Below are positions 1-42,672 of a stretch of 42,672 nucleotides of DNA, in pieces. The notes under the pieces were generated by a model. The model was not told where the DNA came from. It worked only from the letters and a program-made list of their open reading frames with translations, and did not search any database. Both the position numbers and the translations under genes were made by a program. The stretch covers positions 1 through 42,672 of the forward strand of contig JAFUTI010000027.1 in NCBI GenBank assembly GCA_017471465.1, given 5' to 3'. Every line of letters starts with the position of its first letter. Position 1 is the first letter of the stretch. Source of the DNA: Prevotella sp. GTDB lineage: Bacteria > Bacteroidota > Bacteroidia > Bacteroidales > Bacteroidaceae.

Positions 1-2
1 AC

Positions 3-302
3 ATGGTGAAGTGCATCCGTGAGCTGGCCCTCGAGGGCAAGCCCGTGAAGCTCGACAACCTGGCCATCATCAAGTGTCAGGTGGAGTCGAAGGGTGCCAA
101 CAGCTACCTGGCCTACGACCTGGGCAAGCACGTGAAGAACATCCGCCTGTCGGTAGTGGGCACCGGCGACTTCACCCGTGCCGAGCTGAACAAGGCCGGC
201 GAACTGGCCTACACCTCGCTGGCCGAGAGCCTGCGCAACGCCGAGCGTCCGCAGCCCGAACCCGAGCCCGACGGCGGCGACGATGACGACAACAACGGAT
301 AG
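3..302 (+). CDS. HU-family DNA-binding protein, C-terminal part (5' end outside window)
   Basis: The visible 99 residues resemble the C-terminal part of the HU-like (IHF/HU fold) proteins common in Bacteroidota, which bind and bend chromosomal DNA. A stretch reading VKLDNLAIIKCQVESKG corresponds to the beta-arm entry (effect of a basal 'gene dosage' strand: V-x-L-D-x-L-x-x-I/F). It is followed by a helical segment and an acidic, Pro/Glu/Asp-rich tail (PEPEPDGGDDDD) that HU proper lacks. The reading frame is open to the window edge, so the first ATG here is probably internal and the gene is cut by the window. A strong terminator follows within 10 nt of the stop. The assignment rests on the pattern of the sequence only. 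Confidence 0.6.
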   Translation: MVKCIRELALEGKPVKLDNLAIIKCQVESKGANSYLAYDLGKHVKNIRLSVVGTGDFTRAELNKAGELAYTSLAESLRNAERPQPEPEPDGGDDDDNNG

Positions 303-309
303 ACACATT

Positions 310-340
310 GAAGGGAAGCCTGCGGGCTTCCCTTCATTAT
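310..340 (+). terminator. Rho-independent terminator after the HU-like gene
   Basis: An 11-bp perfect stem (310-320 paired with 325-335) closes a TGCG tetraloop and is followed by an AT-rich run (ATTATTATTT). It lies directly after the HU-like stop codon and before the convergent prfB stop at 383, so it may serve to separate the two converging transcripts. Confidence 0.85.
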
Positions 341-382
341 TATTTACGAGTGCACAACACTCGATTGGTGCGGTGACAGATT

Positions 383-1501
383 TTACGCTTCTTCGGCAGC
401 GAACTCCATCAGGTAAGCCTTGATGAAGCCGTCGAGCTTGCCGTTCATGACGGCTTCTACGTCGCGGGTCTCGAAGTTGGTGCGGTGGTCCTTGACGCGC
501 TTGTCGTCGAAGACGTAGGAGCGTATCTGCGACCCCCACTCAATCTTCTTCTTGCCGGCCTCAATCTTCGCCTGCGCCTCCATGCGCTTCTTCATGGCGC
601 GGTCGTAGAGCTGTGAACGGAGCAGGGCCATGGCGCGCTCCTTGTTCTTGGGCTGGTCGCGGGTCTCGGTGTTTTCGATAAGGATTTCCTCTTCCTCGCC
701 GGTGTCGGGGTCGGTGTACCAGTAGCGCAGACGGACGCCCGACTCCACCTTGTTGACGTTCTGACCGCCGGCACCTGACGAGCGGAACGTGTCCCACGAC
801 AGTTTGGCCGGGTCGACGTAGACCTCGATAGTGTCGTCGACGAGCGGAGTGACGAAGACGGAGGCAAACGACGTCATGCGCTTGCCCTGGGCATTATAAG
901 GCGAGACGCGTACCAGACGGTGGACGCCGTTCTCGCTCTTCAGGTAGCCGTAGGCATATTCCCCTCCCTCTATCTGCATCGTCACGCTCTTGATACCGGC
1001 ATCCTCGCCGTCGAGGATGTTGGCGACGGTGACCTTATAGCCATGAGCCTCAGCCCAGCGCATATACATACGCATGAGCATCTGTGCCCAGTCCTGAGCC
1101 TCGGTACCGCCGGCACCGCTGTTAATCTTCAGCACGGCGTCCATCGGGTCTTCCTCCTGGCGCAACATGTTCATCAGCTCCAGCGCCTCGATGGCCTCCG
1201 TCGCTTTCTGGTAAGCCTCGTCGACCTCCTGCTCGGTTACCATCTCCTCCTTGTAGAAATCGAAGGCCAACTGCAGTTCGTCGGCTTTCATACGGCAGTC
1301 ACTAAAACTGTCGATCCATTTCTTGATAGCCTTCACCTTTTTCATCTGGGCTTCAGCCCGTTTCGGGTCGTCCCAGAAGTCGGGCGCCTGGGTGCGCAGG
1401 TCTTCCTCTTCCCATGCTATCTGCTTCTCGTCTATCTTCAGGTAGTGCTTCAGCTTCTCGGTTCTGTCGAGCACGTCTTTCAACTGGTCTTGTGTAATCA
1501 T
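383..1501 (-). CDS. prfB: Peptide chain release factor 2 (RF2)
   Basis: This 372-residue protein has full RF2 length. It recognises UAA/UGA in the ribosomal A site and triggers hydrolysis of peptidyl-tRNA. The catalytic GGQ lies at residues 245-247 in the context GAGGQNVNKVES. The stop-codon recognition loop is near 199-211 and reads SPYNAQGKRMTSF, with SPY where enterobacterial RF2 has SPF. The well-known autoregulatory +1 frameshift of RF2, an in-frame UGA after roughly codon 25, is absent: the corresponding stretch HYLKIDEK is read in one frame. The chosen start sits 4 nt after a canonical -7 box, so the mRNA is likely leaderless. Confidence 0.96.
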   Translation of the reverse strand: MITQDQLKDVLDRTEKLKHYLKIDEKQIAWEEEDLRTQAPDFWDDPKRAEAQMKKVKAIKKWIDSFSDCRMKADELQLAFDFYKEEMVTEQEVDEAYQKATEAIEALELMNMLRQEEDPMDAVLKINSGAGGTEAQDWAQMLMRMYMRWAEAHGYKVTVANILDGEDAGIKSVTMQIEGGEYAYGYLKSENGVHRLVRVSPYNAQGKRMTSFASVFVTPLVDDTIEVYVDPAKLSWDTFRSSGAGGQNVNKVESGVRLRYWYTDPDTGEEEEILIENTETRDQPKNKERAMALLRSQLYDRAMKKRMEAQAKIEAGKKKIEWGSQIRSYVFDDKRVKDHRTNFETRDVEAVMNGKLDGFIKAYLMEFAAEEA

Positions 1502-1505
1502 GGTG

Positions 1506-1537
1506 CAAAGGTACGATTAAGTGAGCAAAAAACCAAA
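1506..1537 (-). promoter_or_regulatory. Bacteroidota-type promoter of prfB, giving a leaderless mRNA
   Basis: On the minus strand, TTTG (1537-1534), a 20-nt spacer and TACCTTTG (1513-1506) match the -33/-7 consensus of Bacteroidota housekeeping sigma. Only CACC separates the box from the prfB ATG, so transcription should start at or within a base or two of the start codon. The -33 element lies inside the last codons of the upstream gene. Confidence 0.75.
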
Positions 1538-2158
1538 TATTTTTGCTTTTTTCGAGCGCGAGCACCTCTGAAAGACAGAAAACAACGCAAGAGACAGTAA
1601 CGTGACGACAAAGAAGATGGCTATGACGGCGTAAGACGATGGCTGTGAGGTTTGACGACCGGCGCCAAACCGGCACTGATACTGCACCATGCGGTCGATA
1701 TATGCCTCAACCGTCTTCCAGTTGCCACCCTTGACCTCGGCCATCAACCGGGGGAACACCTCATGGATATACTTACGATGCTCCTCGCTCACGCCGGCAG
1801 GTAAATCGTCGGCGGCAGCATACCATCTGACGGTGCCGTCATCGGCCTTATAGGGGAAGATGCGCAGCGACTGCCAGCCGTTGTAGTCGACGACATAAAC
1901 GAGGAATAGCTGTTCGATGGTCAGGCTGTCATCCTGTGGCAGCGATTGCTGGCGGACGAAGGCACTGAGCGGCATGACGCGACTGTCGTTGTCGCAGACG
2001 AGCAGACGGCAGAACCGGGCTGCCTGCTCCTGCGGCACGACAGAAGGAGAAAGGCTACGGGCAGGCGAGTCCTGCCCGTAAACAGCAAGTGCCGACCCTG
2101 CCAACAGCAGGGCCAACACAGCCAGCTTAAATCGACTCCAGGAACCTGACAACGGCAT
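1517..2158 (-). CDS. Exported membrane protein resembling the middle section of CcsA/ResB cytochrome c assembly proteins
   Basis: About 213 residues. An N-terminal hydrophobic segment (FKLAVLALLLAGSALAVYGQ) is followed by a soluble part and a C-terminal transmembrane helix near residues 180-200, then a basic tail. The soluble part (RFCRLLV...SRVMPLSAFVRQ; SLRIFPYKADDGTVRWYAAADDL; GNWKTVEAYIDRMVQYQ) recalls the periplasmic linker of fused ResB-CcsA cytochrome c biogenesis proteins of Bacteroidota, but the multi-helix haem-handling domains are missing. It overlaps the end of the di-haem protein gene by 32 bp, so translation is probably coupled. The start at 2158 was chosen because it gives a signal sequence; longer in-frame starts run deep into the upstream gene. 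Function is not established. An independent small protein or the remnant of a larger one are both possible. Confidence 0.6.
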   Translation of the reverse strand: MPLSGSWSRFKLAVLALLLAGSALAVYGQDSPARSLSPSVVPQEQAARFCRLLVCDNDSRVMPLSAFVRQQSLPQDDSLTIEQLFLVYVVDYNGWQSLRIFPYKADDGTVRWYAAADDLPAGVSEEHRKYIHEVFPRLMAEVKGGNWKTVEAYIDRMVQYQCRFGAGRQTSQPSSYAVIAIFFVVTLLSLALFSVFQRCSRSKKAKIFGFLLT

Positions 2159-3878
2159 CGCGGTCGGTCTTCGGGAGATAGAAGAAGCGCTCGGTAGCCT
2201 TATAGGCATCGCTCTTCTTCGAGTAGGCATGCCACATGATGGCCTCGACGAGGGTACGGGCACGGCAGTCGTGCAGACGGTCGTCGGCACCCGTCAGCTG
2301 ACGTGAGAGACCGCGTCCCCACAGGGGTGTGGTACGACACCAGCCGGTGCGAATGTCGTTCTTCATGAAGAGACGGTGTTGCACCATGTCGGTATAGGGC
2401 CAGATGGTCTGGTTAGGATACTTAGGCAGCATCTGCGAGGCGTCCTTGCCGATGCTGGCAGCATAGGCTTTGGTAGAGGCGTCGACCCACATATTATCGC
2501 TGCCGGTCTTCCACGACGGACGGTGACATGAGGCACAGCCCAGCTCTGTAAACAGCTGTTTGCCGCGTTTCACGTCAGCTTCGTTCAGGTTACGGGCAGC
2601 AGGAACGGCCAGTCCGCGATGCCACACCATGAACTGGTAGTACTGCCTGTCGCTCATCTCCTCCTGGCCGTTATAGGGAGCTCCATTGAGCAGATACTTC
2701 TCGAAAGTGCTCTTGTAGGTTATCGACGGGGTGTTGAGCACCTCGTAGACGCGGTCTCTGATGCCCTCGTCGGTGCCGTCGGCGTAGTAGGGATGCAGGA
2801 TGCTTGTCTCCGAAGCGCCATGCTCCTTGATATAGCTGATGACATCGGCGTCCTCGCTCTGCGCCTTGGCCCAGGCCGTAGTGGTGTAGAGCCAGTGGCG
2901 GTCGGAACGGGTGACATTGGTAATGTTCCAGATAGCATTGGCACCAGCACCGTCTTGCAACGTGCCGCGTGTCATGGCATAAGTGAAACGTTTCAGCGGA
3001 CCATGATCCCCATGATGGCTGCCTGTATCGTTGTAAGGAGCCGAATAGTAGGCAGCAGCCTTGAACTTGCCAGCCTCCTTGTCCCACATGGCGGGATTCA
3101 GTTCCACGTAGGGAGCCTCTGCCGCCCATTGCTTCTCTATCTCCTCATCGTCGAGGGCATCGAGCAGACCGGTACCATAGATACCGATGGTCGACTCCAG
3201 ACGTACCTCATAGTTGGAGGGTTTGGGATTGGTATTGAAAGCCGTAACGGGTATCGTCACCTCAGGATAGATAAGCGAGTAAGAATCGCCTCCGTCAGGA
3301 AACGTCATTGGAAGGCCGCTCTCCATCGCGGTCACATCCTTCCACTCAATCCTGATCTGACTCTCGTCAATAGGAGCCTTGAAGGGCGTCATGGCCTGTG
3401 TCTGCGGCATACCCGTCACCTCACCGATATAGGCATTGTTGTCGGGGTGATAGATGACCAGCAGGTAGCCGTTGCCTATCTGGTTGGCACGGTACTCCGT
3501 CTGGCGCTTGCCGTGACCATAGCTGGGGTGACAGGCAATACAGCTGTTGCGCACCCAAGCCGGTCCGAGACCTTTGCGCGGCTCTTGCTCAAAGGTGTAA
3601 AGGTGTTCGAAGAAATCCTCGCCGGTGTTGAAGTCCTCTTCCATACCTGCCACGTTCTCCACGGCAGGAGCCGGAGCCGAGTAGCTGGCGTCCTCCGTCG
3701 TGCCCAGTTCGCCGCCAGGATACCATTCCTCGGCGGTAAAGACGTCGTTGGCCTTGCCAAAGAAGTTTTCTTCAGGTGTCAGCGAGCCCAGGCCGTCGTT
3801 GCTGCTGTCATCGGAACATGCTGACAGCGTCATTGCTGCCAGCATGGCCATGACAGACCTTGTCATTAGTCTGTTCAT
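2127..3878 (-). CDS. DUF1111-type di-haem c lipoprotein (putative thiol oxidoreductase)
   Basis: 583 residues. An N-terminal lipoprotein signal has its lipobox at LSAC (C21). Two haem c sites are visible: CIACH at 113-117 and CASCH at 448-452. The C-terminal stretch TPLWGRGLS...LHDCRARTLVEAIMWH is characteristic of DUF1111 proteins, which are related to bacterial di-haem cytochrome c peroxidases; LHDCRAR replaces the more common LHDGRAR. It is expected at the periplasmic face of the outer membrane, handling electrons. It sits 21 nt after the imelysin gene, a pairing commonly seen in iron-uptake-associated loci. Substrate is unknown. Confidence 0.88.
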   Translation of the reverse strand: MNRLMTRSVMAMLAAMTLSACSDDSSNDGLGSLTPEENFFGKANDVFTAEEWYPGGELGTTEDASYSAPAPAVENVAGMEEDFNTGEDFFEHLYTFEQEPRKGLGPAWVRNSCIACHPSYGHGKRQTEYRANQIGNGYLLVIYHPDNNAYIGEVTGMPQTQAMTPFKAPIDESQIRIEWKDVTAMESGLPMTFPDGGDSYSLIYPEVTIPVTAFNTNPKPSNYEVRLESTIGIYGTGLLDALDDEEIEKQWAAEAPYVELNPAMWDKEAGKFKAAAYYSAPYNDTGSHHGDHGPLKRFTYAMTRGTLQDGAGANAIWNITNVTRSDRHWLYTTTAWAKAQSEDADVISYIKEHGASETSILHPYYADGTDEGIRDRVYEVLNTPSITYKSTFEKYLLNGAPYNGQEEMSDRQYYQFMVWHRGLAVPAARNLNEADVKRGKQLFTELGCASCHRPSWKTGSDNMWVDASTKAYAASIGKDASQMLPKYPNQTIWPYTDMVQHRLFMKNDIRTGWCRTTPLWGRGLSRQLTGADDRLHDCRARTLVEAIMWHAYSKKSDAYKATERFFYLPKTDRDAVVRFLESI

Positions 3879-3899
3879 AATCTCTATGTTTTATTGTTT

Positions 3900-5246
3900 T
3901 TATTCTCCTGATATTGAATCCCAGTTATCGGGGTCATCGAAGTTCTTGCCCCAGACGATACTGCAATATTTCACGAAAGGTGAGGGCATATTGCTGATGC
4001 CGGCGACAGAAGCCACGTAAGCGTTCTCGACGGCAGTATTGGTGGCAGCGCTGTTCACACTGGCAAAGAACGTGTGGAATGAATACTGGTTGGCCGTCTT
4101 ATCGGTAGAACCCAGCCAGATGTTGCGGATGCTGCGGATATTATCACGGAAATCAGTGATGGAATTGTAGCTGTAGGGCGACTCCACGTAGGCAATGTCG
4201 CCTGCCGAGAAGGGATTGGCAATCTTGGCCGTGCCCACCTCGCTGCAAATGGCCACACATGAGCCCTCGTTGTTGCTCAGCACCTGACTGATGGCAGCCT
4301 TGAGGGTCGAGAAGGTGCTCTTGCTGCCTGAGACACCGGCTTTGGTGAGGTTGTCGCCATACGACAGACCGTTCTCTGTGGTATAGCCGAGCCCGGCAGC
4401 CTTGACGACGGCCACGCGGCTGGCGTTGGCAGCGGTCTCACCTTCCCAGGCTACCTGCAACTGGAAGCAACGCTGTTTCAGCAATGTGCAGATGGTCTGT
4501 GCATAAGCCAATTCCTGAGCACCGGTAATCTGTTCAAAGTTGGTGTAGGTATCATTAGCCTGCAATTCGGCCACGCGGCGATTCTGTCCGTTACGGAACA
4601 GGATGAACTCCAGGGCATGAAAGCCAAGGATAGAGGCATCCTCCAGCATCTCATCGTTCATACCCGTGTTGAAATAGTTCAGCAGCAGCGAGCGGTTCAA
4701 GGGCCAGGAGTCGATAGTGGGGTCGATGTCGAAGTCGCTGGCAGCACCCATCAGGAAAGCTTCTGAGCGCTCCCAGTTCTGGCGGGCCTTCTTAAAGTCG
4801 CTGCAGGCCTTGTCTACCTGGGTCTGGGTGATGCTACTCACGGTCAGGCCTTTTAGGGTATTCTCCAGATCCTCCACATCGTCGGCCAACTGGGTGTAGG
4901 TGGGTACAATGACGTTGCTAACCAACGTCTGCAGCACCTTGTAGAGATAGGCCTCTTGCGCATCGGTCAGTCTTGACGAGGCGATGGTGGCGTTGGCTTT
5001 CCCCAACTGGGTCACCAGATTGCTGCAGGCGTCAACGGCCGTCTGTCCGAACGCCTTATCCGAATAGTTGGCTTCCGCAGTATTAGCCGGATAGGTGTCA
5101 TTGTCGACAATCGGTGAGGTGGTGACAATGTTGAAGGCATTGTCGGAAGTCTTGTTGTCATCATCGTCGCTGCTGCAAGAAGCGAAACCTACAGAGAGGG
5201 CGCAAACGGCAGCCGACATCATCATAAATCTAATAGTCTTTTTCAT
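3900..5246 (-). CDS. Imelysin family (M75) lipoprotein
   Basis: 448 residues with a lipoprotein signal peptide (lipobox GFASC, C24) and an Asp-rich linker after it. The family signature GxHxxE is at 208-213 (GFHALE), followed by FILFRNGQNRR. Imelysin/IrpA/EfeO-like proteins are helical periplasmic or surface proteins linked to iron acquisition; peptidase activity is doubtful for the family as a whole. The gene lies between a porin-like gene (35-nt gap) and the di-haem DUF1111 gene, consistent with one transcript for an iron- or redox-linked envelope system. Confidence 0.9.
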   Translation of the reverse strand: MKKTIRFMMMSAAVCALSVGFASCSSDDDDNKTSDNAFNIVTTSPIVDNDTYPANTAEANYSDKAFGQTAVDACSNLVTQLGKANATIASSRLTDAQEAYLYKVLQTLVSNVIVPTYTQLADDVEDLENTLKGLTVSSITQTQVDKACSDFKKARQNWERSEAFLMGAASDFDIDPTIDSWPLNRSLLLNYFNTGMNDEMLEDASILGFHALEFILFRNGQNRRVAELQANDTYTNFEQITGAQELAYAQTICTLLKQRCFQLQVAWEGETAANASRVAVVKAAGLGYTTENGLSYGDNLTKAGVSGSKSTFSTLKAAISQVLSNNEGSCVAICSEVGTAKIANPFSAGDIAYVESPYSYNSITDFRDNIRSIRNIWLGSTDKTANQYSFHTFFASVNSAATNTAVENAYVASVAGISNMPSPFVKYCSIVWGKNFDDPDNWDSISGE

Positions 5247-5281
5247 CTGTTGTTTATAATTTAAAAATGTCTTTGAATCTT

Positions 5282-6574
5282 TTACAAGAAGAATCCCTCG
5301 TAGGCTATGCCGATATTGACAGAAGGCTCATCGTTATAGAGACTCTTCAGCAGGCGCTTGGAGTATTCGGCCTTAATGACTATTTGCGGCATGGGATGAT
5401 AGTTGAGGCCAAAGGCCATACGCTTCACTTCGGTATATCCGTATTCGACACCCTTGGTGTTGCTGGCATAAGGGTTGTACTGCTCGTAACGGCCGAAGAC
5501 ATAGAGCTTCCGGTTATCCTGATGCAGGCTTTTTATCTGCGAGAAGACGTCGTAGCCCGCCTCGATGCCTACTGCATAGGCATTCTTGCTGACGAAACCG
5601 GAATGTTTGTAGGGCGACTTGGAGTTCAAACGGTTATACACGTACTTCAACTGCTCAGCATCGCCCAGATAGCCATAGTCGGCCTGTCCGCGGACAATCC
5701 AGTTGTGACCCTTGTAGGTGAGGTCGAACGAGCCGATAAGCACCTCGCCCTTATACTCGGCATCAACGCCCGCGGCATTACGTGGATAGCTGTTGCCGAT
5801 ACTCTGGCCATAGTATCCGCTGAGGCCAAGACGAAGACCGGGGACGGTATAATTGTCAACACGCAGGGCCACACCGTATTTATTGGCAACATCAAACTCC
5901 AATGGCGACTTGTGGCCTTTGTTGATCCATCCCGTGTTAGTGAAATTGTCGGCATTAAGTCCGGCCAGGAACTGGGCCTCGTAGCGGAAGTCCTTGTAGC
6001 GTCCCCAGAACGAGAGACCCGTCTGGTGCCAGGTTGAGGGCAGGATGGTGTTCTCGCCTTCAGGACGGTAGACAGTGAAGAAGTTCAATGGCTCATGATG
6101 GGCATTGTTTAAACCGACAGGCACCACGATATGACCGGCACGGATGTTGGCCCAGCGACCAAACGACTTCTGAATCCAGAACTGCTCCAGCTCCACCTCG
6201 CCGCCTTTTTCCGTCTCCTGCTCCCATTCGCCGCCTTCCTCGTCTTCTTTCTCGTAGGCGATGCCATTGCCACCATGTTCAAACTCTATCTCTGAACTGA
6301 ACGACCAGCCCTTGCCAAAGTCATAGCCTAAATAGACCACGGCGTGGGGGATGTCGAAACGTCCGTGGCTGGGATCATCCTTATGTTCCTCAGGCTGACT
6401 GTAGCGACTCACATGGTCGCTGTAGAAGTTGCGGCTGAAGACCACCTCGCCGTAGCCGCCGACACTGAGTCGGCTACCCTTAACGTCAGCCTTCACGCTG
6501 TCAGCAGTGCTCTCCTGCGCTGTTGCTGTCATGGCTGTCGCAGCCATCATCATGATTCCTATTAGTCTTTTCAT
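5282..6574 (-). CDS. Outer-membrane porin-like beta-barrel (phosphate-selective porin O/P type)
   Basis: 430 residues with a signal peptide (MKRLIGIMMMAATAMTATAQ) and a mature region of alternating aromatic/polar beta strands: VGGYGEVVFSRNF near the start, YLGYDFGKGWSFSSEIEFEHGG, and strands such as KAEYSKRLLKSL and a terminal VNIGIAYEGFFL ending in aromatic residues, as in outer-membrane barrels. The early GGYGE..... and HEPLNFFTVYRPEGENTILPSTWHQTG segments resemble porin O/P and OprP-like proteins of Bacteroidota. It is the first gene of the minus-strand operon. The start at 6574 was chosen over an upstream ATG because it begins the signal peptide and lies about 20 nt after a promoter box. 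Confidence 0.82.
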   Translation of the reverse strand: MKRLIGIMMMAATAMTATAQESTADSVKADVKGSRLSVGGYGEVVFSRNFYSDHVSRYSQPEEHKDDPSHGRFDIPHAVVYLGYDFGKGWSFSSEIEFEHGGNGIAYEKEDEEGGEWEQETEKGGEVELEQFWIQKSFGRWANIRAGHIVVPVGLNNAHHEPLNFFTVYRPEGENTILPSTWHQTGLSFWGRYKDFRYEAQFLAGLNADNFTNTGWINKGHKSPLEFDVANKYGVALRVDNYTVPGLRLGLSGYYGQSIGNSYPRNAAGVDAEYKGEVLIGSFDLTYKGHNWIVRGQADYGYLGDAEQLKYVYNRLNSKSPYKHSGFVSKNAYAVGIEAGYDVFSQIKSLHQDNRKLYVFGRYEQYNPYASNTKGVEYGYTEVKRMAFGLNYHPMPQIVIKAEYSKRLLKSLYNDEPSVNIGIAYEGFFL

Positions 6575-6594
6575 GCTTTCTCGTTTTTCGCCTG

Positions 6595-6625
6595 CAAAGA
6601 TACACAGATTCGAGGATTGTGGCAA
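6595..6625 (-). promoter_or_regulatory. Promoter of the porin-imelysin-DUF1111 operon
   Basis: On the minus strand TTG (6625-6623), a 20-nt spacer and TATCTTTG (6602-6595) match the Bacteroidota consensus. The -7 box ends 20 nt upstream of the chosen ATG. It is divergent from the promoter of the hemerythrin-LuxR gene, about 75 bp away, which makes direct regulation by that protein plausible. Confidence 0.72.
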
Positions 6626-6701
6626 TACCTAAAAATTATGAAAAAGCCTGTTTGCCGACTTCTTAAAAGCGTCGGAAACCAAAAATACCTACTTCTGACT
6701 A

Positions 6702-6732
6702 TTGCACAACTCGGAAAAACCTGCTATCTTTG
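6702..6732 (+). promoter_or_regulatory. Promoter of the hemerythrin-LuxR regulator
   Basis: TTG (6702-6704), a 20-nt spacer and TATCTTTG (6725-6732) form a consensus Bacteroidota promoter, followed by a 22-nt leader to the ATG at 6755. Confidence 0.75.
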
Positions 6733-6754
6733 CACACGATAATAAAAAATAGGT

Positions 6755-7750
6755 ATGAAATATCAGAAGATGTATGAGGCGGACGACAAGATGATTTCAC
6801 TCATCCGCGATAATTACGACCTGCTGCAGTCATTAGGCAGTTTTGGCATCAACTTAGGGTTCGGCGACAAGACGGTACAGGAGACCTGTGAGGATAACAA
6901 GGTGGACACCTACACATTCCTTGCTGTGGTGAACTTTACCGCCAATGGCGATGGGGAAAGGCTACGGATAGGCGACGGAACGCCGGGATTGTTCGAGTCA
7001 GACGAAAGAATCAGCGTCCCCACCCTGCTCCACTACCTGGAGGCCAGCCACGCCTATTTCCTTGATTTCCAACTGCCCTACATCCGCCGGGAACTGACGG
7101 AGTCGCTGGACGAGAATGACTCTCTGGCCCACCTGATACTCCGTTTCTACGATGAATATGCCCACGAGATCCGTCGGCATATGAAATACGAGCAGAAGAC
7201 GCTCTTCCCTTACGTCGAGTCACTCTTGGAAGGACGTCCTGCCAACGACTACAACGTGGAGACCTTCTCCAGACATCACGGGGCTGCCGACAAGAAGCTG
7301 CGCGAGCTGAAGCTGCTGATTATCAAATACCTGCCGCAGGACGGTCTGCACAACAACCAGCTGACGGCCACACTGCACGACATCTACGACAACGAAGAAT
7401 GGCTGCGCCAGCACGCGCTGGTGGAGGATTACATCTTTGTGCCCGCCATCCGCCGTCTGGAGCAAACCGTCAAGCAGAACGACGTGACGAAAAACATCTC
7501 TGAAATGGTGTTCAAGGATGGCATCGGGCAGAATCCCGACGCTCTGTCCGACCGTGAGAAAGACGTGATTATCGCACTCGTGCAGGGCATGTCGAACAAG
7601 GAGATTGCCGACCACCTCTGTATCTCTACCAACACCGTCATCACCCACCGCCGCAACATAGCCCGCAAACTGCAAATCCACAGTCCTGCCGGCCTCACTA
7701 TCTACGCCATCGTCAACGGTCTGGTCGACATCTCTTCGGTTAAGATCTGA
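6755..7750 (+). CDS. Hemerythrin-like di-iron domain fused to a LuxR-type helix-turn-helix regulator
   Basis: 331 residues in three parts. The N-terminal part (residues about 30-60) has C45 and DTYTFL, resembling the ScdA/RIC N-terminal domain. The hemerythrin-type bundle (about 85-235) carries candidate iron ligands H93, H99, H137, H142, E146, H174/H175, H220 and E224. A C-terminal LuxR/FixJ helix-turn-helix (about 262-325) reads LSDREKDVIIALVQGMSNKEIA...TVITHRRNI. RIC/YtfE-like di-iron proteins act in repair of Fe-S or di-iron centres under nitrosative and oxidative stress; the fusion suggests a cytoplasmic sensor-regulator using the di-iron site to sense O2, NO or redox state. It is divergent from the iron/haem-linked operon, its likely target. 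Ligand assignments are by pattern. Confidence 0.88.
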   Translation: MKYQKMYEADDKMISLIRDNYDLLQSLGSFGINLGFGDKTVQETCEDNKVDTYTFLAVVNFTANGDGERLRIGDGTPGLFESDERISVPTLLHYLEASHAYFLDFQLPYIRRELTESLDENDSLAHLILRFYDEYAHEIRRHMKYEQKTLFPYVESLLEGRPANDYNVETFSRHHGAADKKLRELKLLIIKYLPQDGLHNNQLTATLHDIYDNEEWLRQHALVEDYIFVPAIRRLEQTVKQNDVTKNISEMVFKDGIGQNPDALSDREKDVIIALVQGMSNKEIADHLCISTNTVITHRRNIARKLQIHSPAGLTIYAIVNGLVDISSVKI

Positions 7751-7756
7751 CGGAAG

Positions 7757-9598
7757 CTACTCTTCATACATCTTGTCGATCTCGGCCTTGTAGTTCTCGT
7801 TCAGCACACGACGCTTGATCTTCAGCGTGTTGGTCAGTTCGCCACGCTCCATCGAGAAGGCGTGGGGCAGCAGCGTGAAGCGCTTGATCTGCTCATAGTG
7901 GGCCAACTGCTGCTGCAACGTGTCGATACGTTCCATCATCATCTCATGAATCTGCTGGTTTTGGCAGAGGTCTTCGCGGCTCCCGAACGGGATGTCGTGT
8001 TTATGGGCATACTCCTCCAGCAGGGAGTAGACGGGGATGATGAGCGCCGAGACAAACTTGCGCTGGTCGGCGATGATGGCTATCTGGTCGACGTACTTGT
8101 CGACGAGTATCTTCGACTCGATCATCTGAGGAGCAATGTACTTGCCGTTGGATGTCTTGAAGAGATCCTTGATACGCTCTTTCAGGAACAGCTCACCACC
8201 CTCCAGATAGCCGGAGTCGCCGGTGCGGAAATAGCCGTCGTCAGTAAAGGTCTGGCGCGTCAGCTCGTCACGGTTGTAGTAACCACGGGTGATTGTCGGA
8301 CCCTTGAGCAGCACCTCACCCTCGTCACTGATGCGGATGGAGAGCCCCTCGATGGGGATACCCACGGAACCGACGGTCCAAGGATCGCCCAGGTGGTTGC
8401 ACGACACCGTGGCCAACGACTCCGTCAGACCGTAACCCACCACCATGTTGATACCGATGGAATGGACGAATTCCTCGACCTTCGGATTCACCGTAGCGCC
8501 GGCAGTAGGGAAGAAATGGGCATTCTCCAACCCCAACTCCTTACGTACGAGCGAAAAAATGGTCTTGTTGAGCATCTCATACTCCAGATGCAGAGCCAAA
8601 GGCGGCTTCTTACCCTTCGAAAGATAGTCGATGTTATGACGGCGGCCCACCTCTATGGCATGCTCGAAAATCTTGCGCTGTACGGCACTGCTGGAGTCGA
8701 TCTTCTCCTGCACACCCATATAGACCTTTTCCCAGAAGCGGGGAACGCTCGACATACAGGTAGGATGAGTTTCCTTCATCGTCTGCTGCACCTGCTGGGG
8801 GTAAGTGTTGACAATAAGCCGCGCACCAACGGTGAGACACAAGATTTTCCATCCCTTCTCAAAGATATGAGTGAAGGGCAGGAAGTTCAGCACGCGGTCC
8901 TCGTCGGTCACCGGAACGCACTTGCCGTTGGCTATCATAGCAGCATGATACTGCCCACAGGTCAGGATGACGCCCTTGGAGTCGCCCGTCGTGCCACTGG
9001 TATAGAGGATGTTGGCAATGTCGTCCATCGATGCCTGGGCCGACAGACTGTCAACCTCCGACTGGCGGGGAAGACCCTCGCCCATCTTCAGGAAATCGTC
9101 GAAATACATGGCCGACGTGTCTTCGTCGGCCAGCTGCACGCCGCGGTCGAAGACGATGATGCGCTCCAGAGTGTGACACGTGGCCTGTACACGGCGCGCC
9201 TTGTCATACTGATCCTGCTCGCCGACGAAGAGGATGCGGATGCTGGCATCGCTGAGCATATACTGTATCTGCTGCTCCGAAGAGGTGGCATAGAACGGGA
9301 TGGTAACGGCACGGATACCCCAAGCACCGAAGTCGCAGAAAAGGTACTGCACGGAGTTCTGAGAGAACACGCCCACATTCTCCTGCACCTTCACGCCCAG
9401 ATTGAGCAGCGCATTGGACACACACTTGACCGTCGCCGAGAACTGGTTCCACGACATCGACTTCCACATTCCCGAACTACGTTCGCCTACCCGTAGCCTT
9501 TCCGCGCCACCGAAATCCTTATAGATGAGGACTTCGCGGTCGCCATAGGTCTTTGCCTGCTCATGGATGAGCACGGCCTGATGGCTGAGATTTTGCAT
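7757..9598 (-). CDS. Long-chain acyl-CoA synthetase (AMP-dependent)
   Basis: 613 residues from the chosen start. This is a member of the ANL superfamily that activates fatty acids to acyl-AMP and then acyl-CoA at the cytoplasmic face of the membrane. The P-loop-like AMP motif YTSGTTGDSKG is at 199-209, the A5-type motif GYGLTES lies in the middle, and the YFRTGDSGYL...RIKDLFKTSNGKYIAPQ hinge/core motifs are near the C-terminus, all intact. The start at 9598 (MQNLSHQAVL) is preferred over an upstream in-frame ATG because a -7 box lies 19 nt before it. Convergent with the hemerythrin regulator (6-nt gap) and divergent from the M20 peptidase gene. Confidence 0.92.
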   Translation of the reverse strand: MQNLSHQAVLIHEQAKTYGDREVLIYKDFGGAERLRVGERSSGMWKSMSWNQFSATVKCVSNALLNLGVKVQENVGVFSQNSVQYLFCDFGAWGIRAVTIPFYATSSEQQIQYMLSDASIRILFVGEQDQYDKARRVQATCHTLERIIVFDRGVQLADEDTSAMYFDDFLKMGEGLPRQSEVDSLSAQASMDDIANILYTSGTTGDSKGVILTCGQYHAAMIANGKCVPVTDEDRVLNFLPFTHIFEKGWKILCLTVGARLIVNTYPQQVQQTMKETHPTCMSSVPRFWEKVYMGVQEKIDSSSAVQRKIFEHAIEVGRRHNIDYLSKGKKPPLALHLEYEMLNKTIFSLVRKELGLENAHFFPTAGATVNPKVEEFVHSIGINMVVGYGLTESLATVSCNHLGDPWTVGSVGIPIEGLSIRISDEGEVLLKGPTITRGYYNRDELTRQTFTDDGYFRTGDSGYLEGGELFLKERIKDLFKTSNGKYIAPQMIESKILVDKYVDQIAIIADQRKFVSALIIPVYSLLEEYAHKHDIPFGSREDLCQNQQIHEMMMERIDTLQQQLAHYEQIKRFTLLPHAFSMERGELTNTLKIKRRVLNENYKAEIDKMYEE

Positions 9599-9617
9599 AG
9601 CTGTACCAAATTTTCTG

Positions 9618-9625
9618 CAAAAGTA
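9618..9625 (-). promoter_or_regulatory. -7 box of the acyl-CoA synthetase gene
   Basis: TACTTTTG on the minus strand matches TAnnTTTG and lies 19 nt upstream of the ATG. A TTTG is present at 9653-9650, but the spacer (24 nt) is longer than usual, so the -33 element is uncertain. Confidence 0.5.
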
Positions 9626-9664
9626 CGCAAAAAGTGGGACATAGAAAAACAAAAAGACGCTTTT

Positions 9665-9696
9665 TTTGGTTTTTTCGTTACTATTTCGTACCTTTG
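9665..9696 (+). promoter_or_regulatory. Promoter of the argE-like gene, giving a leaderless mRNA
   Basis: TTTG (9665-9668), a 20-nt spacer and TACCTTTG (9689-9696) are followed by only CACT before the ATG at 9701. Geometry and -7 box are the same as for prfB, so the transcript should begin at or beside the start codon. Confidence 0.75.
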
Positions 9697-9700
9697 CACT

Positions 9701-10759
9701 ATGGAACAATATGTTAACGACGCCATCGGGCTGCTCCGGCAGCTCATTGCCACACCCTCCGTCAGCCGCGACGAGGGACGGGCCGCCGACATCATGTCAC
9801 AGCACCTGGACACCTGGGGACTGCCCCACGGACGTGAGGGGAACAACCTGTGGATAGTCTGTCCGGATTGGGACGACAGCCGACAGACGGTGATGCTCAA
9901 TGCACATATCGACACCGTGAAGCCTGTAGCAACCTGGACACGCGACCCCTTCGACCCGACCATCGACGGCGACACGCTCTATGGTTTGGGCTCCAACGAC
10001 TGCGGCGGCGGACTGGTGGCCACCCTGCAGGCCTACCGCATCATGGCAGAACGGCCACGCAACTACAACCTGCTATGGGTATGCTCAGCCGAGGAGGAGG
10101 TGTCGGGCCAGGATGGTTTCAGCCGTGTACTCCAGCGGCTGCCGAAGGTCGACATTGCAATCGTCGGCGAGCCGACGGGCATGCAGCCGGCCACAGCCGA
10201 GAAAGGGCTGATGGTCATCGACGGCTATGCCTACGGGAAGTCAGGCCATGCCGCCCGCAACGAGGGCGTCAACGCCATCTACGAGGCCTTGGACGACCTG
10301 GTATGGCTGCGCGACTACCACTTCCGCAAGGAAAGTCAGCTGCTCGGCCCTACAAAGATGAGCGTCACCGTCGTCGAGAGCGGCACACAGCACAACGTCG
10401 TCCCCGACCAGCTGCACTTCGTCATCGACGTGCGCACCAACGAACACTACCAGAATGAGTATATCTTTGAGTTCCTGCGCAAGCACATGCAGAAGTGCGA
10501 ACTCAAGGCACGATCCTTCCGTCTCCATTCGTCGGGCATCAGCCACGACCATCCGCTGGTACAGCGCTGCCTGCAGATGGGCATGAAGCCCTTTGGTTCG
10601 CCCACACTCAGCGACCAGGCACTAATGCCGTTCCCGTCACTGAAACTCGGCCCCGGGGAGTCGTGCCGCAGCCACTCGGCCGACGAGTTCATCAGGATTT
10701 CGGAGATACGCCAGGCTATTGAGACGTACGTCAATTTGCTGACGGGCCTCCGCCTATGA
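9701..10759 (+). CDS. argE: M20 family metallo-deacylase, ArgE/DapE type (probable acylornithine deacylase)
   Basis: 352 residues. Di-zinc ligands fit the M20 pattern: H69 in NAHIDTV, D100 in GSNDCGGG, E131/E132 in SAEEEVSG, E157 in VGEPTG, and the C-terminal His in RSHSADEF. A dimerisation domain (roughly 170-280) includes GKSGHAARN. The family hydrolyses N-acyl groups from amino acids. Since argB follows 39 nt downstream, an arginine-pathway role (removing the acyl group from acylornithine or acylcitrulline) is likely. Several Bacteroidota use N-succinyl rather than N-acetyl intermediates, and the sequence alone does not settle which acyl group is used. The ATG at 9701 is fixed by the adjacent promoter. 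Confidence 0.85.
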   Translation: MEQYVNDAIGLLRQLIATPSVSRDEGRAADIMSQHLDTWGLPHGREGNNLWIVCPDWDDSRQTVMLNAHIDTVKPVATWTRDPFDPTIDGDTLYGLGSNDCGGGLVATLQAYRIMAERPRNYNLLWVCSAEEEVSGQDGFSRVLQRLPKVDIAIVGEPTGMQPATAEKGLMVIDGYAYGKSGHAARNEGVNAIYEALDDLVWLRDYHFRKESQLLGPTKMSVTVVESGTQHNVVPDQLHFVIDVRTNEHYQNEYIFEFLRKHMQKCELKARSFRLHSSGISHDHPLVQRCLQMGMKPFGSPTLSDQALMPFPSLKLGPGESCRSHSADEFIRISEIRQAIETYVNLLTGLRL

Positions 10760-10798
10760 CGATGCTTGCAGAATCACAAAAGAATAAAGCAAAAACAC

Positions 10799-11572
10799 AT
10801 GAAAGAAAAACTGACGATAGTCAAGGTAGGCGGTGCCATCGTTGAAGACGAGGCACAGCTGACACAGCTACTGAAGGACTTCAGCGCCATAGACGGACAC
10901 AAGGTGCTGGTACACGGCGGCGGACGCCGTGCTACGAAGATCGCCACACAGCTGGGCATTGAGACAAAGATGGTGGACGGACGCCGCATCACCGACGCCC
11001 AGATGCTGGAGGTGGTGACGATGGTCTACGGCGGTCTGGTGAACAAGCACGTAGTGGCAATGCTACAGGCGCAGAGTGTCGATGCCGTTGGACTGACAGG
11101 TGCCGACGGCGACATCATACGCTCCGTAAAACGACCTCTTAAAAACGGCATCGACTACGGTTTCGTGGGCGACGTAAAAAAGGCCGATGGCGAGAAAATA
11201 GCCCATTTCATCGAGGCCGGACTAGTACCTGTCATAGCACCGCTGACGCACGACGGGCAGGGAGACATCCTTAACACCAACGCCGACACGATGGCCTCGG
11301 AGACGGCCAAGGCACTGGCCGGACTGTACGACGTGACACTCATCTTCTCGTTTGAGAAGAAAGGCGTACTGAGCAATCCCGAGGATGACGAGTCAGTAAT
11401 TCCCGTCATCACCCGCGCCGACTTCGAACATTATCGGGATGACGGCACCATCAGCGGCGGCATGCTCCCTAAGATAGAGAATGCGCTGGCAGCTGTGGAT
11501 GCCGGCGTCAGTCAGGTCATCATCACACTGGCCACAGCCATCGACGGACAACACGGAACGGTCATCAAATGA
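10799..11572 (+). CDS. argB: Acylglutamate kinase
   Basis: 257 residues of the amino-acid kinase fold. Visible motifs are KVGGAIV at the N-terminus (phosphate binding), VHGGGR near 40, VGLTGADGD, NTNADTMASE, and the C-terminal SGGMLPKIENA and AIDGQHGT stretches. It phosphorylates the gamma-carboxylate of N-acetyl- (or, in some Bacteroidota, N-succinyl-) glutamate, the second step of ornithine synthesis, in the cytoplasm. The start was placed at 10799 so that the protein begins MKEKLTIVKVGG. It forms a likely operon with the upstream argE-like gene and with the ECF sigma gene whose ATG overlaps its stop. Confidence 0.93.
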   Translation: MKEKLTIVKVGGAIVEDEAQLTQLLKDFSAIDGHKVLVHGGGRRATKIATQLGIETKMVDGRRITDAQMLEVVTMVYGGLVNKHVVAMLQAQSVDAVGLTGADGDIIRSVKRPLKNGIDYGFVGDVKKADGEKIAHFIEAGLVPVIAPLTHDGQGDILNTNADTMASETAKALAGLYDVTLIFSFEKKGVLSNPEDDESVIPVITRADFEHYRDDGTISGGMLPKIENALAAVDAGVSQVIITLATAIDGQHGTVIK

Positions 11573-12087
11573 AGAACATCAGTTTCCAGAACGACATCCT
11601 GCCACTGAAGAACAAACTCTACAGGCTGGCACTGCGCATCACGCTTAACCCCGAGGATGCCGAAGACGCCGTTCAGGAAACGATGATGAAAGTGTGGAAC
11701 CGACGCAGCCAGTGGGAACAGATAGAATCGATAGAAGCCTTTTGTCTGACCGTCTGTCGTAACCTGTCGCTCGACAAGACACGTCATATAAGGGCTGACA
11801 GCCAAAGCCTCGACAACAGGGCTAACGACACTGCCGACAACAGCCATCACGCCAACCCCGAGCAACAGGCCATAGAACGGGACCGGCTACAACTGGTGAG
11901 GCGCATCGTCGACAGCCTGCCAGAAAAACAGCGCAGCGTCATGCAGCTACGCGACTTCGAAGGGAAAAGCTACAAAGAGATAGCCACCATCATGGACATC
12001 AGCGAAGAACAGGTGAAGATCAATATCTTCCGTGCCCGTCAAACCGTCAAGCAACTGTTTCTGAAGTCGGATGACTACGGCATGTAA
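11569..12087 (+). CDS. ECF-type RNA polymerase sigma factor
   Basis: 172 residues, the usual ECF length. Region 2 is recognisable from ALRITLNPEDAEDAVQETMMKVW and the following basic helix (CRNLSLDKTRH). Region 4 is LPEKQRSVMQLRDFEGKSYKEIATIMDISEEQVKINIFRARQTVK, here split into its helix-turn-helix parts. Its ATG overlaps the argB stop codon (ATGA), so it is translationally coupled to an arginine gene, an unexpected but clear arrangement. A small membrane protein gene resembling its anti-sigma partner follows after an ECF-like promoter. Confidence 0.9.
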   Translation: MKNISFQNDILPLKNKLYRLALRITLNPEDAEDAVQETMMKVWNRRSQWEQIESIEAFCLTVCRNLSLDKTRHIRADSQSLDNRANDTADNSHHANPEQQAIERDRLQLVRRIVDSLPEKQRSVMQLRDFEGKSYKEIATIMDISEEQVKINIFRARQTVKQLFLKSDDYGM

Positions 12088-12109
12088 AGTTAACAAAAAT
12101 TAAAATCAG

Positions 12110-12150
12110 GACGGGGGTGTAACTTTTCCCCGTCATCATCGTCAATTATT
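12110..12150 (+). promoter_or_regulatory. Hairpin overlapping a probable ECF promoter before the anti-sigma-like gene
   Basis: TGTAAC (12118-12123), a 16-nt spacer and CGTC (12140-12143), followed by TATTATAG, fit the usual ECF promoter form (an AAC -35 and a CGTC -10), suggesting autoregulation by the preceding sigma factor. The same segment can fold as a 7-bp stem (12110-12116 with 12128-12134), which might also act as an attenuator for read-through transcription. Confidence 0.5.
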
Positions 12151-12173
12151 ATAGAGAACCGTTGAAAAAGTGT

Positions 12174-12650
12174 ATGGACTATAAGTACATTGAACAACTC
12201 TTAGAGCGCTATTTTCAGTGTGAGACCACGCTGGAGGAGGAGAATATCCTTCGCAGCTTCTTCTCGCAAGAGGATGTGCCAGTATGGCTACTGAAGTATC
12301 AGGCTCTCTTCAACTACGAAGTCGAGAAGGAAGAACCACTCGGAGAGGATTTCGACGATCGCATCATGGCGCTTATTGAGCAGGGAGAGCCTGTGAAGGC
12401 TCGCGTACTGACACTGACACAGCGTCTGAAACCCCTCTTTAAGGCCGCTGCAATGATAGCCATCGTGCTCACAATAGGCAACGCCGCCCAAGCTCCCTGG
12501 GACCGCGGATGGGACAACCCCCGTGAGGAGTACGCCAAATTCCTGGAGCAGCAGCGTATGGATTCGCTGAATAAGATGGGGCCGATACAGGCAGAGAACA
12601 CACTGGAAGACAGTACCAACGTCCAAACGCCAGAACTGCCGAAATACTGA
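12174..12650 (+). CDS. Small single-pass membrane protein, probable anti-sigma factor
   Basis: 158 residues. The N-terminal region (YIEQLLERYFQCETTLEEENILRSFF) resembles the N-terminal helix of Bacteroidota proteins placed after ECF sigma genes, also seen in the gene at 18190 (ILIKKYLNGETTAEEERTLAYE). One predicted transmembrane helix (FKAAAMIAIVLTIGNAA) lies near residues 85-105, and the periplasmic tail is Gln/Glu rich. The start at 12174 (ATG) is preferred to a TTG 12 nt upstream. The anti-sigma role is inferred from position and topology; no zinc-binding anti-sigma motif is visible. Confidence 0.6.
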   Translation: MDYKYIEQLLERYFQCETTLEEENILRSFFSQEDVPVWLLKYQALFNYEVEKEEPLGEDFDDRIMALIEQGEPVKARVLTLTQRLKPLFKAAAMIAIVLTIGNAAQAPWDRGWDNPREEYAKFLEQQRMDSLNKMGPIQAENTLEDSTNVQTPELPKY

Positions 12651-12770
12651 ATATAGAATATTTTTCTATGCTTTCTCTATAAATAATTATTATTAAAACA
12701 CAATCATGAGAAACTGTGAAGTTTCTATTCTCTCAAATTTTTCATAACATACTTTGAAACACAACAGAAA

Positions 12771-12808
12771 GGGTCATCACCGAGATGTCGGGATGGCCCG
12801 AATTTTTT
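12771..12808 (+). terminator. Rho-independent terminator ending the argE-argB-sigma operon
   Basis: An 8-bp outer stem (12771-12778 with 12792-12799, one T-G pair) and a 4-bp inner stem with a GATG loop are separated by one bulged A and followed by a run of six T (12803-12808). It lies between the anti-sigma-like gene and the convergent CPBP gene. Confidence 0.8.
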
Positions 12809-12826
12809 ATGAAGGGATAGCGAATG

Positions 12827-13591
12827 TCAGCCGGCCTTGCGGAGTCGCAGGTTCAACTGATAGAGGGCTGGCAACAGGATGAATAGCGAGAAGAAACAGG
12901 CGGCGACCACTGAACGATAGCTTCCAAGGATGTCGACAAGCCGTAAGTCAGGATTAGGATAAAGATTATAGAGGACATAGGCTATGGAGTTGTTGACCCA
13001 GTGGTAGACCACCCCCGGCACAATGCTGTCAGTACGGTAGTAAAGCCAACCAAGAAGCAGACCGATAAGAAAGGCATGAGGCATCTGGGCAGGATTGCCG
13101 TGAATCAGCGCAAAGAAGACAGCTGAGATGGCAATAGCCACCCAGTGGCTCGACGCCCACCTAAGCAGGGCACGCAGGACGGCACCTCTGAACACCAGCT
13201 CTTCGCAGACGGGCGCCAGCAGTCCCACGACAAAATAGCCCCAACGGTCACGGAGAATCATGTCGAACTCCTGTTCAACAATATTGGGCAATTCTGGCAT
13301 CACCTCCTGCAGGCAGGTCGACGGGATGATAGCACCGACTGCTGCCAGTGCACACCAGCAGAACACCGCCCACGGCCGCGACTGCACATAACTACGCGAC
13401 ACCTCTGCCCAGCGCAGATAGAGAAAGAGGACTAGTATTGCCACACTTGACGCCGTCAGGTCGACAATCAACATCTTAGCACCTGCTGCGGCAATATCGA
13501 ACTTGAACAGTGCCAATGTCTGATGGACAAGGAAAGGGACGAGTACCTGAATGGCAGCGAAGGCCAACGTGTAAACAAAAGCTTTTATCAT
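12827..13591 (-). CDS. CPBP family intramembrane metalloprotease
   Basis: 254 residues with about seven hydrophobic segments. The CPBP/Abi (Rce1-like) motifs are present: EELVFRG at 130-136, the His of FALIHGNPAQM (H164), and the last motif GVVYHWVNNSIAY near 193-205. Members are membrane-embedded proteases or CAAX-type processing enzymes; in bacteria substrates are mostly unknown. It starts 6 nt after the ribF stop, so the two are probably co-transcribed from the ribF promoter. Confidence 0.88.
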   Translation of the reverse strand: MIKAFVYTLAFAAIQVLVPFLVHQTLALFKFDIAAAGAKMLIVDLTASSVAILVLFLYLRWAEVSRSYVQSRPWAVFCWCALAAVGAIIPSTCLQEVMPELPNIVEQEFDMILRDRWGYFVVGLLAPVCEELVFRGAVLRALLRWASSHWVAIAISAVFFALIHGNPAQMPHAFLIGLLLGWLYYRTDSIVPGVVYHWVNNSIAYVLYNLYPNPDLRLVDILGSYRSVVAACFFSLFILLPALYQLNLRLRKAG

Positions 13592-13597
13592 CGTATA

Positions 13598-14536
13598 TCA
13601 ACTGTTTAATATCATTTCTGCATGACGGGCATCGGCCGTCAACTGGACAACGAGCGCCTCACGACTCTCAAACGGTCTTTCGGCTCGTAAGCGGGCAACA
13701 AACTGAACTGTCAGCGACTCACCATACAGATTTCCATGGAAATGGAAGACATGCGTCTCTAGCGTCAGACGGTCGCCGCCAAAAGTTGGCCGTCGCCCGA
13801 TGTTCATCATGCCATGCTTCTCCTCGCCCGATGGCAGATACACCTTCACCGCATAGACACCAGACGAAGGTATCAGCTTGTCAACATCCGAGGGCTCCAA
13901 ATTAGCCGTCGGGAAGCCCAGACCCGTTCCCACATGCTCACCTCCGACAACCTTACCAGTCAGTGTGTAGGGTCGTCCTAAGCAGACAGCAGCCTGCGAA
14001 ACCTCTCCCGCAAGTAACATCTGGCGTACCTTTGACGAACTGACACGCACTGCCGCCACATCGAGAGGATCGCCCCGCAGAACTGTCATGCCAAGTTGGC
14101 GGCCATAGTCGACATAGTCGTCGAACCCCTCGGTAGTACCGGGTATACGATGGCCAAACCGATTGTCGTAGCCCATAACCAGCACGCATACACCTAACTG
14201 CCGCGAGAGCACATCGGCCATGAAGTCACGGGCCGACAGAGCTGCCATCGCCTTGTCGAAAGGCAACACAACCAAACGGTCTGCCCCCGTCTGCGACAGA
14301 AGTGACACCTTCTCGTCAAACGTTGACAGTAGCTGTGGATGCCAGTCAGGCTGCAGCAACTGACGCGGATGGCGGGAGAAGGTGATGACTGTCGAGGCCA
14401 ACCTTGAGTCACGAGCGGCTTGAAGCATCTTGCCGATGAGATGGCGATGCCCCTGATGCACACCATCGAAAAAACCGATGGTGGCCACACAAGGCGAAAG
14501 CGTTGCTTCCTGTTTCTTAAGGTCGAGAATCTCCAT
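13598..14536 (-). CDS. ribF: Bifunctional riboflavin kinase / FAD synthetase
   Basis: 312 residues, the typical length. The N-terminal nucleotidyltransferase domain has GFFDGVHQGHRHLI and later GYDNRFGH. The C-terminal riboflavin kinase domain has GRPYTLTGKVVGGEHVGTGLGFPTANL, including the PTAN motif. It converts riboflavin to FMN and FMN to FAD in the cytoplasm. The start ATG lies 7 nt after a TACCTTTG box, suggesting a very short or absent leader. The CPBP protease gene follows closely. Confidence 0.95.
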   Translation of the reverse strand: MEILDLKKQEATLSPCVATIGFFDGVHQGHRHLIGKMLQAARDSRLASTVITFSRHPRQLLQPDWHPQLLSTFDEKVSLLSQTGADRLVVLPFDKAMAALSARDFMADVLSRQLGVCVLVMGYDNRFGHRIPGTTEGFDDYVDYGRQLGMTVLRGDPLDVAAVRVSSSKVRQMLLAGEVSQAAVCLGRPYTLTGKVVGGEHVGTGLGFPTANLEPSDVDKLIPSSGVYAVKVYLPSGEEKHGMMNIGRRPTFGGDRLTLETHVFHFHGNLYGESLTVQFVARLRAERPFESREALVVQLTADARHAEMILNS

Positions 14537-14543
14537 TCGTCGG

Positions 14544-14551
14544 CAAAGGTA
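14544..14551 (-). promoter_or_regulatory. -7 box of ribF
   Basis: TACCTTTG on the minus strand, ending 7 nt before the ribF ATG. No good TTTG is seen at the usual -33 distance, so the promoter is only half supported. Confidence 0.5.
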
Positions 14552-14580
14552 AGAAAAAGTTCGCTATTTTAAAAGAAAAA

Positions 14581-14612
14581 TTTGGATAATTGAGATTTTT
14601 AGTGTAACTTTG
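14581..14612 (+). promoter_or_regulatory. Promoter of the tRNA gene
   Basis: TTTG (14581-14584), a 20-nt spacer and TAACTTTG (14605-14612) match the consensus and lie 32 nt upstream of the mature tRNA 5' end. Confidence 0.75.
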
Positions 14613-14644
14613 CACCCGCAAAGCGAAAAACAGGCGTTTTTGCA

Positions 14645-14718
14645 GGACTTGTAGCTCAGTTGGTTAGAGCAACAGACTCATAATCTGGAGGTCCCAGGTT
14701 CAAGCCCTGGCTGGTCCA
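14645..14718 (+). tRNA. tRNA with CAU anticodon (elongator Met, or Ile2 after lysidine modification)
   Basis: A 74-nt cloverleaf is readable: acceptor GGACTTG/CTGGTCC with one T-T mismatch, D-arm TAGCTCAGTTGGTTAGAGC, anticodon loop CTCATAA, variable loop, and T-arm CCAGG-TTCAAGC-CCTGG, discriminator A. CCA is not encoded (ACA follows). The CTCATAA loop occurs in both elongator tRNA-Met and tRNA-Ile(CAU), and the sequence alone does not decide between them. It stands at the boundary between the core region and the accessory region. Confidence 0.9.
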
Positions 14719-14724
14719 CACTGA

Positions 14725-14770
14725 AAATCAGCAACTTACGAGCAATCGAAGGTTGCTGATTTCTCTTTTT
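14725..14770 (+). terminator. Rho-independent terminator after the tRNA
   Basis: An 11-bp perfect stem (14725-14735 with 14752-14762) with a 16-nt loop is followed by TCTCTTTTT-type T-rich sequence to 14770. Confidence 0.75.
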
Positions 14771-14878
14771 GCGAACAATTTGCGAACAAAATGGTATTTC
14801 ATGGAACATTGTGCATACCTCCTGAAGGCTCTGGTATCTGCATTTTGTTCGCAAAATCCTCGATTTTTGTTCGCAAAG
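14768..14878 (+). repeat. Four oriented copies of TTTGCGAACA, possible integrase arm sites
   Basis: Two direct copies (14768-14777 and 14779-14788) face two inverted copies (14846-14855 and 14869-14878). The inner pair extends to a perfect 15-bp inverted repeat (14779-14793 with 14841-14855). Clusters of such short sites just downstream of a tRNA are typical of tyrosine-recombinase attachment regions. No integrase gene is seen in the window, so this would be an att remnant or the integrase lies elsewhere. Confidence 0.5.
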
Positions 14879-15015
14879 CGTAAAAAACTCCTTTTTTGTA
14901 TCTTATTTCTCTAATATTTTCGTACCTTTGTCGCTGGATTTCGCATTCGTGTGACACCCAAAGACATTGTGGACAAGAGAAATGGCGTTCGCTATCTCAT
15001 TCAAAGACCTCGAAA
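14879..15015. other. Non-coding stretch with an isolated promoter-like box
   Basis: This is the middle of a 534-nt gene-free interval (14719-15252). TACCTTTG at 14923-14930 is a good -7 box, but the nearest TTTG (14895-14898) is 24 nt upstream, longer than usual. No convincing coding region follows it; a promoter here might once have served a gene that was lost. Confidence 0.35.
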
Positions 15016-15115
15016 TGTAGGAAGTTTCAAGGAATAATTGTCAGAGAATGGATAAGGTGAGCGTTCACGTTATAGCGTGGACGAAACTTATCTGACAATT
15101 ATGGCACTTCCTACA
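15016..15115. repeat. ~100-nt nested palindrome (structured element, possible small RNA or MITE)
   Basis: Three stems nest around one centre. The ends TGTAGGAAGT/ACTTCCTACA pair over 10 bp (15016-15025 with 15106-15115). ATAATTGTCAGA pairs with TCTGACAATTAT over 12 bp (15034-15045 with 15091-15102). CGTTCACG pairs with CGTGGACG over 8 bp with one G-T (15062-15069 with 15076-15083), closing a 6-nt loop. No coding sequence is seen inside. The terminal inverted repeats would suit a miniature transposable element; the stable stem would equally suit an RNA. Confidence 0.7.
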
Positions 15116-15169
15116 GCCACGAGGGAAAGATATGGGTTGTTCACGCTTTCTTTATGCTCAGTGTATTAG

Positions 15170-15237
15170 GAAAGTTTAACGCCCCGCAGCGTCATATTTC
15201 CACGATTACGGCGTATATATAATAAAAGGTAAAGACA
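15170..15237 (+). repeat. 68-nt leader repeat, copy 1 (upstream of the thioredoxin-family gene at 15253)
   Basis: It matches 26249-26316 at 64 of 68 positions, all four differences lying in a 10-nt central block. It ends with an AT-rich ATATATAATAAAAGG stretch 15 nt before the ATG. Both copies precede genes that start with the same signal-peptide DNA. It may be a shared promoter or 5' UTR; no TAnnTTTG box is present in it. Confidence 0.8.
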
Positions 15238-15252
15238 AATAAGAAACAAACA

Positions 15253-16980
15253 ATGAACAAGAAAACCATCATCAGAATCCTCATCGCCGTCGTGGTGATT
15301 ATCGCCGTGAAGAAGGGCGTGTCGTTCGTCTACGACAAGATACAGGTCATGAACGCGCCGACGATGCAGGAAATCAGCGAGGCGAACCCGTGGGCGGTCC
15401 CTGCCGACTGGTTCAAGACCGACACGATTACCATCAAGGGACGCATCGAGGACTACGACGCCGAGCGGTTCGGCTTCACGTCGATGGCGTGCTACTACAA
15501 TGACGTGTTCGAGAAGGGCAGCATGGTGCTGGTGCTCGACATCGCCGATGACGGCACGTTCTGCAAGAAATTCCTGGCCAGCTATCCCGTACACAATTCG
15601 TTCATTGCCGACGACTCGAAGGTGCGCTTCAATGCCATCCGATTTTTTGCCCGTCCCGGCGAGACCATCGACGTCACCGTGCGCAAGGCTTCGTTCGGTC
15701 GCTACGAATGCGTCTACAACGACGGCAGCAGCCGCGACGTGGAGCGATGGCTCCGCACGTCAGACAAATTCGCGGATGCCTTGAGTCCGCTGTGGAAGTT
15801 CGAGGGCAAGTTTGACAATGCCAACGAGGTGGCCGACGAGGTCTGGAAACGCTTGATGGCCAAACTGCAATCAGTCAGCCGCAGCGAGGACTACACGCCA
15901 ATGGAAGTGCAGTTGGCACTGGCCGACATTCAGGCTCACTTCGGCATGGACTACATCGGCTGCATTGAGCGGCTGGCTAATGGCCTGGTAAAGCACGAGA
16001 AGCGCGACAGCGTTTGGCACACCGAGATTCTCGACAGCGTGGAGTGGCAGAAATATCTCGACAGCAAGACTTACGAACCCCTGCGCCGCATCGACTACGA
16101 CAATCCGCTGCTCTTCGCCAGCAGCAGTTACCACTTCCTGCAGAACCGCATTCAGTACGCCAAGCCCGTCAGGGAAGGCCAGTACAAGGGACTTCTCACC
16201 GAGGGCGGCGGTATGATAATCAACGTTGAGAACTTCACCAAGATGCTCTCCAACGGCCTCGCCGCCCTGCGCGACTTCATGGGCGCAGACCACGAGAACC
16301 TGTTGGCGCAGATGTGTGTCTACAATGACATCATAAGTGAGTTCGACACATGGCGCGAGGATGGAAGCTCCTTACAAGAAATGCTCGCCAACAAGACGAT
16401 AACCGAGGAACAGAGAAAGGAAAACCTCGACAACTGGCCGACGCTCACCAGAATGTGGCCGCTCTACATCGACGCCATAAAGAACCCCTACATCCGTCAG
16501 AAAGCCGAGCAGTTCCGCGACCGCCGCTTGTCGCAGAAAGACCTCGCCACCCCACTGCCATCCACGCCCGAGGCAGAATTGATTCGCAATCTCGTTGCCA
16601 AGTACCCCGGCAAGTTCCTCGTCATCGACTTCTGGGGCATGACGTGCGGCCCCTGCCGTGCTGCCATCCAAGAAAGCAAGGAACTTCGCGCCGAGATAGC
16701 CAAGCGCGACGACGTGAAACTCATCTTCATTGCCGGAGAGCGCACCAAGGAGGGCAGCGACGCCTATAAGAAATACGTGGCCGAGTGGCTGGCCAATGAA
16801 GAGACCATCTGCCTCACCAACGCCGACTTCACCCGCCTACAAGAGCTGTTCCAGTTCAACGGCATCCCGCACTACGAGACCATCACGCCCGACTGCCGCC
16901 GCGTCCGTGACGACCTCAGCATCGGCGGCTACCACAACTTCAACAACGATTTGGAAAGGGTCTTGGAGAAACTGAAATAA
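15253..16980 (+). CDS. Exported thioredoxin-domain protein (TlpA/AhpC-TSA type)
   Basis: 575 residues. An N-terminal hydrophobic anchor (MNKKTIIRILIAVVVIIAV) is followed by a beta-rich domain (about 55-140) comparable to DUF4369-type domains, a long helical middle (about 150-430), and a C-terminal thioredoxin fold with FWGMTCGPC (Cys465 and Cys468) and a cis-Pro context NGIPHYE. The family reduces or isomerises disulfides, or scavenges peroxides, in the periplasm. The anchor lacks an obvious cleavage site, so it may stay membrane-tethered. It is followed after 12 nt by a small lipoprotein gene. Specific substrate unknown. Confidence 0.78.
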   Translation: MNKKTIIRILIAVVVIIAVKKGVSFVYDKIQVMNAPTMQEISEANPWAVPADWFKTDTITIKGRIEDYDAERFGFTSMACYYNDVFEKGSMVLVLDIADDGTFCKKFLASYPVHNSFIADDSKVRFNAIRFFARPGETIDVTVRKASFGRYECVYNDGSSRDVERWLRTSDKFADALSPLWKFEGKFDNANEVADEVWKRLMAKLQSVSRSEDYTPMEVQLALADIQAHFGMDYIGCIERLANGLVKHEKRDSVWHTEILDSVEWQKYLDSKTYEPLRRIDYDNPLLFASSSYHFLQNRIQYAKPVREGQYKGLLTEGGGMIINVENFTKMLSNGLAALRDFMGADHENLLAQMCVYNDIISEFDTWREDGSSLQEMLANKTITEEQRKENLDNWPTLTRMWPLYIDAIKNPYIRQKAEQFRDRRLSQKDLATPLPSTPEAELIRNLVAKYPGKFLVIDFWGMTCGPCRAAIQESKELRAEIAKRDDVKLIFIAGERTKEGSDAYKKYVAEWLANEETICLTNADFTRLQELFQFNGIPHYETITPDCRRVRDDLSIGGYHNFNNDLERVLEKLK

Positions 16981-16992
16981 GTCGAAACGAAT

Positions 16993-17544
16993 ATGAAACA
17001 AGCAAAATTTCTCCTTCTCTTGATCGTAGTCCTCGCATTCGCCTCTTGCGGCAGCGACGAACCAAGATATGCAGACCCAGAGGCACATGAGAAGACGGTG
17101 AAACTGAATGAACAGTACGGACCGCTCATGGTCGGCACATGGCACTACGAGAATATCAGCGACACGCAGCGTTACTTCGAGCGCCTCACCTTCCAGGCCG
17201 ATGGCACGCTGACGGGTATGCGCAAATGGCAAACCCGCAAGCTCGTCACTATCGACGGCGAGCAACGCTACACCGATTGGGAGAATGTGGAGCCTTTGGA
17301 AGGAACCTTCTCAGGTACATGGAAACTGAGTTACTACAGCCCGGAAGGGGAAAATGGCGAGAAGCGCAACTGCCTGTTTTTGAATGCTCAATATGAAGGT
17401 GCTAATAGTGGACACATGGCCTATTCCAATATCGCTACCTTCGACTACGCCGACGAAACGACGTTTCGATTCGAAGGATTTTACTTCAAAGACAAGGATG
17501 GATGGATTACCTTCCTGCGTGGCGAGGCAGAACCTGGGTTCTGA
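16993..17544 (+). CDS. Lipocalin-like small lipoprotein, copy 1
   Basis: 183 residues. The lipoprotein signal ends at the lipobox FASC, followed by GSDEPRYADPEAHEK. The mature part (VGTWHYEN...RLTFQADGTLTGMRKW...GTFSGTWKLSYYSPEG) has the G-T-W and F-x-x-D-G-T-hallmarks of small lipocalin-like beta-barrels that bind lipophilic ligands in Bacteroidota envelopes. A paralogue at 41284 is nearly identical over the first half and diverges strongly after it. Ligand and role unknown. Confidence 0.7.
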   Translation: MKQAKFLLLLIVVLAFASCGSDEPRYADPEAHEKTVKLNEQYGPLMVGTWHYENISDTQRYFERLTFQADGTLTGMRKWQTRKLVTIDGEQRYTDWENVEPLEGTFSGTWKLSYYSPEGENGEKRNCLFLNAQYEGANSGHMAYSNIATFDYADETTFRFEGFYFKDKDGWITFLRGEAEPGF

Positions 17545-17609
17545 AAAGAAACGACTAAGAGCGATCAAGGTTTTCTGACACAGAAACAAAGACAATTTCA
17601 TTTTTCAAC

Positions 17610-17641
17610 TTAACTTTTCGCTCTGACTTTCGCTTATATAG
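17610..17641 (+). promoter_or_regulatory. Probable ECF-type promoter before the sigma gene
   Basis: TTAAC (17610-17614), a 16-nt spacer and CGCTTATATAG (17631-17641) repeat the geometry seen before the anti-sigma-like gene at 12174 (AAC, 16 nt, CG-rich then TATAG). It lies 3 nt before the sigma ATG. Autoregulation is inferred. Confidence 0.4.
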
Positions 17642-17644
17642 CAG

Positions 17645-18193
17645 ATGACGCAAGAAGAGTTTGAACATATTGCCCCCGCGCTCCGTGAGTTGATGCTCTC
17701 GGTTGGCCGCAGTTTCTTCGGTAATGACGATGATGCCGAGGACGTTGCACAGGAGGGTTTGGTGGCTCTTCTTAGGTACATAGACAGGATGGAGTCTGGC
17801 GTCCGGCATGATGCTCTTGCCATTAGGGTGGCGAAGCATTGTTGTATGGATATGGTGAGGAAGCGAAAGTCCAGCCCCATTCTTGCCTTGCAAGCGTCTA
17901 AAGGTCGGGCGGTCTCAGGCAAGATGCATGGGGATGTTGCTCCGCCAAGCTGGGATATAGGTGCTTCGCCTCATGAGCATCTGGAGGCTAAAGAACTGTA
18001 TGAAGCCGTGAATGAGGCAGTGCAGCATCTGAAGCCGAGCGAGCGACGCTTGTTTGAAATGAGGCAGATAGAAGGTCTTGAACTTGATGACATTGCGAAG
18101 CAGACCAATATAGCGAAGCCTTCGATAAAGACCATCGTTTCTGCCGCGAGAAAGAAAGTATTTGCAGAGATTAAGGAAAGGTTAAGGACATGA
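17645..18193 (+). CDS. ECF-type RNA polymerase sigma factor (module 1)
   Basis: 182 residues. Region 2 is visible as FFGNDDDAEDVAQEGLVALLRY followed by AIRVAKHCCMDMVRKRK, and region 4 as LKPSERRLFEMRQIEGLELDDIAKQTNIAKPSIKTIVSAARKKV. The last codons overlap the next gene by 4 nt (ATGA), typical of a sigma/anti-sigma pair. It is the first gene of a module that continues with an anti-sigma-like protein, an exported protein and a thioredoxin-family protein. It is clearly divergent from the sigma factors of the other modules, so each probably recognises its own promoter. Confidence 0.88.
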   Translation: MTQEEFEHIAPALRELMLSVGRSFFGNDDDAEDVAQEGLVALLRYIDRMESGVRHDALAIRVAKHCCMDMVRKRKSSPILALQASKGRAVSGKMHGDVAPPSWDIGASPHEHLEAKELYEAVNEAVQHLKPSERRLFEMRQIEGLELDDIAKQTNIAKPSIKTIVSAARKKVFAEIKERLRT

Positions 18194-18828
18194 CGTATAA
18201 TGAGACTGAAATATTGATTAAGAAGTACCTCAACGGCGAGACGACTGCTGAGGAGGAGCGAACGCTTGCCTATGAGGTTGCCCGTGACGATGTCCCTGAT
18301 GACTGGAAGGTTATTGCCGGAATGCTTGGCGAATTGACCATCGACGAGGCACTCTTCGACCAGATGATGGCAGAACGCAAGTCCAAACCGCGTATTGTGA
18401 GGCTATGGCCTTGGGTAGCCGCAGCCTGTGTCGCTGCCTTACTTATCGTCTTCATCGGACCACCAAGGGAAGAAACCATCAATGAGCCTGAGATTGCTAA
18501 GGTTACCCCAAAGACAAAGACTGTAGAGGTAATAGAAACTGAGCCAAAAGCAGTAGAACCAAAAGAGCAGAACATAAGCCAAGTCACAGCAAGACCTAGG
18601 CAGCCATCCAAGGCAAATCGTAAGGCGAATGTTTCAAAGAGTATCGCAAAAGAAGAAGAGATCCCTACACCTCGACCAGTCGAAGAAGGTAACATCGTTC
18701 CCTTTGAAGACCCCCGAAAGCAATTTGCCGAACAGGCCAGAACCCTGCGTGAAAGAGGCAATCGCGTGATACAGCGAGTTTCAATGAACGGATTACCACC
18801 AAACAATTATCAATTAAACGATTTGTAA
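18190..18828 (+). CDS. Single-pass membrane protein, probable anti-sigma factor (module 1)
   Basis: 212 residues. The N-terminal cytoplasmic part (ILIKKYLNGETTAEEERTLAYE) resembles the corresponding part of the gene at 12174. One transmembrane helix (WPWVAAACVAALLIVFIG) lies near 78-95, and the periplasmic tail is rich in Lys, Glu and Pro, ending in a conserved-looking short segment RVSMNGLPPNNYQLNDL. Coupled to the sigma gene by a 4-nt overlap. The anti-sigma role is inferred from arrangement and topology. Confidence 0.7.
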   Translation: MTYNETEILIKKYLNGETTAEEERTLAYEVARDDVPDDWKVIAGMLGELTIDEALFDQMMAERKSKPRIVRLWPWVAAACVAALLIVFIGPPREETINEPEIAKVTPKTKTVEVIETEPKAVEPKEQNISQVTARPRQPSKANRKANVSKSIAKEEEIPTPRPVEEGNIVPFEDPRKQFAEQARTLRERGNRVIQRVSMNGLPPNNYQLNDL

Positions 18829-18831
18829 ATT

Positions 18832-19971
18832 ATGAAGAGAATTATAACAATCATATTATCAGTCATCCTGTCGATAACTATTTCTGCACAGGATATAACA
18901 CCAGCCGATAAGATTTGGGAAGATATATCTAAGATCATACCGCGTCAGGACAGTAAAATGAAGATAAATCATGGCGACGGTGTGCTAAGATACGTTCAAA
19001 ACGGTCCTATTGGAGAGGAATACCTATGTACAAAGGATTGTGGTGGAAATGTTTATGACGATATGATATCAGAAGAAATCGAAGCAGCAAACGAAAGGAA
19101 CCGGAAAATGGTCTTTGACAGAATCTTCGGTACTATCAGGCATCATCTCGACTCCTTGATGGCATTCTCAGAAGAGAGCTATCACTTCGAGTCACATCAT
19201 CATGGCACAGACACCATCAACTATTCACTTTGCCTGAAAAACAGCGAAGACACTGTGAGGAAATATAAAGCAGTTGACGGCTCTATGGTATATCCCGATG
19301 CTATGGAAACCATATTCTTCGATTATACGGCAAGTCCTAAACCATGCGGGAAACACAGCAGAGGATTCGGGATATTAGAATATAACAAGAATATTTATCT
19401 ACTCGACAGAAAGAGCTACTATTTTAATAAAGAGCCCTATCTGGAGAAGATAACCCAGATTCTGAAGCAAAAAGATATACAATCATGGAACTTCAAGTGG
19501 GAACAAAGCGCCGACTACGACATACAGAAGAATTGGTACAAGGAATTCGCATGGGGCGAAACACTTGGCGACGGCGGGCCTAAAAATGCAGGACAGACCG
19601 TTGGAACCATGTATTTCATTCCACGGGATAAGGGCGAGTTGGCAGAAGTCGTCTTTACGACTATTGACAGCGTCACACTCAACTACACAGACATCCATCC
19701 GGAACAGATGTTCAGATATGTATATAATAAAAAGGAAGATGTGATGCAATATACCGAAAGCAGTTATATAAGCACATTGTTTGAAGCAACCACAGGCAAA
19801 GGCCATGTTTCAATGCGCGTCCTCTTTGGCATCACGTCCAAGGGCTATTACGTAGCAATAGCTGATGTAGAAAACAACTTCTGCGTTCCCAAGGAGTGGT
19901 CAGTACTCAAGAGTTTCGTAAATGGTAAGAAGATCTACCTCAAAGGAGTGAAACCAAAGGAAAACCAATGA
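18832..19971 (+). CDS. Exported protein of unknown function (module 1)
   Basis: 379 residues with a clear signal peptide (MKRIITIILSVILSITISAQ). No domain is recognised. The mature part is rich in Tyr, Lys and Asp, contains HFESHHHGTD and a segment repeating YF-type aromatic pairs, and has only a few cysteines. It starts 3 nt after the anti-sigma-like stop, so it belongs to the module-1 operon and is probably a direct target of its sigma factor. It may be an envelope-stress effector, but nothing in the sequence shows a reaction. Confidence 0.65.
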   Translation: MKRIITIILSVILSITISAQDITPADKIWEDISKIIPRQDSKMKINHGDGVLRYVQNGPIGEEYLCTKDCGGNVYDDMISEEIEAANERNRKMVFDRIFGTIRHHLDSLMAFSEESYHFESHHHGTDTINYSLCLKNSEDTVRKYKAVDGSMVYPDAMETIFFDYTASPKPCGKHSRGFGILEYNKNIYLLDRKSYYFNKEPYLEKITQILKQKDIQSWNFKWEQSADYDIQKNWYKEFAWGETLGDGGPKNAGQTVGTMYFIPRDKGELAEVVFTTIDSVTLNYTDIHPEQMFRYVYNKKEDVMQYTESSYISTLFEATTGKGHVSMRVLFGITSKGYYVAIADVENNFCVPKEWSVLKSFVNGKKIYLKGVKPKENQ

Positions 19972-20019
19972 GACAGCATCAAATTAGTTTATCTACATCT
20001 TTCAAAAGGACTCAGCATA

Positions 20020-20037
20020 GGTCGCAGAAATGCGTCC
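20020..20037 (+). repeat. GNRA-loop hairpin, copy 1
   Basis: GGTCGCA-GAAA-TGCGTCC folds as a 7-bp stem with one T-T mismatch and a GNRA loop. It is related to the perfect version at 26211-26228 and precedes the next thioredoxin-family gene. Confidence 0.6.
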
Positions 20038-20068
20038 TGTGCTTTTGCACGATAAATACAAAATGAAT

Positions 20069-21619
20069 ATGAACAAGCAAACCATCATCACCATCCTGCT
20101 CGTCCTCGTCGCATTGGCGGTGCATGCAAAAAAGACTGTCGTATGGGAATATCCATCAGTAGTGTACACTAACTTTACTTACTTTGTCATTCAGAAAGTG
20201 GTAATGACGAAAGAGCAGACTGTATTATACGCAAGTGTCAAACTTTTGCCAGGACTTGGATTCCGCATCCAAGACGGAAGCTATCTGCAAGCAAACGGCA
20301 AGCAGTATGCCATCACTGGCAGCGACAGCATTGCACTGGGCAAATGGTTTGTTCTGGATGATAGTGGTAAAAAAGACTTTGTTCTTTATTTCAAGTCACT
20401 ACCTTTGAACACCAAGGAGTTTGATTTCTTAGAGGGCCTAAAACGGAATGATTATCAGATATTTGGTCTCCACGACAAAAATTACATAATGCCAGCAGCT
20501 CCTGTGCCTGAAGAATATTTGGCTGAGTATGCGGTGGATGACCAGTTGGCTGAAATGAAATACGACGCCACACCTGCCACTATACATTTCAAGGCCCTAA
20601 ACTATCGCAAGGGAATGAATACGGAAATAAACATACGATATGTTGATTTGAAAAATCCAAAAGATTATATGTGGGAAAATTATATAAGGCTCAATGACGA
20701 GGGCGAAGCAAGCGTCAGCCTTCCGATTGGCCTTCCACAATTAATCGTTGCTGAAATCTATTGGTCATCCATGGCTGTCGTCTATCTTGCACCCGGCAAG
20801 GAAGTGACATTGCTTATCGATATGTCGCGTGATGGTGATTTTCCCAACACCAAGTTCGTAGGCTATAAGGGGTATTTCGCCAAGACCGACAAAGCCTGGT
20901 ATCAGCAGAGAGTTGAGGATAAGGGTGGCTATGGTCGTGGTATCAAAGAACTATGGGATAAGCAATTAGTGTTTGACCATAATTTTGTTTCTGACTGTAA
21001 AGACTTGGCACAGTCTGATGCCAAGGGCTTCAAAGCCGACTTGGCCCGCTATTGTTACTACCTCCCTCAAGTGCTTGATTCCAAGAAAGTGGAGAAACCG
21101 CTCATTGAGGACAAAAATCTTTCTGACCTCTACGATACCGTTGTAGCCGAATATCAGAAAACCGTTGCTGTCAACAAACAAGGGATTCTCTCCAACGCCC
21201 ACTATCTCGACATGACGGACGTGGTACCAGAGAATACGCTGCAAACCATTCTCGACAAGCATAAGGGCAAGACCATTCTTGTAGACCTCTGGGCAACATG
21301 GTGTGTTCCCTGTATGGCAGGGCATGAGAAGATGAAACCCATGAAGGAAGAACTCAAAGACAAGGACATCGTGTACATCTATATTGCTGCGCCATCCTCA
21401 AACTTCGAGAAATGGAAGGAATACATTGCCAATATACCAGACGAGCATTATTTCCTAACAGATGAGCAGTATCTTTATATCTCAAAACAATATGAATGCA
21501 CAGGCATACCCTTCTATGCAATCTACAACAGCAAGGGTGAACAGACCTATAAACACCAAGGCTTTCCTGGTGTAGAAGCAATCAGGGAAGCATTGGAGAA
21601 GGCACTTGACAACAAATAA
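20069..21619 (+). CDS. Exported thioredoxin-domain protein with N-terminal VWE-type domain
   Basis: 516 residues from the chosen start. The signal peptide begins with the shared cassette (MNKQTIITILLVLVALAVHA). Residues about 22-145 form a beta-rich domain starting KKTVVWEYP that is also found in the protein at 36327. A DUF4369-like section and helical region follow, then a C-terminal thioredoxin fold with LWATWCVPC (Cys412, Cys415) and GIPFYAIY as the cis-Pro loop. Periplasmic disulfide or redox role inferred from the family. The ATG at 20063 (two codons earlier) is an equally possible start; 20069 was chosen because it matches the cassette start of its paralogues. Confidence 0.78.
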   Translation: MNKQTIITILLVLVALAVHAKKTVVWEYPSVVYTNFTYFVIQKVVMTKEQTVLYASVKLLPGLGFRIQDGSYLQANGKQYAITGSDSIALGKWFVLDDSGKKDFVLYFKSLPLNTKEFDFLEGLKRNDYQIFGLHDKNYIMPAAPVPEEYLAEYAVDDQLAEMKYDATPATIHFKALNYRKGMNTEINIRYVDLKNPKDYMWENYIRLNDEGEASVSLPIGLPQLIVAEIYWSSMAVVYLAPGKEVTLLIDMSRDGDFPNTKFVGYKGYFAKTDKAWYQQRVEDKGGYGRGIKELWDKQLVFDHNFVSDCKDLAQSDAKGFKADLARYCYYLPQVLDSKKVEKPLIEDKNLSDLYDTVVAEYQKTVAVNKQGILSNAHYLDMTDVVPENTLQTILDKHKGKTILVDLWATWCVPCMAGHEKMKPMKEELKDKDIVYIYIAAPSSNFEKWKEYIANIPDEHYFLTDEQYLYISKQYECTGIPFYAIYNSKGEQTYKHQGFPGVEAIREALEKALDNK

Positions 21620-21669
21620 ACATAAGGTTACTGAAATGAAACACCAGACACCATATCGCCTTAACGAAA

Positions 21670-21701
21670 CATCCCTCTCGCCGGTGAGGGAGAGAGGGAT
21701 G
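21670..21701. repeat. Palindromic intergenic repeat
   Basis: CATCCCTCTC (21670-21679) pairs perfectly over 10 bp with GAGAGGGATG (21692-21701) around a 12-nt centre. It sits between a convergent pair and could act as a bidirectional terminator. The composition resembles dispersed palindromic repeats of Bacteroidota. Confidence 0.6.
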
Positions 21702-21727
21702 GTGTATAGGGGTGAGGTAATCACACT

Positions 21728-22069
21728 TTATCCATTGATCAGCGAGACGAGCCATTTTATATACTTATCCGTCACGCTGGAGATTTCACCTTTGTCATAA
21801 ATCGTAAGCAATGTTATCTCAATAGAGTCATCGTCGTGCTGAATGAAATTGAATGTGATAACACGAGCGCCCCCGCTTTTGCCTTTCCCCTTCGAAGCAA
21901 TGGCCATCCGCACCTTACGGGTACCATTACCCAAATCAGATCCTTGAAAAGGGTCGTCTGCCAGTTCCTTCTTAAAGGTGATAAAGTCATCCTTCAACGA
22001 TGGATACTTTTTGGCAAGGCGTTTAAACTGGCGCTTAAATTCATCGCCCAACACGATCTCAACTTTCAT
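21728..22069 (-). CDS. RelE/ParE-superfamily toxin
   Basis: 113 residues with the RelE-like layout: an N-terminal helix hairpin (EFKRQFKRLAKKYPSLKDDF) then beta strands (KVRMAIASKGKGKSGGARVITFNFI; SIEITLLTIYDKGEI). Such toxins cleave mRNA on the ribosome or poison gyrase, and the precise type is not evident here. Its ATG overlaps the stop of the upstream antitoxin gene (ATGA), fixing the pair and the start. Confidence 0.82.
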   Translation of the reverse strand: MKVEIVLGDEFKRQFKRLAKKYPSLKDDFITFKKELADDPFQGSDLGNGTRKVRMAIASKGKGKSGGARVITFNFIQHDDDSIEITLLTIYDKGEISSVTDKYIKWLVSLING

Positions 22070-22329
22070 ACGGCTTCTTCTGCTTCCAGTTCCTTGATGA
22101 AATCGTCGGAACTCTGTAGTTTGCGCCCTTCACGACGAGCCTGCTTCATCTCGTCGAACGCTCTTTCGAGCGACTCCTTAACGTATGACTGCTGGCGGAG
22201 TGTCTTTTTATTGGACTCATCCTTGGTCTTGAACACGGTAGTAGATACCACACCGCGAAGCAGTTCAATGGCCTTGCGTACATGCAGCGTTGTAGCGTCC
22301 TCGTTCAATGTAACTAATATCTGCGTCAT
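22066..22329 (-). CDS. Antitoxin partner of the RelE-like toxin
   Basis: 87 residues from the chosen ATG (MTQILVTLNEDATTLHVRKAIEL). The N-terminal half looks like a short beta strand plus helix for dimerisation or DNA binding, and the C-terminal half is a charged helix (FDEMKQARREGRKLQSSDDFIKELEAEE) that would wrap the toxin. It precedes and overlaps the toxin gene and has its own promoter. No named antitoxin family can be assigned with certainty. Confidence 0.75.
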   Translation of the reverse strand: MTQILVTLNEDATTLHVRKAIELLRGVVSTTVFKTKDESNKKTLRQQSYVKESLERAFDEMKQARREGRKLQSSDDFIKELEAEEAV

Positions 22330-22432
22330 AATCGTAATCTTTTTGTTCTCGGGGGCAAGGACGGTGCAAGCCGAGTGCAATCAAGTTCACTTAAATTGCC
22401 GAGGCGCAGCCCGTACTCGCTGCCTTCGGCTG

Positions 22433-22463
22433 CAAAGATACAAAGAAAAATCGAATAATCAAA
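22433..22463 (-). promoter_or_regulatory. Promoter of the toxin-antitoxin operon
   Basis: On the minus strand TTTG (22463-22460), a 19-nt spacer and TATCTTTG (22440-22433) match the consensus. The leader to the antitoxin ATG would be about 100 nt. Confidence 0.7.
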
Positions 22464-22486
22464 GAATTCGCATAAAATAACATGAA

Positions 22487-22729
22487 GTGCAACCCTTTAA
22501 ACGAGAAAAGAAGTACTATCCCGCCTGCCTCGACGGTGGCCCCGCGCTGAGCACGATTGAGGCGATGGTGCCCACCCGCATCATCCGTGTGAGCGGCGAA
22601 CAGCTGGTGAAGCGGTTCAATCAGGATAAGAAGGCGATGGATTTGCGCTGCCTCATTGCCGAGCGCCTCTGCATCACTCCCCAACAGTTGTCACGCATCC
22701 GCAAGGCCGTCACGTTTTCGGAGAAATAA
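22487..22729 (+). CDS. Small protein of unknown function
   Basis: 80 residues from a GTG start. The C-terminal half (MDLRCLIAERLCITPQQLSRIRKAVTF) looks like a short helix-turn-helix, and the N-terminal part contains PACLDGGPALSTIEAM. No known family is recognised. There is no obvious promoter of its own on this strand, and the start codon is weakly supported, so it may be the 3' remnant of a longer gene. Confidence 0.4.
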   Translation: MQPFKREKKYYPACLDGGPALSTIEAMVPTRIIRVSGEQLVKRFNQDKKAMDLRCLIAERLCITPQQLSRIRKAVTFSEK

Positions 22730-22927
22730 TTCCAAATATTCACAAAACCACTGAACATTTGTTCAGACTTTCACCTCGACAGACACTTTTTCGGTCTTGT
22801 CGGGGGATTTTTCGTGACGTTTTCTGTAACTTCGCACGGAAAAAGCGAGAAAGATGAAAAAAAGTTGGTCTCGCGATTATATATTTTTGCAAAAAGTGGT
22901 AATATATAAGTAGAGAACATCAAGCGA

Positions 22928-23518
22928 ATGGAAACAATAACAGGCAAAACATCACAGGCCATACAGGACGAGACGCTGCTCATCCGCCGCATCCTTGACG
23001 GACATACAGAGTTGTTCCGTCAACTTGCAGGCCGATATGCCGGGCAGGTGCTACGAATGGTGGCCAGCCTGATTCCTTCGCAAGAAGAAGCCGAGGAGGT
23101 AACACAGGACGCTTTGTTGGAAGCCTTTCAGAGCCTTGCACGTTTCGATGCACGACAGGCCAGTTTCCAAACATGGCTCATGCGCATTGCCTACTATACG
23201 GCTCTGAAACATTACAGACAGCATCACAAAACCATCACGGTAGTGGAAGTGGAACAACAAAGGCTCGACACCTTTCCCGACGATGAAACCGACGCCCTGC
23301 TTGACGACACCGACCGCGTGGAACTCATGGAAAGAGCCATCGAAAAGCTGAAGCCCGACGACCAGATGCTGCTCAACCTCTACTACTTTGACAACCGCCC
23401 GATGCGCGAAATAGCCTGTATCACGGAACGTGAAGAAAGCTACCTCCACTCGCGGCTGCAATGGATACGCAAAAGACTGGCCATCACCATCAAAAGTCTT
23501 GAAAGTGAAGAATCTTAA
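22928..23518 (+). CDS. ECF-type RNA polymerase sigma factor (module 2)
   Basis: 196 residues. Region 2 includes LFRQLAGRYAGQVLRMVASLIPSQEEAEEVTQDALLEAFQSL and the basic WLMRIAYYTALKHYRQ, here cut into sections. Region 4 includes LKPDDQMLLNLYYFDNRPMREIACITEREESYLHSRLQWIRKRL. No good housekeeping promoter is seen upstream: TATTTTTG at 22882-22889 has a -33 only 14 nt away. A single-pass anti-sigma-like gene follows 15 nt downstream. Confidence 0.88.
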   Translation: METITGKTSQAIQDETLLIRRILDGHTELFRQLAGRYAGQVLRMVASLIPSQEEAEEVTQDALLEAFQSLARFDARQASFQTWLMRIAYYTALKHYRQHHKTITVVEVEQQRLDTFPDDETDALLDDTDRVELMERAIEKLKPDDQMLLNLYYFDNRPMREIACITEREESYLHSRLQWIRKRLAITIKSLESEES

Positions 23519-23533
23519 AGTGAAAAGTGAAGA

Positions 23534-24187
23534 ATGAAGAAGGAAGAATATAAAGACCAAGGATTACGCCAGGCATTGCAGCGCAGGAACGAGTCCGCCG
23601 AGCGGATGACGCTGCCGGAGGACTTCACCGACCGACTGATGCAGCGCTTGGAGGAGCCCACCCCAACCCTCCCAAAGGGAGGGAGAAACAAAAGCCTCCT
23701 TTACTGGGGGAGGTTGGTGGGGGCTTCCATTGCCGCCAGTGTAGTGCTGTTGCTGACGTTCCATTTTATAAATAATAAAGAAGTTACGAAAGTTGAACAA
23801 CCGATAGTGGTGAAAAAGACGGAGTCTCAGAGAAGTGAGCCTAATGCTATAAAAAAAGAACCCATACAGATGGCTAAAGAAGAAAAAGCTGTTGTGGCAA
23901 AAACAACTATGATTAATAAGCGGTCAAAAGCCTCCGTTTCAGAGAGTAAGACTTCAACAACGGTTGCAGCAACCGACAGTCTTGACTACTATATTGACAA
24001 AATAGAACGCGAACTGGCCCAAGTGGATGAGAGCCTTTACATAGAGCGGATGAACAAGGTTATACGTGCTGACGAGCGACTGCAGCGCATCGTCAATAGC
24101 TATATCCTGCACACCCTCGACAAGGAGGGCCGACCCCAGACGGCAGACAACATGTATAACGTAAAAACAGAAGAAGATGAAGAATAG
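23534..24187 (+). CDS. Single-pass membrane protein, probable anti-sigma factor (module 2), carrying an inserted repeat
   Basis: 217 residues. The cytoplasmic part has LPEDFTDRLMQRLEE near residue 30-40, matching LTERIMSRL in the module-3 protein at 29253. One transmembrane helix (IAASVVLLLTFHF) is near 70-83, and the periplasmic tail is Lys/Glu rich with a coiled stretch (DYYIDKIERELAQVDESLYIERM). Between the cytoplasmic helix and the membrane helix about 25 residues are encoded by a GC-rich palindromic repeat (23655-23725). It overlaps the next gene by 11 nt. Confidence 0.68.
   Translation: MKKEEYKDQGLRQALQRRNESAERMTLPEDFTDRLMQRLEEPTPTLPKGGRNKSLLYWGRLVGASIAASVVLLLTFHFINNKEVTKVEQPIVVKKTESQRSEPNAIKKEPIQMAKEEKAVVAKTTMINKRSKASVSESKTSTTVAATDSLDYYIDKIERELAQVDESLYIERMNKVIRADERLQRIVNSYILHTLDKEGRPQTADNMYNVKTEEDEE
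23655..23725. repeat. REP-like palindromic element inside a coding sequence
   Basis: The ends AGCCC/GGGCT and inner arms (23655-23673 and 23706-23725) form an imperfect inverted repeat, and CCCTCCC-AAA-GGGAGGG (23667-23683) forms a perfect inner hairpin. This composition is typical of dispersed intergenic palindromes, but here it keeps the reading frame and encodes EPTPTLPKGGRNKSLLYWG. Confidence 0.65.
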
Positions 24188-26153
24188 ACTTTTTACTGCC
24201 ATCGTGGCATTGCTGATTGCTATTGCATGCAGCGCACAGACATCCCGCTCCAGCAACATCAGGGAGAAACTGAATGCTTTCGTGGAATCGAAAGAGTACG
24301 GCGTGCATCGACTCGGTTTCTCAAAAGACGGACTGAATGTTTATCAGTTTGCCCAGCAGTTTGCCATTGGTGAGGAGTTGGACAGCAAATACTACGGTCC
24401 GTTGTTTACGCCCCGAATGCTGGATTTGGAGAAGGCTTTCAGAGGTGAGGCCGTGAATGCCAAGACCATCTATATCCATGATGCAAGCGACGGTGACTCA
24501 CCTCTGTCGGGCGTTAAGTTCCAGTTGATGACAGACGCCCAACATCCGATGATACATGCTGTGACATTCGACCTCAACAAGAATATCCGTCTGATTTCCT
24601 TTGAAGAGGCAGACGGCAGGATATATGTCCTACTGCTGATGTGGGACCAGACCGTTGACCAAGACAAGAAAATCGGCGATATATTCCTGATGGACGGCAT
24701 GATTTACGAAATCAGCGGATGGAAAATGGACGACAGACCTTATATCGCCCACTATAAGCGACCTGCGGCGACGGGCACCTTTGTTGCGGGTTTGCAGTAT
24801 AACGACCCTGCTGATGCGATGAGCGTCGAAGAGTTCATGGCCAAGGTGAAGCGCACCTGTGAGATATTCCAGCGCGAGACCCCGCAAGGCAAAACGGCAG
24901 CAGGGGTGGTGCTCAACAAGACGTGTAACGCATTCAGCGGAAAACTGACCAAAGAGCAGTATTTCGATGCGTTGAGCAATATACAGCCGTTAGTTGATAG
25001 CGAAAAGAATGAAAACCTGAAGAGCATCCTGGCCTATTCCTGTTACATGATTTACAAGAAGAGTGAATTATATGAGGGTGACAGAGAAACAGATGTCACG
25101 CATGCACCGACAGCCGCTTCAGAGATCACCACCACGCAGGTGTCGAAGACTATCGTCTACAATAGTATGCTGATGAATGAAATGGTGGGAAAGGAGATGG
25201 TGGAGTGCCAGATATCCGGTACGGCACCATTGAAAGGCCAAAAAGTGGAAGTGAGACGCAGTATTACCTCCGAACTATTGGGGACGTGCCCTATTACCAA
25301 CGGCAAGTTCTCCTTTAACTGCAAACTGCCGAAGAACGAGGTGTGCCGGATATATCTCGATAACAGAGAAGCCGTTTACTTCTATACCGACGGTAATCCC
25401 ATCAGCGCAGACATGGAGCACCTGACAATAGAAGGCGGCAAGGCCAGCCAAAAGGTTAACGATTTCCTGCAGACAGTAGAGCGCGAACGCCTGGCCGAAC
25501 TCCATGAGACCGACATTCAGGAAAAAGCGGAAATCAACCGCCAGCGCGGCGAGCGGCTTCTCAAGGCTGTCCGTGAAAACCGTGACAATATCATCTCAGC
25601 CTATGCACTCAGTCAGGTCTATACCGAAATGAGCTACGAGGAACTGAAGCCTTACCTCAGTGACGACTATGCTTTCTCGCATCACATCCTACTGTCACCA
25701 ATGCGCGAATACGTGGAAGGACTGGAGAAGCGCCGTCCCGGCACTCCTTATACCAACCTCGAACTGGTGGACACGAAGGGCCGCCCACATCAGTTAAGCG
25801 AATATATCGGCAAGGGATATGTCGTCCTGCATTTCTGGCATGGTCTTGGCGGTTATGGATATGAAATCCATCCGTCCATGAAGACGCTTTACGACACTTA
25901 CCATTCACGCGGAGTGGAGTTCGTCACCTTGGCCTTCAGTTTCGGTGTGCAAGGATGGTGGGAGGAAGTAAAGCAGCGCGGGCTGACATGGCCGCAGTTG
26001 ATGCCCAATCCAGATACCAACCCCCGAGACGCACTTGCTGCCTACGGAATACGTTCCTATCCAGAATTAATTGTTATTGATGCAAAAGGAACTATCGTGG
26101 CCTGCCCTCGTAATTTGGAAGAGCTCGAATCAGTTTTAAAAGAGTTGAGATAA
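24177..26153 (+). CDS. Exported thioredoxin-fold protein lacking the active-site cysteines (module 2)
   Basis: 658 residues with a signal peptide (MKNRLFTAIVALLIAIACSA). Domains in order: a beta/alpha region of unknown type (25-230), a helical stretch (230-330), a DUF4369-like beta domain starting CQISGTAPLKGQKVEVRR (about 340-430), a helical linker, and a C-terminal thioredoxin/AhpC-TSA fold (about 520-658). In the thioredoxin fold the place of WCxxC reads FWHGLGGYGYE, with no cysteine, while the cis-Pro loop (RSYPELIVID) is kept. It is therefore probably not a dithiol oxidoreductase; a binding or scaffold role is possible. Start overlaps the anti-sigma-like gene. Confidence 0.75.
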   Translation: MKNRLFTAIVALLIAIACSAQTSRSSNIREKLNAFVESKEYGVHRLGFSKDGLNVYQFAQQFAIGEELDSKYYGPLFTPRMLDLEKAFRGEAVNAKTIYIHDASDGDSPLSGVKFQLMTDAQHPMIHAVTFDLNKNIRLISFEEADGRIYVLLLMWDQTVDQDKKIGDIFLMDGMIYEISGWKMDDRPYIAHYKRPAATGTFVAGLQYNDPADAMSVEEFMAKVKRTCEIFQRETPQGKTAAGVVLNKTCNAFSGKLTKEQYFDALSNIQPLVDSEKNENLKSILAYSCYMIYKKSELYEGDRETDVTHAPTAASEITTTQVSKTIVYNSMLMNEMVGKEMVECQISGTAPLKGQKVEVRRSITSELLGTCPITNGKFSFNCKLPKNEVCRIYLDNREAVYFYTDGNPISADMEHLTIEGGKASQKVNDFLQTVERERLAELHETDIQEKAEINRQRGERLLKAVRENRDNIISAYALSQVYTEMSYEELKPYLSDDYAFSHHILLSPMREYVEGLEKRRPGTPYTNLELVDTKGRPHQLSEYIGKGYVVLHFWHGLGGYGYEIHPSMKTLYDTYHSRGVEFVTLAFSFGVQGWWEEVKQRGLTWPQLMPNPDTNPRDALAAYGIRSYPELIVIDAKGTIVACPRNLEELESVLKELR

Positions 26154-26210
26154 TTGCGAATTATATTGAAAGTAATGACAGATTTTGATTCACCCCTGGG
26201 AATCGGCATG

Positions 26211-26228
26211 GGACGCAGCGATGCGTCC
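26211..26228 (+). repeat. GNRA-loop hairpin, copy 2
   Basis: GGACGCA-GCGA-TGCGTCC is a perfect 7-bp stem with a GNRA loop. The hairpin and the following CCTGTGC match the copy at 20020. It lies 21 nt before the 68-nt leader repeat. Confidence 0.65.
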
Positions 26229-26248
26229 TGTGCCGTTTGCGAGATTAT

Positions 26249-26316
26249 GAAAGTTTAACGCCCCGCAGCGTCATATTTCAGCTATTAAGGCGTATATATA
26301 ATAAAAGGTAAAGACA
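26249..26316 (+). repeat. 68-nt leader repeat, copy 2
   Basis: It matches 15170-15237 at 64 of 68 positions and likewise ends close to (9 nt before) an ATG that begins the shared signal-peptide cassette. Confidence 0.8.
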
Positions 26317-26325
26317 TTAACGAAT

Positions 26326-27620
26326 ATGAACAAGAAAACCATTATCACCATCCTGCTCGCCCTCGCTGCAGTGGTGGGGCAGGCGCAAATCAAATGCCAC
26401 GTCGAAGGAACATTGGATACCGACGCGTGGGGTGACGAGATTATCATCTGTGAGGCAGGTACTGACCTGCGCGTGGTGGACGAACCGCGCTTCCACGTGA
26501 AAGCCAAGGATGGACACTTCTCCTACGACATCGAGACCGACTTCCCACGGCTCTATGTGGTATTCTTTCTGAAGCAACAAGAGACGGGCAGCTGGTTCCA
26601 AGGCAAGTTCTTAGCCGAGAACTGCAACGTGAATGTCACGATGTATAAAGACAAGAGGCCACGTATTGTTACCAGTGGCGAGGAAGGCCGTAAGCACGCG
26701 GTGAAGGACAGCATTGAGGACGTGCGCTTCTGGAACCCCGTCGAGGAAATCGACAATAAGTTGGAGAACCCTGACTGCATGGCGGAGTTCTACAAAGCAG
26801 ACTTCATTTCCACCGTTACCAAAGCACGGTCTTTGAATGTGGATAGTCTGCCGCAGACGTATGTCGATTCTATCCGTCAAGTGGTCGATTACTACATGCA
26901 GAACAAACGTGCAAGATATACCGACGCTGGCTGGCAGTTGATGCAGCGTCGTGACAGCATCACCGCCAACTTGGTTCCCTTCCGCTTTGCCTACGACGCA
27001 GAGCACCCATGCTTTGGACGCTTTACGATGTACTTGATGCCATCCAAGCCCTCAAGCATGCAGACGTCTATGTGAACTTCGACAATTCGCAGTTTGAGCC
27101 ATATTTGACGCTCTATCACGACAAACTCATCAATTACTACCCCGGCCACCCCATTCACGACCAGATTGCCACAGCCGAGACGGCCTATCGCCTACAGCCT
27201 GGAAAGCCCTACATCGACTACACCGTACGTAATATAGACGGCCAGCTCGTTCCTATTTCCACCCTCACGAAAGGCAAGGTAGCCCTCATCGATCTTTGGG
27301 CATCGTGGTGCGGCCCCTGCCGTAGCCACAGTATTGCAATGATTCCTGTCTATGAGAAATACAAGGACAAAGGCTTCACCGTCATTGCCATCGCCCGTGA
27401 ACGTAATCGCCAAGCGATGGAAAATGCAGCGAAGAAGGACGGCTATCCTTGGCAGAGTCTGCTGGAACTGAACGACGAGAACCAGGTGTGGCGCAAGAAC
27501 GGAGCAGGCAATGCCGGCGGTGCCATGTACCTCATTGATCGCGACGGCACCATCCTCTCCACCTCTACCGATGCCGAGGAACTGGAGCCGATTATCAGGA
27601 AAGCACTAAACATTGATTAA
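26326..27620 (+). pseudogene. Exported DUF4369/TlpA-type thioredoxin gene with a single-base frameshift
   Basis: The first 228 or so residues (signal peptide MNKKTIITILLALAAVVGQA, then a DUF4369-like domain, KCHVEGTLDTDAWGDEI) run in one frame up to AYDAEHP at 27008. The rest (LWTLYDVLDAIQALKHADVYV ... LWASWCGPC ... ) continues in another frame from 27009 to the stop at 27620. Adding one C to the CCC run at 27006-27008 would join the frames as AEHPMLWTLYDVLD, so one C appears to be missing. The thioredoxin domain keeps CGPC. Either a true mutation, a phase-variable homopolymer or a sequencing error. Confidence 0.8.
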
Positions 27621-27726
27621 TAGGACACAGATGCTTTGAGACCTGCAATGTGGCAAAGCGAGCCTTTTTTACCTAATAATATATAAAAGGTGAGGGCAAG
27701 ACGAACAATATTTCACAAAAAAGTTG

Positions 27727-27734
27727 TAAATTTG
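27727..27734 (+). promoter_or_regulatory. -7 box of the MntA/HepT operon
   Basis: TAAATTTG matches TAnnTTTG and lies 29 nt before the ATG at 27764. No TTTG is present at the usual -33 distance. Confidence 0.45.
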
Positions 27735-27763
27735 CTGCGTTGAACAATAAACCGAAGCAAGTT

Positions 27764-28057
27764 ATGAAGACAAAGAATGAAATACTGCACCTGTTAAGCC
27801 TCTACAAGCCGACGGCCCAGAGTAAGTATGGGCTGACACGTCTCGGCATCTTTGGCTCTGTTGCTCGTGGCGAGCATACCGAAGGTAGCGACGTGGACGT
27901 GTGCTACGAGGGGCGCGTGCCGACGCTCCTTACGCTCGACCTCATTCAGACCGACTTGGAGAAGCTGCTTGAAAGCCGGGTCGATTTGGTGCGTGTGCGT
28001 GACGGCATGAACACTCTTCTAAAACAACGTATACAGAAGGAGGGCGTCTATGTTTGA
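27764..28057 (+). CDS. mntA: MntA-type nucleotidyltransferase antitoxin
   Basis: 97 residues from the ATG at 27764; an in-frame TTG lies 24 nt upstream. The minimal nucleotidyltransferase motif is GSVARGEHTEGSDVDV (31-46, with Gly-Ser, Arg-Gly and the two catalytic Asp of SDVDV). In HepT/MntA systems this enzyme AMPylates a tyrosine of the HEPN toxin and neutralises it. It overlaps the HEPN gene by 8 nt, as such pairs usually do. Confidence 0.88.
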   Translation: MKTKNEILHLLSLYKPTAQSKYGLTRLGIFGSVARGEHTEGSDVDVCYEGRVPTLLTLDLIQTDLEKLLESRVDLVRVRDGMNTLLKQRIQKEGVYV

Positions 28058-28433
28058 CCGTGAAATTGTGATGGACAGCTTGCAGAAGATTAGCAAGACC
28101 ATCGAAACCATACTGGAACGTGCCGCCGTTGTTACCGACCCTGACGACCTGCTCTGCTCGCCGGGAGGCATGATGCGCCTCGATGCTATCTGCATGAACC
28201 TGATAGCCTTAGGCGAGGCCGTGAAGGGACTTGACAAGCAGACGCATGGTCAGTTGTTGCCTCGCTACCCCGAAGTTTATTGGAGCGGCGTGATGCATAT
28301 GCGCGACAAAATAGCCCACCACTACTTCGAGATTGACACCGACATCGTGTTCCTCACCGTACAGCAGGACGTGCCAAAGATGAAGGAAGTCATCGACAGA
28401 ATGATTGCAGACATGAGTAATGAAACACTATAG
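28050..28433 (+). CDS. hepT: HepT-type HEPN ribonuclease toxin
   Basis: 127 residues, the usual size. The HEPN catalytic motif R-x4-H is at R85-H90 (RDKIAHHYF), followed by H91-Y92, the tyrosine typically AMPylated by MntA. A helical bundle surrounds it (MDSLQKISKTIETILERA; MNLIALGEAVKGL). The toxin cleaves RNA when unmodified. Operon partner of the gene just upstream; together they are flanked on both sides by thioredoxin sequence. Confidence 0.88.
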   Translation: MFDREIVMDSLQKISKTIETILERAAVVTDPDDLLCSPGGMMRLDAICMNLIALGEAVKGLDKQTHGQLLPRYPEVYWSGVMHMRDKIAHHYFEIDTDIVFLTVQQDVPKMKEVIDRMIADMSNETL

Positions 28434-28469
28434 TTTCGAAAGTAAAATTGCTTAATATTTTTGCAAAGA

Positions 28470-28607
28470 ACCGTCATTGCCATTGCCCGTGAGCGTAACC
28501 GCCAAGCGATGGAAAATGCAGCGAAGAATGACGGCACCATCCTCTCCACCTCCACCGATGCTGAGGAACTGGAGCCCCTCATTAGGAAGGCGCTGAACAT
28601 AGAATAG
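28470..28607 (+). pseudogene. 3' fragment of a thioredoxin gene with an internal deletion
   Basis: The segment repeats the end of the gene at 26326-27620 with high identity but lacks 105 bp. The left part matches from 27378 to about 27442, the right part from 27543 to the stop. At the junction, the two parent sites both carry GACGG, so the loss is consistent with a microhomology deletion that keeps the frame. It has no start codon or active-site region. It follows directly after the MntA/HepT pair. Confidence 0.85.
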
Positions 28608-28660
28608 AAAGGTGGCGGGTAGGCACTGGAGCCTGGATGCAAAAAAAATGGCTTGAACAA

Positions 28661-28692
28661 TTTGACTTTTATCCTTTTCAGTTGTATTATAG
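28661..28692 (+). promoter_or_regulatory. Possible ECF-type promoter before the module-3 sigma gene
   Basis: TTTGAC (28661-28666), a 16-nt spacer and TGTATTATAG (28683-28692) resemble the elements at 12118-12150 and 17610-17641, though the CG of the -10 is not conserved. It is 16 nt before the sigma ATG. Confidence 0.35.
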
Positions 28693-28708
28693 ATAGACAA
28701 GCAAACAG

Positions 28709-29260
28709 ATGACAACTGAAGAGAACCAGATACTGGCACGCTGCAAGGACGGCGACAGAGAATCATTCCGATGGGTAGTGACTACCTATCAGCAGCGCAT
28801 CTTTTCTTTGGCACTGAAAATGCTGGCCGACGAGGAAGAGGCCAAGGACGTGGTTCAAGAGGCCTTCATCTGCGTGTGGCAGAAGCTTGATGCCTACGAC
28901 CTGCAACGGCCGTTCTCCACATGGCTCTACACCATAGCCACCCGGCTCTGCCTGGACCGGCTGAAGCAGAAGCGGGCTGTCAACTCTCTGCCGTTAGACG
29001 AGCAGGCGCTGCACCGCTTTGCTGCCGATGCCGACAGCTACCGGGCGCTGGAGAACCGCGAATGGGTGTCGATCGTGCGGCTCTTGGCCGAGGGACTGAG
29101 CGCGAAGCAGCGGCTCGTCTTCACACTCTGCCAGTTAGAGGGGCTGCCATCGCCGGAGGTGGAGCAGATTACGGGCTTGGACGCCCGCCAGGTGAAGAGC
29201 AACCTCTACGTGGCCCGACAAACGATACGCAAACGACTGAAAGAATTAGGATATGAATAA
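28709..29260 (+). CDS. ECF-type RNA polymerase sigma factor (module 3)
   Basis: 183 residues. Region 2: FRWVVTTYQQRIFSLALKMLADEEEAKDVVQEAFICVWQKLDAYD and WLYTIATRLCLDRLKQK, cut into parts here. Region 4: LSAKQRLVFTLCQLEGLPSPEVEQITGLDARQVKSNLYVARQTIRKRL. The stop overlaps the next ATG by 8 nt (ATGAATAA), coupling it to the probable anti-sigma gene. GC content is high compared with the neighbouring thioredoxin fragment. Confidence 0.9.
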   Translation: MTTEENQILARCKDGDRESFRWVVTTYQQRIFSLALKMLADEEEAKDVVQEAFICVWQKLDAYDLQRPFSTWLYTIATRLCLDRLKQKRAVNSLPLDEQALHRFAADADSYRALENREWVSIVRLLAEGLSAKQRLVFTLCQLEGLPSPEVEQITGLDARQVKSNLYVARQTIRKRLKELGYE

Positions 29261-30113
29261 GACTGACGACATACTCAACCGGCTGCAACAGGCACAACAA
29301 CCCAGCCTCGACAACCCCGACGAGCTGACGGAGCGCATCATGAGCCGCCTGCCAGACCGCGGGCGCCCTCGCCCGCAAACAGGGGCACGCCGAGCATGGC
29401 GCTACGTCGCTGTTGGCATCGCCGCCAGTGTGCTGCTGCTCATCGGCGTGGGCGTGGCAACTCAGCGGCAGGAAAGCCACCCCACGGAATTGATTGCCGA
29501 CAACGCCGAGAAGGGGAACCACCTCGTAGAATCGGTTCTCACTGATACTGAGAAGAGAAAACACCCAGTAGAATCGGTTCCCAACGATGCTGCGAAGGAA
29601 GACGCCCCCGCAAAATCGATCCCCTGCGAAACTGAGAAAGAAGACGTCCCCAGTGTAAAGGTGCTCGACGCTAACTTGCACTACGCGGCCTATACGGAAA
29701 CTAAGGACACGTCCGACTATCTGCCCCCGGCTCGCGTGGACGAGTTCGTCGAGAAGCTCGCCGCCTATCATCATGTCGAGGCCACGGTGCTCAGCGACAG
29801 CACGGCACACAGCGTGGCCTACGTCTTCCCCGACAACGACAAGGTGAGGCTCTTCGACCGCCTCCTGCAGGTGGCTTGCACCTATAGCTACGACAGCCCA
29901 GGCTATCAGATGACCATCTCGCAGCAACAGCTGCTGTTCACCCTTGAGGATACGCGGCTCAACCGCCGATACCTCTGGCTGGCCGAGCGCATCGGCGGCA
30001 GCAGGATCATCCTCTACGCTACCCACGCCCCAACAGGCGCCGCCGTCTCGTCGGAGGCTTATCAAGAATTTCGCGAAAGAACAACTCATACAAATCAAAC
30101 AACAGAATTATGA
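29253..30113 (+). CDS. Single-pass membrane protein, probable anti-sigma factor (module 3)
   Basis: 286 residues. The N-terminal part has DELTERIMSRLPD, as in the module-2 protein. One transmembrane helix (AVGIAASVLLLIGVGVAT) is near 50-67. Periplasmic region: four near-repeats of about 18-20 residues of the type E-K/N-G/R-x-H/D-x-V/A-x-S-V/I (residues 80-130, e.g. HLVESVLTDTEK and HPVESVPNDAAK), then a globular C-terminal part (about 150-280) with strands and helices of unknown type. Function as anti-sigma inferred. Its ATG overlaps the sigma stop and its stop overlaps the next ATG. Confidence 0.7.
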   Translation: MNKTDDILNRLQQAQQPSLDNPDELTERIMSRLPDRGRPRPQTGARRAWRYVAVGIAASVLLLIGVGVATQRQESHPTELIADNAEKGNHLVESVLTDTEKRKHPVESVPNDAAKEDAPAKSIPCETEKEDVPSVKVLDANLHYAAYTETKDTSDYLPPARVDEFVEKLAAYHHVEATVLSDSTAHSVAYVFPDNDKVRLFDRLLQVACTYSYDSPGYQMTISQQQLLFTLEDTRLNRRYLWLAERIGGSRIILYATHAPTGAAVSSEAYQEFRERTTHTNQTTEL

Positions 30114-31321
30114 AACACTACAGCAGAACAATCCTAACAGTGCTCTTGGCGGCCACGACCGCCACCATCGGGGCGCAAAAGCCACGGGCAGGCGTAGATA
30201 TGCCGGTAATGAAAAACAAGATCACCGTATCGAACGTGCTGAACGAAGGGCGCATCACTTGGTTTGCATCCGAGGAACCTGTCACTGACCCGGCGACTGG
30301 ACTGAGCACCGTGAAATGGCAGAACACCGAGAACCGCCACGTGAAGGAGCGCGACGGCCAGTGGGCCAAGAGCGTCATCGTGACGAGCCGCACGTCCACA
30401 GGCAGTTTTGAACGCGACGCTACTTTTCCATACGTCAAGGCGACGTCGCCACTTATCCCCTGCGGATGGGAACTCACTGAAGAGGATGGCGAGACGGTGC
30501 TCCACTGCTACATGAAGATGCCGGCCGACGTGGTCACCAACTTCTGGCTCGCCTCCGACGAGACGGCCATCGTCGACAGCGAGACGGGTGTGCAGTACCG
30601 TGCACGCCGCTCCAACCCCGACAACTGGGGGCAGTATTTCCGCTTCCGCGCCAAGAAGGACAGCATCGTCGACCTGCGCATCTACTTCCCGCCGCTGCCC
30701 CCCGAGACCAGCTCCGTGTATATTTACGGCGTACCCAACTGGGGGCTGAACGGCGGCAGCACCATCTCCATCAATAGGCCGAATATGTATCACGTCACGA
30801 TTTCGCCCTACGACGCGCCGCCCGAGTTCCATAAGCCACGACTGGTGCGCGAGGCCCGCAACTACAACAAGGACAACAGCGGCTCGTGGGCAGAATACAC
30901 CGACGCTCACCTCATCAGGCCGCTGAAGCATAACACCATGGCCCTCTGGCGCACGGCCGACGCCACCTACATAGCCGTGGCCCGCGAACAGAACTGGACG
31001 CGCGAATACTTTGGCGAGGGACCTAACGACCTGCTCATCGACAACAACGGCAAGCAGTACCGCCTGAAGGAGGTGCAGGACTATCCCAACGGCAACCTCT
31101 TCTGGGTGAGGGGCAACAGCGGCGACTGGATAGCCTTCCTGAAGGTCTACGAGCCGCTGGCACCGGGTGTGCGCACCATCAACTACATCGTGCCCGAGGG
31201 CGAACCCTTCAAGGCCTGGGGCGCCAACTGGAGCGGCACGGTGGAGAGTAACCTCGACGTGGAGCAGCTGCGCCGCAACCAGAAGTTCTTTGAGTACCAC
31301 CCCCGCGTGGTGGTGGAGTAG
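30110..31321 (+). CDS. Exported protein of unknown function (module 3)
   Basis: 403 residues with a signal peptide (MKHYSRTILTVLLAATTATIGA). The mature protein is beta-rich with many Trp and Tyr (WFASEEPVTD, WGANWSG, FWWDS-like), including two halves with P-rich turns (PLPPETSSVYIYGVPNWG). No catalytic motif is recognised. Its ATG overlaps the anti-sigma stop by 4 nt (ATGA), so it is the third gene of the module and a likely regulon output. Confidence 0.65.
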   Translation: MKHYSRTILTVLLAATTATIGAQKPRAGVDMPVMKNKITVSNVLNEGRITWFASEEPVTDPATGLSTVKWQNTENRHVKERDGQWAKSVIVTSRTSTGSFERDATFPYVKATSPLIPCGWELTEEDGETVLHCYMKMPADVVTNFWLASDETAIVDSETGVQYRARRSNPDNWGQYFRFRAKKDSIVDLRIYFPPLPPETSSVYIYGVPNWGLNGGSTISINRPNMYHVTISPYDAPPEFHKPRLVREARNYNKDNSGSWAEYTDAHLIRPLKHNTMALWRTADATYIAVAREQNWTREYFGEGPNDLLIDNNGKQYRLKEVQDYPNGNLFWVRGNSGDWIAFLKVYEPLAPGVRTINYIVPEGEPFKAWGANWSGTVESNLDVEQLRRNQKFFEYHPRVVVE

Positions 31322-31349
31322 CAGAATAGTTATTAATTAATCCTACCCG

Positions 31350-31979
31350 TTGCCTTTCCTGCTCGCCCTTGTGGCGGTATTGTCCGTCAGTATCGTTCTG
31401 AAAGGGCAAGGAAACGAAACCAAGAGTGCTGAAGCCAAGCCTAAGGACGCTGTGGAACAAAAGAAACCACAAGACGACAACGTGCTGACCTACGACATTT
31501 CCTCTTTGCAGGATTCCGCCTCACTCATCATCCACGTCATCCGGGAATACAACCAACTGGGCATGGTCAACGAAATGAAAGGGCAGAGACTTAAGATGGC
31601 AAAGACGTTATCCATTGGCTTCTCTCCCAGGCAATCGGTACAATCGGACTCAATGGTAACTGTCTATGTACGTCCCGACAGCCGTAATGGCTTGGCAAGG
31701 GATTTGGTGCTCAAGCCCGTTCCCGATGCGCCAGAAACTTTTTACCTCTACGAAAAGGTTCCAATCCGGGTTTCAGCGTTACGGCGTAACACTTTCATTC
31801 CCCTTGCCCTTTATGGCTCATTCTGGTGGGATTCCAATTATAAGATATGTCGTTTCTGCGGAGAGAAGGAACTGACGGAAGAGAACATCATGGAAAGTGA
31901 ATATTTCAAACACTCGCCCCATTACTATATTATCGGAGCAATCTTCAGCGATAATACCGCTCGCGCGACACCGCTGTAG
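31350..31979 (+). CDS. Exported protein, paralogue of the protein at 33049, probably 5'-degenerate
   Basis: 209 residues if started at the only candidate, a TTG at 31350, because an in-frame stop lies just upstream (31338). The C-terminal 150 residues match the protein at 33049 (YDISSLQDSASLIIHVIREYN; KTLSIGFSP; TFIPLALYGSFWWD; HYYIIGAIF). The N-terminal PFLLALVAVLSVSIVLKG looks like the shared signal peptide with its first residues lost. It may therefore no longer be efficiently translated or exported. Confidence 0.55.
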   Translation: MPFLLALVAVLSVSIVLKGQGNETKSAEAKPKDAVEQKKPQDDNVLTYDISSLQDSASLIIHVIREYNQLGMVNEMKGQRLKMAKTLSIGFSPRQSVQSDSMVTVYVRPDSRNGLARDLVLKPVPDAPETFYLYEKVPIRVSALRRNTFIPLALYGSFWWDSNYKICRFCGEKELTEENIMESEYFKHSPHYYIIGAIFSDNTARATPL

Positions 31980-32018
31980 CACGCTATTATCATAACATCA
32001 TAAAAGGAAAGCTGAACA

Positions 32019-33041
32019 ATGAACAAGAAAACCATCATCACCATCCTGCTCGCCCTCGTCGCAATGGCGGCACAGGCGCAGACATTCACTTGGAGAATAG
32101 AAGGGACGGTGGCAAACGCCGCACCGACAGATACGCTGACTGTCATCGATGCCGAGAGGCAAAGGATGATAACAACGCTGCAAGTCAAAGACGGGAACAT
32201 CGTCCCTGCAAGTGGAACGCTTGACGAACCTGCCGTCTGCTGCATCACCAAGCAGGGCAGACGCGGATGGATAAGAATGTTTGTCCTGGAAAGCGGAACC
32301 GTAAATATCACGGTTGACTTGGACTTGGTTTACCTCATACGCATTGGAGGTACGCCGATGAACGACGAGCTGATGAGCGTGCTTGCGGTACAGAACACGG
32401 ACATGGATATGGACACATACGTCAAGAAGATGTGCGAAGTGGTCAGCCGTATCGTCAGCAACCATCCAGACCATCCACTGTCTCCATTTCTTATCGGGCA
32501 ATCCAAGGCATTATTCACGTCAACCGAATCAATTGGACTTATAAAGAAGCTGTCCCCCGACTTACAGGCAAGTCCTAAGATGGACAGGCTGAAGGAAAGT
32601 CATCTGCTGGTGCAGGAAACCGAGGAGGGCAAGATGTTCAAGGAGCTCACGGGCGTTTCTCCTGATGGCAAGCCGACCGCCATTTCCGACTTCGTGGGGC
32701 GGGGCAACTATGTGCTTGCCGACTTCTGGGCCTCGTGGTGTGGGCCTTGCACGGCTGACATGCCCCATGTCATTACCTTGTACGAGAAATACAAGGACAA
32801 AGGGCTGAAGGTAATCGGAATCACCGTCAGCGACACCCCAGAGAAATCCGACAGCGTCGTGCAGAAATTGGGCATCCCGTTTCCCCAGATTTACGAATCC
32901 AAGCCCATGAGCATCTATGGAGTGACCGGGATTCCCCACAAGATTCTCTTTGCTCCCGACGGCACCATCCTCTCCCGCAGGATTGCAAGCAGCAAAGAAC
33001 TTGACAGGAAACTCGAAGAGATATTCAACGATAACAAATAA
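32019..33041 (+). CDS. Exported DUF4369/TlpA-type thioredoxin
   Basis: 340 residues. The signal peptide belongs to the shared cassette (MNKKTIITILLALVAMA). A DUF4369-like beta domain (FTWRIEGTVANAAPTDTLTVIDAE...) is followed by a helical segment and a C-terminal thioredoxin fold with FWASWCGPC (Cys241, Cys244) and GIPHKILF as cis-Pro. This is the smallest complete member here and the most typical of the family; disulfide reductase or peroxiredoxin-like activity in the periplasm is inferred. Seven nucleotides separate it from the next gene. Confidence 0.85.
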   Translation: MNKKTIITILLALVAMAAQAQTFTWRIEGTVANAAPTDTLTVIDAERQRMITTLQVKDGNIVPASGTLDEPAVCCITKQGRRGWIRMFVLESGTVNITVDLDLVYLIRIGGTPMNDELMSVLAVQNTDMDMDTYVKKMCEVVSRIVSNHPDHPLSPFLIGQSKALFTSTESIGLIKKLSPDLQASPKMDRLKESHLLVQETEEGKMFKELTGVSPDGKPTAISDFVGRGNYVLADFWASWCGPCTADMPHVITLYEKYKDKGLKVIGITVSDTPEKSDSVVQKLGIPFPQIYESKPMSIYGVTGIPHKILFAPDGTILSRRIASSKELDRKLEEIFNDNK

Positions 33042-33048
33042 AGCGAAT

Positions 33049-33735
33049 ATGAACAAGCAAGCCATCATCACCATCCTGCTCGCCTTCGTCGCAATGGCGG
33101 GGCATGGACAAGAAATCAAGAAAGTAGCAGCCACGCCCGAAGACTTCATGGAGCACATGGCCTTGTGTGGCTACGAAGTTTACACCTACGACATTTCCTC
33201 TCTGCGCGACTCCGTGTCGGGCTTCACCATCGTCATCCGCGAGTACAACCAGCAGGGGATGATTGACGAAAAGAAACTGTACGGCTTCAGGACAAAGACC
33301 ATGATTTCAGACTTCAACGAGCAGGACCAACAGGAAATCTATGCGGAGAACGATGCCGACGACATGGAGCGCGGCATCTATCGTCTGGCCAAGACCCTCG
33401 CCGTCGGTTTCTCTCCCGTTCAGTCGGACTCCATCGAGACCATCACCCTGCGTTCTTCTCGCAATGATGCCTCGCCATGGAAACTGACGCTGAAGCCTAT
33501 TCCCGGAGCACCCCAAACCATTTACCGCTATCAGAAAGCGCCATACCAGCCCAATTCTTTCTCCCTTGACACCTTCATTCCCCTTGTCTTCTACGGTTCT
33601 TTCTGGTGGGACGAACAAGCAAAAGGATGGCGTTTCTGTGGAGAGACCGAACTGACAGAGGAGAAAGCCAAGACCAGCGACTACTTCAAATTCTGCCCAC
33701 ACTATTACATTATTGGCGCTGTATTCCATAAATAA
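33049..33735 (+). CDS. Exported protein of unknown function with shared signal-peptide cassette
   Basis: 228 residues. The signal peptide (MNKQAIITILLAFVAMAGHG) belongs to the cassette group, but the mature part is unrelated to thioredoxin. It contains YDISSLRDSVSGFTIVIREYNQQG, KTLAVGFSPVQSDS and a C-terminal TFIPLVFYGSFWWD...HYYIIGAVF. The Bacteroidota-specific domain seen here is also present in the 5'-damaged gene at 31350. No enzymatic residues are recognised. It follows the thioredoxin gene closely, so the two are probably co-transcribed. Confidence 0.68.
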   Translation: MNKQAIITILLAFVAMAGHGQEIKKVAATPEDFMEHMALCGYEVYTYDISSLRDSVSGFTIVIREYNQQGMIDEKKLYGFRTKTMISDFNEQDQQEIYAENDADDMERGIYRLAKTLAVGFSPVQSDSIETITLRSSRNDASPWKLTLKPIPGAPQTIYRYQKAPYQPNSFSLDTFIPLVFYGSFWWDEQAKGWRFCGETELTEEKAKTSDYFKFCPHYYIIGAVFHK

Positions 33736-33835
33736 TGGTAACCAATTGAAGGAAAAATGTGATTAAGAGAGTGCCATGCAAACTCGTTTGCAAATGGCCG
33801 AACGTGAACATTTTACCTAATAAGGAATGTTTTTC

Positions 33836-33866
33836 TTGCCGTTATCAGCAAAAAGTAGTATCTTTG
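33836..33866 (+). promoter_or_regulatory. Promoter of the Fic gene
   Basis: TTG (33836-33838), a 20-nt spacer and TATCTTTG (33859-33866) match the consensus, 37 nt before the ATG at 33904. Confidence 0.72.
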
Positions 33867-33903
33867 CAGCGGAAAATAAGCTAAAAGCTTGCCGATAGAA
33901 AAG

Positions 33904-34806
33904 ATGGAGTATATATCAGTGATGCAGTTCGCCGAGAAATTCGGGATATCAGAACGTACAGCCCGCAACTATTGTGCGAGCGGAAAGATTGAAGGAGCGT
34001 TCCTCACAGGTAAAACGTGGAACATTCCTGCGGATGCCGTTCTGCCGCAACGAAAGAATGTCCGGAAAAAAGTGTCGCCCCTGCTGACTATGCTGCGGGA
34101 GCAAAAAGCATCACGGCTGAAAGGAGGCATCTATCATCGTACGCAGATTGACTTGACCTATAACTCCAATCATATCGAAGGCAGCCGTCTGACTCATGAC
34201 CAGACGCGCTATATCTTTGAGACGAACACCATCGGCATTAGCGACGGGATTGTTAATGTGGATGATATCGTTGAGACGGTGAATCACTTCCGATGCCTTG
34301 ACTATATCATCGACCATGCGGAGGAACCTTTATCGGAAAGTCTTATTAAACGACTCCATCTGCTGTTAAAGACAGGTACGTCAGACAGCCAGAAAGAGTG
34401 GTTTGCCGTTGGCGACTACAAACGCCTGCCTAACGAAGTTGGTGGTATAGAAACCTGCCCTCCCCAAGAAGTACATCGTGAGATGAAGAATCTTATCAGC
34501 GATTATAACCATTGCAAGAAAAAGGTGCTGGAACATATCCTCGATTTCCATGTACGCTTCGAGCAGATTCATCCTTTTCAGGACGGCAACGGGCGTGTGG
34601 GCCGTCTGATCATGTTTAAGGAATGTCTGGCCAACGGAATCATTCCTTTTATCATTACCGATGAACTCAAGATGTTCTACTATCGCGGTCTCCATGAGTG
34701 GGGGCATATCAACGGGTATCTAATGGATACTTGCCTGACAGCACAAGACCAATACAAATCACTACTCGATTATTTCAAGATTTCGTATAAAAATCTGAGT
34801 AAGTGA
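33904..34806 (+). CDS. Fic-domain AMP-transferase with N-terminal helix-turn-helix
   Basis: 300 residues from the ATG at 33904. An N-terminal winged/excisionase-like helix-turn-helix (about 1-45: VMQFAEKFGISERTARNYCASG) precedes a Fic domain. The signature HPFQDGNGRVGR is intact. The upstream inhibitory helix motif SNHIEG fits (S/T)xxxE(G/N), so this is a self-inhibited class II-like protein. Fic enzymes usually transfer AMP to a target protein; the HTH suggests it also binds DNA, perhaps its own promoter. No antitoxin gene is adjacent. Confidence 0.88.
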   Translation: MEYISVMQFAEKFGISERTARNYCASGKIEGAFLTGKTWNIPADAVLPQRKNVRKKVSPLLTMLREQKASRLKGGIYHRTQIDLTYNSNHIEGSRLTHDQTRYIFETNTIGISDGIVNVDDIVETVNHFRCLDYIIDHAEEPLSESLIKRLHLLLKTGTSDSQKEWFAVGDYKRLPNEVGGIETCPPQEVHREMKNLISDYNHCKKKVLEHILDFHVRFEQIHPFQDGNGRVGRLIMFKECLANGIIPFIITDELKMFYYRGLHEWGHINGYLMDTCLTAQDQYKSLLDYFKISYKNLSK

Positions 34807-34857
34807 GAAGCAAACAAAAGATTAGACTAAAATTTTGTCTCACTTTATACTGTTTTT

Positions 34858-35520
34858 ATGACTTACTCTAAAAAAGAATGTATTTTCAAGATGACAAGAG
34901 TCTTTCTTGCTTCCTTCATCTTGATGGGCGTTTCCCTGTTGCCCTACTTCGCCTATATTTTCGGGCGGGACATCCCTTTCAGTCGTACAATATTGGATAT
35001 TGGAAACCTTCTGTGGCCGTTAGCAATTTTTGCCGTCTTACTTTACGAAGACAAGAAAGAGAAGTTGGGAATATGGTGTAATCCGAGCCTTGGAGTGAAC
35101 CTGAAGACGGTTATTCTATCCCTGGCATTGGGAGTCCTCTGGCAGCTCATTATATTTCTGCTGACTTCCTTGTTTGACGCACCTAATACAGACCCTCGGG
35201 AGTCCTATACTCTTGCGACCCTTATCCTGCATATATTCTCCTTCGCCATCATCGGCCCCATTGCAGAGGAACTGTTTTTACGGAAATGGTACATATCCAT
35301 GATGGAAAGAGCCTCTTTCGGCAAGATAGCGATAGTCATTTCCAATGCGCTCATCTTTTACGTGGCGCATGTGGGCACAGGCGTATGGAGATTAGACACA
35401 CTGATGATGGCGGTCATTCTTTGCCTGATGTATATGAGAACCAGAGACGTTCGCTATTGTGTAATTACGCATGTCACATGTAATCTCCTGGGAATCTTCT
35501 CTGCTTATTATTTCGTATAA
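34858..35520 (+). CDS. CPBP family intramembrane metalloprotease (second copy)
   Basis: 220 residues with about six hydrophobic segments. Motifs: EELFLRKW (E,E,R), FYVAHVG (His) and the last one, CVITHVTCNLLG. It is more distant from the core copy at 12827 and AT-richer. Membrane protease activity inferred. It is in the same direction as the Fic gene and precedes an lgt remnant. Confidence 0.82.
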   Translation: MTYSKKECIFKMTRVFLASFILMGVSLLPYFAYIFGRDIPFSRTILDIGNLLWPLAIFAVLLYEDKKEKLGIWCNPSLGVNLKTVILSLALGVLWQLIIFLLTSLFDAPNTDPRESYTLATLILHIFSFAIIGPIAEELFLRKWYISMMERASFGKIAIVISNALIFYVAHVGTGVWRLDTLMMAVILCLMYMRTRDVRYCVITHVTCNLLGIFSAYYFV

Positions 35521-35548
35521 GACAATCTTCTTGCGTTTTGGAGGTTTT

Positions 35549-35886
35549 ATGAACCAATTGCTATATATCGTCTGGAATCCAGACCTCGTGGCATTCAGAC
35601 TGGGTCCGCTATCGGTGCGATGGTACGGGCTGATGTGGGCCATCGGAATCGCGCTGGCCTTTTCTTCATTTTGTGGACACTACACAAGCGTATGCCTGAG
35701 AAGGTTGGCACAGGCTGGTATTTCGGCTTCTGTCTGACGTATATCTTCACCTTCCGTTTCTTCATCGAGTACACCAAGGAGATACAAGAAGCCTTCGAGG
35801 CATCGCTGCCCATCGATATGGGTCAGATACTCTCCATCCCGTTTATCATCCTCGGCGTGTACTGCATGTTAAGAGCCCGCAAATGA
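35549..35886 (+). pseudogene. Remnant of lgt (prolipoprotein diacylglyceryl transferase)
   Basis: The first ~38 residues (MNQLLYIVWNPDLVAFRLG, then WYGLMWAIGIALAF) match the N-terminus of Lgt. The last ~73 (KRMPEKVGTGWYFG, FTFRFFIEYTKE, MGQILSIPFIILGVY) match its C-terminus in another frame. About 150-170 residues between them are gone, with a junction in the T-rich stretch around 35655-35670. It lacks the Lgt catalytic centre and must be inactive; an intact lgt is expected elsewhere. Confidence 0.85.
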
Positions 35887-36070
35887 AAACACAGCTCTTT
35901 CATAAGAGATAGAAAAGTAACCCCAAGCAAAATGCAAACAAATAAACTCAAATAACAATTCGTGACCCATACACTTTATGTCAAACTTTCAAAAAACAGT
36001 AAGAATTATGGAGAACCCGACATTACCTACCATCTGGCTGGTGCCGCTGAGCAACGCCCCACAATGCCAC

Positions 36071-36249
36071 GGATTCCAGGAATCGGAGCAAGAAACAGAC
36101 CCAGCGGCCTCGGATTTCAGGAATCAGACCTTGACGGCACACATGATGGTATTGGATTTCAGGAATCCAGACAAGAAAGGATAATAGTGTGGTCGGATTT
36201 CGGGAATCCAAGTAGGAAACGGACAATAATTGGTTGGATTTCGAGAATC
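36071..36249. repeat. Five palindromic 14-mers spaced every 41-42 bp
   Basis: Cores GGATT(T/C)C-(A/G)-(G/A)GAATC start at 36071, 36112, 36154, 36195 and 36236. The intervals are 41, 42, 41 and 41 bp, about four turns of DNA. The separating 27-28 nt are themselves weakly similar in neighbouring units, as in a degenerate minisatellite. This lies within the 440-nt gap 35887-36326 before the next thioredoxin gene. No cas gene is present. Phased protein-binding sites or an old tandem repeat are both possible. Confidence 0.75.
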
Positions 36250-36326
36250 TGAGTTGTAACATAAAGAGGTTGAACGAGTTTTTCCCGAAAAATATAATAA
36301 AGGTATAACAATAAAACGAAACAAAT

Positions 36327-38687
36327 ATGAAGCAAACCATCATCACCATCCTCATCGCGCTCGCCGCAGTAGTGGGGCAGGCAAAAGAGAAAGCAATTGT
36401 GTGGGAACAGCCCACCACGGAGTTTGGAAACAGTTATGGCGACGGGTTCTTTAACCTGTGCCTTGACGTGACGAAGGTAGAACTGAAGGACAACGAGACC
36501 GTGGTGTATATCACCGCACAGCAGCGGTCGGACTATCCAGACTACTGGTTCCAGTTTGCGGGCGACACCTACCTGGAAGTGGGTGAGCAACGCTACACCG
36601 TCGTTTCTGCCGACGGTATTGAACTCAACAAGCACCTTCAGACGAACAAGGACGGCAAGCGCGACATAGCGTTCCATTTCCCACCGCTGCCTAAGGGAAC
36701 TAAATCATTCGACTTTATCGAGGGCGACGGACAGGGCGCTTTCCAAATCAAGGGCATCAAGTCTGTGGAGGAGCGCTGGAAACAACTGTTCCCCTCCTAC
36801 TGGCGCGACAATAACGGCGACTGGAAGATAGCCTTCTTCGACGACTGCGCCATCTACGACTGCAAGTTCTGGAACTACAAACAGCGCGACGTGAACCAGA
36901 AGACTGGCGAGGCTACCATCCTTATGACCAACGGCAACGACGAGTTGAAGGTCATGGTGGGTAAAGACAAGAAAGGTACGCGCACGATTCAGATTGGCAG
37001 CGAGAAGGCCACATACGCCATGATTACCACCCGCTTCCTGCCCGACTATCCCACGAAGGACACGCGCACCGACTTCGTGGACACAGGCTACAAGAAGGAC
37101 ACCGTGACCGTCGTGGGCTGGATTAAGGATATGCCGGAGCAATTCAAGCAGTTGAAGACTTTCGACTTCGGCTATGAGAACATCTATACGGACAAGCAGG
37201 TGGATGTCCATGCCGACCTCGACGAGCAGGGACGCTTCACGGTTAAGTTTCCTCTCCTGAATAGCACGGAGTTTTTCATCGACTGGCGACGTTGCTTCAT
37301 CCGCACGATGTTCGAGCCTGGTAAGACCTACTTCATACTCTACGACTTCAGGGAGGGGCGACGCTACTTGATGGGCGACGACTGCCGATTGCAGAACGAA
37401 CTCTTCAAGTATCCGCTCGACTGGAAGTCCATACGTATGGAGGATAGCGACAAGGATTTCGACAAGTACATCGCTTCGGTCGACAGCCTCCTGAAGGCGC
37501 AGAGTGCTATCATCGACCAACTCTGCGAGGAGCACCCCACGCTCTCCACCCGCTTCAACACCTTCAGGAAGGGCAATACGCTGTGGCAGCAGGCACGCGA
37601 CTTCGGGCAGTCACGTTTCAGAGGTTCCAACTTCCAACTCCCTGACAATGCCCGCCAGTATGCCTACGACAACTTCTGGACGAAGATGGAGAAACCCTAC
37701 ACCCTGCACCGTGGTCTCAGCGGTTTCCTGCGCGACTATTTAGACGATGCCGCACAGGCACGCAACGCCATATTCACTTACAGTATCCGTGACAACTACA
37801 AGGACTTTGCCTCAAACGACGAGGAGTTGGCATTGCTCACTCGCTGGAAGAAATGGATTGACGAGGCAACGCCAATCATCGAGGCAGAACCCACCGTCGA
37901 GGCGAAGATAAGCAAGTCGCGTGAACTGGATTCGCTGAATGCTGACTTGACGAAGGAGGTGGATAAGATAGTCCAATCTCCAAGAGCATCCAAAATCATT
38001 CATGGCGGGCTGCTCGTGAACACCTTGAAGCAACACCAACTGACACTTGACTCCCTTCGTGCCGACCCGTTCATCAAGGACGTTTGGCTCGCCCGACAGG
38101 CATTCAGTCACATCGACCACGATCGCACATCGCTGCTGCCCAACATCGTAGACACGCTGAAGGCCATGATTGGCAATCCCGACTGCATCGCCATGATTGA
38201 GAAGCAGAACAATCATTACCTCGCCATCGAGAACCGCGAGTTCGACAAACTGGTGCTAAAATCATCGGACAACCTTACAGACCTCAGCGAGGGCGAGGCA
38301 CTGCTGAAGAAACTCCTCGAACCATACAAGGGCAAGTTCGTGCTGCTCGACATCTGGGGAACGTGGTGCAGCCCCTGCAAGGAAGCCCTCTCGCACTCCA
38401 CCGAGGAGTACGCCCGCCTGAAGGACTACGACATCCAGTATCTCTATCTGGCCAACAGCAGCCCGCTGGAATCTTGGGAGAACGTCATCAAGGAGTACAA
38501 CGTCAGCGGCCCCAACGTCGCCCACTATAACCTGCCCGCCGAGCAGCAATCTGCCATCGAGCGCCACCTTGGTGTCAATTCCTTCCCCACCTACAAACTC
38601 TTCAACCGCGACGGTGACCTGCTCGACCTGAATGTTGACCCTCGCCACCTCGATAATCTCGCCCGGCTGTTGGAAAGCATGAAATAA
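36327..38687 (+). CDS. Large exported thioredoxin-domain protein
   Basis: 786 residues. The signal peptide MKQTIITILIALAAVVGQA is a shortened form of the shared cassette. Residues about 22-150 (KAIVWEQPTTEFG...) match the N-terminal domain of the protein at 20069. A DUF4369-like beta domain is near 275-360 (TVTVVGWIKDMPEQ...), a long helical region lies at about 375-650, and the C-terminal thioredoxin fold has IWGTWCSPC (Cys681, Cys684) with SFPTYKLF as cis-Pro. Periplasmic redox role inferred. It probably heads an operon with the genes to 41832. Confidence 0.8.
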   Translation: MKQTIITILIALAAVVGQAKEKAIVWEQPTTEFGNSYGDGFFNLCLDVTKVELKDNETVVYITAQQRSDYPDYWFQFAGDTYLEVGEQRYTVVSADGIELNKHLQTNKDGKRDIAFHFPPLPKGTKSFDFIEGDGQGAFQIKGIKSVEERWKQLFPSYWRDNNGDWKIAFFDDCAIYDCKFWNYKQRDVNQKTGEATILMTNGNDELKVMVGKDKKGTRTIQIGSEKATYAMITTRFLPDYPTKDTRTDFVDTGYKKDTVTVVGWIKDMPEQFKQLKTFDFGYENIYTDKQVDVHADLDEQGRFTVKFPLLNSTEFFIDWRRCFIRTMFEPGKTYFILYDFREGRRYLMGDDCRLQNELFKYPLDWKSIRMEDSDKDFDKYIASVDSLLKAQSAIIDQLCEEHPTLSTRFNTFRKGNTLWQQARDFGQSRFRGSNFQLPDNARQYAYDNFWTKMEKPYTLHRGLSGFLRDYLDDAAQARNAIFTYSIRDNYKDFASNDEELALLTRWKKWIDEATPIIEAEPTVEAKISKSRELDSLNADLTKEVDKIVQSPRASKIIHGGLLVNTLKQHQLTLDSLRADPFIKDVWLARQAFSHIDHDRTSLLPNIVDTLKAMIGNPDCIAMIEKQNNHYLAIENREFDKLVLKSSDNLTDLSEGEALLKKLLEPYKGKFVLLDIWGTWCSPCKEALSHSTEEYARLKDYDIQYLYLANSSPLESWENVIKEYNVSGPNVAHYNLPAEQQSAIERHLGVNSFPTYKLFNRDGDLLDLNVDPRHLDNLARLLESMK

Positions 38688-38700
38688 AATGAATCGAATA

Positions 38701-39285
38701 ATGAACAAGCAAACCATCATCACCATCCTGCTCGCCCTCATCGTAGTCTCGGGACGAGCACAGACATCATTTGATACGGGAGATGGCTGTCTGAATGTCA
38801 TTGACATATCTTACGCGAAAGGCGTTGGTGAATATGGCGATGGTGGTCTTTCCGCAAACTATCTACACGAAAAGTTCATTAACGAGCGCTTTAGTATAGG
38901 ACCAGGAATCGGATATAGCTATCATAAGAACTACAAGTTTTCAGCAATACCCATTTATCTCAGTACACATTACTTCTTCTTAGACCGCAAGTTTTCTCCG
39001 TTTGTTAATCTACGCGTCGGAGGATTCGCTCTATTCAACGCTAAGAATGTAGGAAGTAATGAGAAATACTCTCTATCAAAAGAAAAGCAGGGTTTCAGTC
39101 TGTTTATGTCGCCAAGCATCGGCGTGAAGATGCACATCACACCAAACATCGGCATAATGGCTTCGATAAGTGACGAAGCTTATCTCGTAAAAGCGTTTGA
39201 CGTGAATAAGAACGATTACAAGAGCAAGCTGATTCATGGTTTGGGAATCAATGTCGGAGTGTGCTTTCAAATTAAAGGGTGGTAG
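38701..39285 (+). CDS. Small outer-membrane beta-barrel protein with shared signal-peptide cassette
   Basis: 194 residues. The first 39 nt are almost identical to those of the thioredoxin gene at 32019, but the mature part is a porin-like barrel with alternating strands (FSIGPGIGYSYH, FSAIPIYLSTHYFF, FVNLRVGGFALF, FMSPSIGVKMHI, GLGINVGVCFQI). Probably eight strands. An in-frame ATG 12 nt upstream is possible, but the cassette start is favoured. Starts 13 nt after the previous stop. Confidence 0.72.
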   Translation: MNKQTIITILLALIVVSGRAQTSFDTGDGCLNVIDISYAKGVGEYGDGGLSANYLHEKFINERFSIGPGIGYSYHKNYKFSAIPIYLSTHYFFLDRKFSPFVNLRVGGFALFNAKNVGSNEKYSLSKEKQGFSLFMSPSIGVKMHITPNIGIMASISDEAYLVKAFDVNKNDYKSKLIHGLGINVGVCFQIKGW

Positions 39286-39314
39286 AGAAATAATACAACA
39301 AACATGATACGAGC

Positions 39315-40328
39315 ATGAAATATTTTATCTTAGCTCAAATCCTTTTCCTTACTAGTTTAGTGGGATTTGCCCAGCAAGTGATGTTGGCAGACAGCATAAC
39401 CCAAAATCCAGTTTGCTATGCTACTGTCTACGATGCTAACGGGACTGTAATAGGTCGCTCTGACATGGGAGGGTATATTAGTCTTCAGAAAGGCTTCGAA
39501 TATCACATTTCTCATATAAGCTATGAACCCAAGAGTTTCGTTTATAATGATGATAGCATCATTTTCCTATCTCCGTCATTTTATACAATATCAGAAGTCA
39601 GTGTTACGGCAAAGAAAAAGAAATATTATCATTGTAAAGTGTTCTTTAGGAGTATAGAACATGTAGATTCATGTCTGAAGTATTATATGGACGGAATACG
39701 AGAGTTCTTTATCGACACCAAAAGCAAAAAGGTGCATTACGGAAATGTCGAAACGAATTACTTCATGTCAAAGAGAAAAGACATTGCACAGAAGAAACGG
39801 AGTATGATGATTGGCGACAGGTACATGGCTCTTCCGTTTCTTGACAAGAATACTTTATATGAGGAAACAATGCGTGATAAAAAGAGAAATATAGAATCGG
39901 GTATTGTCTATGCGGATTCTATATCAATAGGCAGTTGCAAGGTTCGTTCTGACAACAGCGAGATGCTTTTGTCTATAGACGCTTTGTGGCCCAAAAACTC
40001 TCTTGTGACAAATCTATTCGGATACACGCAAGTATTATCGAAATACAACAAGACGGAATTATATCGATATAATGATTTTGATGCTCCTTCCGTTTTCAAT
40101 TTGAAATCCTCCAATAGTTATCGGCATCTGACATTGACTCACAAAAAAGAAAATCTTGTAAGGGACATTGATGTTGAAGACATGTTCTACGTTGTCGAAT
40201 ATGAATACACAGATACAAAGGAATTATCCTCGTCAGAACTGTTGCAGGAAGATTATAAGAAGTATTCTGGAATGTTTCCTATACCAGAAAGAATAAGGGA
40301 ACAGTTAGTTCGAGGAGAAGAGCTATGA
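39315..40328 (+). CDS. Exported protein with N-terminal carboxypeptidase-regulatory-like domain (first of a pair)
   Basis: 337 residues. The signal peptide MKYFILAQILFLTSLVGFA differs from the cassette. Residues 20-100 form a carboxypeptidase-regulatory/CNA-B-like beta domain (DSITQNPVCYATVYDANGTVIGRSD then HISHISYE). The rest is Lys/Tyr/Asp-rich, with no catalytic residues recognised. Codon use is AT-rich compared with the thioredoxin genes, which suggests separate acquisition. Its stop overlaps the next ATG by 4 nt. Possibly an outer-membrane-associated partner of unknown task. Confidence 0.62.
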   Translation: MKYFILAQILFLTSLVGFAQQVMLADSITQNPVCYATVYDANGTVIGRSDMGGYISLQKGFEYHISHISYEPKSFVYNDDSIIFLSPSFYTISEVSVTAKKKKYYHCKVFFRSIEHVDSCLKYYMDGIREFFIDTKSKKVHYGNVETNYFMSKRKDIAQKKRSMMIGDRYMALPFLDKNTLYEETMRDKKRNIESGIVYADSISIGSCKVRSDNSEMLLSIDALWPKNSLVTNLFGYTQVLSKYNKTELYRYNDFDAPSVFNLKSSNSYRHLTLTHKKENLVRDIDVEDMFYVVEYEYTDTKELSSSELLQEDYKKYSGMFPIPERIREQLVRGEEL

Positions 40329-41278
40329 ATAAGATTAAAAGCTACATGTTATTTCTAATTCTGTTGACAATGCTGTCGCCAGCGACATTTGGAATGGCTC
40401 AGACGGTAATTGTCAAGGACAGCATCACCAATGAGCCAATACCGTTTGTGAGTGTCTATTTCGGGAATGAAACTGGTGGCTATACGGACGAAAAAGGGAT
40501 GATTGCCATTCCAAACGAAGCGGCACAGATACGGTTGTCTCATATCTGCTACGAGACAAAGAGCATCTCTAAGATAACAGCCGACTTGCAAACTATCTTT
40601 CTTGTTCCGAAAAGTATCAATCTTGATGAAGTCGCCATTAGCGCAAAGGCTCTCAAACGAACAAAGACCACAGAAGTGGGATCGATGAAAGCGAAGACGC
40701 AGACCAAGCACAAAGGAGCCAATGGATTTGAGATGGCCTTGTTCATTCCATACGATAGCACTTGGGCTGAGACGCCATACATCCACTCTATATTGGCAAG
40801 TCTCGATTACTCCACCCATTATCTGGTATTCACGGAAATCATAACACCCATCTATGCCACTCTTCGCTTTGATCTTCGACAGCCAGATGCCAAGACTGGC
40901 GCTCCCAAAGACGAGTCCCTCATTGGCGGCGGTATCATACTCCCCTCCAGTCAGAAGCTTGGCAAGAGTGGCATTAGCCTTATCTGCCCTATACCATTCC
41001 CCCAGACTGGCGTATTCGTTGTAGTGGAATGGATAACCACAGCACAAGTCTCGGAATCATGCAATCTTGTGCCCTCTCTTAACATGACCTTGGATGAGAA
41101 GGAAAACAGAACCTGGAACAAAAAGACATTCTTTGCAGAGCAAAGCGGCAAAGCCGAGCGCCGAGGCACGGACAGGATGCAGGAACAGAACGAACCTGCG
41201 TATCAGAATGAAGAGGCACAGGTCTTTTATAAAGGCAGGACACCATCTGCCAAACTCGGTTTGAAAATATCAAAATAG
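40325..41278 (+). CDS. Exported protein with N-terminal carboxypeptidase-regulatory-like domain (second of a pair)
   Basis: 317 residues. A signal peptide is followed by a beta domain at about 25-105 (VIVKDSITNEPIPFVSVYFGNETGGYTDEKG, with LSHICYE), paralogous to the gene upstream, and then a basic, unusual C-terminal part (RTWNKKTFF, KAERRGTDRMQEQNE). Translationally coupled to the upstream gene (ATGA). Function unknown; pairing suggests a joint product. Confidence 0.62.
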   Translation: MNKIKSYMLFLILLTMLSPATFGMAQTVIVKDSITNEPIPFVSVYFGNETGGYTDEKGMIAIPNEAAQIRLSHICYETKSISKITADLQTIFLVPKSINLDEVAISAKALKRTKTTEVGSMKAKTQTKHKGANGFEMALFIPYDSTWAETPYIHSILASLDYSTHYLVFTEIITPIYATLRFDLRQPDAKTGAPKDESLIGGGIILPSSQKLGKSGISLICPIPFPQTGVFVVVEWITTAQVSESCNLVPSLNMTLDEKENRTWNKKTFFAEQSGKAERRGTDRMQEQNEPAYQNEEAQVFYKGRTPSAKLGLKISK

Positions 41279-41283
41279 GCAAT

Positions 41284-41832
41284 ATGAAACAAGCAAAACT
41301 TCTCTTCCTTCTGGTTACCGCCCTCGCATTCGCCTCTTGCGGCAGCGACGAACCAAGATATGCCGACCCAGAGGCACACGAAAAGACCGTTCAGTTGAAC
41401 GAGCAGTACGGACCGCTCATGGTTGGCACATGGCACTACGAGAATATCAGTGACACACAATGTTACTTCGAGCGCCTCACCTTCCAGGCCGATGGCACGC
41501 TGACGGGTATGCGCAAATGGCAAACCCGCAAGCCCGTCACCATCGACGGCAAGGAGCAACACACCGATTGGGAGGACGTGGAACTGAGCGGCACGTTCAC
41601 AGGGACGTGGCAGCTGAGATACTGGAGTCCCGAGGGCAACAGCGGCGAGAAGCGCAACTGCCTGCAACTGACCGCCACATACGACGATGCCGAGCGAGAC
41701 TACATGGCCTACTCCTGCGCCCTCACCTTCGCCTACGCCGACGCCACCACCCTCCGCATCCAAGGCTATTACGTCAAAGCCCCCGACGGCTGGATCAACT
41801 ACCAGCGTGGCCCGTCCGAACCAAGTTTCTAA
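41284..41832 (+). CDS. Lipocalin-like small lipoprotein, copy 2
   Basis: 182 residues, the paralogue of the gene at 16993 (24 kb away). The first ~95 residues are almost identical, including the lipobox FASC and the block VGTWHYENISDTQ, whereas the second half is clearly different (SGTFTGTWQLRYWSPEG...). The break in similarity suggests gene conversion or domain exchange. Starts 5 nt after the previous stop, in the operon of the pair above. Confidence 0.7.
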   Translation: MKQAKLLFLLVTALAFASCGSDEPRYADPEAHEKTVQLNEQYGPLMVGTWHYENISDTQCYFERLTFQADGTLTGMRKWQTRKPVTIDGKEQHTDWEDVELSGTFTGTWQLRYWSPEGNSGEKRNCLQLTATYDDAERDYMAYSCALTFAYADATTLRIQGYYVKAPDGWINYQRGPSEPSF

Positions 41833-41850
41833 TCATCACAAACAAAGAAC

Positions 41851-42483
41851 ATGAACAAGCAAACCATTATCACCATCCTCTTTGCCCTCGTCGCAATGGC
41901 AGGACAGGCACAGGTTCCACTCGAAAGCGTGAAGGAACTTACGATGAAGTCGGAATATTTCAACCACGAACGACAGGTACTCATCTACACGCCCAACAAC
42001 TACCCGAACTTTGACCAGACCTACTACGATGTCATCTATGTGTTCGATGCACAAGACCGCACGATGTTCGATCTTGTACACTGTTTGCTCAACATCGCCT
42101 GCGAGCCCGACCCCGACGGCGGCAAAAGCACGAATTTCATCATTGTCGGCATCTGCTCACCAACCCTTTGGGACATCAACTATTTTCGCAACCACGACTA
42201 CCTGCCCATGCCCCTGCATGGCAACACTGGGCTGTTCAAGGAGGGCTACTACTACGGCAAATCGCCCGACCTGAAGAAATTCGTCAAGAATGAGTTGATG
42301 CCATACGTGAAGAAGAACTATCGCACGTCGGGACGCTCCCTCGGCATCGGCCATTCGCTGAGCGCGTCTTTCGTGCTCGACGCGATGATTACCGACGACC
42401 TCTTCGACGACTACATCGCCATTTCGCCCAACTGCTGCTACGACGAGTACCTTCTTTTCATACGCGTTATTATTTCTTTTTGA
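41851..42483 (+). CDS. C-terminally truncated alpha/beta-hydrolase (esterase) with shared signal-peptide cassette
   Basis: 210 residues. The signal peptide is the cassette (MNKQTIITILFALVAMAGQA). The mature part is a siderophore-esterase/IroE-like alpha/beta-hydrolase: strands YDVIYVFDAQD and FIIVGICSPT, and the nucleophile elbow GHSLSAS (Ser at the G-x-S position). The rest of the fold, including catalytic Asp and His, is missing: after ISPNCCYDEY the protein ends in an unrelated LLFIRVIISF and a stop. The gene is therefore probably inactive, broken by a rearrangement near 42451. Confidence 0.72.
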   Translation: MNKQTIITILFALVAMAGQAQVPLESVKELTMKSEYFNHERQVLIYTPNNYPNFDQTYYDVIYVFDAQDRTMFDLVHCLLNIACEPDPDGGKSTNFIIVGICSPTLWDINYFRNHDYLPMPLHGNTGLFKEGYYYGKSPDLKKFVKNELMPYVKKNYRTSGRSLGIGHSLSASFVLDAMITDDLFDDYIAISPNCCYDEYLLFIRVIISF

Positions 42484-42490
42484 AGTTAGT

Positions 42491-42672
42491 TTATTCCTCG
42501 TATGTGATGCCCTTGTATTTTTCGGGAGTTATCGTCACTAACAATCCAACATATTGTAAACCAGCCTGTTACAGCGTGACGACAAGTGCAGCGAGTGACG
42601 ATAAGTTTTCTGGAGGCTTGCTATCATTATTCCAGATGATGGGACAAGAGTCCCAATGCTGGGGATTTTTAC
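42491..42672 (-). pseudogene. Coding remnant on the minus strand with an internal stop
   Basis: One frame reads a protein-like ...NPQHWDSCPIIWNND...LSSLAALVVTL, then a stop (complement of 42569-42571), then QAGLQYVGLLVTITPEKYKGITYEE and a stop at 42491-42493. The two parts are in the same frame, so this looks like the 3' end of a gene with a nonsense mutation, entering from beyond the window. No family is recognised. Confidence 0.35.

Follow-up and report, generated by a model that had tools for sequence, protein, structure and literature searches.

Signal-peptide DNA as a probable homology joint of horizontally exchanged exported-protein genes in rumen Prevotella

Related modular gene systems

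Integron cassettes are units arranged head to tail with a repeated element between them, and they are exchanged horizontally. The Prevotella units described here likewise stand head to tail, are separated by a repeat and appear to be horizontally exchanged; unlike in integrons, the repeat codes for a signal peptide, and no integrase lies beside the arrays of a complete chromosome. In the vpma/vsp loci of Mycoplasma agalactiae and M. bovis, as far as the source describes them, a family of surface lipoproteins shares 5' DNA, including the stretch for the signal peptide, in front of differing bodies; a recombination site upstream of the start (-1 to -72) was proposed, and Xer1 rearranges one locus (PMC2268961). 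Prevotella resembles this account in that shared signal-peptide DNA precedes differing bodies and recombination there would change the gene that follows. However, the conserved Prevotella block starts at the ATG and the DNA upstream of it is not conserved (identity 0.24-0.44 when bodies match), exchange would take place between species, and no tyrosine recombinase was found beside the arrays checked most closely, namely on the window contig (C6) and, in the complete chromosome of P. communis E15-14, up to 0.3 Mb from its arrays.

The rAID elements of gut Bacteroidales, according to the part of a preprint that covers them, are defined by a tyrosine recombinase together with conserved intergenic motifs and short genes, some 100-300 codons long (PMC12247911). 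They occur in the same order of bacteria as the Prevotella arrays, and both have co-oriented genes and conserved DNA at the gene junctions. Unlike in that account, the conserved DNA in Prevotella is coding, the leader-bearing genes encode products of up to 800 aa and more, the same two regions (contig C6 and 0.3 Mb around the E15-14 arrays) lack an adjacent tyrosine recombinase, and conserved intergenic motifs are absent, with a median gap of 12 nt and upstream DNA that is unrelated between copies of a unit. Polymorphic toxins, as generally understood and as partly described in PMC3482391, also keep a constant 5' coding part while downstream modules are swapped. In Prevotella the constant part is short, about 21 codons, and its product is predicted to be cleaved off; whole mature proteins would therefore be exchanged, unlike in the toxins. 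The sequence-variable mosaics, or PMUs, of phytoplasmas are similar mosaic clusters of repeated genes; the portion of the source that treats them suggests that PMUs are replicative composite transposons carrying genes for their own replication and recombination (PMC3743221). Unlike in PMUs as described there, no such genes were seen among the array genes scanned, which cover part of the array. A keyword search of the openly licensed literature, made partly via these comparison systems, found no earlier report of a joint of the leader type.

A shared gene start in the window and in other genomes

The window, the whole stretch of 42,672 nucleotides of contig JAFUTI010000027.1 from Prevotella sp., contains eight genes within 27 kb that have about 60 nt of start DNA in common. 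An earlier note on this DNA had listed these eight near-identical gene starts; all are real and all lie on the + strand (Table 1). The match spans codons 1-21 and stops where the signal peptide ends. The start at 36327, noted as lacking some three N-terminal bases, lacks one whole codon (MKQT.. vs MNKQT..). In the most divergent leader, at 15253, the 3' half (AVVVIIAVKKG) by eye no longer resembles the cleavable signal of the others. Directly 5' of the leaders an A-rich stretch is the sole shared feature.

Table 1. Leader copies and array region in the window, with what follows or fills them
Feature	Position	Strand	Associated product or content
Leader copy 1 (most divergent)	15253..15315	+	before 575-aa TlpA/thioredoxin-like protein (15253-16980)
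Leader copy 2	20069..20131	+	before 516-aa redoxin-type protein (20069-21619)
Leader copy 3	26326..26388	+	before DUF4369/redoxin protein split over ORFs 26326-27075 and 27009-27620
Leader copy 4	32019..32081	+	before 340-aa DUF4369 + AhpC/TSA protein
Leader copy 5	33049..33111	+	before 228-aa DUF5041 protein
Leader copy 6 (one codon shorter)	36327..36386	+	before 786-aa TlpA-like protein
Leader copy 7	38701..38763	+	before 194-aa protein without Pfam match
Leader copy 8	41851..41913	+	before esterase-like ORF, 210 aa
Array region	14905..42483	+	patches 88-98% identical to different genomes, many bordered by leaders (thresholds 88% identity, 250 nt)

In the window, ATGAACAAGAAAACCAT with up to three mismatches has 7 matches (0.11 expected) and CATCATCACCATCCT has 10, including all eight leaders (1.38 expected); no shuffled sequence gave as many matches to either motif. 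The genome's own assembly (2.40 Mb, 63% complete) holds nine matches to the 25-mer with up to three mismatches, the eight window leaders and one weak match on another contig, and none to the reversed 25-mer used as a control. The leader motif was also found in 58 of 150 genomes of the genus and in 11 of 30 genera of the family, in front of about 20 body groups (counted after an amino-acid filter had removed six ORFs), so the search of further genomes that the earlier note had proposed did recover the cassette elsewhere. Leader genes are often arrayed head to tail; the 100 gaps shorter than 400 nt have a median of 12 nt, and 91 of 137 consecutive leader genes are at most 60 nt apart. In the isolate tc2-28, five units stand in tandem, separated by 30, 13, 12 and 12 nt; two units 13 nt apart occur in the complete E15-14 chromosome. 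Most other loci are contigs of metagenome-assembled genomes (MAGs), in which short repeats can give false joins, and a number of contigs, also in tc2-28, end near leaders. Some genomes supply more than one locus, and P2-180 is listed as both L162 and L191.

The products behind the leaders were only in part as unrelated as had been proposed. The window holds four body types, yet five of the eight genes share TlpA/redoxin-type domains in Pfam (15253, with a score under the curated cut-off; 20069; 26326, whose redoxin domain sits in the overlapping ORF 27009; 32019; and 36327). By Pfam, the remaining three are the DUF5041 protein (33049), the esterase (41851) and 38701, which has no match. The copies at 26326 and 41851 look disrupted, since they are shorter than their relatives (249 aa vs about 430 aa in several, and 210 aa vs 401-404 aa in seven of eight, respectively). 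Across genomes the bodies are mainly redoxin-like, and esterase, aspartyl protease-like, TPR, outer-membrane barrel, propeller, DUF5041 and DUF4419 families, unrelated to these and to each other, also stand behind leaders. True paralogues occur in the window as well (16990-17542 with 41281-41830, 78% at the DNA level, and parts of 31350 with 33049).

The leader is shared at the nucleotide level to a degree beyond codon bias. Lys3 is AAG in 91% and Lys4 AAA in 97%, and like residues inside the leader take different codons (Lys3/Lys4, Leu10/Leu11, Ala12/15/17). Codon bias thus fails to explain leader identity, because codon choice depends on position; codon bias or convergence as the sole cause is rejected by these position-specific codons and by the clustering of eight of the nine matches in 27 kb. 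The loci were chosen by a match to leader nt ~13-35, so conservation in that segment is overstated; the search pattern did not include codons 2-4 and 14-21. Between unrelated families, the same codon is used for the same amino acid at a rate of 0.516 in codons 14-21 (0.346 expected from body usage) and of 0.320 in codons 22-24 (0.382 expected).

The comparison of synonymous sites in leaders and bodies that the earlier note had called for rests on 569 of 700 sampled pairs, 131 with short bodies or alignments being left out. In distant homologues (<40% body identity) agreement in codons 14-21 is higher in the leader than in the body (0.602 vs 0.423), as in two further bands (0.568 vs 0.475 and 0.607 vs 0.540), but not in close homologues (0.654 vs 0.736 at 80-90%; 0.866 vs 0.873 at 90% or more). 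Below 90% body identity, leader agreement is steady at about 0.57-0.65, and on these sequence comparisons the pattern is the one that would be expected for a leader uncoupled from its body. Fast homogenisation of leaders within genomes was not seen, because leaders of different families are hardly more alike within a genome than between genomes (distance in codons 14-21 of 0.402 vs 0.436; permutation p 0.82); genome-wise homogenisation was therefore discarded. The 3' ends of leaders track the body family (0.274 vs 0.377 permuted).

Homology breaks and shared units

In pairwise comparisons between genomes, whose pairs are not independent, homology breaks at leader gene starts 298 times and is kept 23 times, whereas at other gene starts it breaks 27 times and is kept 111 times; at 95% identity or more the ratios are 62:4 and 3:33. 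Counted per start, 156 of 256 leaders are broken, 39 kept and 91 uninformative, and 30 of the 39 kept ones break in other pairs; of the other starts, 30 are broken and 111 kept. Leader copy 3 of the window was scored as a break ten times. The contrast also holds for starts at least 2 kb from locus ends (63 broken and 12 kept for leaders, 19 and 49 for others) and in the few genomes that their titles suggest to be isolates (14 and 3 vs 5 and 7). Ten loci of unrelated taxa (six Mesorhizobium, Chitinophaga, two actinomycetes and Adlerbacteria) were excluded from this analysis; 20 loci already within longer stretches and locus L124 were also dropped before counting; L137 (labelled Clostridia) and L139 (labelled Acidaminococcus), taken as misbinned, were retained.

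The leader zone makes up 2.25% of the DNA, and 298 of 815 internal homology ends have both sides in it. Further break points exist, since 356 ends lie in no leader and 161 in only one; among isolate-by-isolate comparisons, three of ten ends lie in leaders, from two locus pairs. Homology breaks are concentrated in conserved 5' coding DNA, as in homology-based modular exchange.

Among 521 pairs with a DNA-homologous body stretch and upstream sequence, the upstream DNA is homologous in 33 and not in 488. In 59 pairs with bodies at least 90% alike and different upstream DNA, identity stays at 0.24-0.44 before the ATG, jumps to 0.97 for the first 6 nt, drops to 0.77-0.83 at nt 36-53 and reaches 0.91-0.95 in the body. 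In 68 pairs with the reverse arrangement (upstream at least 90% alike, body not), it is 0.94 past the ATG and falls to 0.28 by +66; in 22 of these the first leader mismatch lies anywhere from nt 3 to 41, a spread that would agree with a joint of variable position, although a mismatch only bounds the joint. Codons 2-4 agree more in the latter class than in unrelated pairs (0.90 vs 0.78, a modest difference), which suggests that the 5' part of the leader travels with the upstream DNA. A shared expression cassette, one of the functions offered for the leader, is not supported, since upstream DNA is unrelated among copies of one body.

Leader-to-leader homologies account for 27 of 536, two of them within one genome, and such units recur in different contexts, the isolate and the complete chromosome included. 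Isolate tc2-28 and E15-14 share a leader-bounded unit of 1179 nt at 88.6% with different neighbours. The leader-to-leader unit of copy 4 (32019-33115) matches locus L070 at 95.2% over 1102 nt, with both ends in leaders, while prfB of the two genomes is 70.7% identical; 36310-38653 (copy 6) matches L114 at 95.4% (prfB 72.1%). Unit or segment identity exceeds that of the housekeeping gene prfB in 25 of 25 pairs, hand-picked among high-identity units and segments (26 listed, 25 with prfB), and the comparison thus demonstrates that transfers exist and gives no rate, because the pairs were chosen for high identity. Leader copy 5 begins 7 nt past the stop of the preceding unit, and its own unit belongs to a cluster of ten copies with nine different left flanks. 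At the left edge, the left flank of copy 1 with the start of its leader (15165-15292) repeats 26244-26365 at 83%, and the first array patch begins 186 nt past a tRNA-Met (14645-14719). Positions 1-14700 had no matches to other loci in the patch comparison, which carries little weight because the comparison loci were picked around leaders.

Exchange at the leader and competing explanations

The idea that a recombining leader lets bodies be swapped is strongly supported by the synteny breaks at leaders and by units that recur between species. Neighbourhoods break and rejoin at the leader, which therefore seems to be a seam for whole-gene exchange between species, and we consider it probable that, in rumen Prevotella and genera close to it, the ~60-nt signal-peptide DNA is the homology joint of a modular set of horizontally exchanged exported-protein genes. 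What moves as a unit would be a leader, its body and the spacer to the next leader, together with any leaderless passengers. With a direct repeat of the leader at each end of a unit, one crossover within a leader would bring in different downstream content, and crossovers in two leaders would insert, delete or replace the whole unit; the product would remain in frame, with a correct start and its export signal. Ordinary, probably RecA-type, homologous recombination is the presumed driver, exchange probably also helps to keep leader DNA alike, and the benefit may be a reshuffled periplasmic and outer-membrane repertoire, largely of TlpA-like proteins.

Assembly artefact, in which metagenome assemblers are misled by the leader repeat into joining unrelated genes and misbinning adds identity across species, appears improbable to us. 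The prevalence of MAG contigs and the contig ends near leaders would fit it; however, tandem units are present in tc2-28 and E15-14, which share a unit between different neighbours, misbinning would presumably bring the neighbours too, and the contrast between breaks and kept starts persists away from locus ends. Equally improbable is functional constraint alone, where the leader DNA is held constant by its role in translation initiation or export or as an RNA target, and shuffling just happens at gene starts. The leader does sit at the start codon and signal peptide, behind an A-rich stretch, and four of six folds leave most of the first 35 nt unpaired. Other gene starts of the same loci are, however, usually kept, like residues differ in codon choice, and codons 2-4 agree modestly better where upstream DNA is shared. 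The same mature bodies are also found behind another leader; that of 38701 recurs in L083 with 71.6% protein identity from residues 19/24. Fold z-scores near zero (-0.84 to +0.68, six leaders) speak against the RNA target suggested earlier.

A dedicated site-specific recombinase cutting in the leader, in trans or from an integron- or rAID-like element, is slightly less probable still. The co-directional arrays resemble those of rAIDs, as far as the preprint describes them (PMC12247911), and those of integrons as generally understood. However, no fixed position is apparent among the first mismatches, which bound the joint only, and the tyrosine-recombinase domain PF00589 is absent from the window contig and from the main tc2-28 array contig (C20) and distant in E15-14 (matches at 0.03, 0.11 and 3.08 Mb; arrays at 0.47 and 2.74 Mb). 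Elsewhere PF00589 matches lie closer: a sub-threshold one is ~10 kb from the tc2-28 C25 array, another is 36 kb from the leader-like match of P2-180 C96, and a third, on contig C33 of the window's own assembly, is 12 kb from the one weak leader match there. Tandem duplication of whole genes whose bodies diverged while the leader was conserved by descent is very improbable. It would agree with the true paralogues and the many TlpA-like bodies, but leader synonymous sites are alike between unrelated families and leader agreement does not track body divergence. The 133 different left flanks among 169 copies bear out that duplication alone is insufficient; right-flank clusters number at least 93 of 143, a lower bound because the flank takes in the next leader.

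Returning to exchange at the leader, it is tempting to speculate further, with about even confidence, that the leader is a recombinase-free cassette joint, conserved at the nucleotide level as an exchange handle. Several rumen Prevotellaceae genera would then share one community-wide pool of genes for exported proteins that can stand in for one another, and the leader would itself spread as a passenger of its own exchange. In this way secreted proteins could be acquired, dropped or substituted in a single step that leaves reading frame, start and export intact, and a dedicated enzyme might not be needed. If true, this would explain why TlpA-like genes and others for exported proteins cluster in rumen bacteria, would warn that contigs may break at leader repeats and would provide a natural system in which the action of recombination on synonymous sites can be tested.

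Regarding vehicles and insertion sites, unit 32019-33115, the one unit searched there, has no match in plasmid or phage collections; a phage or plasmid vehicle was discarded, the one exact match among viral contigs not being a leader. Insertion at tRNA genes as a rule was likewise rejected, with a tRNA in 5 of 26 scanned loci, some away from the leader gene. Two other leader types were seen in small numbers: a second leader (MKHYRRFLLLL..) in 12 genes, with a break-to-keep ratio of 6:2, and a third, of lipoprotein type, in six genes (1:0).

Breaks of homology at leader starts

In this study, the ends of DNA homology were compared among loci that carry the signal-peptide leader. A test of the joint drew on 521 leader-gene pairs that had upstream sequence and any stretch of body homologous as DNA (E 1e-5, no minimum length). 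Homology upstream was present in 33 of these pairs and absent in 488. Where bodies were at least 90% alike and upstream sequences differed (59 pairs), identity stayed at 0.24-0.44 until the ATG, was 0.97 in the first 6 nt, dipped to 0.77-0.83 at nt 36-53 and reached 0.91-0.95 in the body. With upstream DNA at least 90% alike and bodies that were not homologous DNA (68 pairs), identity crossed the ATG and then decayed within the leader, reaching 0.28 by +66. At the 90% thresholds, both parts were retained in just 4 pairs. In 128 loci, the leader zone makes up 2.25% of the DNA, yet of the 815 internal homology ends 298 have both sides in this zone, 161 have one and 356 have none. Other gene starts within the same loci served as control. 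Breaks and continuations numbered 298 and 23 at leader starts versus 27 and 111 at other starts, the pairs compared not being independent, and 62 and 4 versus 3 and 33 at 95% identity. Counted per start (one start may count twice), 156 leaders showed a break and 39 were kept, versus 30 and 111 for other starts; for starts 2 kb or more away from a locus end the values were 63 and 12 versus 19 and 49, and in isolates 14 and 3 versus 5 and 7. Neither was seen at 91 of 256 leaders.

The bodies behind the leader are diverse. By protein similarity, 206 leader ORFs formed 20 groups, or 32 if N-terminal homology was required, both groupings counting as one group the locus L124, a chance match dropped afterwards. 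They include redoxins, esterase, CarboxypepD_reg, aspartyl protease-like, TPR, outer-membrane barrel, propeller, S41 peptidase with redoxin, Ig-like and DUF4419 proteins; in a Pfam scan of 20 bodies, four had no match. A second leader precedes 12 genes whose bodies are of various types; some of these types were also found behind the first leader (the type of the window gene at 38701, a CarboxypepD_reg-type and an outer-membrane-type protein). Homology between bodies behind different leaders begins at or near the signal peptide end in three comparisons; in a fourth, between loci L076 and L120, the alignment runs from residue 1. Leaders can be exchanged for other leaders, and the leader at 167 of locus L086 looks like a hybrid of a lipoprotein-leader 5' half (MKTMKLWRIAFMML) and a main-leader 3' half.

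Nucleotide conservation of the leader

The near-identical coding DNA that the earlier note had described at eight gene starts was borne out, as DNA that all eight window starts share over roughly codons 1-21. Between unrelated body families, identity was 0.25-0.32 before nt -19, 0.41-0.44 across the A-rich DNA that precedes the ATG, 0.71-0.92 in codons 1-14, down to 0.43 in codons 21-22 and 0.26-0.31 past them, ascertainment by pattern match inflating apparent conservation at about nt 13-35. Codon choice in the leader is set by position, not by amino acid alone. Lys3 is AAG in 91% and Lys4 AAA in 97%; Leu10 is CTG in 83%, Leu11 and Leu13 CTC in 77-80%; Ala12 is GCC in 82%, Ala15 GCA in 79% and Ala17 GCG in 77%; Gly18 is GGG in 65% versus 11% in bodies. 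In codons 14-21, which lie outside the search pattern, same-residue pairs agreed at 0.516 versus 0.346 expected; in codons 22-24 agreement was 0.320 versus 0.382.

In a check of the kind proposed by the earlier note, synonymous agreement in leader codons 14-21 was also compared with that in the body, for homologues within a single body family (569 pairs out of 700 sampled). The expectation of higher agreement in the leader held below 80% body identity (leader versus body 0.602 and 0.423 below 40%, 0.568 and 0.475 at 40-60%, 0.607 and 0.540 at 60-80%) and failed in closer homologues, whose leader is no better conserved than the body (0.654 and 0.736 at 80-90%, 0.866 and 0.873 at 90% or more). 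Leader agreement was nearly independent of body divergence until bodies were almost identical, as would follow from leader and body having had independent histories.

Distribution, shared units and probable horizontal exchange

At up to 3 mismatches, 58 of the 150 genomes scanned in the genus carried the leader pattern, frequently in multiple copies per contig (reversed control in the same scan, 3 matches in total); at up to 2, it was carried by 33 of the 251 genomes scanned in the family, and by 11 of 30 genera (control, 0). An exact-pattern scan of species genomes gave at least 117 stretches. Among the 117 matches listed, 105 were labelled Bacteroidales (mostly Prevotella or Prevotellaceae, many from ruminants), 10 came from unrelated taxa, and the remaining 2 were taken to be misbinned. 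Most loci are from MAGs, such as X. ruminicola SIG140 (2 pattern matches); the exact-scan sources include P2-180 (3 matches), tc2-28 (12), ne3005 (1) and MN60 (2), isolates according to their titles, and the complete P. communis E15-14 chromosome (5). Within the assembly that contains the window (2.40 Mb, 63% complete), the 25-mer AAACCATYATCACCATCCTSNTYGC has nine matches at up to 3 mismatches: eight are the window leaders, all on the + strand inside 27 kb, and one is weak and on a different contig. Keyword searches of openly licensed literature found no account of this arrangement.

Homology ran from leader to leader in 27 of 536 cases, two of them within one genome. Eight copies of a 1.17-kb TlpA unit make up one cluster, which includes tc2-28, E15-14 and, with a shorter ORF, P2-180; one genome contributes two of the copies (loci L042 and L073). 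No two copies have a left flank in common, and the leader gene that comes next, given for six copies, is of five kinds by N-terminus; overall, 133 different left flanks were counted among 169 copies. Consecutive leader genes are at most 60 nt apart in 91 of 137 gaps (median 12 nt for the 100 gaps below 400 nt). The window array is pieced together from segments that match different genomes at 88-98% identity, with many borders at leaders; some shared segments include leaderless genes, for example 33046-34784. For prfB (24 genomes, 276 pairs), identity was at most 88.8% (median 77.6). The shared unit or segment was more alike than prfB in all 25 chosen pairs, as in window 32019-33115 and locus L070 (95.2% versus 70.7%), tc2-28 and locus L040 (97.6 versus 77.2) and tc2-28 and E15-14 (88.6 versus 80.9); the smallest excess was 85.7 versus 80.9.

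Homologous recombination between leaders would be the simplest mechanism, and we infer that leader exchange may depend on RecA. No fixed joint base was apparent, the first mismatch lying anywhere from nt 3 to 41 (22 pairs). A search for tyrosine recombinases gave none on the window contig, on the tc2-28 contig C20 or, in the complete chromosome, less than 0.3 Mb away from its arrays. Other contigs carry individual matches at distances of about 10-36 kb to leader matches, and one of these scores below the cut-off. Leader 3' ends track the body family and genome-specific homogenisation is small, a pattern that agrees better with slow exchange through a common pool than with fast conversion within one genome.

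Content of the window array

By Pfam, the eight window bodies comprise five of TlpA/redoxin type, which vary in length and N-terminal part, one DUF5041 protein, one esterase and one without a match. The ORF behind each ECF sigma factor gene is taken for an anti-sigma gene, judged by its position.

Features of the window array and of other leader-bearing loci (L-numbers)
Feature	Location	Remark
ECF sigma factor genes (three)	window 17645-18828, 22928-24187, 28709-30113	within array region; in all three cases the next ORF has no Pfam match
Second leader (MKHYRRFLLLL..)	L156 2959; L165 12462; L044 2956; L121 (- strand); others	
Decayed fragment	window 28470-28606	copies of two separate redoxin-gene pieces, 27378-27443 (94%) and 27543-27619 (86%)
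Lipoprotein-like paralogues	window 16990-17542, 41281-41830	DNA 78% identical; near opposite array ends
Nucleotidyltransferase/HEPN-like pair and Fic-like gene	window 27740-28433, 33889-34806	leaderless, in array; putative, judged by eye
tRNA-Met	window 14645-14719	first array-like patch begins 186 nt after
tRNA-Val	L160 7419-7493	about 120 nt from end of E15-14 array

A tRNA was present in five of 26 other loci scanned.
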